The position numbers were made by a program, and so were the translations under genes. Positions 1 through 64,000 of a stretch of 64,000 nt of DNA are shown here, piece after piece; position 1 is the stretch's first letter; every line of letters starts with the position of its first letter. The DNA comes from Cymodocea nodosa. Its lineage: Eukaryota; Streptophyta; Magnoliopsida; Alismatales; Cymodoceaceae. Below the pieces are notes generated by a model. That model did no database searches and was not told the origin of the DNA. It was given only the letters and a program-made list of their open reading frames with translations. Location: the NCBI GenBank assembly GCA_036874045.1, contig CM072347.1, positions 1,862,501 to 1,926,500 of the forward strand, read 5' to 3'.

Positions 1-405
1 AAAATCTCACTTTAATAAGGTTGCCAATACTTTGAAATTTAATTGTAGAATTGGAGATTCATGACTAATTGGTAACATCAACATGAGCACGTGATAAACA
101 TGCACTTTCTAGAAAATACCAACCAAAGAGACTAGTAATTTTATGCCATAAGTGATCTTCTGATCTTTTGATGCAATATGCTCTAAAAACTAGTCCATAA
201 AATTTAGTTGAGAGTTGTGACAACAATTTCTCCACTAGATTTTTTTAAGGTTGCCTTTTATTACGTGAATTCCTCTTTTAATTAAAACTAGGATGTCACC
301 AATCATAAGTATCGGTAACAAAAATGATGAAGGAAGGTGCAAAATTCAAATATGAAATTTGATGTTTCTAAGAGTAATTGATCACATTTTTGTTATAAGG
401 ATCAC
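1..405 (-). other. Intron 20 of gene 1, cut by window edge
   Basis: This stretch follows the donor of exon 20 of gene 1 (ATP-loop exon, ending at 406) and aligns with the same intron in gene 2 (about 14,320-14,690) and gene 3 (about 31,080-31,470). No coding sequence is seen. The remaining kinase exons of gene 1 should lie to the left of the window. Confidence 0.8.
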
Positions 406-3400
406 CTTAAAGACAGTTCCAAATCCTCCCATTCCGAGTTTACTTGCTTCATTAAAGTTTTCCGTAGCACTTTTCAATTCAGCATAGCTGAAACTATTTG
501 GAACTGCGGCCAATCCATGTAATTCTGCATTTTCAGGAAAACAATATCAAGCATAAGCTATCACTTCACAATGAACATCTTTGTGTACATGTCAGACCAT
601 GTCAATTAAAAATATGTTATTTAGCATCATCAAGAATTACCTTCCTCCTCATCCATATTCAGTTGTCTCTTTCGTCTCCATAGACAAACTCCAATAATAC
701 ATAGTGAGAAACAAGATACAATTCCGACTGTAATTCCAACAATTAAAGTAATTTCCTTCCTTGTTGAAGTATCGTTTGGTGGCTGGTTGCTAACAGATGG
801 TTTGAAATCTGAAAAAAGAACGTAGTCCTTACATTTTGATTGCAGCCTAACTCGAATAACTGATGGTTTGAAATACATAAACCAATAAAAATGAAAGCAA
901 GTTCTGGACGTCACCAACTCAGCATACCTGGGGTAACATTAATAGCTGATATTAACGGTCCATAGTAACCTTGTGTGGGAAGACAACAAGTTCCCTTTCC
1001 CGCCCAAAACAAGTGGATTTCAAGAAAATTATGAATGATAGTAACTTTGTACTGCCTTTTGATTGCTGTGAAGGGAACTCCACCAGCTTCCTTTTTTATA
1101 TCAAAGTCTCTAACCGTGAGATTCCCCTAAGGCACATTACAGCAAGAAAAGTCATAATATGCATGAGAAATTCACTCTTACTGGTTTAAAATTTAACTAC
1201 ATGGCTAGCAAGTTTGTTTAATTTTGAGAAGATATGTCACAATTTTTAGTGTAGCTTGTAATTTTGGTACTAGTTTTTGATATATGTGAAAAGAAACTTT
1301 AATGACTTAATTTGGAATAATTAGATTATAATATAAATTAATTTATATACTAATTTGTAATATATACAATGACTTAATTCTGGAATAACTCATATTCTAC
1401 TTTTGACTTTCCCAAGTAAAAAGATTCCTTCCAACATAGGTGTAGAATCTAAAAGTCAATTTTCTATCACCTTTGTTACCTACATAATTAGAATCAAAGT
1501 GCACCTCAATTCTCAGGTGGTCCTGTCCACAACGTACATGGTCCCTTCAAAGTGCATTCTTAACATAAGCAAGAAAAGAAAATAGACAACTCCCTTCCAA
1601 TGAAATCTTCTCGACTCATGTATGAATTGGTTGAGAAGGCTATTTGCATAGGTTATGTTTGAACGGGTGACTATCAAAGAGATCAACATCTCTATCAAGT
1701 TTATATGTTATCTTGGATCCTCTAGTGTTCTGACAAACTTTCCCAAAAAGGGGAATTGGGATCCATTAGAGTACTCTCAAGCATACAACCTAAGAATCCT
1801 ATGTCTTACAGTAAGTCAAATGTATATTTTCTTTATATTAAGACCGTTCTCCTCTTAGAATATGCAAATTCAGTGCCTAAAAGGGGCTTCATTTTGTTTA
1901 TATCCTTCGTAAAAAATATATTCTTAAGTACTCTTTAATGTTTGCAATAGCTATAATATCATTGCTTGTTAATATAATATGATCCACATACACTATAAGA
2001 ATCAGAACCACTATTTGTATTCCTGTAATACATAAAATGATCCACTGCACATCGACAACAACCTCCATCTTTTATAATACTACATACTTTTTTTAATCAT
2101 TGTCATAGACTTTGTTTGAGTCTATGGATCACTTTCTTCAGTTTGTACACTAGATTCTCTTCCCCTAAACAACATACATTAAAGGTTGCTCTATAAATTC
2201 TTACTTATTTAAATCTTCATATAAAAATACATTCTTTACTTTAGATGAAATAGCACTCATGCATAAGTAATGGTTATGGATGGTAACACTCGAATGGAAT
2301 TAATTATGAGCCACAAAGAAAATGCTTCTACATAATCAGTACTATATGTCTAAGTGAATCCTTGGGCCACCAAACATTCTTTGTAACTGTCCATTGATCC
2401 ATTTGATTTGTACTTATAATGTACACCTATCTACAAGTGACTATGTTTGTCCCTATAAGATAGGTTACTATTTTCCATGTGCCACATGATCTCTTCATTT
2501 CTAGTTCTTTATCCATCACTGCTTTCCAATATGGTAATTGAGGTACCTTTGTATGGTTCTTAGGTATAAACTCAAAAGAAATAGATAAGGTAAAATTGTG
2601 AAATGTAGGGTGAAGTTTAACACAGAATATAAAATTAGAAATAAGATAGGTTGTGCAAGATCTTTTATTCATTGACAATGCAATTGGGTCCCCAAGCTTT
2701 GAGGTGATGGGAATTGATGTGCCTAGGCTTGCATTCATGGTTGAGGGTAATTCTACCAAAGGGAGAGGTGACTCCCACTATCAACAATGATATACCTGCA
2801 ATGAATGATGAGCTTGGTTGTTCACAACCTCAAAACTACTATTAATTGGTACAACAATTGGTTGGGAAGGCTTTCTAGGTGGTATCTCATTAGATTGAAA
2901 GATTGTGATTCAAAAAATGTGACAGTAGATGCATAATATCTCTTGTTAAGAGAATGAAAATAGTGATACTCCTTTTGTACGTGAAAAAGCATTGTCCATT
3001 TATATATAGAGAGAGCGGATCTGTAATGGACCCCTAATGTAATTGGATATCCATTTAGTCATTCATCCGATTGCCTATATGATACTCTTACACTAACAAA
3101 GTGAATTCAATTAATATATTGTTAATGCCTATTTCATAGAATCCTAGAAGTGTCTTTAGTATCTTTCTTGTTATTATAGGTAGAGAGTTAGAAATGATTT
3201 AATTTCAATTCAAAGTTTCCAAATAAGCCTTAAATCTGGCCCTCCATTTTGTTTTCAATGCTGGAGTTAAAGAAATGGACCGCACTAATCAATATTAACA
3301 ATAAGAGACAATCAAAAAGGTCAAATACAAGGGTCATCTATTTAGTTTTATTAATGTGTCATTGAGAGTCCATGTAGCATCTGACACATTTGTGGTAGAG

Positions 3401-6400
3401 GAGGAAGCCCTTTTTGCATGGATGAGACCAAATGTGCCCAACAATGAAAGAATCCAATGATGTTGATGTGAGAGTAGTGACTGAAATGGTAGGCAGGTAG
3501 TTAGGTGCAAATATGAGGATTGCCTGTCCATAAAAAATCAACAATATAAGCGGTGGAGCTCAAGAAATTTCCTAGGTGGAAGCAGGGAGCTGGGGTCTTG
3601 TCCTTATTATTGGTTATAGGTTGTTGGTGGTGTCAAGAGCCCATATAGTACCTTCTAGGGGTTGGCAGCCCCAACCAATAGAACCTTAGGAGATGACGGC
3701 CATGACAAAAAGCTCCCTTGGGCTTGGTGGTTGTCATGGCAGAAGGGAAGAGAAGGAAGAAACTGTCAAAGAGAAATTCAGGGGTCTCTATTACCATACA
3801 TTGCATGGATGTCCATATAACCATTAATCCATTCAATAACCTTTTTTCATACCAATTCTTGTAGTCACATGCGTACCTGAATGTAAATGTCAAATACCCG
3901 TCTCCCCAAGCTCTTCTTTAAGCTATGGTCATCATCGATAAAGGCAATTTCTGCAAAATGGAGTTCCACATTGTATGGTCCATTTTCCATCCCTAGACCA
4001 TAATATCTCAGAGAAGATGGTGATAACCTTACAGTCTGAAATAGACCTGGATCTGAAGTGTTCATGATCTTGGACGAACTACTTTGTTCGTATTCAGGAT
4101 TTTGAGATTCAAAAAATTTTCCAGTGCTACTAACTGCCCACCTTTTAGTGTCTCTTACAAAATATGATGCAGTAGTTAAGCTGTGATTGTCCGCCTCATA
4201 GTTTGTATCATTAGATGATATAATTGCAGCACCACCACAATTTATGGCAAAGGAGTAATCTGCAAAGCAGTGGTAGTAGATTTAACGTTTATGAATTAAA
4301 CAAATAATGGTAGAAATTTTCCATGTTCCCATGAATTGGTAATATCCTTGTACAAACAATGAAAAAAATACTTACATCTTGGATTATTATGATAGCATGG
4401 GAAATTTCGTTGCAAGCACTCCAAACCCTTCGGCATGACACTAAAAATACAAGAATAGGATATGTTAAGCACATAAATATTGCATAAAAATTTTGTAATT
4501 TCATTTACATAAAGGTAGAAGGGGTGCAGGTAAGCACTTGTCGGAATCATCAATGTCAAAATTGTTGGCAACCAAGTTCCTGTACGGAAAATAACAAAAA
4601 AGCCGAAGTAATTATAAAAGAACAACAACAATGACATGTAAAATAGCATTCTCACCTAAAGTTTCATTATTTATTTTATGAAGTAGTTTTCTTATAAATT
4701 GTACAATTAAATAATCGACTAGTAGGATTAGCTTTACAAAAATTCAGGGATCCATTTATTTATGAAATGAAGTTTCTTACCGTTTGTTGCAGAAGATGGT
4801 TAGCAATAGCAACAAAATAAAAAAGCAGCAAGTAAACACATTACAATTGAAGATTCTTTTGAGCAGCCCAAGGAGGAATACTTTCCGATAGTTCATTGTA
4901 GGATAGATCACTGCAAACAGTAGAGAATATCATGTTTCTCTATCAAACACTAAGTAAAGATATACAAATAAAAGGTGAGATGGCATGTCATACATATTTA
5001 AAAGAGTTCCAGACTTCTTTCTTGGTACATTACCAGATATGCTATTATTTCCAAGAAATCTGTAGCACGATATGAAATTATTAGCAACACAAAGAAGACC
5101 TTTCAATTGGGAACTTAAAAGTTAATTCACTCACAAGTATTCAAGTGACTTCATATTAAAAAGATCAGGTTGAAGTGTGCCTGTGAGATTATTGAAGCTC
5201 AAATCCCCAAAATGATCAAAAACTCAAGATAACGAGAAACTTTGATTTGCAGTTTGATGTAAAGCAAAATAAAATGAAATAAACAACACTCACAGATGCT
5301 TCATTTTTTGAAACTTCCCAATGTCAGTTGGAATGGCATTAGAAATCTTAGCATTTCTCAAGATTCTGTTAAAACATGAATAGCATTCCAGTAATTTGTA
5401 AAATCCAATATTGATATTTTACAAAATAGAATAATAGAGAGCAAATTTTTGATAATCTTACAAGGTGGACAACGACTTCATATTTGCAATAAATGCCAAA
5501 GACGAGGTTCCATTTGAGAGGTCACCAAGACGCCTAAATCAATAATGCATCAAATGAAAAATGGAGGAGCAACTAACTTCAAAATAAATCAAAGTTTAAT
5601 TCTTGTTAGGAATTTACTTGCTTTCCTTTATGATACTACAACCACTACAAATAATTATTCACCATGTAATACTAGGAACCCATGTATTTCAAAAGTAAGC
5701 ATACTTACAGTTTGATCAGACCTTGAAGGTTACCAAGACTTGAAGGAATAGGACCTTGAAAGGAATTGCCTTGAAGGCCCCTACGGTAGGTGTAAGGTAA
5801 GTGAGTAGTTAGCCATTGTATAATTTACATGGAATGACAATATAACATAAGACGGGCATAACAAGTAATGTCGTAAAAATTTCTTCTTACAAGGATAGAA
5901 GGTTTGTTAAATTTCCAAGAAACTCTGGAACTTTTCCTCCAAAATTATTGTCAGATGCCCACCTGTAGTGAGAACAATATAGACAATCATTCATATTTTC
6001 ATGTAAAAGCCTTGAGTAGCCTTGTCTTTATGACTTGGTTAAATGTTAAAAATTTACATGGTCTTCAACTTTTGAAGCTTTGCAAATGTTGGTGGAATTT
6101 CACCGCTAACTCCGATACTGTCTATATAACTGTTGAAAAAGGAAAAAGTTAGATGATGACCCTGTCTTCCCTTTTGTGGATTTACCACAAAATGTTAACA
6201 AGTTACGTGATAGAAATTTCTAGACACTTGCATTTGCTCTAGGCTTTTCAAGTTCCCAAGCTCTGGTGGAAGCGAACCACTGAAGTTATTCATCCTCATA
6301 CCTCTGCAAATAGAAAATACTCATCAAACATTAAGTGCCTTTGTCATAGTAAAATGTGCGCACATTACTATCAGAATGTATGTTGTGCCCACAATTAAAG

Positions 6401-8767
6401 GATAATTTATTTATCTCATAGTAAAATAAGTTCTGGAAGTTTTCCAAGCTCCTTTGGTATAACTCCTGATAATGCATTTTTACCAAGTAAGTTAAGAATG
6501 TTAGTACTACATTTATTTATATATAAAACTTACAAGTATTTCATTGTCGAAAAGTTTCCAATGAATGCTGGCAGAGGACCAACCAAGTAATTATCAGCAA
6601 TTTGTCTGCAATTTAGAAAAATTTAACATATATTGGAATGAGCCCAATAAATTTTTGAAAATAATGTTTTTCACTAGAAGCACCTAAAATCCTTTTGTAA
6701 TTAGTTTTAAAAAGAAAAAGAGTACTCATAGGTTATATTGATATTTTACAAGGGATAAATGTGAAGGAGCAATTATTAATATTAAAATTATAAGAAGAGA
6801 AATTAAAAAATTTCCAATAAACACAGGTTTACACTAGGGGTCCTCTTCAAGTCTGTATTTAATTGTGGATGAAATAACTAAAGAAATGTAAGAGAAATAT
6901 CCTAACGTATATCATTTGCTAAGTAAGTTAAGAATTAGTCCTAAATTAAATTAATAGAGAGATATTTTACGGTTCAAAGGATTTAAAATGTGAAGATAAT
7001 AAATACGAAAATAAATTTTATTTATGTTGTCAAATACCCAGTTAAACGTGATCCGTACCTCATTTTTATTTATACAAAAATAATATAGCCACATCCTAAT
7101 TTGTATTTATCTTATAAATATTTAAGAATTGGAAACGAATAAAAATAGTATAATGCTTGACATTAGTTCGTTTTTAATCATTCTTGAATTATAATTTATT
7201 CGATCATTTTAATTTTTCATACCTGGCATGCATTTATATTAGTGTTCATATTCTAAAAATAAAAACAAATATGGGTATGGCAAGTCATACATCCAATCCA
7301 TACTTGATTCCATCGGGAACTAAAACGTATTGACCCAAACTTACTTGAGACTGGCATTCAAGGAAACAAATCGACACACATTAATTCTAGGAGATGTGTC
7401 TGAGTTGTCATGGATTCGTGGGGCCCACAAATGACATGGCAAGTAGGTTGGCATGTCAAATGATGAACATGCAATGTATGATTAGGCCTATGCTTGTATA
7501 GTTGTATGGTTGGTCATCTGCTTGACAATAAAAACGTGAGACTCATGATTGTCCAAGCTAAACCCCAGTTCCCCATGTTTTTGTATCTTGAATTGGGTAA
7601 TCGATCCATTGAACGCCATTCGATTGATGGATTGTCATGATGCACAACCGTCAATCAGGTAAAGTGTCTTATTTACTAAAATTTTTTGTGATGAACATTA
7701 TTGGATCAGATGCAAAGTTAGAGTTTGAATTTTGATCATTCAAATCAAGATTCATATAACTCAATTGGATTACCACACTAAATCATTGAAGAGAACTAGA
7801 TGAATTTGTTTTTCAAATTATCTACATGCATGAACGTTGAATACAACGCATACCATTTTTGTGAGCTTGCATTAGTTTGAATTTAAAGGGGTATAATCAA
7901 TAGGACTTACAGGTTATCTAGCTTTGAAAAAGTCTTGAGCTCATCTGGAATAGTCCCCGTGATATTTAATCTGGTTGCAGTCCTAATTAGAAACAATAAG
8001 ATCCGTGAGGAACAATACAAGATGACAGAAAAGAGAGGTACAAGTACATCTTCACAAACTCTATTTCAAATGGAAATTCCTCAAAAAATTAAAAACCTGT
8101 ATGATGGATAATTAGCGAAGTTGTTATAAATAACTCACAGTCTGATGATATGGCAAGTAGAGTCATTGTTGCCGCTACAGTCACACAAGATTGATGGATT
8201 GAATAGATCATAGTTATCCCAAACTTTGTCGTCGGCTGTTATGGCGTAGCCCGTGCAAGGATCACCGTTGCCAGTGTCATTCCAAGGTAGCTTGGACATG
8301 GTGGATGAGATGTTCCACTTCCTGAAAATGGAGTTCAACGCCTCAACTGCACAATATATAAGAGGATCGGAGCTTGTTAGCAATTATTCTCCAAAACTCT
8401 TGCAAATTAAACAATAACGTGTGCATGTATATACACACACACACACATACACTCGTACACATACATATATGGTACATACATGACTGGTTGATCTGAAAAG
8501 GTCCGGAGGAGGAAGAAGTAGTGAATGAATATTCATACCTTCAGTTGGGTCAGTTCTTCTGGGGGAAGACGGTGGGCTGCTCTGGGCAATTGCATGGTGG
8601 TGGTGGAGAAAGAGAGTGGCAGCAATATTGAAGATTATTAAGGCTAAGGAACACATGCGTGGTGGAGTTGCTGTTGTTCCTGCAATACTCTTCTTCCTCA
8701 TCATCTCTGGAGATGTAGAAGAAGCAAGGAGGAACAAGGCTAAGGAAGGAGGAGTTGAATCCATCAC
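406..8767 (-). CDS. Gene 1: LRR-malectin receptor-like kinase (LRR-VIII-2), 3' end outside window
   Basis: Predicted plasma-membrane receptor kinase. Exons in transcription order: 8767-8539 (signal peptide), 8346-8139 (LRR N-cap), LRR exons 7982-7911, 6605-6534, 6303-6232, 6129-6058, 5962-5891, 5780-5709, 5533-5462, 5365-5294, 5059-4994, 4910-4845, 4579-4538, then 4440-4376 (CLQRNFPC motif), 4259-3877 and 1126-928 (malectin), 808-641 (membrane helix), 524-406 (ATP loop GMGGFG). The catalytic exons 21-24 are off the left edge. Two LRR exons intact in the other copies are damaged: exon 5 (about 6487-6420) has lost both splice sites and exon 12 (5206-5135) its acceptor. Each is 72 nt where intact, so skipping both would keep the frame and remove two LRRs. 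Malectin exon 17 is one codon longer than in the paralogues. Intron 17 is 2.75 kb because of copia remnants. It could be an expressed short-ectodomain receptor or an early pseudogene; sequence alone cannot decide. Confidence 0.82.
1400..3560 (-). mobile_element. Decayed Ty1/copia retrotransposon in intron 17 of gene 1
   Basis: Read on the minus strand, with many frameshifts and stops, the intron carries copia polyprotein pieces in the expected order. A stretch resembling the integrase end and linker ([11 protein letters not shown]) lies near 2,900, and the block before reverse transcriptase (NKRSCTTYLISNF) near 2,640. The RT start (IPKNHTKVPQLPYWKAV) lies near 2,500 and the region after RT (ITYANSLLNQFIHESRRFHW) near 1,600. 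No LTRs were recognised. It lies in the same orientation as the host gene and is clearly inactive. Truncated relatives occupy the same intron of genes 3 and 4. Confidence 0.75.
5135..5206 (-). pseudogene. LRR exon 12 of gene 1, acceptor site lost
   Basis: The body still reads as a 24-residue LRR unit ([11 protein letters not shown]...) and its donor GTGAG is intact. In genes 2-4 the exon is preceded by ATTTCAG; here the same bases read ATTTTGG, so there is no AG at the boundary. The nearest upstream AG would add 16 nt and shift the frame, so skipping is the frame-keeping outcome. Confidence 0.7.
6420..6487 (-). pseudogene. LRR exon 5 of gene 1, both splice sites lost
   Basis: Residues [20 protein letters not shown] are readable as in the other copies. 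The donor ACT|GTGAG of genes 2-4 is ACT|ATGAG here. A deletion of about 60 bp relative to the paralogues removes the first few bases of the exon, its acceptor and the adjoining intron. The exon is therefore unlikely to be spliced in. Confidence 0.75.
6606..7910 (-). other. Intron 3 of gene 1
   Basis: This 1,305-bp intron lies between the first and second LRR exons. It is AT-rich, and no coding sequence is seen. The corresponding introns are 1,740 bp (gene 2), 2,565 bp (gene 3) and 1,741 bp (gene 4), so most length variation of the array's 5' halves is here. Confidence 0.75.
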
Positions 8768-11700
8768 TGCTACACTTTAATTTATTAATTTTGTTTGACT
8801 TTCATTGTTTTAGTTTTATCGTGAAACTACCGATCGCGAAATGTGTGAAATTTCATTGATTTCTTCGATGAGGGACAAGGGCAACCTTTGCACCCTGTGC
8901 AAGAGGAGATGAACGGATTTTTGTTGTGGTTTTGTATGATTTTAAATTAATTTCTTCTCTTATATATTTTGTATGATAAGAAAAGTTTATTGACTGGTTT
9001 TAAACTCAGAGAGAAGTCGACACTGCTACGGCTACTCGAGAAGTTTCCGAGAAATGAATTTATTTTGTTTGTCATTTGTACGTGACAGTCTACGCTACTT
9101 TCAAATAATAATGTGGATCAAGAAAAGTCTAACGCAAATTTATATTGTTTTGCTTTGCCACTTGTCATGAATCCCCAAACAATTAATGTGTCACAAAATT
9201 CAACTTACACTAATACTAATTATAATCAAAAGGATTTGAAAAGTTTGATATTCAGATTTAGATTAGAAATAGACAGAAGAGACCTCTCAAACTTCATGTG
9301 GTCGATAATATTTATTGTAAATAAATGTGACTGACTTATGTAAATATTTTTTTTTTTTTTGCAAGATTTATTTTCATAGACCGATTTTAAACTTGCGATG
9401 AAAAATATAAACTTCCTTATCGTCCAGTTGTACCCCGTTCAATGGTGTTTACACTCGTCGAGTTGCTTATAATTTTATATTTTTTATTTTATTGCAAGAA
9501 AGAAAAACCTAAAGTTTACTTGATTATTTATTAGTTAGAAGGTCATTGCAATAACAAAGTTCTTTTTTGACATTGAAATATAATCTAGCATTTTTAAAAT
9601 TTGCCTCAGACGAAACGTAAGCGGTTTTTTGGTCTTTGTCAATAAGTTTATTTATCACTAGAGATTAATTTGCAGCTACATTTGTGCTCTTTTTCAGTCA
9701 TTATTCACATTCTAATTTATCATTATCTTATTTTTCTTGTCATTTCCTTGAAATCACTTAGGATATATAGTTGAAAAGGTCCAACCAACCAGCATTGATA
9801 TTAACAAGTAATAGATATAAAAATATGAAAATGAATTTGTTTTGTTTGGCTTTCATTGTCTTCATGAAACTACTGGTCACAATACGTGTGAGAAATTTCA
9901 ATTTGCATTAATATTAACATTTGATTTCTTTGGAATATATATGCAACTGCGTCAATAGCAAATTAAGGTCTATTAATTAATTTATTGTGTTTCTGCAGTT
10001 ATCGCTGAAGTCAACATGTCCTATCTCTCTCGTAGATTTTGCAAGACTAAAAAAAAATTGATTAAGGTTTTGCAACCGAATGAAAATTAATTAATTTTAC
10101 CTTTAGGTAAGAAATTTTAATGTAATAAAGATTTATTTCACTTTCAAATAAATAATGCTTGAGCAAAAATGACAAAGACCATCTAAAGAAGTCCTCGTGA
10201 CAGGGATTCGTGTTGTTTAACTTTTATATATTGTCAAAAAATGTAGCTGCCATTGATGTTAACAATTCATTTATTCATTTTTCTTTTTGCGTGGGAGGAA
10301 ACGAAGAGAATGGATATCTTTGGTATTTTTGTTATATTTCAACTCAAGATTAAATTATTTCTTGCAGATTTTCTATGATTAAAAAATTGGTTAGTGGCAT
10401 TGGTAGTTGGTTTCGCAACCAAATGAGAATGTTTTTTACCTTTAAATTATATTTTTTATTATATAAAATTTTATTCGACGTAGGTACCTTTAGATAAGAA
10501 ATTTTTATTGCACAAATATTTATTTTACTTTTCAATAATAATAATAATAATAATAATAATATAAATATAGAAAGATGATAATATGTATATATTCATGGAT
10601 GAAATGGGAGTCAAACGGCCCCCAATCGATAAGTCGTTGGAATATTTGTTCAAGTGAAGCGATGATAAGCATCAATCGAATTAATTAATTTGAAGTTTGA
10701 CAACCAACGTTAATTGGTTTGGAATGTTGTTAAAAAGTCTTCGGTTTTGATAAAATCATCAATTTTGTCTACTTCGGTCTAATTAACGAAAGATCAAGCA
10801 CGAGACCACGGATTCGAAATCTTTGTTTCGATTTTAAAATCGGATTTTGAAAAATTACGTAAAAATCTGAACAAAAATCATTCGAAATTTAACTTCTTTT
10901 AAATTTTACGTCTTTAGAAAAACGAGTGACTGCAAACTGTCAGGATTCCTTTCGATTTTCGTTAAAATCTGTTACGATTTATTTAAGCAAAATCCAAGAC
11001 TTTTAAAACTTGTTAAGCTTCTTTTCTTTTCCTTTGGCAGTGAGTTCAATTAATTTGAAGTTAGAGATGCCAATAAGCTAGGACAGGTCGGTCTGGTTCA
11101 AAAAGTATTGGTTCGATTTATAACTTGAGTTTGTACAGACTGGGTCAGGTTGGCCATGGGTTCGAAATTTATTTTTATTTTATTCAATTTACTTAGAATA
11201 CGTAGGTTGTCTTGATTAAAATTTATTGACTGATAATACAAATAAATAGATAGATATATAAATAAATATATAAGATTTTGTTAGAATTGAAATCAAAGTT
11301 TTCTTTCTTATCGAGTTGTCAATTGAACTAGGTCAAACTATGATAGCCTGATGTAATATGATTAAATTGTATTGTTGATCGGTTTAACATGAATTTTTTA
11401 GATTATGTTAGAACCATTATTTGATAGAACTAGAACATGTTAAGCTGTTGTTTGATAGAACTAGCTTGTACTAACATCGTCCAATTTAAGCACCTAAGTC
11501 AACAGAATACGAGTGAGTATTCTTAAAAACGGCATATTGAATTATGGCATACTTAAACAAACTTAAACAACCAAGATATTCCATAGCTACTAGGAATTCT
11601 CGTAGTATTGTAGCTCATAGAAACTATGGCATTCCTTAGAGGAGCTTCATCGACCAATTATAGAAGAGTTGGAATATGGTCAAATTTTACTACAGTGACA

Positions 11701-12274
11701 CTATAAAGAAGAGAGTTTACCTGTAATATAAATTTTGTAGATCTTTTGGTGGTATTAATTATTTAAATAAGCACTTGGTTATTTATGAAATTAAATCTAT
11801 AGAACATACTAGAAATCATGCCATGCAAGTTTAAATAAATTTTACTTTTGAGGGTAGTATTTTTACATGATATGATGCTTAAAAAGTAATGGAATTGCAT
11901 ATACTTGAAGTTAATATTTAATTATTGGTTTTGCAATCGATTGGAAATTTATTTTACATCTAGATAATAAATTTTTATTGCAAGAAAATTTATTTTACAT
12001 TAGATGATAATATGGATTTCGCCAGATGATAACATTTCCATGGAATGAAAGGTAACATGGATGGATGGAAATTAAAATTCTCCTCAATGGGAGATATATT
12101 GGTTGAAGCAAAAACACAAACAATTTGCCTGCACATATGGATGGAAGCTTGATTTTACTTAATTCTATGCAACGTGGAAGACCACATTAGAAATGCATTC
12201 TAATGTATATAAAGCCTAATCTAAGGTGGAAGAGATCAGTATCCATATTTTACGGATCAAAAAGAAAGAGAGCA
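8768..12274. other. Spacer between gene 1 and gene 2
   Basis: No gene was recognised. Positions 8,850-10,530 are the gene 1 copy of the upstream flank found before genes 2 and 3. From about 10,560 to 12,274 the sequence is the downstream flank of gene 2, matched by the flank of gene 4 at about 42,340-43,017 and 45,226-46,226. Relative to genes 2-4, gene 1 lacks about 120 bp directly before its ATG and a further block of about 575 bp near 8,850. A short ATA/TAA microsatellite lies at about 10,534-10,562. Confidence 0.7.
8850..10560. repeat. Upstream flank module, copy 1
   Basis: This copy is nearly identical to about 22,741-24,280 and 40,646-42,340. It contains a conserved open stretch of about 73-84 codons (9,113-9,334 here) that has no recognisable domain. 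Its conservation is expected from recent duplication, so I do not call it a gene. Pieces recur at 24,660-25,270 and 27,300-27,970. Confidence 0.75.
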
Positions 12275-15200
12275 TCATCTCCCCACTTCTTTGGTAATGT
12301 CGGTTGTAGGCAAGATGCCTCCTCCATAAGTAACAGAAGCAGGAATGGTCGGCCTCATCTTTTCGAGCTCATTGAAATACCAATCTGACATGTAGGCTTG
12401 TTTGGTGGGGATTTCTCCAAGCTCAGCGTTGCCCACAAGCATCGCCACCACATGAGACATGGACGGGCGGAGGTGTGGTTTAAGTTGGGTGCACAAGAGA
12501 GCCACCCCCATCATTCTGCGAACCTCTTCTTCCTCATATGACGAAAGTGTTGGGTCTATCAATTCCATGTTGTGGTCCTCCTCATGGAGTCGCCAGGCCT
12601 TCAACAAAGACATCCAAGTGTTGTAAACATTACTACTTATATATTGGTACTGGCATCACTTGTACATACAAGTACATGGAAAGTACCCATTCTAGGAGAT
12701 ACTGCTTCTCTTCCTCCAAGCAGGCGTTGGTGCTCGGCCTCCCAGATATGATCTCAAAAGCAACAACCCCGAAAGCGAATGTATCGGCCTTTTCTGTCAA
12801 ACGACCTCTCATTGCATACTCTGGCGCAAGATAACCACTGTAAAAAGATAAAAACAACAAAACACCATGTTGGTGGTGGTCGATTGATTATATAACTACA
12901 AGGTCGATTTAATTTAATCACTGGATGCGTACATGGTGCCGGCAACCCCAGTGCTGATGTGGGTCATGCGATCGTCATAGAGCTTTGCGAGGCCGAAGTC
13001 AGATATCTTGGGGTTGAGTTCGACATCAAGGAGGATGTTGCTAGCCTTGATGTCCCTGTGGATGATGCGTATGTTTGATTCCTCGTGCAAGTAAGCCAAG
13101 CCTCTAGCTGTGCCCAAGCAAATCTTGAAGCGTGTCGCCCAATCTAGGTGCGAACCGTTCTTACCTGTGACCATCATCCACACAACAAAAATATGCACTA
13201 TTTCATTCCTCTATTCCAACATAAATCCCATTCTACAAAACATCTTTGGTACGATAATTTAACATTCTATCTTCAAATTTATGAAGATTTTTATTTAATA
13301 GCAAGATATATAATATATAGATATATATATATATTATATAGACAATCTTACAATCTAGCATTTTTGAATTATAAAGAAATAACTAATCAAATAATGGTTT
13401 TATAGAATTTTTCTTTTAATTTTAATGGTAGCTTGTTATTACATAATATTCTAAAAGTATCACTCCACTTTATCCATTATACTTTAATTCTATCAATAGC
13501 ATCCTTTATAATTTTGGAAGTATAGGAGTGGCATGGGGGTGATCAGTGGTTGTGATGAATTTCTACCATCCCAAAAAAAAGACCAAGAATCGGAGTATGT
13601 ATGTCTACTTTGGGTGCATACCAAAAAGAAATCTATTAAGACTTCCATTTTCCATGTATTCATAGACTAGGAGCCTGTTGTCTTTTTCAACGCAGCAACC
13701 AAGCAATTTTACAAGATTTCGATGTTTGATTGCTGATATGGTGGCAGCCTCGGTGACAAACTGTTTTTTCCCTTGAAGTGAAGAAAACGAGAGTTGCTTC
13801 ACAGCCACTGGGGTTCCATCATTAACTATGCCCTGATAAAGAAAAATTTGACACATCCACACATCAGCATAGAATATTTTTAGATCCCTCATATTTGGAA
13901 CTGGTGGCAGGTAGGGCATGGAAACTATGGAAACCATGAATATGAAATATCAGCTTAATTTGCAGTGCTTTAATTTAGCAGACTGTGATGAAACTTGGAA
14001 ACTTGGGAAACGATTCTCACAGATACAAGTGCACCGCTACTTTGAAAGTTGCGTAAATAATTAAAAAATTTTGAGTTGTTTACGTAAGAATCAATGGATT
14101 CATCCACGTACATGAAATTGGAACAAAGAGAAATGATTCATATGACGTCTAAAGTGGCGCTACATTAGTTATACAAATTATTTTAACAGGCCTGCATATT
14201 TCAAATGGAAGAAATTCAGCAAATTAAACTGCTTAAGAAATCCAAGATTCAGGATAATTGGATTAGACGTTTATTGATTGTTAACTACATTTGCTGGAAA
14301 GAGAAAACTCACTTTAATAAGGTTACCGTACTTTGGAATTTAATTGCAGAATTGGAGGTTCATGGCTAATTGGTAGCATCAGCATATAGATGCACATGAT
14401 AAACATGCACTTTCTAGAAAATACAAACCAAAGAGACTAAGAAATTTTATGCTATAGGTGATCTTCTGAATGCAATATGTTCTAAAAACTAGTCCATAAA
14501 ATTTAGTTGAGAGTTGTGGCAACAATTCCTCCGTTGGAATTTTTAAGGTTTTCCTTTTATTATTGAATTAAAGCTTGGATGCCACCAATCATAAATAGAG
14601 AATTGGTAAGAAATACGATCAAGGAAAGTACAAATTTTAAATATACACTTTACTAGTTCTAAGAGTAATTGGTAATGTTTTTCTATAAGGATCACCTTAA
14701 AGACAGCTCCAAATCCCCCCATGCCAAGTTTATTTGCTTCATTAAATTTTTTTGTAGCTCTTTTCAATTCAGCATAGCTGAAACTCTTTGGAATTGTAGC
14801 CAATCCATATAACTCTGCATTTTCAAAAAGGCCATGTCAAGTAGAAGCTAACACTTTGCAATGAACATCATTGTGTTGCATGTCTAACCATGTCGACTAA
14901 AAATAATTTATTTAGCATCATCAAGAATATAATTACCTTCGCCCTCATCCATGTTCACTTCCCTCTTTCTTCTCCATACACAAACTCCTATGATACAGAG
15001 TGAAAAACAAGATACAATACCAACTATAATTCCAACAATTAAAGCAGTTTTATTCCTTTCTGAAGTATTGTTTGGTGGTTGATTGCTGACAGTTGGCTTG
15101 AAATCTGAAAAAACAGCATAAGTGGATTTTTCTCATATTATAAATATTAAATGATATTAAAAGATGATATATATTTGTAATAAGTAAGATTTTTCAAAAA

Positions 15201-18200
15201 TTAACCAATAATTTTGTACCTTACACATTTTAAAAAGAAGATGTCTCATTTGCATCATATTAATTGCATCAAATACATATGATATGGAAAATATTTATAT
15301 ATCATATCCAAATATATTGAAAATTTAAATAATTTTAAATTTTATCTAAGAACAGTGCGATACTTTACATTGCATACAATTTGAAGTTCATACGTAGAAG
15401 TAGTGTGGTATTTTATGTTGCAAACATTTTCTAAACTTAGAGCATAATAATATTTTTTATTGTGAATAATTTTAAGCTTATATTTAGAAGTAACGTAACA
15501 TTTTTATATTTTAAAAATTTGAAACTTCTATCTAAAAATATAAATATATTATTTTAGATAATTGAATACATACATATATACGTACATAAGACAATGCTGC
15601 TGTAGGTGCCCACAACAGCATCCAGCTCTCTTTTTTTTTAAATGTAAAGTTTTTTTTTTTTTATGTAAAAATTTTGCGCAAACAAGTAAAAATAGGCCTT
15701 ACATTTTGATTAACAAAGGCTAAACCACTCATTCTGACGGGAAAAGGCATAAAGCAGTAAAAAATACATACCTGGGGTGACACTAATAGCTGATATTAAT
15801 GGTCCATAGTAACCTTGTGTGGGAAGACAACAAGTACCCTTTCCTGCCCAAAAGAAGTGGATTTCAAGAAAATTATTGATGACCCTAGCTTTGTACTGCC
15901 TCTTGATTGCTCTGAAGGGAACTCCACCAGCTTCCTTTTTAATATCGAAGTCTCTAACCGTGAGATTCCCCTAAGGCACATTACAGTAAGAAAAGTCATA
16001 ATATGCATGAGAAACTCACTCTTGCTGCTTTAAAACTTAAATAGTACATGAGTAGTAGGTTTGTCGAATTTTGCAAGAAAAGATTCGCCATAATTTTTAA
16101 TCTGACTTGTAATTTTAGCATCATTTTTTGATATATGTGCAAGGAAACTTTTCATGACTTAGTTCTAAAATAATTGGATTATTTCAAACTAAATCATTGA
16201 TTCATTCAAAACATATAAAATATATTCTAAGATCTATCTTTTATATTATTTAAAACATATATTATATTTATATGATATAATAAATATATTTTATAACATA
16301 TGTAAATATTTTATATTTGTATATTATAAATAAATTATTATGTTATATCACATATTTTACGTTTAAAAACATAAATATTTAAAATAATCTATATTATATC
16401 ATATAAGGAATGTACATGTAATTATATATGTTATATTTATAGATATATAACTATTTATTGTTGGAAGAAAGGAATATTGGTGAAAGTATAAGGATTTCTT
16501 AAGCAAATATAAGACTTCTATATATAGGAGGTTACGTAAATATAACTAGTACAACAATATCAATGTGGAGCTAAACCCATATATACAAACTTAAATCCCT
16601 AATACATTATTTTCTAGTCATATGCATACCTGAATGTAAATGTCGAATATCCGTCTCCTAGAGCTCTTCTTTAAGCCATGGTCATTAGTAAAAGCAATTT
16701 CTGCAAATTGAAGTTCCACATTGTATGCTCCATTTTCCATCCCTAGACCATAATATCTCAGTGAAGATGGTGATAACCTTGCAGTCTGAAATAGACCTGG
16801 ATCTAAAGTGTTCATGATCTTGGACAAACTACTTTGTTCGTATTCAGGATTTTGAGATTCAATAAATGTTTCAGTGCTACTAACTGCCCACCTTTTAGTG
16901 TATCTTACAAAATATGATGTAGTAATTAAGTTGTGATTGTCGGCCTCATAGTTTGTGTCATCAGATGATATAATTCCAACACCACCACAGTTTATGGCAA
17001 AGGAGTAATCTGCAAAGTAGTGGTAGTAGATTTAACGTTTATTAATTAAACAAATAATGGTAGAAATTTTCCATGTTCCCATGAATTGGTAATATTCTTG
17101 TACAAACAATGAAAAAAATACTTACATCTTGGATTATTACGATGGCATGGGAAATTTCGTTGCAAGCAGTCCAAACCCTTGGGCATGACACTAAAAATAC
17201 AAGAATAGGATATGTTAAGCACATAAATATTGCATAAAAATTTTGTAATTTCATTTACATAAAGGTAGAAGGGGTGCAGGTAAGCACTTGTAGAAATCAT
17301 CAATGTCAAAATTGTTGGCAACCAAGTTCCTGTACAGAAAATAACAAAAAAGCCGAAGTAATTATAAAAGAACAACAACAATGACATGTAAAATAGCATT
17401 CTCACCTAAAGTTTCATTATTTATTTTACGAAGTAGTTTTCTTATAAATTGTACAATTAAATAATCGACTAGTAGGATTAGCTTTACAAAAATTCAGGGA
17501 TCCATTTTATTTATGGAATGAAGTTTCTTACCGTTTGTTGCAGAAGATGGTTAGCAATAGCAACAAAATAAAAAAGCAGCAAGTAAACACATTACAATTG
17601 AAGATTCTTTTGAGCAGCCCAAGGAGGAATACGTCCCGATAGTTCATTGTAGGATAGATCACTGCAAACAGTAGAGAATATCATGTTTCTCTATCAAACA
17701 CTAAGTAAAGATATACAAATAAAAGGTGAGATGGCATGTCATACATATTTAAAAGAGTTCCAGACTTCTTTCTTGGTACATTACCAGAAATGCTATTATT
17801 TCCAAGAAATCTGTAGCGCGATATGAAATTATTAGCAACACAAAGAAGACCTTTCAATTAGGAACGTAAAAGTTTAATTCACTCACAGGTATTCAAGTGA
17901 CTTCATATTAAAAAGATTAGGTGGAAGCGTGCCTGTGAGATTATTGAAGCTCAGATCCCTGAAATGATCAAAAACTCAAGATAACGAGAAACTTTGATTT
18001 GCAGTTTGATGTAAAGGAAAATAAAATGAAATAAACAACACTCACAGATGTTTCATTTTTTGAAACTTCCCGATGTCAGTTGGAATGACATCAGAAATCT
18101 TAGCATTTCTCAAGATCCTGTTAAAACATGAATAGGATTCTAGTAATTCGTGATATCCTCAAAATCGAATATTGATATTTTACAAAAGAGAATAAGAGAG

Positions 18201-21200
18201 AGCGAATTTTTGATAATCTTACAAGGTGGACAACGATTTCATATTTGCAATAAATGCCAAAGATGAGGTGCCATTTGACAGGTCACCAATACGCCTAAAT
18301 CAATAATGCATCAAATGAAAAATGGAGCACCTAACTTCAAAATAAACATAGGGAATATTTAATGCTTGTTAGGAATTTACTTGCTTTCCTTTATGATACT
18401 ACAACCACTACAAATAGTTATTCAAGACCTTATAGTAAGCATACTTACAGTTCTTGAAGACCTTGAAGATTACCAAGACATGAAGGAATAGGACCTTGAA
18501 AGGAATTGCCTTGAAGGCCCCTACGGTAGGTGTAAGGTAAGTAAGTAGTTAGCCATTGTATAATTTACATGGAATGACAATATAACATAAGACGGGTATA
18601 ACAAGTAATGTCGTAAAAATTTCTTCTTACAAGGATCGAAGGTTTGTTAAATTTCCAAGAAACTCTGGAACTTTTCCTCCAAAATCATTGTCAAATGCAG
18701 TCCTGTAGTGAGAACAATGTAGACAATCATTTATATTTTCATGTAAAAGCCTTGAGTAGCCTTGTCGTTATGACTTTGATAAATGTTAAAAATTTACATG
18801 ATCTTCAACTTCTTAAGCTTTGCAAATGTTGGTGGAATTTCTCCACTGACTCCCATACTGTCTATATAACTGTTGAAAAAGAAAAAAGTTAGATGATGAT
18901 TTCCCATTTATGGATTTACCACAAAATGTTAACAACTTCCGTGATAGAAATTTCTAGACACTTGCATTTGCTCTAGGCTTTTCAAGTTCCCAAGCTCTGG
19001 TGGAAGCGAACCACTGAAGTTATTCATCCCCATACCTCTGCAAATAGAAAATACTCATCAAACATTAAGTGCCTTTGTCATAGTAAAATGTGCGCACACT
19101 ACTATCAGAATGTATGCTGTGCCCACAATTAAAGGATAATTTATTTATCTCACAGTGAAATAAGTTCTGGAAGTTTTCCAAGCTCCTTTGGTATAACTCC
19201 TGATAATGCATTTTTACCTATGCTCCTTTAGCATAAAGAAGTAAAATATTAATCCGTAGATACAAAAATGAAACCAGCCATTCACGGTAGTACTACATTT
19301 ATTTATATATAAAACTTACAAGTTTTTCATTGCCGAAAAGTTTCCAATGAATGCTGGCAGAGGACCAACCAAGTAATTATCAGCAATTTGTCTGCAATTT
19401 AGAAAAATTTAACATATATTGGAATGAGCCCAATAAATTTTTGAAAATAATGTTTTTCACTAGAAGCACCTAAAAACCTTTTGTAATTGGTTTTAAAAAG
19501 AAAAAGAGTACTCATAGGTTATATTGATATTTTACAAGGGATAAGTGTGAAGGAGCAATTATTAATATTAAAATTATAAGAAGAGAAATTAAAAAATTTC
19601 CAAAAATCATAGGTTTACACTAGGGGTCCTCTTCAAGTCTGTATTTAATTGTGCATGAAATAACTAAAGAAATGTAAGAGAAATATCCTAACGTATATCA
19701 TTTGCTAAGTAAGTTAAGAATTAGTCCTAAATTAAAATAATAGAGAGATATTTTACGGTTCAAAGGATTTAAAATGTGAAGATAATAAATGCGAAAATAA
19801 ATTTTATTTATGTTGTCAAATACCCAGTTAAACGTGATCCGTACCTTATTTTTATTTATACAAAAATAATATAGCCACATCCTAATTTGTATTTATCTTA
19901 TAAATATTTAAGAATTGGAAACGAATAAAAATAGTATAATGCTTGACATTAGTTCGTTTTTAATCATTCTTGAATTATAATTTATTCGATCATTTTAATT
20001 TTTCATATCTGGCATGCATTTATATTAGTGTTCATATTCTAAAAATAAAAACAAATATGGGTATGGCAAGTCATACATCCAATCCATACTTGATTCCATC
20101 TGGAACTAAAACGTATTGACCCAAACTTACTTGAGACTGGCATTCAAGGAAACAAATCGACACACATTAATTCTAGGAGATGTGTCTGAGTTGTCATGGA
20201 TTCGTGGGGCCCACAAATGACATGGCAAGTAGGTTGGCATGTCAAATGATGAACATGCAATGTATGATTAGGCCTATGCTTGTATAGTTGTATGGTTGGT
20301 CATCTGCTTGACAATAAAAACGTGAGACTCATGATTGTCCAAGCCAAACCCCAGTTCCCCATGTTTTTGTATCTTGAATTGGGTAATCGATCCAGTGAAT
20401 GCCATTCGATTGATGGATTGTCATGATGCACAACCGTCAATCAGGTAAAGTGTCTTATTTACTAAAATTTTTTGTGATGAACATTATTGGATCAGATGCA
20501 AAATAAGAGTTTGAATTTTGGTCATTCAAATCAAGATCCAAATTTAACTATAAACTGAAATACACTAAAAAAAAGGATTATGTTATATATCAACATAAAT
20601 AAGATTGGTTGATACATGTTGTGTCGGTATACGAAGCAATTTGGCGCATATTTTGTTTATTTTGAATGACCCATGAGATATACTTTAGCATTTGTATTAT
20701 GGTGTAAATTAATAGAAATCATATGCTTACGGTGAAACATGCATATAGATGTTAAAAAATGCATATTTTACTTAAATTGTAAGAATTGCATTATTTGATA
20801 TCATGCAACCATTTATTGACATGTGCTTTGTGAATGTAACATTTGCATGATTAGATAATTATAGTATGACTAACGAATTCGACTACATGGGTCAATTCAT
20901 AGTATCATACGCATAATTATGATTATGGTAGTCAACTTTTAGACTTAATTGTAGAGCACATATGTGACTTTAAACAACACATACCATTTTTGTAAGCATA
21001 TATGGATTACTACACTAAATCATTGAAGAGAAGTAGATTTATCTACACGTATGAATGTTGAGTACAACACATACCATTTTTGGGAGCTTGCAGTACTTGA
21101 AATTTAAAGGAGTATAATCAAAACGACTTACAGGTCATCTAGCTTTGAAAAAGTCTTGAGCTCATCTGGAATAGTCCCCGTGATATTTAATTTAAATGCA

Positions 21201-21984
21201 GTCCTAATTATAAACAATAAGATCCGTGAGGAACAATACAAGATAACAGAAAAGAGAGGTACAAGTACATCTTCACAAACTCTATTGCAAATGGAAATTC
21301 CTCAAAAAATTAAAAACCTGTATGATGGATAATTAGCAAAGTTGTTATAAATAACTCACAGTCTGATGATATGGCAAGTAGAGCCATTGTTGCTGCTACA
21401 ATCACACAAGATGGATGGATTGAATAAATCATAGTTATCCCTAATTTTGTCGTCGGCTGTTATGGCGTAGCCCGTGCAAGGATCACCGTTGCCAGTGTCA
21501 TTCCAAGGTAGCTTGGACATGGTGGATGAGATGTTCCACTTCCTGAAAATGGAGTTCAACGCCTCAACTGCACAATATATAAGAGGATCGGAGCTTGTTA
21601 GCAATTATTCTCCAAAACTCTTGCAAATTAAACAATAACTTGTGCATGTATATACACACACACATACACTCGTACACACATATATATGGTACATACATGA
21701 CTGGTTGATCTGAAAAGGTCCGGAGGAGGAAGAAGTAGTGAATGGATATTCATACCTTCAGTTGGGTCAGTTCTTCTGGGGGAAGACGGTGGGCTGCTCT
21801 GGGCAATTGCATGGTGGTGGTGGAGAAAGAGAGTGGCAGCAATATTGAAGATTATTAAGGGTAAGGAACACATGCGTGGTGGAGTTGCTGTTTTTCCTGC
21901 AATACTCTTCTTCCTCATCATCTCTGGAGATGTACAAGAAGGAAGGAGGGAGAACGCTAAGGAACGAGGAGTTGAATCCATCAC
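12275..21984 (-). CDS. Gene 2: LRR-malectin receptor-like kinase (LRR-VIII-2), complete
   Basis: 24 exons joining to 3,180 nt (1,059 aa): 21984-21756, 21567-21360, 21203-21132, 19391-19320, 19225-19154, 19037-18966, 18869-18798, 18702-18631, 18520-18449, 18294-18223, 18117-18046, 17958-17887, 17810-17745, 17661-17596, 17329-17288, 17190-17126, 17009-16630, 15970-15772, 15104-14937, 14814-14696, 13832-13622, 13164-12933, 12837-12687, 12598-12275. Residues 1-76 hold the signal region, with a hydrophobic core after Met38; Met38 or Met22/23 could be the real start. LRR N-cap is 77-145, LRRs 146-443 (ten 72-nt exons, then 66, 66 and 42), malectin about 466-658, membrane helix about 679-702. Kinase: ATP loop GMGGFG 745-750, VAVK Lys766, HRD Asp862, DFG Asp880, APEY, so an RD kinase with all key residues. 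Length and exon order match the Arabidopsis At1g56140 type. The intron after exon 6 has a GC donor. The ligand is unknown. Confidence 0.9.
15105..15771 (-). other. Long intron 18 of gene 2
   Basis: This intron is 667 bp and AT-rich. It is shared at the same length with gene 4 (49,090-49,756), whereas genes 1 and 3 have 119 bp. It separates the malectin end from the membrane-helix exon. No coding sequence or element was recognised; it is an informative marker of exchange between genes 2 and 4. Confidence 0.8.
15971..16629 (-). other. Intron 17 of gene 2, lacking the copia insert
   Basis: This intron is 659 bp. The part at about 16,140-16,610 is strongly AT-rich (runs such as TATATTATA) and does not resemble the copia remnants found in the same intron of genes 1, 3 and 4. 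Confidence 0.75.
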
Positions 21985-24659
21985 TGGTACACCTTTAATA
22001 GATAGAACAACACTTCAACGAAAGCAAACGTAAAAATAATAAATTACAAACATCAACACCGCTTTCAACTTTCGAAAGGCAGTCGAGAAGTTACCAGGAA
22101 ATGGATTTATTAATTTCGTTTGACTTTCATTGTTTTAGTTTTATCATGAAACTACCGATCGCGAAATGTGTGGTAAAATTCGATTTGCATTAATATTAGC
22201 GTTTGATTTCTTTGCAATGGTGACCAATATATATATATTAAGGTCTATTAACTAATTTATTGTGCTTCTGCAAAACATTTTCTATCTCCCTTATGGGTTT
22301 TGCAAGATAAAAAAATTTGATTAAGGTTTTGCAACTGAATGAATTTATTAATTAATTTTACCTTTAGGTGAGAAATTTATTTCAGTTTCAAATAATAATG
22401 TTTTTAGCAAAAATGATGAAGACTAGCTAAATTATTCGAAGGTAGGTTGGACATAATGGATGCGATATTCCACTTCCTAAATATCAAGATCCTCAACATT
22501 CTTTTTAATTAAACAGCATCCATACATGTACGTGTGCCGTACCTTCAGCTGGGTCAGTTCTACTTCTCGGAGAGAAGACGCTAGACGCGTTTGTTTTAAA
22601 AGCTCTTAAATGTAACTTTTTAACATTTTCTATTTTAAAAGCTTCATACAACGCATTACATATGTTTCATTTTCAACGTCGTTTTCCTTGAAGCCATTTG
22701 CCGTGTGTTTAAAAAGTCCAACTAGAATTGGTACTATTGACGATTGATTTCTTCGATGAGGGACAAGGGCAACCTTTGCACCCTGTGCAAGAGGAGATGA
22801 ACGGATTTTTGTTGTGGTTTTGTATGATTTGAAATTAATTTTTTCTCTTATATATTTTGTATGATAAGAAAAGTTTATTGACTGGTTTTAAACTCAGAGA
22901 GAAGTCGACACTGCTACGGCTACTCGAGAAGTTTCCGAGAAATGAATTTATTTTGTTTGTCATTTGTACGTGACAGTCTACGCTACTTTCAAATAATAAT
23001 GTGGATCAAGAAAAGTCTAACGCAAATTTATATTGTTTTGCTTTGCCACTTGTCATGAATCCCCAAACAATTAATGTGTCACAAAATTCAACTTACACTA
23101 ATACTAATTATAATCAAAAGGATTTGAAAAGTTTGATATTCAGATTTAGATTAGAAATAGACAGAAGAGACCTCTCAAACTTCATGTGGTCGATAATATT
23201 TATTGTAAATAAATGTGACTTATGTAAATATTTTTTGCAAGATTTATTTTCATAGACCGATTTTAAACTTGCGATGAAAAATATAAACTTCCTTATCGTC
23301 CAGTTGTACCCCGTTCAATGGTGTTTACACTCGTCGAGTTGCTTATAATTTTATATTTTTTATTTTATTGCAAGAAAGAAAAACCTAAAGTTTACTTGAT
23401 TATTTATTAGTTAGAAGGTCATTGCAATAACAAAGTTCCTTTTTGACATTGAAATATAATCTAGCATTTTTAAAATTTGCCTCAGACGAAACGTAAGCGG
23501 TTTTTTGGTCTTTGTCAATAAGTTTATTTATCACTAGAGATTAATTTGCAGCTACATTTGTGCTCTTTTTCAGTCATTATTCACATTCTAATTTATCATT
23601 ATCTTATTTTTTTTGTCATTTCCTTGAAATCACTTAGGATATATAGTTGAAAAGGTCCAACCAACCAGCATTGATATTAACAAGTAATAGATATAAAAAT
23701 ATGAAAATGAATTTGTTTTGTTTGGCTTTCATTGTCTTCATGAAACTACTGGTCACAATACGTGTGAGAAATTTCAATTTGCATTAATATTAACATTTGA
23801 TTTCTTTGGAATATATATGCAACTGCGTCAATAGCAAATTAAGGTCTATTAATTAATTTATTGTGTTTCTGCAGTTATCGCTGAAGTCAACATGTTCTAT
23901 CTCTCTCGTAGATTTTGCAAGACTAAAAAAAAATTGATTAAGGTTTTGCAACCGAATGAAAATTAATTAATTTTACCTTTAGGTAAGAAATTTTAATGTA
24001 ATAAAGATTTATTTCACTTTCAAATAATAATGCTTTGAGCAAAAATGACAAAGACCATCTAAAGAAGTCCTCGTGACAGGGATTCGCGTTGTTTAACATT
24101 TATATATTGTCAAAAAATCTAGCTGCCATTGAAGTTAACAATTTATTTATTTATTTTTCTTTTCGCGTGAGAGGAAATTACAAGAATGGGTATCTTTGGT
24201 ATTTTTGTTATATTTCAACTCATGTTTAAGTTATTTCTTGCGGATTTTCTATGATATAAAAATTGGTTAGTGGTAATTTTTTATGTTATTATTTTTTTTT
24301 TTTTTTTGATCCTCTTTAGACACGCATCGATAACAGGTAAGTTAGGTAGATGGTATACATAATTACAATTTGTCATCTTGATTTTACTTATGTTCAAACA
24401 TAATTAATTTTAAAGTTATTACAAAAGTAGGTGTTTAGTAGTAGATGTAAATGTATTTGGTTAGTGTTATTGGTAGTTGGTTTTGCAACTAAATGAAAAT
24501 TTATTTTACCTTTAAATTATATTTTTTATTATATAAAATTTTATTCGACGTAGGTACCTTTAGATAATAAATTTTTATTACACAAATATTTATTTTACTT
24601 TTAAATAATAAAAATAAAAATATAGATATAGAAAGATTATAATATATGTATATATTATA
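21985..24659. repeat. Upstream flank of gene 2 (module copy 2)
   Basis: From exon 2 of gene 2 (21,360) to about 24,000 this region matches 39,263-41,950 at a constant offset of 17,903 bp with few differences, marking a recent duplication or conversion tract. It includes the decayed exon 1-2 fragment at about 22,440-22,600 and the conserved open stretch 23,001-23,255. No separate gene is supported. Confidence 0.75.
22440..22600 (-). pseudogene. Fossil exon 1-exon 2 fragment upstream of gene 2
   Basis: On the minus strand the end of an exon 1 is readable (SRTDPAEG, then GTACGG as donor, boundary at 22,543; gene 2 itself has RTDPTEG). After a short intron-like gap comes an exon 2 start (VEDL..., RKWNIASIMSNLPSN) with a 5-nt deletion and an in-frame stop. 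Matching fossils lie before genes 3 and 4. It is a relic of an older tandem copy. Confidence 0.7.
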
Positions 24660-26430
24660 ATCTTTATTTTACTTTTTATCGTCCAGTTGTACCCCGTTCA
24701 ATGGTGTTTACCTTAACATTTTCCACTCGTCGAGTTGCTTATAATTTTATATTTTTTATCGACTTTTATATTTTATTGCAAGAAAGAAAATCTTAAAGTT
24801 TACTTGATTATTAAGTTAGGTCATTGCAATAACAAAGTCCTTTTTTGACATTGAAATATATTCTAGGATTTATTTATTACCAGAGATTAATTTGGAGCTA
24901 CATTTTGTGAATTTATTTTCTTTAATTGAGATTTTCGACTTTTATGTTATCATTTGTACGTTACAAAAATCAACACGTACGGTATCCAACTTTCAAAAGT
25001 CAGTCGACAAGTTTCAGAGAAGTGAATTTATTTTCTTTGAATTTTCAATGTCATCTATGCATGACAATTTATGCATGCTATTTTCAAATATATAATAATG
25101 TCAATAAACCAAGAAAAGTCTAACACAAATTTCTTTTGTTTTACTTTGAATCCCCAAACAATTAATGTGTCGCAAAATTCAACTTACATTGATGCTAATT
25201 ATAATTGAAAAGTTTGAAATTCAGATTAGAATAAAGATTAAAAATAGATAGAAGAGTTTTTGATCTTGAAATTCATGTAGTGAGAGCATCTGTAAATAAA
25301 CGAGACTTAAGCAAAGAACATTTATTTTTTTACAATATTGTTTTTCATAGATCGATTTCGAACTTGCGATGAAAAGAATAAACTTCCTTCTCGTCCTCGT
25401 ATATCATTCAGTGGTGTTTATCTGAGTATTTTCGTCTCGTTAAGTAGCTTATCATTTGGTTTTTTTTATTATCAAATTTTATATTTTATTTCGAAAAGGA
25501 AAATCTCAAAGTTTAGTTGATTATTGGTTAGGTCATTACAATATTAAAGTTTTTTTTTCAAGGTACCCTTTTGTCAAAGATTTGAATCAAAGGGTTATAA
25601 TCTAAGAATTAAAATTTGTTGATCAGTTTTTGGCTGATTTAAAATATCTACATAGAGTTTATTTCTTGTGGATTCTGATTATGTAGGATAAGGATATATA
25701 TATGTGTGTGGTTAATTAACCGTTGGTTGTTGATTTCACAATATTCCATTGAAAATTTACTCTACGTAGGTACCTTTAGATAATAATTTTTTATTGCACA
25801 AATATTTATTTCGCTTTCAAATAATAATAATATAAATATAGAAAGATGATAATATATATATATATCCGTGGATGAAATGGGAGTCAAGCAACCACGGATG
25901 TAATTTTATCTTCTTTGGTTTCACATTCATATACATGTGAAAACGTCAACATTAATTTCCAACCCTGTGCGCTACGGTATCAATCGATTCATCAATGTCG
26001 TTGAAATATTTAATCAAGTGAAGCGATGATAAGCATCAATCGAATTAATTAATATATTAATTGGTTTGGAATCATTTTAAAAAGTCTTCGGTTTTGATAA
26101 AATCAACAGTGTTGTCTACTTCGGTCTAATTAACGAAAGATCGAGCACGAGATTTTGGACCACGGTTTCGAAATCTTTGTTTCCATTTTAAAATAGGATT
26201 TGAAAAATTACGTAAAAATTTGAATAAAAAACATTTGAAATTTAACTTCTTTTTAATTTTACGTTTTTCTAAAAACGAGTGACTGCAAACTATCAGAATT
26301 CCTTTCGATTTTCTTTAAAATCTGTTACGATTTATTTAAGCAAAATACAAGACTTTTAAAATTTGTTAAGTTTTTTTTTTTTTTTTGTCTTTGCTAGTGA
26401 GTTTAATTAATTTGGAGCTACATTTTTGCA
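24660..26430. repeat. Patchwork of partial flank copies between genes 2 and 3
   Basis: Segments of the upstream module recur out of order. The stretch starting TATCGTCCAGTTGTACC occurs at about 24,678, 23,296, 9,419 and 41,198, and a diverged relative of the conserved open stretch lies at about 25,080-25,270. Positions 25,600-26,430 match the 10,440-11,040 and 42,230-42,810 flanks, and part matches 60,080-60,540. No gene was seen. Confidence 0.65.
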
Positions 26431-26607
26431 ACAAAAGGATGTATGGATGGATGGATGGAAAACTTCTCCTCAACAAAAGGTATATTGGGTGGAAGCAAAA
26501 ACACAGACAATTTGGCTGCACGTATGGATGGAAGCTTGATTTTACTTAATCCCATGTAATGTGGAAGACCACGTCGGAAATGATTTCTAATGTATATAAA
26601 ACCTAAT

Positions 26608-27298
26608 CTAAGGTGGAAGAGATTGGTATACAGGTTTTACAAATGAAAAAGAAAGAGTGCACGTCATGTAAGAATGGGTGAAGAAGCATGTCATCCCCGC
26701 TTCTTTGGCAATGTCGGTTGTAGGCAAGATGCCTCCTCCATAAGTAACGGAAGCAGAGATGGTGGGCATCATCTTTTCGAGCTTGTCGAAATACCAGTCC
26801 GACATGTAGGCTTGTTTGGTGGGGATTTCTCCAAGCTCGACATCGCCCACAAGCATCGCCACCACACGAGACATGGATGGGCGAAGGATTGGATTGCGAA
26901 CCTCTTCTTCCTCGTAAGACGAAAGTGTTGGGTCTATCAGCTCCATGTCGCGGTCCTCCTCGTGGAGTCGCCAGGCCTTCAACGAAGACGTCCAAGTGCT
27001 GTATACATCAGTACTTAGATATTGGTATTGGCATCACTTTTGTATGTCATACAAGTCCATGCAACGTACCTGTTCCAGGAGATAAAACTTCTCTTCCTCC
27101 AAGCAAGCACAGGTGCTCGGCCTCTCAGATATGATCTCAAGAGCAACAATCCCGAATGCGAATATATCCGCCTTTTCCGTCAGACGATCTCTCATCACAT
27201 ACTCTGGCGCAAGATAACTGCTGCAAGGAGATGAAACAAACAATATACATCCCTGATTGACCAAATAACCAGAATGTCAATTGAATGCGTACACAATG
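26608..27298 (-). pseudogene. Truncated kinase-end fragment (exons 23-24)
   Basis: A copy of exon 23 (27220-27070) keeps APEY and LTEKAD but has GY changed to SY and its last Trp changed to Gln. Exon 24 (26976 on) keeps [20 protein letters not shown]. It has lost 12 residues net where family members read MGVALLCTQ, and it lacks the usual stop, reading on to 26,608. Just upstream only the final bases of exon 22 remain; at about 27,298 the sequence switches abruptly to the 5'-flank module. There is no N-lobe, so no functional kinase. Confidence 0.85.
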
Positions 27299-27970
27299 CC
27301 AGAAGAGACCTCTCAAAGTTCATGTGGCCGATAACATTTATTGTAAATAAATGTGACTTACGTAAATACTTATTCTTCTTTTTTTTGCAAGATTGTTTTT
27401 CATAGATCGATTTTAAACTTGCGACGAAAAAAATAAACTTCCTTGTCATTCTATTGTACCGTTCAATGGTGTTTACCTTAACACTTTCCACTCGTTGGGT
27501 TGCTTATAATTTTATATTTTTTATTGACTTTTATATTTTATTGCAAGAAAGAAAATCTTAAAGTTTATTTGATTATTGGTTAGAAGGTCATTGCAATAAC
27601 AAAGTTCTTTTTTGACATTGAAATGTAATCTAGGATTTTTAAAATTTGCCTCAAAGGAAACGTAAGCTTTTTTTTGGTCTTTGTCAATAGGCTTATTTAT
27701 TACCAGAGAGTAATTTGGAGCTACATTTGTGCTCTTTTTCAGTCATTATTCACATTCTAATTTATCATTATCTTATTTTTCTTGTCATTTCCTTGAAATC
27801 ACTTAGGATATATAGTTGAAAAAGTCCAACCAACCAGCATTGATATTAACAAGTAATAGATATAAAAATATGAAAATGAATTTGTTTTGTTTGGCTTTCA
27901 TTGTCTTCATGAAACTACTGGTCACAATATGTGTGAGAAAATTCAATTTACATTAATATTAACATTTGAT
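27299..27970. repeat. Partial upstream-flank module beside the kinase fragment
   Basis: It begins in the middle of the conserved open stretch (AGAAGAGACCTCTCAAA) and follows the 9,270-9,930 sequence, then diverges. The abrupt start marks a recombination breakpoint with the kinase fragment. Confidence 0.7.
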
Positions 27971-29213
27971 TCCTTTGACATAGCACCATCAAGGCTGGTT
28001 ATACATGAGGAGAAGGTATTTGATCCTACTGTGGTTTTGTTAGAGATTAGAAAACATTTATTTCTCTACCCTTAGTTGTTGGCCGTTGAGAATTAAACCA
28101 GCAGACCGTCTGTCCCAAGTCATCCCTTAGTAGATTTGGGTTGCGTATGTTGAAGAGTGACGATTAGGTGAATGATTTTGCTAACATGAATATTGCAATA
28201 AGGTCATGTTAAAATTAAATATAGATTTTTAATTATAAGTTATAATTTTTATTTATTTTTTTATAAATGTTATGCTTTTTTATAATTGAAAAAATTAATA
28301 AATGTAATTATCATTCCTCGTTTAATTTAATGAATGATAATTGATATATATTTTAATAACAATTTCAATATAGATCGAGATATTTAAAATATCATAAGTT
28401 AATAAAATCGTATTATTCTTCAATTTCAAAAACCTTTTAAGTAGTTTTTAAAAGTTGGCTCTTCAAAAGATCAAAGGTAATTTAACGTTTTTTACTCCCA
28501 TTTCAAAGACCATCAATTAATTTTTTTTTTATCTTTATCGTGTAGTTGCACTTCGTTATGTTACAACGTTAGCTGGTTCATGCAAGTTTCAGTATTTGGT
28601 ACATGTTGATATTTGCGTTATAACGTTAGTCGTAAAGTTTTGTTAGTTGCAACATATATATTTAGTATTTTCGGTAAAGATGATAACTTTTCAGATCTCT
28701 AAGAAATTGAAGTTGAGCTGACGTTTTGTAAGTGTACACATACCACTGTTCTTGAACATCGAGACTTGAGAGTTGAAGAGTAAACGAATAGAACTTTTAG
28801 GAATAGATTGTTGGTTGAGGTAGAAGATCACCTTTAATTTGCATATATACAAGGGTGATCGATCTGAGTGCCGCTTGGGAGCGTTTTGGATGTGAGTGAG
28901 GAGTTTGATTTGCAAACCAAAACACCGATGAGGCAATTCGTTCGCATCGTTGAGAAAGGAAAAGACCATATGAAGAACTGGTAATTAAGTTAGAGAAAAT
29001 GTGATAATAAACCAAGGTCTCAACATATCTACGTTCAGGAGAAGTAAACGAACATTCATGTTCCAATGGCTTTTGTCGTAAAACAAGCATTACAGTATTT
29101 ATGATGTTTAACGAAAAGACCGAATACAGTGAGTGGGCAGGAAGTCTGGAAAGTAAAGACTTGGGAATCGAATGGTAAAAGTACATAACGATGAGACGTA
29201 ATTCTTAGCATTC
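27971..29213. other. Unique spacer and 3' flank of gene 3
   Basis: I recognise nothing coding between 27,971 and about 28,690; it is AT-rich. The part from about 28,690 to 29,213 directly follows the stop of gene 3 and probably includes its 3' untranslated region. Open stretches here have no recognisable domains. Confidence 0.5.
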
Positions 29214-32200
29214 TCATCTCCCCCCTTCTTCGTAAAGGTCGGTTGTGGACCGAGTGCCTCCTCCATAAGCGACGGAAGCGGAGCTGGTATTGGCCATTCC
29301 TTCAAGGTTGTCGAAATACCATTCTGACAGGTGGGTTGGTTTGGAGGAGATTTCTCCAAGCTCGGCGTCGCCCACAAGCATCGCCACCACACGAGACATG
29401 GATGGGCGGAGAAGTGGGTTGAGTTGGGTGCACAAGAAAGCAACCCCCATCACCCTGTGAACCTCTTCTTCCTCATAAGAAGAAAACCTTGGGTCTATCA
29501 GCTCCATGTCGCGGTCTTCCTCATGGAGTTGCCAAGCCTTCGATCAACAAAAGTACAAGTGTTGTGAGGGCATCACTGCTTATATTGGTGGTTTTGACAT
29601 GACTATATGTATACATGTATATGTGTGTGTGTAACATACCCATTCCAGGAGATACTTCCTCTCTTCGTCCAAGTCGGTGTTGGTGCTCGCCCTCCCACTT
29701 ACGATCTCGAGGGCAACAACCCCGAATGCGTAGACGTCGGCCTTTTCCGTCAGATGTCCTCTCATTGCATACTCCGGTGCGACGTAACCGCTGCAATGGA
29801 AATCCATGTAGGTGGTGGTCGATTGATTAAATAATTAGAAGGTCGATTGAATTTAATCATATATTAGATGCGTACACGGTGTCGGCAACCCTAGTGCTGA
29901 TGTGGGTCATGCGATCGTCAAAGAGCTTGGCGAGGCCGAAGTCGGATATCTTGGGGTTGAGGTCGACGTCCAGGAGAATGTTGCTGGCCTTGATGTCCCT
30001 GTGGATGATGCGAACGTTGGATTCCTCGTGGAGATAAGCCAGACCCCTGGCAGTGTCTAAGCAGATCCTGAAACGCGTTGCCCAATCCAGGTGCAAACTA
30101 TCCTTACCTGCGCCCACAAAAACAGCAGTTTTTTTGTCTTAATTTTAGTATCTTCCTATCAGATAATACTCTACAAGCGTTTCTCCAATTTATCCATTTT
30201 AATTTAATCCTCTATAATTTCGACGTACACGAGTAGCATGGTGGTGATTAATGGTTGTGATGAATTTCTACCATCCTAGAAAAGGCTAGCAATTGGAGTA
30301 TGCATGTCTTTGGCTACATACCAAAAAGAAATCTATTAAGACTCCCATTTTTCAGGTATTCGTAGACTAAGAGCCTCCTGTTTTCTTCGAGGCAGCAGCC
30401 AAGCAATTTCACAAGATTTCGATGTTTCACCGCCGATATGGTAGCGACCTCAGTGACAAACTGTTTTTTCCCTTGAAGTGAGGATGTTGAGAGTTGCTTC
30501 ACAGCTACTTGGGTTCCATCATTAAGTATGCCCTAAAAAAAATGGCACATCCTCACGTGAACAAGAAATTTTTTTAGATCATGGTAGTCAAACTCCATGA
30601 AAACAATATGAAAATGGAAACTATGAAGATTAAATATCAACTTAATTTACAATGTTTAATTTAGCAGATTGCTATGTAACTTAAAAACTTGCAAAATGAT
30701 TCTCACAGATAGAAGTGAATAATTAATTTGAAGTAGTGTAAATAATTAAATAAAGTTTACTTGTTTATGTAAGAATCAATGGATTCATCCATGTGCATGA
30801 AATTGGAACAAAGAGAAATGATTCATATAAAACAAGTACAGATGTTGTCCAAAGTGGCACCACATTAATTATAAAATCCAGTTATACAAGTTATTCTAAT
30901 AAGCCTGCATATTTCAAATGATAGAAATTCAGCATATAATTAAAATGTTTAAGAAATCCAAGATTCAGAACAATTTGTGTTAGATTTGTATTGAGTTTTT
31001 CTATAATGGCAATGTTTGTGCCTACATTCAGGTCTAGGTCTATTGACTGTCAATGATTTGTATTGACTCTTTATTGACAAAACTCACTTTGATAAGGTTA
31101 TCAATACTTTGAAATTTAATTGGAGATGCATGACTAATTGGTAACATCAACATGTGCATATGGTTAGCATCCACTTTCTAGGATATAGCAACCAAATAGC
31201 CTAGAAATTTTATGCTACAAGTGAACTTATGATCTTTTGATGCAATATGCTCAAAAAGCTAGTCCATAAAATATAGTTAGAGTTTTGATAACAATTTCTA
31301 CATTGGAATTTTTAAGGTTACCTTTTATTATGTGAATTCCTCTTTGAACTAAACTAGGATATGAGTATTTGTAAGTAGCAAATCAGTAAGAAATGGGATC
31401 AAGGGAGGTGCAAAATTCAAACATGCAATTTGATGGTCCTAAGAGTAATTGATCACATTTTTGTTATAAGAATCACCTTAAAGACGGTTCCAAATCCTCC
31501 TGCACCGAGTTTACTTGCTTCATTAAAGTTTTTTGTAGCACTTTTCAATTCAGCATAGCTGAAACAATTTGGAACTATAGCCAATCCATGTAATTCTGCA
31601 TTTTCAGGAAAACCATATCAAGCTGAAGCTAACACATTGCAATGAACATCTTTGTGTACATGTCAAACCACATCAACTAAAAATATTTTATTTAGCATCA
31701 TCAAGAATTACCTTTGTCCTCATCCATATTTAGTTGCCTCTTTCGTCTCCGTATACAAACTCCAATAACACACAGTGAGAAAAGAGATACAATACCCACT
31801 GTAATTCCAACAATTAAGGCGGTTTTCTTCCTCGTGGAGGTATCATTTGGTGGCTTGTTGCTAACAGATGGTTTGAAATCTGAAAAAAGAACATAGTCCT
31901 TACATTTTGACTAAAGACTAAACCAATCATTCTTGTGAAAAAATTGCATAACCCAATAAAAATGTAAACAAGTTCTGGATATCACCAACTCAGCATACCT
32001 GGGGTAACACTAATGGCTGATATTAATGGTCCATAGTAACCTTGTGTGGGAAGACAACAAGTACCCTTTCCTGCCCAAAAGAAGTGGATTTCAAGAAAAT
32101 TATTGATGACCCTAGCTTTGTACTGCCTCTTGATTGCTCTGAAGGGAACTCCACCAGCTTCCTTTTTAATATCGAAGTCTCTAACCATGAGATTCCCCTA

Positions 32201-35200
32201 GAGCATTATAGCAAGAAAAGTCATAATATGCGTAAGAAATTCACTCTTATTGGTTTAAAATTTAAGTAGAACATGACTAGCAAGTTTAACACAAAAGAAA
32301 TATAAGGTAAAATTAGAAATAAGTTTAAATAGTATAAACTTAAAAGAAATAGATAGGGTAAAATTGTGAAATGTAGGGTGAAGTTTAACACAGAATATAA
32401 AATTAGAAATAAGATAGATTGTGCAAGATCTTTTATTCATTGACAATGCAATTGGGTCCCCAAGCTTTGAGGTGATGGGAATTGATGTGCCTAGGCTTGC
32501 ATTCATGGTTGAGGGTAATTCTACCAAAGGGAGAGTTGATTCCCACTATCAACAATGATATACCTACAATGAATGATAAGCTTGGTTGTTCACAACCTCA
32601 AAATTACTATTAATTGGTACAACAATTGGTTGGGAAGGCTTTTTAGGTGGTATCTCATTAGACTGAGATTGTGATTCAAAAAATGTGACAGTAGATGCAT
32701 AATATCTCCTGTTAAGAGAATGAAAATGGTGATACTCCTCTTGTATGTGAAAAAAATTGTCCATTTATATATAGAGAGAGTGGATGTGTAATGGACCCCT
32801 AATGTAATTGGATATCCATTTAGTCATTCATCCGATTGCCTATATGATACTCTTACACTAACAAAGTGAATTCAATTAATATATTGTTAATGCCTATTTC
32901 ATAGAATCCCAGAAGTGTCTTTAGTATCTTTCTTGTTATTATAGATAGAGAGTCAGATATGATTTAATTGCGATTCAAAGTTTCCAAATAAGCCTTAAAT
33001 CTGACCCACTATTTTGTTTTCAATGTTGGAGTTAAAGAAATGGACCTCACTAATCAATATCAACAATAAGAGACAATCAAAAAGTCCAAATACAAGGGCC
33101 ATCTATTTAGTTTTATTAATGTGTAATTCAGAGTCCATGTAGCATCTGACACATTTGTGGTAGAGGAGGAAGCCCTTTTTGCATGGATGAGACCAAATGT
33201 GCCCAACAATGAAAGAATCCAATGATGTTGATGTGAGAGTAGTGACTGAAATGGTAAGCAGGTAGTTAGGTGCAAGTATGATGATTGCCTATTCATAAAA
33301 AATCAACAATGTAAGCGGTGGAGCTCAAGAAATTTCTTAGGTGGTAGTTGGGAGCTGGGGTCTTGTCCTTATTATTGGTTATAGGTTGTTGGTGGTGTCA
33401 AGAGCCCATATAGGCTGACAGTAGTGGTGGAGTACCTTCTAGGGGTTGGCAGCACTAACTAAAAGAACCTTAGGAGATGACGGCCATGACAAAAAGCTCC
33501 CTTGGGCTTGGTGGTTGTCATGGCAGAAGGGAAGAGAAGGAAGAAACTGTTAAAGAGAAATTCAGGGGTCTCTATTACCATACATTGCATGGATGTCCAT
33601 ATAACCATTCCATTCAATAACTTTTTTTCATACCAATTCTTGTAGTCACATGCATACCTGAATATAAATGTCAAATATCCGTCTCCCAGAACTCTTCTCT
33701 AAGCTATGGTCATCGGTAAAAGCAATTTCTGCAAATTGAAGTTCCACATTGTATGGTCCATTTTCCATCCCTAGACCATAATATCTCAGTGAAGATGGTG
33801 ATAACCTTACAGTCTGAAATAGACTTGGATCTGAAGTATTTGTAGCATAGGACGAACTGCTCTGTTTGTATTCAGGTTTTTGAGATTCAATAAATCTTCC
33901 AGTGCTACTAACTGCCCACCTTTTAGTGTCTCTTACAAAATATGATACATTAATTAAGTTGTGATTGTCGGCCTCATAGTTTGTGCCATCAGATGATATA
34001 ATTGCAACACCACCACAGTTTATGGCAAAGGAGTAATCTGCAAAGTAGTGGTAGTAGATTTAACGTTTATTAATTAAACAAATAATGGTAGAAATTTTCC
34101 ATGTTCCCATGAATTGGTAATATTCTTGTACAAACAATGAAAAAAATACTTACATCTTGGATTATTACGATGGCATGGGAAATTTCGTTGCAAGCACTCC
34201 AAACCCTTCGGCATGACACTAAAAATACAAGAATAGGATATGTTAAGCACATAAATATTGCATAAAAATTTTGTAATTTCATTTACATAAAGGTAGAAGG
34301 GGTGCAGGTAAGCACTTGTCGGAATCATCAATGTCAAAATTGTTGGCAACCAAGTTCCTGTACGGAAAATAACAAAAAAGCCGAAGTAAATAAAAGAATA
34401 AGTTTTGCTCAGCACAATCTCAAAAGGAATTATAAAAGAACAACGACAATGACATGTAAATTAGCATTCTCACCTAAAGTTTCATTATTTATTTTACGAA
34501 GTAGTTTTCTTATAAATTGTACAATTAAATAATCGACTAGTACGATTAGCTTTACAAAAATTCAGGGATCCATTTTATTTATGAAATGAAGTTTCTTACC
34601 GTTTGTTGCAGAAGATGGTTAGCAATAGCAAAAAAATAAAAAAGCAGCAAGTAAACACATTACAATTGAAGATTCTTTTGAGCAGCCCAAGGAGGAATAC
34701 TTCCCGATAGTTCATTATAGGATAGATCACTGCAAACAGTAGAGAATATCATGTTTCTCTATCAAACACTAAGTAAAGATATACAAATAAAAGGTGAGAT
34801 GGCATGTCATACATATTTAAAAGAGTTCCAGACTTCTTTCTTGGTACATTACCAGATATGCTATTATTTCCAAGAAATCTGTAGTGCGATATGAAATTAT
34901 TAGCAACACAAAGAAGACCTTTCAATTAGGAAATTAAAAGTTTAATTCACTCACAGGTATTCAAGTGACTTCATGTTAAAAAGATCAGGTGGAAGCGTGC
35001 CTGTGAGATTATTGAAGCTCAGATCCCTGAAATGATCAAAAACTCAAGATAACGAGAGGCTTTGCTTTGCAGTTTGATGTAAAGGAAAATAAAATGAGAT
35101 AAACAATACTCACAAATGTTGCAAATATTGAAACTTCACAATGTCAGTTGGAATGACATCAGAAATCTTAGCATTTCTCAAGATCCTGTTAAAACATGAA

Positions 35201-38200
35201 TAGCATTCTAGTAATTTGTGAAATCCACAAAATCGAATATTAATATTTTACAAAAGAGAATAATAGAGAACAAATTTTTAATAATCTTACAAGGTGGTCA
35301 ACGACTTCATATTCGCAGTAAATGCCGAAGAAGAGGTTCCATTTGACAGGTCACCAATATGCCTAAATCAATAATGCATCAAATGAAAAATTGAGGAGCA
35401 ACTAACTTCAAAATAAACATAGGGAATATTTAATGCTTGTTAGGAATTTACTTGCTTTCCTTTATGATACTACAACCACTACAAATAGTTATTCAAGACC
35501 TTATAGTAAGCATACTTACAGTTCTTGAAGACCTTGAAGATTACCAAGACGTGAAGGAATAGGACCTTGAAAGGAATTGCCTTGAAGCCTCCTACAGCAC
35601 GTGTAAAGCTAAGTGAGTAGTTAGCCATTGTATAATTTAAATGGAATGACAATATAACATAAGACGGGTATAACAAGTAATGTCGTAAAAATTTCTTCTT
35701 ACAAGGATCGAAGGTTTGTTAAATTTCCAAGAAACTCTGGAACTTTTCCTCCAAAATCATTGTCAGATGCCCACCTGTAGTGAGAATAACATAGACAATC
35801 ATTTATATTTTCATGTAAAAGCCTTGAGTAGCCTTGTCGTTATGACTTTGATAAATGTTAAAAATTTACATGATCTTCAACTTCTTAAGCTTTGCAAATG
35901 TTGGTGGAATTTCACCGCTAACTCCCATACTGTCTATATAACTGTTGAAAAAGGAAAAAGTTAGATGATGACCCTGTCTTCCCTTTTGTGGATTTACCAC
36001 AAAATGTTAACAAGTTCCGTGATAGAAATTTCTAGACACTTGCATTTGCTCTAGGCTTTTCAAGTTCCCAAGCTCTGGTGGAAGCGAACCACTGAAGTTA
36101 TTCATCCCCATACCTCTGCAAATAGAAAATACTCATCAAACATTAAGTGCCTTTGTCATAGTAAAATGTGCGCACACTACTATCAGAATGTATGCTGTGC
36201 CCACAATTAAAGGATAATTTATTTATCTCACAGTGAAATAAGTTCTGGAAGTTTTCCAAGCTCCTTTGGTATAACTCCTGATAATGCATTTTTACCTATG
36301 CTCCTTTAGCATAAAGAAGTAAAATATTAATCCGTAGATACAAAAATGAAACCAACCATTCATGTTAGTACTACATTTATTTATATATAAAACTTACAAG
36401 TATTTCATTGCCGAAAAGTTTCCAATGAATGCTGGCAGAGGACCAACCAAGTAATTATCAGCAATTTGTCTGCAATTTAGAAAAATTTAACATATATTGG
36501 AATGAGCCCAAGAAATTTTTGAAAATAATGTTTTTCACTAGAAGCACCTAAAAACCTTTTGTAATTGGTTTTAAAAAGAAAAAGAGTACTCATAGGTTAT
36601 ATTGATATTTTACAAGGGATAAGTGTGAAGGAGCAATTATTAATATTAAAATTATAAGAAGAGAAATTAAAAAATTTCCAAAAATCATAGGTTTACACTA
36701 GGGGTCCTCTTCAAGTCTGTATTTAATTGTGCATGAAATAACTAAAGAAATGTAAGAGAAATATCCTAATGTATATTATTTTTTAATTAAGTTAAGAATT
36801 ATTCCTAAATTAAAATAATAGAGAGATATATTACGGTTCAAAGGATTTAAAATGTGAAGAGAATAAATACGAAAATAAATTTTATTTATGTTGTCAAATA
36901 CCCAGTTAAACGTGATCCGTACCTTATTTTTATTAAAACAAAAATAGTATAGTCACATCCTAATTTGTATTTATCTTATAAATATTCAAGAATTGGAAAC
37001 AAATAAAAATAGTATAATGCTTGACATTAGTTCGTTTTTAATCATTCTTGAATTATAATTTATTCGATCATTTTAATTTTTTATATCTGGCATGCATTTA
37101 TATTTGTGTTCATATTCTAAAAATAAAAACAAATATGGGTATGGCAAATCATACATCCAATCCATACTTGATTCCATCTGGAACTAAAACGTATTGACCC
37201 AAACTTACTTGAGACTGGCATTCAAGGAAACAAATCGACACACATTAATTCTAGGAGATGTGTCTGAGTTGTCATGGATTCGTGGGGCCCACAAATGACA
37301 TGGCAAGTAGGTTGGCATGTCAAATGATGAACATGCAATGTATGATTAGGCCTATGCTTGTATAGTTGTATGGTTGGTCATCTGCTTGACAATAAAAACG
37401 TGAGACTCATGATTGTCCAAGCCAAACCCCAGTTCCCCATGTTTTTGTATCTTGAATTGGGTAATCGATCCAGTGAACGCCATTCGATTGATGGATTGTC
37501 ATGATGCACAACCGTCAATCAGGTAAAGTGTCTTATTTACTAAAATTTTTTGTGATGAACATTATTGGATCAGATGCAAAATAAGAGTTTGAATTTTGGT
37601 CATTCAAATCAAGATCCAAATAACTAGATTCTTATCTTCTAATTTTTAACCTATTATTTATAATTCTTCTTTTGTAAAATATAAAGAAGATAGACGTCCT
37701 TGTAGTTGTTATCTCTCAATATTTTATATATTTTTTATAGCTTTTCTTTTATAAAATACAGAAAGATAAATACCATTTCGGTTATTATTTTTTAATATTA
37801 CCTTTCCTACATATGATATACGAAAGAGAAACACTGATCAAGTTACTATTTTCCATAATTTCTAAACGAAATGTTATAAAATTTTTCCGTAATTTTCGTA
37901 AATTCGCAAGTTATAAAATTTTTGATAAATAATAGTATATATATATTCAAATTTCGATTGAACCAAAATTGAAAGACTTAAAAATTGTGAGGTATAAATA
38001 ATAATTTCAATTTGACCAAAGGACTCTTGATAAAAAAAATAAATGAATAAAAAATTAAAAAAAAATGAATGAATAAAATAATAATAATTTATAGATAAAA
38101 TTTGATCAAATCGAAATGTTTCTTCAATTTGATCAAGTTTTAAAAATATATTTATTAAAAAGAAGGAGAAATTTAGTCAAATTGAAATTTTCCTTCAAAA

Positions 38201-39887
38201 TTTATTAAAATTATATTTATCCAAAAACAATTAATTTGTTATATTTATGTAAGGTTTGTAAAGTTAACTAATCTGATAGATTTAATTCGTAAGGTTTTAA
38301 AAACATATTTTCGATAAAATACAACTACTTAAAAATATAATTAAATATCTTAAATATAAAATATATAAAAAATTAGAATCAAAATATTTAGATGTTGAAT
38401 TTAAGTGTTTAAAATAAGAAATTATTAAATTTCTTAGATATAAAATATAAAGATCTAAGAAATTAAACCAAAGTACTTTAGATACGACATATAAGTATAT
38501 AAAGTAAAAATAAAAAATGTTTTAGACACAAAATATTAGTATCAAAAATAAAATTAAATATCTTAGATATAGAAATATGAATATCTAAGAAATGAAAAAA
38601 TTAAAATATTTTGGATATAAAGAAAAATATATTAACAATAAAATTAGATAGTTGTCTTAGATATAGAAATATAAAGATCCAAGGAATTAAAATTAAAATG
38701 TTCTAAATACAAGATAAAATGTATCTAAAATGAAATCTAACATCTTAAAAATGAAGATATAAGTATTTGAGAAATTATCCAAATGTTTTGGATGAAAATC
38801 ATGGGCATTAAAATTTATTCAGTCAATCCCATTCGATTGATGGATTGTCATGATGCACAACCGTCAAATCAAGATTCATATAACTCAATTGGATTACCAC
38901 ACTAAATCATTGAAGAGAACTAGATGAATCTGTTCTTCAAATTATCTACATGCATGAACGTTCAATACAACGCATACCATTTTTGTGAGCTTGCATTACT
39001 TAAAATTTAAAGGGGTATAATCAATAGGACTTACAGGTTATCTATCCTTGATAACTTCCTGAGCTCATCTGGAATAGTCCCCGTGATATTTAATATGGTT
39101 GCAGTCCTAATTAGAAACAATAAGATCCGTGAAGAACAATACAAGATAACAGAAAAGAGAGGTACAAGTACATCTTCACAAACTCTATTGCAAATGGAAA
39201 TTCCTCAAAAAATTAAAAATCTGTATGATGGATAATTAGCAAAGTTGTTATAAATAACTCACAGTCTGATGATATGGCAAGTAGAGCCATTGTTGCTGCT
39301 ACAATCACACAAGATGGATGGATTGAATAAATCATAGTTATCCCTAATTTTGTCGTCGGCTGTTATGGCGTAGCCCGTGCAAGGATCACCGTTGCCAGTG
39401 TCATTCCAAGGTAGCTTGGACATGGTGGATGAGATGTTCCACTTCCTGAAAATGGAGTTCAACGCCTCAACTGCACAATATATAAGAGGATCGGAGCTTG
39501 TTAGCAATTATTCTCCAAAACTCTTGCAAATTAAACAATAACTTGTGCATGTATATACACACACACATACACTCGTACACATATATATATGGTACATACA
39601 TGACTGGTTGATCTGAAAAGGTCCGGAGGAGGAAGAAGTAGTGAATGGATATTCATACCTTCAGTTGGGTCAGTTCTTCTGGGGGAAGACGGTGGGCTGC
39701 TCTGGGCAATTGCATGGTGGTGGTGGAGAAAGAGAGTGGCAGCAATATTGAAGATTATTAAGGGTAAGGAACACATGCGTGGTGGAGTTGCTGTTTTTCC
39801 TGCAATACTCTTCTTCCTCATCATCTCTGGAGATGTACAAGAAGGAAGGAGGGAGAACGCTAAGGAACGAGGAGTTGAATCCATCAC
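29214..39887 (-). CDS. Gene 3: LRR-malectin receptor-like kinase (LRR-VIII-2), complete
   Basis: 24 exons, 3,180 nt, 1,059 aa: 39887-39659, 39470-39263, 39106-39035, 36469-36398, 36303-36232, 36115-36044, 35941-35870, 35774-35703, 35591-35520, 35362-35291, 35185-35114, 35026-34955, 34878-34813, 34729-34664, 34357-34316, 34218-34154, 34037-33658, 32197-31999, 31879-31712, 31595-31477, 30532-30322, 30107-29876, 29790-29640, 29537-29214. Domain order is as in gene 2. Kinase motifs: ATP loop GAGGFG, VAVK Lys, [18 protein letters not shown]. One oddity: the activation-segment motif VAGT of the paralogues is VADT here (Gly to Asp). Exons 1-2 and the upstream flank are nearly identical to gene 2, the middle is nearly identical to gene 4, and the kinase half is the most diverged of the three complete genes. 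Intron 3 contains a 1.2-kb repeat and intron 17 copia remnants. Confidence 0.9.
32270..33420 (-). mobile_element. Truncated copia remnant in intron 17 of gene 3
   Basis: It carries the linker and pre-RT pieces seen in gene 1 ([11 protein letters not shown] near 32,690; [13 protein letters not shown] near 32,430) but lacks the RT and downstream part present there. The left boundary contains a short local duplication around TAAGGTAAAATTAGAAATAAG. The same truncated form, in an intron of the same length (1,460 bp), occurs in gene 4. Confidence 0.7.
37620..38830. repeat. AT-rich dispersed repeat inside intron 3 of gene 3
   Basis: About 1.2 kb absent from genes 1, 2 and 4. Its left 650 bp matches about 63,000-64,000 near the right window edge. 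The right part (38,300-38,800) is a degenerate array of units like TTAGATATAAAATATAAG, related in inverted form to 61,640-62,500. A flank of about 37 bp (CATTCGATTGATGGATTGTC...) appears on both sides (about 37,482 and 38,830), with a deletion of about 115 bp beside the right copy. No protein is encoded; the element class is unknown. Confidence 0.7.
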
Positions 39888-42340
39888 TGGTACACCTTTA
39901 ATAGATAGAACAACACTTCAACGAAAGCAAACGTAAAAATAATAAATTACAAACATCAACACCGCTTTCAACTTTCGAAAGGCAGTCGAGAAGTTACCAG
40001 GAAATGGATTTATTAATTTCGTTTGACTTTCATTGTTTTAGTTTTATCATGAAACTACCGATCGCGAAATGTGTGGTAAAATTCGATTTGCATTAATATT
40101 AGCGTTTGATTTCTTTGCAATGGTGACCAATATATATATATTAAGGTCTATTAACTAATTTATTGTGCTTCTGCAAAACATTTTCTATCTCCCTTATGGG
40201 TTTTGCAAGATAAAAAAATTTGATTAAGGTTTTGCAACTGAATGAATTTATTAATTAATTTTACCTTTAGGTGAGAAATTTATTTCAGTTTCAAATAATA
40301 ATGTTTTTAGCAAAAATGATGAAGACTAGCTAAATTATTCGAAGGTAGGTTGGACATAATGGATGCGATATTCCACTTCCTAAATATCAAGATCCTCAAC
40401 ATTCTTTTTAATTAAACAGCATCCATACATGTACGTGTGCCGTACCTTCAGCTGGGTCAGTTCTACTTCTCGGAGAGAAGACGCTAGACGCGTTTGTTTT
40501 AAAAGCTCTTAAATGTAACTTTTTAACATTTTCTATTTTAAAAGCTTCATACAACGCATTACATATGTTTCATTTTCAACGTCGTTTTCCTTGAAGCCAT
40601 TTGCCGTGTGTTTAAAAAGTCCAACTAGAATTGGTACTATTGACGATTGATTTCTTCGATGAGGGACAAGGGCAACCTTTGCACCCTGTGCAAGAGGAGA
40701 TGAACGGATTTTTGTTGTGGTTTTGTATGATTTGAAATTAATTTTTTCTCTTATATATTTTGTATGATAAGAAAAGTTTATTGACTGGTTTTAAACTCAG
40801 AGAGAAGTCGACACTGCTACGGCTACTCGAGAAGTTTCCGAGAAATGAATTTATTTTGTTTGTCATTTGTACGTGACAGTCTACGCTACTTTCAAATAAT
40901 AATGTGGATCAAGAAAAGTCTAACGCAAATTTATATTGTTTTGCTTTGCCACTTGTCATGAATCCCCAAACAATTAATGTGTCACAAAATTCAACTTACA
41001 CTAATACTAATTATAATCAAAAGGATTTGAAAAGTTTGATATTCAGATTTAGATTAGAAATAGACAGAAGAGACCTCTCAAACTTCATGTGGTCGATAAT
41101 ATTTATTGTAAATAAATGTGACTTATGTAAATATTTTTTGCAAGATTTATTTTCATAGACCGATTTTAAACTTGCGATGAAAAATATAAACTTCCTTATC
41201 GTCCAGTTGTACCCCGTTCAATGGTGTTTACACTCGTCGAGTTGCTTATAATTTTATATTTTTTATTTTATTGCAAGAAAGAAAAACCTAAAGTTTACTT
41301 GATTATTTATTAGTTAGAAGGTCATTGCAATAACAAAGTTCCTTTTTGACATTGAAATATAATCTAGCATTTTTAAAATTTGCCTCAGACGAAACGTAAG
41401 CGGTTTTTTGGTCTTTGTCAATAAGTTTATTTATCACTAGAGATTAATTTGCAGCTACATTTGTGCTCTTTTTCAGTCATTATTCACATTCTAATTTATC
41501 ATTATCTTATTTTTCTTGTCATTTCCTTGAAATCACTTAGGATATATAGTTGAAAAGGTCCAACCAACCAGCATTGATATTAACAAGTAATAGATATAAA
41601 AATATGAAAATGAATTTGTTTTGTTTGGCTTTCATTGTCTTCATGAAACTACTGGTCACAATACGTGTGAGAAATTTCAATTTGCATTAATATTAACATT
41701 TGATTTCTTTGGAATATATATGCAACTGCGTCAATAGCAAATTAAGGTCTATTAATTAATTTATTGTGTTTCTGCAGTTATCGCTGAAGTCAACATGTCC
41801 TATCTCTCTCGTAGATTTTGCAAGACTAAAAAAAAATTGATTAAGGTTTTGCAACCGAATGAAAATTAATTAATTTTACCTTTAGGTAAGAAATTTTAAT
41901 GTAATAAAGATTTATTTCACTTTCAAATAAATAATGCTTGAGCAAAAATGACAAAGACCATCTAAAGAAGTCCTCGTGACAGGGATTCGTGTTGTTTAAC
42001 TTTTATATATTGTCAAAAAATGTAGCTGCCATTGATGTTAACAATTCATTTATTCATTTTTCTTTTTGCGTGGGAGGAAACGAAGAGAATGGATATCTTT
42101 GGTATTTTTGTTATATTTCAACTCAAGATTAAATTATTTCTTGCAGATTTTCTATGATTAAAAAATTGGTTAGTGGCATTGGTAGTTGGTTTCGCAACCA
42201 AATGAGAATGTTTTTTACCTTTAAATTATATTTTTTATTATATAAAATTTTATTCGACGTAGGTACCTTTAGATAAGAAATTTTTATTGCACAAATATTT
42301 ATTTTACTTTTCAATAATAATAATAATAATAATAATAATA
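39888..42340. repeat. Upstream flank of gene 3 (module copy 3)
   Basis: Nearly identical to 21,985-24,100 (offset 17,903); further out it matches 8,850-10,560 before gene 1 better. It contains the conserved open stretch 40,904-41,158 and ends at an ATA/TAA microsatellite (about 42,313-42,340). No separate gene is supported. Confidence 0.75.
40343..40503 (-). pseudogene. Fossil exon 1-exon 2 fragment upstream of gene 3
   Basis: The same relic as at 22,440-22,600, base for base over most of its length: TDPAEG exon end with GT donor, then a broken exon 2 start. Confidence 0.65.
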
Positions 42341-43017
42341 TAAATATGTATATATTCATGGATGAAATGGGAGTCAAACGGCCCCCAATCGATAAGTCGT
42401 TGGAATATTTGTTCAAGTGAAGCGATGATAAGCATCAATCGAATTAATTAATTTGAAGTTTGACAACCAACGTTAATTGGTTTGGAATGTTGTTAAAAAG
42501 TCTTCGATTTTGATAAAATCATCAGTTTTGTCTACTTCGGTCTAATTAACGAAAGATCAAGCACGAGACCACGGATTCGAAATCTTTGTTTCGATTTTAA
42601 AATCGGATTTTGAAAAATTACGTAAAAATCTGAACAAAAATCATTCGAAATTTAACTTCTTTTAAATTTTACGTCTTTAGAAAAACGAGTGACTGCAAAC
42701 TGTCAGGATTCCTTTCGATTTTCGTTAAAATCTGTTACGATTTATTTAAGCAAAATCCAAGACTTTTAAGACTTGTTAAGCTTCTTTTCTTTTCCTTTGC
42801 CAGTGAGTTCAATTAATTTGAAGTTAGAGATGCCAATAAGCTAGGACAGGTCGGTTTGGTTCAAAAAGTATTGGTTCGATTTATAACTTGAGTTTGTACA
42901 GATTGGGTCAGGTTGGCCACGGGTTCGAAATTTATTTTTATTTTATTCAATTTATTTAGAATACGTAGGTTGTCTTGATCAAAATTTATTGACTGATAAT
43001 ACAAATAAATAGATAGA
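42341..43017. other. Distal 3' flank of gene 4, first part
   Basis: Aligns closely with 10,560-11,254 downstream of gene 2. No gene was seen. The match is interrupted at about 43,018 by an insertion and resumes at about 45,226. Confidence 0.7.
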
Positions 43018-43379
43018 TCTTGTCGAAGATGGAAAACAAAATTACTTACCTTCTTTTGTTATTTACTCTAATTTTTTATTCATGTGTTATCTTATTGAAA
43101 CGCTTTATTTGGTACCTTTTGTATCACGCTCATCTCAGCCGTAAGTTTCAACTGAGATTTTTTTTTTTTTAATTACCATGTAAAAGAAAAAAAAAAAAAC
43201 GCCAGAATTCGACACCACCTTAATTTCCAAGGATTTTTTTGGCGCTTCTTATGAAAATTTATAAATATCATTATTTTATTAAACTCAGACGGCAATGTAA
43301 TTGATCTCATAGGTATCACAAAATAAGATGAATTTTTTTTAGATATATTAGTATCAAAAATAAGAGAATTAAATGCAAA

Positions 43380-44250
43380 ACAACAAGATGATAAGCTCAG
43401 AATGGAGAAATAGGTAAAGGTGATTATTAAATACATTATTCAAACAAATGCCAATATTGAAAAAAAATATGTAGAAAATAGAATAAAAACCTAGAGGACC
43501 ATGTATAAAAATTATATAAAGATTTTAAAGCAAAGTAGATGAGAGTGAGATTATATTTGTGGTTATATACCAAAGGAAATATAGGATGAATTTGTTCAGG
43601 TACATAAATACTTCATTTCATTACATGGAACACATTTTTAATTCAACTTGTTACTAATTATAGACTATTTATATGTTTTATTTGCAACAACATTCAAAAT
43701 GTAAATCATGTGTAGGAAAGTCATGTCCTATCTTTAATAACTTATATACAATATTCGATGGTAATATGACTATCAGAGTGAATAATCAAATTCCTAAAGA
43801 TGTACAAGAAATACAAGAGAATGGAACTCTAGAACCTAAAGACATCATTCCTGTTTTTAGTACTCAATTTTCTCCATCAATTCCTAAATTCGAAGAGGGA
43901 ACTAGAAGCCCTAGCCCTTATAATATTGAGCAAATATTTAGTAGAAAAGCAAAGAGAAGAGCTCGACCTTATGTAGAATCTTCTCAATCTATTGCAAAGT
44001 CAATGAATAAAATAAGTGGGCTTGTGAAAAAGTTTGTGCAATAGGATGAACCATCTTATCAAAAGTTTGAATTAAGAAGAGAAAAAGAATAATGTTTTCC
44101 CTACTTGATGAAAATGGAAGGTCTTACTAGGGGGAAAAATTTGCTAAGGCATAGTTGCTAGAAAATGAGATGAAAAGAGCTATTTTCCTATCACTAGAGA
44201 CCGATGAAGATCAAATTGAATGGTTGCAATACAATTTGAAGGACAAGTGA
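43380..44250 (+). pseudogene. Decayed Myb/SANT-like DNA-binding protein gene
   Basis: Broken frames upstream of 43,673 give VENRIKT, MYKNYIKILKQSRWE and YIPKEI/DEFVQVHKY, resembling the Myb/SANT-like domain of plant L10-interacting MYB-type proteins. An open stretch follows at 43,673-44,044 (123 codons) with the low-complexity basic middle (SRKAKRRARPY) typical of the region after that domain. After stops and frameshifts the C-terminal end (ENEMKRAIFLSLETDEDQIEWL) is still readable to about 44,250. Genes of this kind often travel with PIF/Harbinger transposons; no transposase was seen here. Confidence 0.5.
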
Positions 44251-44454
44251 ATTGTTTTGTTATGTTTGGAATAATATGTGAACTCTTTAGTTGTATTATG
44301 TTTTTATGTTAGTTGTCTTTAGAAGTAGTGAATATGTTACCTTCTATTTTTTCCCCAATTACGAAACTCATGTTTTCTTTCCCAAGTGCTTATTTCATTT
44401 ATGAATGTTTCTATTATTGAATGTGATCCTCACACATAAAAGAATGTTGATATT

Positions 44455-44660
44455 TGAAAGTGTGTAGTGGTTGAAATGTTTAGTTGATTATGTGATTATA
44501 TGTTGATATTTGAGTGTTGAATTGTTTAGTAGGTTAATACATCATATGTTGTTATTTGAATGTTGAAATATTTAGTAGGTTATTACATTATATGTTGATA
44601 TTTGAGTGTTGAATTGTTTAATAGGTTATTACATTATATATTCATATTTGAGTGCCCATA
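44455..44660 (+). repeat. 46-bp tandem repeat, about four copies
   Basis: Units begin near 44,501, 44,547, 44,593 and 44,639 with TGTTGATATTTGAGTG or a close variant, at a constant 46-bp spacing. A more diverged unit lies just before them. Confidence 0.8.
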
Positions 44661-44679
44661 TATTTGAAGGTGATAGAGG

Positions 44680-45170
44680 GTTACGACTAAGTTTTCATTG
44701 AAGCTCAAAGGGTTTAATACAATGCTTCATTAGATCTAGAGAGTTAGGTCCTTAACTATTCAATGACTCTAGATAGTTTACAATTAATTGTGACAACAAT
44801 ATTGTTATGTAACTAAATTTACTCTATACCCTAATTGAGGCTTATAAAAGGAGTCTTAAGGGCTTTGTAAAATGTAATCCTAAGTGTAAATGCTATTGGT
44901 AGTTGAGTGAAATTAATGAATTGTGAAAGTGATCATGTATGTAGGCAATTGCAAAATTACACTGAAATCATAGTATTCCTTCTTTCTTTTTCTCTTCTCA
45001 TGAGTGTAAGTGCATTTTTAAGTGTCTTTAGATTCTATTAGTGATTGTTCAGCACAAATAATCACTATTGTTATTGTAACCTAAAGAAGTAAAAAGTCAT
45101 ATTTTCTTTACGTCATTTTCCATGGAAAGTCATAAAATCTAACTAGCTTTGATATTAAGAATTTATGTCT
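44680..45170 (+). mobile_element. LTR-like segment (possible solo copia LTR)
   Basis: The sequence has features seen in plant copia LTRs: a TATA-like CTTATAAAAGGAG near 44,850, a GTAATCC stretch, GATCATGTATGTAGGCAATTG near 44,930, and a T/C-rich TCCTTCTTTCTTTTTCTCTT tract. No second LTR, primer-binding site or clear TG...CA ends could be assigned. Confidence 0.35.
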
Positions 45171-45225
45171 TTGATGCGGAACCAATTTAACCTTTGTAGG
45201 TTGTGCAAGAGTTTTTGTTAGGTTT

Positions 45226-46226
45226 GTAATCAAAGTTTTCTTTCTTCTCGAGTTGTCAATTGAACTTGGTCAAACTATGATGGCCTGATGTAATATAAAT
45301 AGAAATTATGTTGAAAAAGGGAAAAATAGAAAATCTTATAAATACATCATTTCTTCACTCAACTTTTTAAAATCTTTACATCTTATGCTTATAACTCACT
45401 CTAAACTCAAAAGGCTTCTTTGAAACTTTGATTTCTCTCAATCTCTCACTTCTCAAGTATTTTTTCAGTCTTCGACAAAAATGGCTAATAACAACTTCAA
45501 CTTAAACAACCAAGATATTCCATGACTACTAGTAATTCTCAAAGTATTGTATCTCAGAGAAACTATGGCATTCCTTAGAGGATCTTCATTGACCAATTAC
45601 AAAAGAGTCTCACAAAAGAGTTGGAATATAGTCAAAATTTGCTACAATGACACTATAGAGAAGAGAGTTGACCTGTAATACAAATTTTGTAGATCTTTTG
45701 GTGGTATTAATTATTTAAATAAGCACTTAGTTATTTATGAAATTAAATTTATAGAACATACTAGAAATCATGCCATTCAAGTTTAAATAAATTTTACTCT
45801 TAAGGGTAGTATTTTTACATGATATGATGCTAAAAAAGTAATGGAATTGCATATACTTGAAGTTAATATTTAATTATTGGTTTTGCAATCGATTGGAAAT
45901 TTAATTTACATCTGGATAAAAAAAATTTATTGCAAGAAAATTTATTTTACATTACATAATAATATGGATTTAGCCAGATGATAACATTTCCATGGAATGA
46001 AAGGTAACATGGATGGATGGAAATTAAAATTCTCCTCAATGGGAGATATATTGGTTGAAGCAAAAACACAAACAATTTGCCTGCACATATGGATGGAAGA
46101 TTGATTTTACTTAATTCTATGCAACGTGAAAGACCATGTTAGAAATGCATTCTAACGTATATAAAGCCTAATCTAAGGTGGAAGAGATCGGTATCCAGAT
46201 TTTACGGATCAAAAAGAAAGAGAGCA
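45226..46226. other. 3' flank of gene 4
   Basis: Aligns with 11,295-12,274 downstream of gene 2 apart from 45,300-45,500, where the two copies carry different sequence. The version here has TATA-like CTTATAAATAC, a T/C-rich leader and an ATG at 45,481 with a stop 14 codons later, so it looks like the start of a broken gene. No intact gene. Confidence 0.55.
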
Positions 46227-49200
46227 TCATCTCCCCACTTCTTTGGCAATGTCGGTTGTAGGCAAGATGCCTCCTCCATAAGTAACAGAAGCAGGGATGG
46301 TCGGCCTCATCTTTTCAAGCTCGTCGAAATACCAGTCTGACATGTAGGCTTGTTTGGTGGGGATTTCTCCAAGTTCAGCATTGCCCACAAGCATCGCCAC
46401 CACACGAGACATGGATGGGCGGAGGCGTGGTTTAAGCTGGGTGCACAAGAGAGCCACCCCCATCACTCTGCGAACCTCTTCTTCCTCGTAAGACAAAAGT
46501 GTTGGGTCTATTAGCTCCATGTCGCGGTCCTCCTCGTGGAGTCGCCAGGCCTTCAACGAAGACATCCAAGTGTTGTAAACATTACTACTTATATATTGGT
46601 ATTGGCATCACTTTTACATACAAGTACGTGGAAAGTACCCATTCTAGGAGATATTGCTTCTCTTCCTCCAAGCAGGCGTTGGTGCTCGGCCTCCCAGATA
46701 TGATCTCAAAAGCAACAATCCCGAATGCGAATGTATCAGCCTTTTCTGTCAAACGACCTCTCATTGCATACTCTGGCGCAAGATAACCACTGTAAAAAGA
46801 TAAAAACAACAAAACACCATGTTGGTGGTGATCGATTGATTATATAACTACAAGGTCGATTTAATTTAATCACTGGATGCGTACATGGTGCCGGCAACCC
46901 CAGTGCTGATGTGGGTGATGCGATCATCGTAGAGCTTTGCGAGGCCGAAGTCAGATATCTTGGGGTTGAGGTCGACATCAAGGAGGATGTTGCTAGCCTT
47001 GATGTCCCTGTGGATGATGCGTATGTTTGATTCCTCGTGCAAGTAAGCCAAGCCTCTAGCTGTGCCCAAGCAAATCTTGAAGCGTGTCGCCCAATCTAGG
47101 TGCGAATCGTTCTTACCTGTGACCATCATCGACACAACAAAAATATGCACTATTTCATTCCTCTATTCCAACATAAATCCCATTCTACAAAACATCTTTG
47201 GTACGATAATCTAACATTCTATCTTCAAATTTATGAAGATTTTTATTTAATAACAAGATATATAATATATAGATATATATATATATATATATATATAGAT
47301 ATAAAGAATGGGATTTTTCTAGCATTTTTGAACTATAAAGAAATAACTAATCAAATAATGGTTTTATAGAATTTTTCTTTTAATCTTAATGGTATCTTGT
47401 TATTACATAATATTCTAAAAGTATCACTCCACTTTATCCATTATACTTTAATTCTATCAATAGCATCCTTTATAATTTTGGAAGTATAGGAGTGGCATGG
47501 GGGTGATCAGTGGTTGTGATGAATTTCTACCGTCCCAAAAAAAAGACCAGGAATCGGAGTATGTATGTCTACTTTGGGTGCATACCAAAAAGAAATCTAT
47601 TAAGACTTCCATTTTCCATGTATTCATAGACTAGGAGCCTGTTGTTTTTTTCAACGCAGCAACCAAGCAATTTTACAAGATTTCGATGTTTGATTGCTGA
47701 TATGGTGGCAGCCTCAGTGACAAACTGTTTTTTCCCTTGAAGTGAAGAAAACGAAAGTTGCTTCACAGCCACTGGGGTTCCATCATTAACTATGCCCTGA
47801 TAAAGAAAAATTTGACACATCCACACATCAGCATAGAATATTTTTAGATCCCTCATATTTGGAACTGGTGGCAGGTAGGGCATGGAAACTATGGAAACCA
47901 TGAATATGAAATATCATCTTAATTTGCAGTGCTTTAATTTAGCAGACTGTGATGAGACTTGGAAACTTGGGAAACGATTCTCACAGATACAAGTGCACCG
48001 CTACTTTGAAAGTTGCGTAAATAATTAAAAAATTTTGAGTTGTTTACGTAAGAATCAATGGATTCATCCACGTACATGAAATTGGAACAAAGAGAAATGA
48101 TTCATATGACATCTAAAGTGGCGCTACATTAGTTATACAAATTATTTTAACAGGGCTGCATATTTCAAATGGAAGAAATTCAGCAAATTAAACTGCTTAA
48201 GAAATCCAAGATTCAGGATAATTGGATTAGACGTTTATTGATTGTTAACTACATTTGTTGGAAAGAGAAAACTCACTTTAATAAGGTTACGGTACTTTGG
48301 AATTTAATTGCATAATTGGAGGTTCATGGCTAATTGGTAGCATCAGCATATAGATGCACATGATAAACATGCACTTTCTAGAAAATACAAACCAAAGCGA
48401 CTAAGAAATTTTATGCTATAGGTGATCTTCTGAATGCAATATGTTCTAAAAACTAGTCCATAAAATTTAGTTGAGAGTTGTGGCAACAATTCCTCCGTTG
48501 GAATTTTTAAGGTTTTCCTTTTATTATTGAATTAAAGCTTGGATGCCACCAATCATAAATAGAGAATTGGTAAGAAATACGATCAAGGAAAGTACTAATT
48601 TTAAATATACACTTTACTAGTTCTAAGAGTAATTGGTAATGTTTTTCTATAAGGATCACCTTAAAGACAGCTCCAAATCCTCCCACGCCAAGTTTATTTG
48701 CTTCATTAAATTTTTTTGTAGCTCTTTTCAATTCAGCATAGCTGAAACTCTTTGGAATTGTAGCCAATCCATATAACTCTGCATTTTCAAAAAGGTCATG
48801 TCAAGTAGAAGCTAACACTTTGCAATGAACATCATTGTGTTGCATGTCTAACCATGTCGACTAAAAATAATTTATTTAGCATCATCAAGAATATAATTAC
48901 CTTCGCCCTCATCCATGTTCACTTCCCTCTTTCTTCTCCATACACAAACTCCTATGATACAAAGTGAAATACAAGATACAATACCAAATATAATTCCAAC
49001 AACACCAACTATAATTCCAACAATTAAAGCAGTTTTCTTCCTTTCTGAAGTATTGTTTGGTGGTTGATTGCTGACAGTTGGCTTGAAATCTGAAAAAACA
49101 GCATAAGTGGATTTTTCTCATATTATAAATATTAAATGATATTAAAAGATGATATATATTTGTAATAAGTAAGATTTTTCAAAAATTAACCAATAATTTT

Positions 49201-52200
49201 GTACCTTACACATTTTAAAAAGAAGATGTCTCATTTGCATCATATTAATTGCATCAAATACATATGATATGGAAAATATTTATATATCATATCCAAATAT
49301 ATTGAAAATTTAAATAATTTTAAATTTTATCTAAGAACAGTGCGATACTTTACATTGCATACAATTTGAAGTTCATACGTAGAAGTAGTGTGGTATTTTA
49401 TGTTGCAAACATTTTCTAAACTTAGAGCATAATAATATTTTTTATTGTGAATAATTTTAAGCTTATATTTAGAAGTAACGTAACATTTTTATATTTTAAA
49501 AATTTGAAACTTCTATCTAAAAATATAAATATATTATTTTAGATAATTGAATACATACATATATACGTACATAAGACAATGCTGCTGTAGGTGCCCACAA
49601 CAGCATCCAGCTCTCTTTTTTTTTAAATGTAAAGTTTTTTTTTTTTTATGTAAAAATTTTGCGCAAACAAGTAAAAATAGGCCTTACATTTTGATTAACA
49701 AAGGCTAAACCACTCATTCTGACGGGAAAAGGCATAAAGCAGTAAAAAATACATACCTGGGGTGACACTAATAGCTGATATTAATGGTCCATAGTAACCT
49801 TGTGTGGGAAGACAACAAGTACCCTTTCCTGCCCAAAAGAAGTGGATTTCAAGAAAATTATTGATGACCCTAGCTTTGTACTGCCTCTTGATTGCTCTGA
49901 AGGGAACTCCACCAGCTTCCTTTTTAATATCGAAGTCTCTAACCGTGAGATTCCCCTAGAGCATTATAGCAAGAAAAGTCTTAATATGCGTAAGAAATTC
50001 ACTCTTACTGGTTTAAAATTTAAATAGTACATGACTAGCAAGTTTAACACAAAAGAAATATAAGGTAAAATTAGAAATAAGTTTAAATAGTATAGACTTA
50101 AAAGAAATAGATAGGGTAAAATTGTGAAATGTAGGGTGAAGTCTAACACAGAATATAAAATTAGAAATAAGATAGATTGTGCAAGATCTTTTATTCATTG
50201 ACAATGCAATTGGGTCCCCAAGCTTTGAGGTGATGGGAATTGATGTGCCTAGGCTTGCATTCATGGTTGAGGGTAATTCTACCAAAGGGAGAGTTGATTC
50301 CCACTATCAACAATGATATACCTACAATGAATGATAAGCTTGGTTGTTCACAACCTCAAAATTACTATTAATTGGTACAACAATTGGTTGGGAAGGATTT
50401 TTAGGTGGTATCTCATTAGACTGAGATTGTGATTCAAAAAATGTGACAGTAGATGCATAATATCTCCTGTTAAGAGAATGAAAATGGTGATACTCCTCTT
50501 GTATGTGAAAAAAAATGTCCATTTATATATAGAGAGAGTGGATGTGTAATGGACCCCTAATGTAATTGGATATCCATTTAGTCATTCATCTGATTGCCTA
50601 TATGATACTCTTACACAAACAAAGTGAATTCAATTAATATATTGTTAATGCCTATTTCATAGAATCCCAGAAGTGTCTTTAATATCTTTCTTGTTATTAT
50701 AGATAGAGAGTTAGATATGATTTAATTGCAATTCAAAGTTTCCAAATAAGCCTTAAATCTGACCCTCCATTTTCTTTTCAATGCTGGAGTTAAAGAAATG
50801 GACCTCACTAATCAATATCAACAATAAGAGACAATCAAAAAGTCCAAATACAAGGGCCATCTATTTAGTTTTATTAATGTGTAATTCAGAGTCCATGTAG
50901 CATCTGACACATTTGTGGTAGAGGAGGAAGCCCTTTTTGCATGGATGAGACCAAATGTGCCCAACAATGAAAGAATCCAATGATGTTGATGTGAGAGTAG
51001 TGACTGAAATGGTAAGCAGATAGTTAGGTGCAAGTATGAGGATTGCCTATTCATAAAAAATCAACAATGAAAGTGGTGGAGCTTAAGAAATTTCTTAGGT
51101 GGTAACTGGGAGATGGGGTCTTGTTCTTATTATTGGTTATAGGTTGTTGGTGGTGTCAAGAGCCCATATAGGCTGACAGTAGTGGTGGAGTACCTTCTAG
51201 GGGTTGGCAGCACCAACTAAAAGAACCTTAGGAGATGACGGCCATGACAAAAAGCTCCCTTGGGCTTGGTGGTTGTCATGGCAGAAGGGAAGAGAAGGAA
51301 GAAACTGTCAAAGAGAAATTCAGGGGTCTCTATTACCATACATTGCATGGATGTCCATATAACCATTCCATTCAATAACTTTTTTTCATACCAATTCTTG
51401 TAGTCACATGCATACCTGAATATAAATGTCAAATATCCGTCTCCCAGAACTCTTCTCTAAGCTATGGTCATCGGTAAAAGCAATTTCTGTAAATTGAAGT
51501 TCCACATTGTATGGTCCATTTTCCATCCCTAGACCATAATATCTCAGTGAAGATGGTGATAACCTTACAGTCTGAAATAGACTTGGATCTGAAGTATTTG
51601 TAGCATAGGACGAACTGCTCTGTTTGTATTCAGGATTTTGAGATTCAATAAATCTTCCAGTGCTACTAACTGCCCACCTTTTAGTGTCTCTTACAAAATA
51701 TGATGCAGTAATTAAGTTGTGATTGTCGGCCTCATAGTTTGTGCCATCAGATGATATAATTGCAACACCACCACAGTTTATGGCAAATGAGTAATCTGCA
51801 AAGTAGTGGTAGTAGATTTAACGTTTATTAATTAAACAAATAATGGTAGAAATTTTCCATGTTCCCATGAATTGGTAATATTCTTGTGCAAACAATGAAA
51901 AAAATACTTACATCTTGGATTATTACGATGGCATGGGAAATTTCGTTGCAAGCACTCCAAACCCTTCGGCATGACACTAAAAATACAAGAATAGGATATG
52001 TTAAGCACATAAATATTGCATAAAAATTTTGTAATTTCATTTACATAAAGGTAGAAGGGGTGTAGGTAAGCACTTGTCGGAATCATCAATGTCAAAATTG
52101 TTGGCAACCAAGTTCCTGTACGGAAAATAACAAAAAAGCCGAAGTAAATAAAAGAATAAGTTTTGCTGAGCACAATCTCAAAAGGAATTATAAAAGAACA

Positions 52201-55200
52201 ACGACAATGACATGTAAATTAGCATTCTCACCTAAAGTTTCATTATTTATTTTACGAAGTAGTTTTCTTATAAATTGTACAATTAAATAATTGACTAGTA
52301 GGATTAGCTTTACAAAAATTCAGGGATCCATTTTATTTATGAAATGAAGTTTCTTACCGTTTGTTGCAGAAGATGGTTAGCAATAGCAAAAAAATAAAAA
52401 AGCAGCAAGTAAACACATTACAATTGAAGATTCTTTTGAGCAACCCAAGGAGGAATACTTCCCGATAGTTCATTGTAGGATAGATCACTGCAAATAGTAG
52501 AGAATATCATGTTTCTCTATCAAACACTAAGTAAAAATATACAAATAAATGGTGAGATGGCATGCCATACATATTTAAAAGCTTTTCAGTCTTCTTTCTT
52601 GGTACATTACCAGATATGCTATTATTTCCAAGAAATCTGTAGTGCGATATGAAATTATTAGCAACACAAAGAAGACCTTTCAATTAGGAAATTAAAAGTT
52701 TAATTCACTCACAGGTATTCAAGTGACTTCATATTAAAAAGATCAGGTGGAAGCGTGCCTGTGAGATTATTGAAGCTCAGATCCCTGAAATGATCAAAAA
52801 CTCAAGATAACGAGAAACTTTGATTTGCAGTTTGATGTAAAGGAAAATAAAATGAAATAAACAACACTCACAGATGTTTCATTTTTTGAAACTTCCCAAT
52901 GTCAGTTGGAATGGCATCAGAAATCTTAGCATTTCTCAAGATTCTGTTAAAATGGCATTCCAGTAATTTGTAAAATCGAATATTGATATTTTACAAAACA
53001 GAATAATAGAGAGCAAATTTTTGATAATCTTACAAGGTGGACAATGACTTCATATTTGCAATAAATGCCAAAGACGAGGTTCCATTTGAGAGGTCACCAA
53101 GACGCCTAAATCAATGCGTCAAATGAAAAAGGGAGGAGCAACTAACTTCAAAATAAACATGGGGAATATTTAATGCTTGTTAGGAATTTACTTGCTTTCC
53201 TTCATGCCACAACATCGACTACAAATAGTTATTCATCATGTGGAAACCTATGCAATTCAAAAGTAAGCATACTCACAGATCGATCAGACCTTGAAGATTA
53301 GCAAGACTTGAAGGAATAGGACCTTGAAAGGAATTGCCTTGAAGCCTCCTACAACAGGTGTGAAGCTAAGTGAGTAGTTAGCCTTTCATGACAATATAAC
53401 AAGTAATGTCGTAGAAATTTCTTCTTACAGGGTTTGAAGATTTGTCAAATTTCCAAGAAACTCAGGAACTTTTCCTCCAAAATTGTTGTCAGATGCAATC
53501 CTGTAGTGAGAACAATGTAGACAATCATTCATATTTTCATGTAAAAGCCTTGAGTAGCCTTGTCTTTATGATTTGGTTAAATGTTAAAAATTTACATGAT
53601 CTTCAACACCTTAAGCTTTGCAAATGTTGATGGAATTTCACCACTAACTCCCATACTGTCTATATAACTGTTGAAAAAGAAAAAAGTTAGATGATGACCC
53701 TGTCTTCCCTTTTGTGGATTTACCACAAAATGTTGACAAGTTCCGTGATAGAAATTTCAAAACACTTGCATTTTCTCTAGGCTTTTCAAGTTCCCAAGCT
53801 CTGGTGGAAGCGAACCACTGAAGTTATTCATCCCCATACCTCTGCAAGTGGAAAATACTCATCAAACCTTAAGTGCCTTTGTCATAGAAAAATGTGCGCA
53901 CACTAGTATCAGAATATATGTTGTGCCTACAATTAAAGGATAATTTATTTATCTCACAGTGAAATAAGTTCTTGAAGATTTCCAAGCTCCTTTGGTATAT
54001 CTTCTGATAATGCATTTTTACCTATGCTCCTTTAGCGTAAAGAAGTAAAATATTAATCCGTAGATACAAAAATGAAACCAGCCATTCATAGTAGTACTAC
54101 AATTATTTATATATAAAACTTACAAGTATTTCATTGTCGAAAAGTTTCCGATGAATGCTGGCAGAGGACCAACCAAGTAATTATCAGCAATTTGTCTGCA
54201 ATTTAGAAAAATTTAACATATATTGGAATGAGCCCAATAAATTTTTGAAAATAATGTTTTTCACTAGAAGCACCTTAAAACCTTTTGTAATTAGTTTTAA
54301 AAAGAAAAAGAGTACTCATAGGTTATATTGATATTTTACAAGGGATAAATGTGAAGGAGCAATTATTAATATTAAAATTATAAGAAGAGAAATTAAAAAA
54401 TTTCCAATAAACATAGGTTTACACTAGGGGTCCTCTTCAAGTCTGTATTTAATTGTGGATGAAATAACTAAAGAAATGTAATAGAAATATCCTAACGTAT
54501 ATTATTTGCTAAGTAAGTTAAGAATTAGTCCTAAATTAAAATAATAGAGAGATATTTTACGGTTCAAAGGATTTAAAATGTGAAGATAATAAATGCGAAA
54601 ATAAATTTTATTTATGTTGTCAAATACCCAGTTAAACGTGATCCGTACCTTATTTTTATTTATACAAGAATAATATAGCCACATCCTAATTTGTATTTAT
54701 CTTATAAATATTTAAGAATTGGAAACGAATAAAAATAGTATAATGCTTGACATTAGTTCGTTTTTAATCATTCTTGAATTATAATTTATTCGATCATTTT
54801 AATTTTTCATACCTGGCATGCATTTATATTAGTGTTCATATTCTAAAAATAAAAACAAATATGGGTATGGCAAGTCATACATCCAATCCATACTTGATTC
54901 CATCTGGAACTAAAACGTATTGACCCAAACTTACTTGAGACTGGCATTCAAGGAAACAAATCGACACACATTAATTCTAGGAGATGTGTCTGAGTTGTCA
55001 TGGATTCGTGGGGCCCACAAATGACATGGCAAGTAGGTTGGCATGTCAAATGATGAACATGCAATGTATGATTAGGCCTATGCTTATATAGTTGTATGGT
55101 TGGTCATCTGGTTGACAATAAAAACGTGAGACTCATGATTGTCCAAGCTAAACCCCAGTTCCCCATGTTTTTGTATCTTGAATTGGGTAATCGATCCAGC

Positions 55201-57005
55201 GAACGCCATTCGATTGATGGATTGTCATGATGCACAACCGTCAATCAGGTAAAGTGTCTTATTTACTAAAATTTTTTGTGATGAACATTATTGGATCAGA
55301 TGCAAAATAAGAGTTTGAATTTTGGTCATTCAAATCAAGATCCAAATTTAACTATAAACTGAAATACACTAAAAAAAAGGATTATGTTATATATCAACAT
55401 AAATAAGATTGGTTGATACATGTTGTGTCGGTATACGAAGCAATTTTGGCGCATATTTTGTTTATTTTGAATGACCCATGAGATATACTTTAGCATTTGT
55501 ATTATGGTGTAAATTAATAGAAATCATATGCTTACGGTGAAACATGCATATAGATGTTAAAAAATGCATATTTTACTTAAATTGTAAGAATTGCATTATT
55601 TGATATCATGCAACCATTTATTGACATGTGCTTTGTGAATGTAACATTTGCATGATTAGATAATTATAGTATGACTAACGAATTCGACTACATGGGTCAA
55701 TTCATAGTATCATACGCATAATTATGATTATGGTAGTCAACTTTTAGACTTAATTGTAGAGCACATATGTGACTTTAAACAACACATACCATTTTTGTAA
55801 GCATATATGGATTACTACACTAAATCATTGAAGAGAAGTAGATTTATCTACACGCATGAATGTTGAATACAACACATACCATTTTTGTGAGCTTGCAGTA
55901 CTTGAAATTTAAAGGAGTATAATCAAAACGACTTACAGGTCATCTAGCTTTGAAAAAGTCTTGAGCTCATCTGGAATAGTCCCCGTGATATTTAATCTGG
56001 TTGCAGTCCTAATTATAAACAATAAGATCCGTGAGGAACAATACAAGATAACAGAAAAGAGAGGTACAAGTACATCTTCACAAACTCTATTGCAAATGGA
56101 AATTCCTCAAAAAATTAAAAACCTGTATGATGGATAATTAGCAAAGTTGTTATAAATAACTCACAGTCTGATGATGTGGCAAGTAGAACCGTTGTTGCTG
56201 CTACAATCACACAAGATTGATGGATTGAATCTCACGTAGTCATACCAAATTTTGTCATCTGCTGTTATGGCGTAGCCCGTGCAAGGATCACCGTTGCCAG
56301 TGTGATTCCAAGGTAGCTTGGACATGGTGGATGAGATGTTCCACTTCCTGAATATGGAGTTCAACGCCTCAACTACACAACAGAAGGAGTTTGTTGTGTT
56401 CAAAACTCTTTTCAACAATAGAGAATATACATATTCAACAGAAGTAGTTTGTTATTGCTCAAAACTCTTTTTAAACTACAACGTAAATACATATATATAT
56501 ATATACGTACACGTACACATACATGTTCATGTACATATGTGTGCGTATTCACACATACATACACATATAAATAGACATGTACATATACAAATACATACAC
56601 ATATATTCCCTGAAAAATCACCTACAAAGCCACACGCGCACACACACACACACACAAACGGGGTGGGAAGAAAGGTAGAGAGAAAATCAGAATAGCTCCT
56701 AATAAGGAGTGAGAGGAGAAGGAGGAAGAAAGAACCTGTGATGAATGAATATTCATACCTTCAGTTGGGTCCGTTCTGGGAGAAGACGATTGGCTGCTCT
56801 GGGCACCTGCATGGTGGAGGAATAGAGTGGCAGCCAAATTGAACATTACGAAGGCTAAGGAGCACAGACGTAGTGGAGAAAAGCTGGCTGCTGCAGCTAC
56901 TGTTGTTCCTGCAGTACTCTTCATCTCCATCATCATCATCGTCATCTTCGAAGAGGAACGACGAGCAAGGAAGAAGGCTAAGGAACGAGGAGTTGAATCC
57001 ATCAC
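46227..57005 (-). CDS. Gene 4: LRR-malectin receptor-like kinase (LRR-VIII-2), complete
   Basis: 24 exons, 3,219 nt, 1,072 aa: 57005-56759, 56372-56165, 56008-55937, 54195-54124, 54029-53958, 53841-53770, 53667-53596, 53500-53429, 53348-53277, 53105-53034, 52943-52872, 52784-52713, 52636-52571, 52487-52422, 52115-52074, 51976-51912, 51795-51416, 49955-49757, 49089-48901, 48778-48660, 47796-47586, 47116-46885, 46789-46639, 46550-46227. Architecture and kinase motifs are as in gene 2 (ATP loop GVGGFG; HRD, DFG, APEY present). The N-terminus differs most: 82 codons in exon 1 with a Met-rich tract. The membrane-helix exon carries an in-frame 21-nt tandem duplication, giving a hydrophobic run of about 31 residues against 24 in gene 2. 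The kinase half and 3' flank are nearly identical to gene 2, the malectin region to gene 3. Confidence 0.9.
50030..51180 (-). mobile_element. Truncated copia remnant in intron 17 of gene 4
   Basis: Matches the remnant in gene 3 at a constant offset of about 17,758 bp, with the same truncation and only scattered substitutions. Pre-RT ([13 protein letters not shown]) and linker ([11 protein letters not shown]) pieces are readable on the minus strand. It was inherited with the segment rather than inserted independently. Confidence 0.7.
56480..56665. repeat. TA/CA-rich microsatellite tract in intron 1 of gene 4
   Basis: About 180 bp of mostly alternating purine-pyrimidine (ATATATAT, ACGTACACGTACACATAC, CACACACACACA). 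Genes 1-3 have a much shorter version in the same intron (about 8,430-8,470 in gene 1). Confidence 0.8.
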
Positions 57006-57960
57006 TGCTACACCTTTAATAGATAGAACAACACTTCAACGAAAGCAAACATAAAAATAAGAAGTATATGGAAATTACAAACATCAACACCGCTTCCAAC
57101 TTTCGAAAGGCAGTCGAGAAGTTACCAGGAAATGGATTTATTAATTTTGTTTGACTTTCATTGTTTTAGTTTTATCGTGAAACTACCGATCGCGATATGT
57201 GTGGTAAAATTCGATCTGCATTAATATTAGCGTTTGATTTCTTTGGAATGGGGACCAATATATATATATTAAGGTCTATTAACTAATTTATTGTGCTTCT
57301 GCAAAACATTTTCTATCTCCCTTATGGGTTTTGCAAGATAAAAAAATTTGATTAAGGTTTTGCAACTGAATGAATTTATTAATTAATTTTACCTTTAGGT
57401 GAGAAATTTATTTCAGTTTCAAATAATAATGTTTTTAGTAAAAATGACGAAGACTAGCTAAATTATTCGAAGGTAGGTTGGACATAATGGATGCGATATT
57501 CCACTTCCTAAATATCAAGATCCTCAACATTCTTTTTAATTAAACAGCATCCATACATGTACGTGTGCCGTACCTTCAGCTGGGTCAGTTCTACTTCTCG
57601 GAGAGAAGACGCTAGACGCGTTTGTTTTAAAAGCTCTTAAATGTAACTTTTTAACATTTTCTATTTTAAAAGCTTCATACAACGCATTACATATGTTTCA
57701 TTTTCAACGTCGTTTTCCTTGAAGCCATTTGCCGTGTGTTTAAAAAGTCCAACTAGAATTGGTACTATTGACGATTGATTTCTTCGATGAGGGACAAGGG
57801 CAACCTTTGCACCCTGTGCAAGAGGAGATGAACGGATTTTTGTTGTGGTTTTGTATGATTTTAAATTAATTTTTTCTCTTATATATTTTGTATGATAAGA
57901 AAAGTTTATTGACTGGTTTTAAACTCGGAGAGAAGTCGACACTGCTACGGCTACTGTTTG
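57006..57960. repeat. Upstream flank of gene 4 (module copy 4, truncated)
   Basis: Matches 21,985-22,925 upstream of gene 2, then stops at about 57,955 just before the conserved open stretch found in the other three copies. Beyond that point the sequence differs. Confidence 0.75.
57455..57620 (-). pseudogene. Fossil exon 1-exon 2 fragment upstream of gene 4
   Basis: Same relic as upstream of genes 2 and 3: TDPAEG exon end followed by a GT donor, with a broken exon 2 start carrying the same deletion and stop. Gene 1 lacks it because of a deletion of about 575 bp in its flank. Confidence 0.65.
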
Positions 57961-59384
57961 ATATATAGACGGAAGAAGAACTAATGTAATTTGGTTAATA
58001 AATAAACAACACTTTAACGAAAACAAACATAAAATATATTGTCTGTTTGGTAGTTCGTTTGGCAACCAAATGGAAATTTATTTTACCTTTAAATTATATT
58101 TTTTATTATATAAAAAGTTATTTTACTTTCAAATAATAATGTCTAACGTGTCTAGAGAAATTTCTAAGACATAAATTTGTTTTAGCTGATTTCAATTCTT
58201 GTCATTTTTAATAAAAATTGTATTTCATTATATATGTTATATTGTTTATTTTGTATCGTGATTAATATTATTATCGTTAGTATTATGAATGTTTTATGTT
58301 TAGTTGATTCATAAAATAGAAAATAGTTTTATAAATTATTGAAATTGATTCGTACAAAATACTAAAAAAAATATCTTAATGATTACTATTCGAAATATCT
58401 GAATGTTAGTGTTGATCAATGATAAATCTCAGATTAATTAACATTAAAAAACTTAATTGATGTTATTTACATTCTATGAAACTGTCCAATGGATGACTAA
58501 ATTTCTTTGTGAATAACAACATTTAACTGGAAGTTACTAAATAGGCTCGTAGAGTTAACTTAAGTCTACGAGGATAGTTCGTTGAATTAACTCTAACTTC
58601 ATGAACTAAGTCTGTTGAGTTAACTGTAAATCAACATAGAGTATCTTAATTGAACACATATAAATTCGAGTATAAAAAATCAAAATAGTATATAATTCTT
58701 ACTCAATCTCTTTAGGATCGACCTGTACTTGCATACAAATACAATATACATTATGTACTTATAGTTAAAAATATAAATTGAACTTAATATCTAATTTATG
58801 TGAAAAGTTGTTTGTTTACCTTAAAAGAATTTATTAATATATACATAAAAACAAATTTAAGGGCATAAAAACACAATAAACATGTTATGATTTAACTTTT
58901 CACAACCATACACATATGTTGAATTAGTCCAATTGGTACAAACATGAAAATATAAAAGAAAATTAAAACATCACCATTGTGAACTAATGAATTGTTTGAA
59001 TTTAGATGTAAATGGATTAAAAATTTTCAATAGAATATAATAAATGCCTAATTTAGGGGCATCCATAAAATTTATGTAGAAACTTGAGAAATGGTGGAAG
59101 TGGAATTGTTTCCATTAATCAACATAAAGTTTCTGTTTATAAAGGTTATGTAAAGAAAATAAATATAACTTAAGCAATGTTCAATTAAATTCACGTACAA
59201 CACACATAATATCATAACATTCTAAGTATTTGGATATGGTCAAAATTAATGCCCATCAAGATACAAAATCTAATTTCTGATGTTGTTGGCAAACTTAGAT
59301 ATTAATATTCTGCACATTCAATTTGATTGACACAACTGAACTTGGAAAACATAACAGTGATGAAAGTGGGGTATTCAAAGGCGT
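57961..59384. other. AT-rich spacer, nothing recognised
   Basis: Apart from a short flank-like piece at about 58,040-58,130, I see no coding sequence, RNA gene or known element. The motif GAGTTAACT recurs a few times near 58,550-58,630. Confidence 0.5.
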
Positions 59385-60043
59385 ATATCGGAAAGAGAGG
59401 CAATTTTCTGATCAGGTAAACTCCCAGATATGCTGTTATTTCCCAAGTACCTGACAAAACAAGACAAAATGATATGAAATGTCTATAAAGCCTAGACTTA
59501 GATGACAAGGTATTAGGTTTCTCATAGGTTTTTCAGTTTCTCCAAGTTGAAAAGTGATGCTGGCAGTTGGCCCCTTATATTATTGAAGCTCATATCACTA
59601 GCATGGTTGAAATTGAAGAAAAAAGAAATTTTAACATAACTTAGGGTGGCAGATGAGGCATTGAATACTGATGGACAAAATTCACTTACAAATATTTCAA
59701 CTTCTTACACTGTCCAATATTTGATGGAAAAGCATCAGAGATCATGCAATCCCTTAAAACCCTTTACAAGCATACATCGTATAGCAACATCATGTCATTG
59801 TAGAAATCTCAAAACTTAGTAAAGGTTATGTTCTATTTCATGATATCTTACAAGGTACTCAAGGATGTCATATTCCTTATGAACATCAAAGATGAGCTCA
59901 CATTTGATATATCACCCAAACGCCTAAATGATTCACGGGAAAGAGTTGTCAATGAAAAAATTAAATTGAGAAAACATTGAAGTAAACAACTCACAAGTCT
60001 TGCATCTGGACGAGATTACTGAAACTTGAGGGAATTTTGTTAT
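59385..60043 (-). pseudogene. Diverged LRR receptor fragment (LRR exons 9-13)
   Basis: Exons in order: partial 60043-59995 (PSSFSNLVQMQDL), 59923-59852 (RLGDISNVSSSLMFIRNM), 59761-59690 (VLRDCMISDAFPSNIG), 59597-59526 (DMSFNNIRGQLPASLFNL), 59450-59385 ([19 protein letters not shown]). These correspond to exons 9-13 of the four genes but are clearly more diverged from them than the four are from each other. Two donors are broken (GT to AT after exon 12, GT to AC after exon 13), and both ends are cut off. It is a remnant of a separate paralogue and is not functional. Confidence 0.85.
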
Positions 60044-60079
60044 GTACGTCACAAAATTCAACTTTTTTTAAGAGAATAT

Positions 60080-60540
60080 TGATGGATATCTGTTGATCAG
60101 TTTTTGGCAGATTTGAAATATCTACGTAGAATTTATTTCTTGTGGATTCTGGTTATGTAGGATAAGGATATATATATATATATATGCATGCTTAATTAAC
60201 CGTTGGTTGTTGATTTCACAATATTCCATTGAAAATTTATTCTACGTAGGTACCATTAGATAATAATTTTTTATTGCACAAATATTTATTTCGCTTTCAA
60301 ATAATAATAATAATAATAATAATATATATATCCATGGATGAAATGGGAGTCAAACTTGCGGGCACAGGTTGGAAACGCCCTCCACGCAATCACGGATGTA
60401 ATTTTATCTTCTTTGGTTTCACATTCATATACATGTGAAAACGCCAACATTAATTTCCAACCCTATGCGCTACGGTATCATTCGATTTATCAATGTTGTT
60501 GGAGTATCAATCTTGAAGTCGGATATCCTTCGATCTAATT
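60080..60540. repeat. Displaced copy of the inter-gene flank
   Basis: Closely matches about 25,610-26,000 (GTTGATCAGTTTTTGGC, TCCATTGAAAATTTA) including an ATA/TAA microsatellite. It abuts the broken LRR fragment, with only a short stretch (60,044-60,079) between them. Confidence 0.7.
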
Positions 60541-61327
60541 GAAGGATAAAAGAAAAATGAAAGATTTCGTTCAAACTGAAGTTAATCTTTTAAGTCTCAC
60601 CGGAAATAAAAAATACAAAATATAAAAAAATTATAAAAAATGAAGATATGAGACCATAAAAAATATATATAAATAAAGATTAAAAAAAGGGACAAGACAT
60701 CTAAGCTAGCTAAATATTTTTGATGGAAAATATGACATCTAAAATAAATCAAAAATAAAAGAAAAAAGAGGAAATTAATTGAATTAATATATTTTAGATA
60801 TGAAATGTAAATATGTAAGATAAAAAAAGAAAAAGATATTAAATACTTTTAGATATGAGTGTAAACTATCTGTAAAAATTTATATTTTGATACAAATAAA
60901 ATATAAGATATCAAAATACATAAAAGATATCAAATACTTCCATATATGATTATAAACTACCTACAAAACTTTATATTTTAACAGAAATGAAATATTATTT
61001 ACGTGGGTTTTTTTGCTCAACATCGCAAATGTTGATTTTGTATCAAATATCATTTGTTATTTAAGAGATCTCTCAAGAGTTGACGACCAACACCACTCAA
61101 TACACCTTTTTTTTTGAGAAGGATGCCTTTGGCGCGTCATACTTGATGTGATGAAATGCACAAAACGGTATGCAATTTAAAAACATCTTCATTAATGACC
61201 ATGAAAGTACAAAATTTGGAGTGCAATTCATATAAGAACAGATTTAGACAAAAGATATAGAGAATCTATCTAAGCTCTTATTCACAACTTATAGGTCAAC
61301 TTCATTGATGCTAGAGCAATTGTTCGA
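60541..61327. other. AT-rich sequence with repeat-like motifs, no gene
   Basis: Positions about 60,640-60,980 contain degenerate units (TTTAGATATGA, AAATATAAGATATC) resembling the array inside intron 3 of gene 3. Nothing coding was recognised. Confidence 0.5.
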
Positions 61328-62500
61328 TAATTTAAGCTCATATCTAAGAACATTTGGTAGTTCAATTAAGTTTAGCGGATATTTTTTACACTTTAAACAA
61401 AGAACTTAGATAGTTTAGGCTCATATACAAGAGCATTTAACGGTTCAATTTAGTTTAGCAGATATTTTCCACACTTTAAATGAAAAACCTAGATAGTTTT
61501 AGCTCATATCTAAGAGTATTTAGCTTTGTATCGTTCTAGCGACTATCTTTTATGCTTAAATGAAAATACTAATAGTTTAGGCTCACATCGAGGAGTACTT
61601 GCTTTTACTCCTTTTTTTTAGATATGTTTGTATTTTATATTTTAAGGTTTAGATTTGTTTGATTTCAGACTTAGAAACTTATCTCTTCTTTAAGTTCTAA
61701 GTTTTAATTAACTTTAAGCTTAAATGATTATACTTTATGTCTAAATCATGGGGTTTGCTTAACTTGAAACTTAGATATTTGCATGTCCTTCAAATCCAAG
61801 TTATAGGGTCAATTTGATTTTAAACTAAGATATTTGCTTCTTTTTATCGAAGCTGTGGCTTGATTTGATTATTTAACTTAGATATCTTCTTATTGTATCT
61901 AAGTTATGATTTGATTTAATTTGTTTTAACTTAGATATATATATCTTTTTATATCTAAATTCTGTTTTGATCTAACTTTTAACTTATATGTTCTCATATA
62001 TATATTTAAGACGTTTGATTTTGTTTTAAATACTTTTATCTAGTATCTGGAATAAATTTTTTTTTAAGATATTTTTGTATCCTTATATCTACAATATTTG
62101 ATTTTTATTTTAGATACTTTTCATTTGTGCATCTAAAATTAATTTCATTTTTTCGATACTTAGATTTTTTTTCCTTTTCATATCTATGATATTTGTTTTC
62201 ATTTTAGGTACTTTTTTTCTCTTATTTTGTATCTAAAACACTTTGATTGATTTTTTTTTAACACTTAGATATCTTTACCCTTTTATATCTAAGATATTTT
62301 ATTTCGTATCTAAAATATTTTAATTTTAACTTTTTTTAAAACATTTAGATATTTTTACATCTTCATATCTTAGATATTTGATTTTATTTTAGATGCTCCC
62401 TTTTTTTATCTAAAACATTTTAATTTTTAAATACCTAGACATTTTTTACATTTTTAAATCTATGGTATTTGATGTTATTTTAGATTCCTTCTAGATGATT
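61328..62500. repeat. Degenerate tandem array, about 80-bp period
   Basis: The clearest units begin near 61,328, 61,411, 61,494 and 61,573 (TAGTTTAGGCTCATATCTAAGAG and variants), spaced 79-83 bp. The rest (61,620-62,500) is a more degenerate series built on ACTTAGATAT, ATCTAAGATATTTGATTTTA and GTATCTAAAACATTTTAATT. It is related in inverted orientation to 38,300-38,800. Confidence 0.7.
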
Positions 62501-62519
62501 TGATTTTATATTCATTTAT

Positions 62520-62910
62520 TTTCTTTATTTGTGTACTTTGGTTTCGATTTGATCGAAACCTTTTTATATATATACATTTTTATTTATTTTTAATTTATTA
62601 TTATTTTGTTAGTGACAGACAAATCGACATCGAGCTTCGATTTGGTCGAAACTCCAAACACACTTATTTTAATTTTATATATTTTATTATTATTTTGTTG
62701 TTGCCTTTGGTCGGTCTGACCGAACCTTTTTTTTTTCATTATTATTATTATTTCGGTCGAACTGGTGATAGGTTTGGTTTGACCAGAGTTTGCTTTATTT
62801 TGTTTATTATTATTTATTTATTTGAATTTCGGTCGAACCGGTGATAGGTTTCGTCTAACCGAACTCTGTTTTGTTTTATTTATTTAGATTTTGGTCGGAT
62901 GATAGGTTTG
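62520..62910. repeat. Short tandem repeat with GGTCGAACC-type palindromes
   Basis: Recurring blocks contain small inverted repeats (TTCGATTTGATCGAAAC, GGTCGGTCTGACCGAACC) joined by TTATTATTATTT and GTGATAGGTTTGG, with units of about 70-90 bp. No coding meaning is evident. Confidence 0.65.
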
Positions 62911-62939
62911 GATAAAAGAGAAAGGATGAGCATGAACAG

Positions 62940-64000
62940 AGTTGCCATCTCTCAATCTTTTATTTGTCTTCTACAATTCCTTTTCTATGAAATATAAGAA
63001 AGATGGGCATCATTCAAGATGTTATCTTCTAATATTTAACCTATTTTTTATAATTCTTCTTTTGTAAAATACAAAGAAGATAGCAACTGTATTTTAGATG
63101 TTTCTTATAACTCTTCTTTTATAAATCACAGAAAGATGAACATCGTTTGGGTTATTATTTTTTAATATTACCTTTCCTACATATAATATACGAAAGATAG
63201 ACACTGATCAAGTTACTATTTTCCGTAGTTTTTAAAAGAAATGTTGCAAGGAATATGAATCCTAATTGAGTCGTCTTCTTCTCTTCATTTTCTTAAATTT
63301 TAAAAAGAATTATCAAATCGGAAAATAATATAGACAAGGTGGACACTGACAAAGTTGTCATCTTCCAAATATTTTCTCACTTCCATGTATAATAAAAGAG
63401 CAAACGCCAATGAAGTTGTCTTTATTTTAATATTTGACTACACCAAGAGAATATTGAAATATCAAAAATATTTATAAATTACCTAACATTTGCAAAATGT
63501 TAGGTGGCATTCAACATAAATGTGTGTATGCTAAACTATAAGAAAAAGATAGAAAGTGTTAAAATAAAGGGAGGGAGGCTTAAAATGAAGGCAAATGTAA
63601 ATTCGCAAGTTATAAATTTTTTGATAAATATATATATTCAAATTTCGGTTGAACCAAAATTGAAAGACTTAAAAATTGTGAGGTATAAATAATAATTTCA
63701 ATTTGACCAAAGGACTCTTGATAAAAAAATAAATGAATAAAAAATTTAAAAAAATGAATGAATAAAATAATAATAATTTATCGATAAAATTCAATCAAAT
63801 CTAAATGTTTCTTCAATTTGATCGAAGTTTTAAAAATACATTTATTAAAAAAGAAGGAGAAATTTAGTCAAATTGAAAATTTCCTTCGAAATTTATTGAA
63901 ATTATATTTATCTAAAAACAATTAATTTGTTAATTTTACCTAAACACAACGAACTTAGTCTATTGTATTTATGTAAGGTTTGTAAAGTTAACTAATCTGA
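62940..64000. repeat. Dispersed AT-rich repeat, second copy, cut by window edge
   Basis: Matches about 37,630-38,275 inside gene 3, with an extra internal block of about 340 bp (about 63,250-63,595). It shows internal near-repeats of about 90 bp (GACACTGATCAAGTTACTATTTTCC; GACACTGACAAAGTTGTC). It runs off the right edge. Confidence 0.7.

What the first reader, a model, noticed from the sequence alone, without database searches (positions are those of the whole stretch)
12275..57005. Mosaic ancestry: conflicting relationships along the genes
Exons 1-2 plus upstream flank: gene 2 matches gene 3 (offset constant at 17,903). Intron 3: genes 2 and 4 alike (1,740 and 1,741 bp), gene 3 2,565, gene 1 1,305. 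Intron 17: genes 3 and 4 alike (1,460), gene 2 659, gene 1 2,750. Intron 18: genes 2 and 4 alike (667), genes 1 and 3 alike (119). Kinase half and 3' flank: genes 2 and 4 nearly identical. No single tree fits, so segments have been exchanged between copies.
Basis: seen in the sequence. Interest (0 to 1): 0.7.

Follow-up and report, generated by a model that had tools for sequence, protein, structure and literature searches.

The report
Plant receptor genes that swap segments
Four neighbouring plant receptor-kinase genes are patchworks of each other and of more distant copies, so different parts of one gene have different closest relatives; this kind of segment exchange in receptor clusters is known, but here it is unusually clear and separates the sensing part from the signalling part.

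Summary
The window holds four 24-exon LRR-malectin receptor-kinase genes on the minus strand (gene 1 runs off the window). The quoted intron lengths are exact. Sites that group the genes two-and-two are strongly blocked: 18 runs against a mean of 96 in 10,000 shuffles. Most segments reject each other's trees. In its genome the window is one end of a large cluster: 45 listed matches, all at C21 1.22-1.93 Mb, on both strands. With six more full copies, kinase halves form four lineages while upstream exons follow other partners. Gene 4 is clearest: exons 1-2 match copy B6 (99.8%), intron 4 to intron 17 match B3 (99.57% of 4,172 columns), the kinase half matches B4a (99.41%), with one switch confined to 14 bp at the intron 17/exon 18 junction. 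Between kinase lineages, synonymous divergence is 0.40 in the kinase but 0.11-0.14 in LRR exons. Best explanation: repeated ectopic gene conversion plus unequal crossing-over, a new case of a known kind.

The parts
1..8764 (-). Gene 1, LRR-malectin receptor kinase, exons 1-20 in the window; exons 21-24 lie before the window (L029). Probable pseudogene.
   Evidence: Exons mapped; exon 5 both splice sites and exon 12 acceptor lost; stop codon in exon 22.
12275..21981 (-). Gene 2, 24 exons, 1058 aa, intact frame.
29214..39884 (-). Gene 3, 24 exons, 1058 aa, intact frame.
46227..57002 (-). Gene 4, 24 exons, 1071 aa, intact frame; the clearest mosaic.
   Evidence: Pfam LRR, Malectin PF11721 and kinase.
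21364..23544 (-). Gene 2 promoter plus exons 1-2: gene-3 type. Upstream limit lies between 23544 and 24028.
   Evidence: 632/633, 1001/1001 and 800/801 identical to gene 3 over 21368-22000, 22000-23000 and 23000-23800; from 24028 to 24635 every listed diagnostic site follows copy B1's flank; lower end.
39267..41447 (-). Gene 3 counterpart of the gene 2 promoter/exon 1-2 block (offset 17,903).
20530..21045 (-). Intron 3 block of gene 2, shared with gene 4; only a 36-bp edge of it matches genes 1 and 3.
   Evidence: 517 bp at 99.8% to 55334-55850.
55334..55850 (-). Intron 3 block of gene 4, shared with gene 2.
56016..57002 (-). Gene 4 exons 1-2 and most of intron 2: type of copy B6 in the opposite-strand part of the cluster.
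   Evidence: 99.82% over 571 columns; exon 1 to exon 2 99.8% to B6, 79.7-79.8% to genes 1-3.
49946..54119 (-). Gene 4 replaced tract, intron 4 to the end of intron 17 (LRR exons 5-14 and exons 15-17): type of copy B3 and, less closely, gene 3. Breakpoints within 54089-54120 and 49945-49960.
   Evidence: 208 B3-type against 4 B4a-type diagnostic sites inside; 7 against 501 on the 3' side; site list.
46227..49945 (-). Gene 4 exon 18 to stop: type of copies B4a/B4b.
   Evidence: 3695/3717 identical to B4a.
35058..35913 (-). Gene 3 exon 7 to intron 11: type of copy B6.
   Evidence: 99.87% over 773 columns; exons 9-11 100%.
12275..15104 (-). Gene 2 exon 19 to stop: kinase lineage shared with copies B5, B6 and C4, sister to gene 4's lineage.
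   Evidence: Exons 21-22 and 23-24 99.1% and 99.5% to B5/B6, 97.3% and 94.7% to gene 4; tree; C4.
26443..27243 (-). Relic of a fifth gene (3' flank and last kinase exons only) between genes 3 and 2.
   Evidence: 84-92% to the ends of genes 2 and 4; also present in the other part of the cluster.
11560..12274 (-). 3' flank of gene 2, homologous to 45499-46226 of gene 4.
   Evidence: 11560-16062 against 45499-50045, 96.3%; flank alone 90.1% of 774 aligned columns.

Best explanation
The four genes belong to a large cluster of LRR-malectin receptor kinases in a plant. Copies repeatedly exchange DNA with non-allelic copies. Internal tracts of about 0.9-4 kb are copied from one gene into another (gene-conversion-like), while unequal crossing-over and segmental duplication change the number of units. 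Shown: conflicting segment trees, sharp switches, an internal tract in gene 4 with mapped ends, and unit-number differences between cluster parts. Inferred: that the tracts are non-reciprocal, their direction, and their timing. The effect is to re-pair extracellular exons with kinase halves. Kinase halves keep clean lineages, whereas exons 1-2 carry no kinase-lineage signal. The strong divergence of introns 17 and 18 and of the kinase exons may stop tracts near exon 18 (inference).
For:: two-and-two sites in 18 runs, shuffled mean 96; dS of genes 2-3 is 0 in exons 1-2 and 0.466 in the kinase, while genes 2-4 have 0.244 and 0.105; genes 3-4 have 0.009 in exons 15-17 and 0.474 in the kinase. Rate differences along one tree do not reverse ranks in this way; incompatibility between nearby sites 0.113, overall 0.299, P 1/1001; mosaic-model gain exceeds the maximum of 100 single-tree simulations in 8 of 10 copies; 39 of 42 cross AU tests reject at 0.05, while the two kinase segments accept each other; mean dS within and between kinase lineages is 0.137 and 0.122 in exons 1-2 against 0.017 and 0.403 in exons 21-24; gene 4 tract with both ends mapped; gene 4's outer flank (58.5-64 kb) is 98.6-100% to the corresponding flank of the other part; of six copies with gene 2/4-type kinase only gene 4 has the 1,460-bp intron 17, the other five have 658-659 bp; exon positions of a seventh, C4, give 660; gene 2 switch between 23544 and 24028.
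Against: Donor and recipient cannot be told apart by sequence alone; gene 4 as recipient rests on parsimony over few copies. Gene 4's 5' side (54120-57002) is itself mixed (180 B3-type, 53 B4a-type, 4 other sites; 83.3% to B3, 79.5% to B4a), so its tract is not flanked by one simple backbone. Exons 4-8 with introns do not resolve the four-gene tree. The number of painted switches is not higher than in single-tree simulations (81 against mean 98.9); only the likelihood gain and the incompatibility pattern discriminate. Two of ten copies (B4a, B4b) are twins and carry no signal there. Only part of the cluster was read.
Confidence: 0.85

Rival explanations
1. Unequal crossing-over and block duplication alone, with breakpoints inside genes, made chimeric genes; no conversion tracts are needed.
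For: Unit numbers differ between cluster parts: by the offsets the gene 2 unit is extra in the window and a 16.7-kb gene-4-type unit is extra in the other part. The block from gene 1's 5' end to gene 2's 3' end resembles that from gene 3's 5' end to gene 4's 3' end.
Against: One duplication date would give even divergence, but genes 2-4 differ by 0 of 667 in intron 18 and about 10% in the aligned 3' flank. Gene 4 carries an internal 4.1-kb tract, needing two switches inside one gene, and still has the corresponding outer flank.
Confidence: 0.08
2. Assembly chimerism, or two haplotypes laid into one contig, fakes the mosaics.
For: Near-identical copies exist on one contig in opposite orientation, two of them listed at 100% (rounded) over 1,001 bases. 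Reads were not available.
Against: No N in the window or in the 28 loci then held. At the 3' switch of gene 4 the nearest sites where the two parent types differ are 15 bp apart, with dense differences on both sides, too short a shared stretch for a false overlap. A flank segment outside the genes has three near-identical copies on the contig, not two. Genes 2-4 keep open frames across their junctions.
Confidence: 0.06
3. One tree with uneven rates or selection along the gene, plus independent intron insertions and deletions.
For: Kinase exons are more diverged than LRR exons for most pairs from different kinase lineages, and intron lengths alone can mislead.
Against: Closest relatives change, not only rates: reversed dS ranks, 99-100% blocks with different partners, AU rejections. 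Single-tree simulations never reach the observed gain in 8 of 10 copies.
Confidence: 0.01

Closest known systems
OAK receptor-kinase tandem cluster of Arabidopsis (PMC3136440; passages seen)
   Same: Hypervariable tandem cluster of receptor kinases with malectin-like and LRR domains. The passages report duplications, deletions and a recent gene conversion extending from 13 bp upstream of the start codon to the first 60 bp of the kinase sequence, i.e. an ectodomain-length exchange.
   Different: In OAK the two malectin-like regions precede the LRRs; here one malectin domain (PF11721) follows the LRRs. That study compares accessions; here the exchange is read among copies of one genome, in a cluster with copies on both strands over 0.7 Mb.
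Type I disease-resistance genes (frequent sequence exchange; PMC4161772, passages seen)
   Same: Extensive chimeric structure, loss of simple orthology, duplication and deletion of copies.
   Different: Those are resistance genes of the intracellular kind; here they are membrane receptor kinases. No population sample was available.
LRR-malectin receptor kinases such as CORK1 (PMC9563578, passages seen)
   Same: LRRs, malectin domain, then kinase, in the same order.
   Different: Ligand and function of the genes here are unknown; the CORK1 sequence was not compared here.
Xa21 receptor-kinase family of rice (recalled, no text read)
   Same: Recalled as a receptor-kinase cluster with recombination between members.
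   Different: Not checked here.

Membership tests
LRR-malectin receptor kinase (LRR-VIII-2 type) | LRR region, then one malectin domain (PF11721), then protein kinase | tested here: met
   Gene 4: LRR families, Malectin 473-659, kinase 753-1017. Only gene 4 was scanned whole; exons of gene 2.
LRR-malectin receptor kinase (LRR-VIII-2 type) | Ectodomain related to a solved receptor-kinase ectodomain over its whole length | tested here: met
   9hhu_A (named only as a serine/threonine protein kinase) matched over residues 2-582 of 582, E 2e-184.
LRR-malectin receptor kinase (LRR-VIII-2 type) | Placement in the VIII-2 clade of a kinase tree | not tested
   No reference plant set at hand; that clades I and VIII-2 carry malectin or malectin-like domains was seen in PMC12382012 and PMC7318236 (passages).
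Gene conversion between paralogues | Sharp identity switches between named partners | tested here: met
Gene conversion between paralogues | Tract flanked on both sides by unchanged backbone | tested here: inconclusive
   Gene 4: 3' side B4a-type to the stop, outer 5' flank corresponding, but 54120-57002 is itself mixed.
Gene conversion between paralogues | Non-reciprocal transfer (donor unchanged) | not testable with these tools
   Needs ancestral or allelic haplotypes.
Type I-like clusters with frequent sequence exchange | Extensive chimeric structures among many members | tested here: met
   8 of 10 copies exceed the single-tree simulations; C4 is another mosaic by inspection only.
Type I-like clusters with frequent sequence exchange | Loss of allelic relationships across genotypes | not testable with these tools
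   One genome only.

The most novel reading that the evidence does not exclude
The cluster works as a combinatorial receptor generator: extracellular LRR-malectin exons circulate among a few long-lived kinase chassis by conversion, with the tract end held near exon 18 by unalike introns 17 and 18, so new sensor/kinase pairings arise without touching the signalling half.
Probability: 0.3. Interest if true: 0.6.

Novelty: new member of a known kind. Interest (0 to 1): 0.4.

Why it matters
It gives a base-level example of how a plant receptor cluster re-pairs its sensing and signalling halves, with some breakpoints mapped to tens of bases. Kinase trees would misplace the ectodomains of these genes, and ectodomain trees the kinases, so orthology and function transfer in such arrays can go wrong. 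It also offers direct test cases, since gene 4 and copy B3 share most of an ectodomain on different kinases, while gene 2 and copy B5 share a kinase under different malectin domains.

Tried and rejected
A genafpair alignment of the four loci was killed by the sandbox (memory or time limit); I used a faster and then piecewise alignments. A first exon 15/16 model broke gene 2's frame, and the same exon lengths map to the other three genes; an alternative exon 15 donor gives open frames in all four except gene 1's known lesions; no transcript supports either. Counting painted switches as evidence was rejected because single-tree simulations give as many. I considered that the two opposite-orientation parts are two haplotypes; three near-identical copies of a flank segment argue against the simplest form, but it is not excluded. 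I considered conversion directly between the opposite-strand parts for gene 4; the donor could instead have been gene 3's lineage before its exons 7-11 became B6-like, so this is left open. A special role of exon 18 as a switch point is not established: pairwise switch calls over 45 pairs are 16 in exon 18, against 57 in intron 3, 26 in exon 17, 18 in intron 1 and 17 in exon 3. The 2 = 3 block end was first put at 24273; finer sites moved it to 23544-24028. I did not try to name the species.
Full report
WHAT IS THERE. The window carries four tandem genes on the minus strand. Each has 24 exons. Exons 3-12 are 72-bp LRR exons; a malectin domain and a kinase follow. Genes 2, 3 and 4 have open frames of 1058, 1058 and 1071 aa. 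Gene 1 begins at 8764 and ends before the window. With L029 its end could be read: it has a stop codon in exon 22. Its exon 5 has lost both splice sites and exon 12 its acceptor, so it is probably a pseudogene. The exon 15 donor used here is an assumption common to all copies.

OBSERVATION. Two details need trimming. Genes 2 and 4 are 98-100% alike in exons 18-20 but 93.2% in exon 24 and 90.1% in the aligned 3' flank. The gene 2 = gene 3 block ends between 23544 and 24028 rather than at 24273.

FOUR-GENE TESTS. Over 5,826 homologous columns, 164 sites split the genes two-and-two: 94 as 13|24, 37 as 14|23 and 33 as 12|34. They fall in 18 runs; 10,000 shuffles gave mean 96 and minimum 77. The last 84 sites, from exon 18 on, are 83 to 1 for 13|24; the 26 before them, intron 12 to intron 17, are all 12|34. 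AU tests (eight stretches, one of them pooling others) favour 14|23 for the promoter to exon 2 (others P 0.003), for exons 9-11 (others 0.001 or less) and for the pooled exons 4-14 (others 0.002-0.004). They favour 12|34 for introns 11-16 (others 0.018-0.019 by AU; the KH and SH tests give 0.055) and for exon 17/intron 17 (others 5e-5), and 13|24 for exon 18 to intron 20 (others below 1e-100). Exons 4-8 with their introns reject no topology, and the stretch of introns 2-3 does not reject 13|24 (P 0.175). Synonymous divergence reverses along the gene: genes 2-3 go from 0 (exons 1-2) to 0.466 (kinase), genes 2-4 from 0.244 to 0.105, and genes 3-4 drop to 0.009 in exons 15-17 but reach 0.474 in the kinase.

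THE CLUSTER. The own genome is held: the window is C21:1862501-1926500 of a 374.6-Mb assembly in 28 contigs. A 1-kb kinase piece has 45 listed matches, all between 1.22 and 1.93 Mb of C21, on both strands; the tool calls such counts lower bounds. Much of the window has a reversed counterpart at 1.321-1.384 Mb: the outer flank from 58.5 kb on is 98.6-100% identical. By the offsets, the gene 2 unit has no counterpart between the relic and copy B1, and the other part has an extra gene-4-type unit. A flank piece outside the genes has three near-identical copies on C21.

TEN COPIES. Six more copies with all 24 exons, B4a, B4b, B3, B1, B5 and B6, were placed. As modelled, all six have frames without internal stops; B4a, B4b and B5 lack ATG at the mapped start and B5 has a GA donor at exon 6. 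Kinase halves form four lineages: g4/B4a/B4b, g2/B5/B6, g3/B3 and g1/B1. Ectodomain partners differ. Gene 4 pairs with B3 (exons 9-11 99.4%, exon 17 100%), gene 3 with B6 in exons 9-11 (100%), gene 2 with B5 there (98.9%); in exons 1-2 gene 4 pairs with B6 (99.8%) and gene 2 with gene 3 (99.8%). Gene 2 and B5 are 99.1% and 99.5% alike in exons 21-22 and 23-24 but 77.9% in malectin exon 17. Trees of seven coding segments were tested on each other's data: 39 of 42 cross-tests reject at 0.05. The three that do not are exons 12-16 with the exon 4-8 tree and the two kinase segments with each other. Between kinase lineages, mean dS is 0.122, 0.109, 0.137, 0.237, 0.148, 0.297 and 0.403 for exons 1-2, 3-8, 9-14, 15-17, 18, 19-20 and 21-24; within lineages it is 0.137, 0.073, 0.076, 0.178, 0.052, 0.041 and 0.017 (37 and 8 pairs). 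So kinase lineage says nothing about exons 1-2.

MODEL CONTROLS. On 3,875 gap-free columns (exon 1 to exon 20; introns 1, 3, 17 and 18 left out), a copying model gains more over the best single partner than the maximum of 100 single-tree simulations in 8 of 10 copies; B4a and B4b, twins, show no gain. The count of switches does not discriminate (81 observed, simulated mean 98.9, maximum 120). Incompatibility among nearby informative sites is 0.113 against 0.299 overall (P 1/1001); in 20 simulations the overall value averaged 0.072, and none of the 20 was significant.

GENE 4 IN DETAIL. At sites where B3 and B4a differ, gene 4 follows B3 at 208 of 212 sites from 54119 to 49946, and B4a at 501 of 514 sites from 49945 to 46227 (7 B3, 6 neither). 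The 3' switch lies between 49960 and 49945, at the intron 17/exon 18 junction; the 5' one between 54120 and 54089, in intron 4. Identity is 99.57% to B3 inside and 99.41% to B4a on the 3' side. Upstream, 54120-57002 is itself mixed (180 B3-type, 53 B4a-type, 4 neither; only 83.3% to B3): gene-2-like in much of intron 3, B6-like in exons 1-2. Among the six copies with gene 2/4-type kinase (g2, g4, B4a, B4b, B5, B6) only gene 4 has the 1,460-bp intron 17; the other five have 658-659 bp, and a seventh, C4, has 660 by its exon positions. This makes gene 4 the likely recipient. The donor may have been gene 3's lineage before gene 3's own exons 7-11 became B6-like; that order is inferred.

MECHANISM. 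Conversion-like internal tracts and unequal crossing-over both acted. Unit-number differences point to the second; internal tracts and uneven divergence of one supposed duplicate block (0 of 667 differences in intron 18, about 10% in the aligned 3' flank) show that the second alone is not enough. Divergent introns 17-18 and kinase exons are a plausible barrier that leaves kinase halves in clean lineages; this is inference. Pairwise switch calls by segment are more numerous in intron 3 (57), exon 17 (26), intron 1 (18) and exon 3 (17) than in exon 18 (16), so a special role of exon 18 is not established.

KNOWN KINDS. The OAK cluster of Arabidopsis is the nearest precedent seen: a conversion there runs from just before the start codon into the first 60 bp of the kinase sequence (PMC3136440, passages). 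Type I resistance genes are defined by frequent exchange and chimeric structure (PMC4161772, passages). This is a new, very clear member of a known kind.

Noticed in passing
window 1-8764 and L029: Gene 1 looks dead: exon 5 splice sites and exon 12 acceptor lost, stop codon in exon 22, and 743 bp of gene 2's proximal promoter (22000-22742) answered by only 73 bp (8782-8854). Exons 5 and 12 are 72-bp units whose skipping would keep frame.
   Followed up: partly
window 26443-27977: Relic of a fifth gene: last kinase exons and 3' flank, followed directly by an upstream-region copy, so the gene body seems deleted. The same relic lies in the other part of the cluster (C21 1372101-1372625).
   Followed up: partly
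exon 6 donor, e.g. window 18964-18965: GC instead of GT at the exon 6 donor in window genes 1-4. One search flagged GA in B5; it does not tell GT from GC in the other copies.
   Followed up: no
L010-L018 (C21 about 1225-1303 kb): A set of more diverged copies repeats three times at a 33-kb spacing.
   Followed up: no
C21 1329053-1337962 and 1345661-1354707 (L020-L023): Twin genes B4a and B4b, 99.3-100% alike in nine of ten compared segments (97.8% in exon 1 to exon 2), in a 16.7-kb repeated unit.
   Followed up: partly
window 48901-49089: Gene 4 exon 19 is 189 bp against 168 in gene 2, adding seven mostly hydrophobic residues in the likely transmembrane stretch (no membrane predictor was run).
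   Followed up: no
window 37632-38246 and 63022-63936: The extra sequence in gene 3 intron 3 resembles sequence beyond gene 4 (82-93%), probably a dispersed element.
   Followed up: no
window 61001-62500: Three near-identical copies on C21 and many weaker matches across the genome (99 listed matches), so repeat-like.
   Followed up: no
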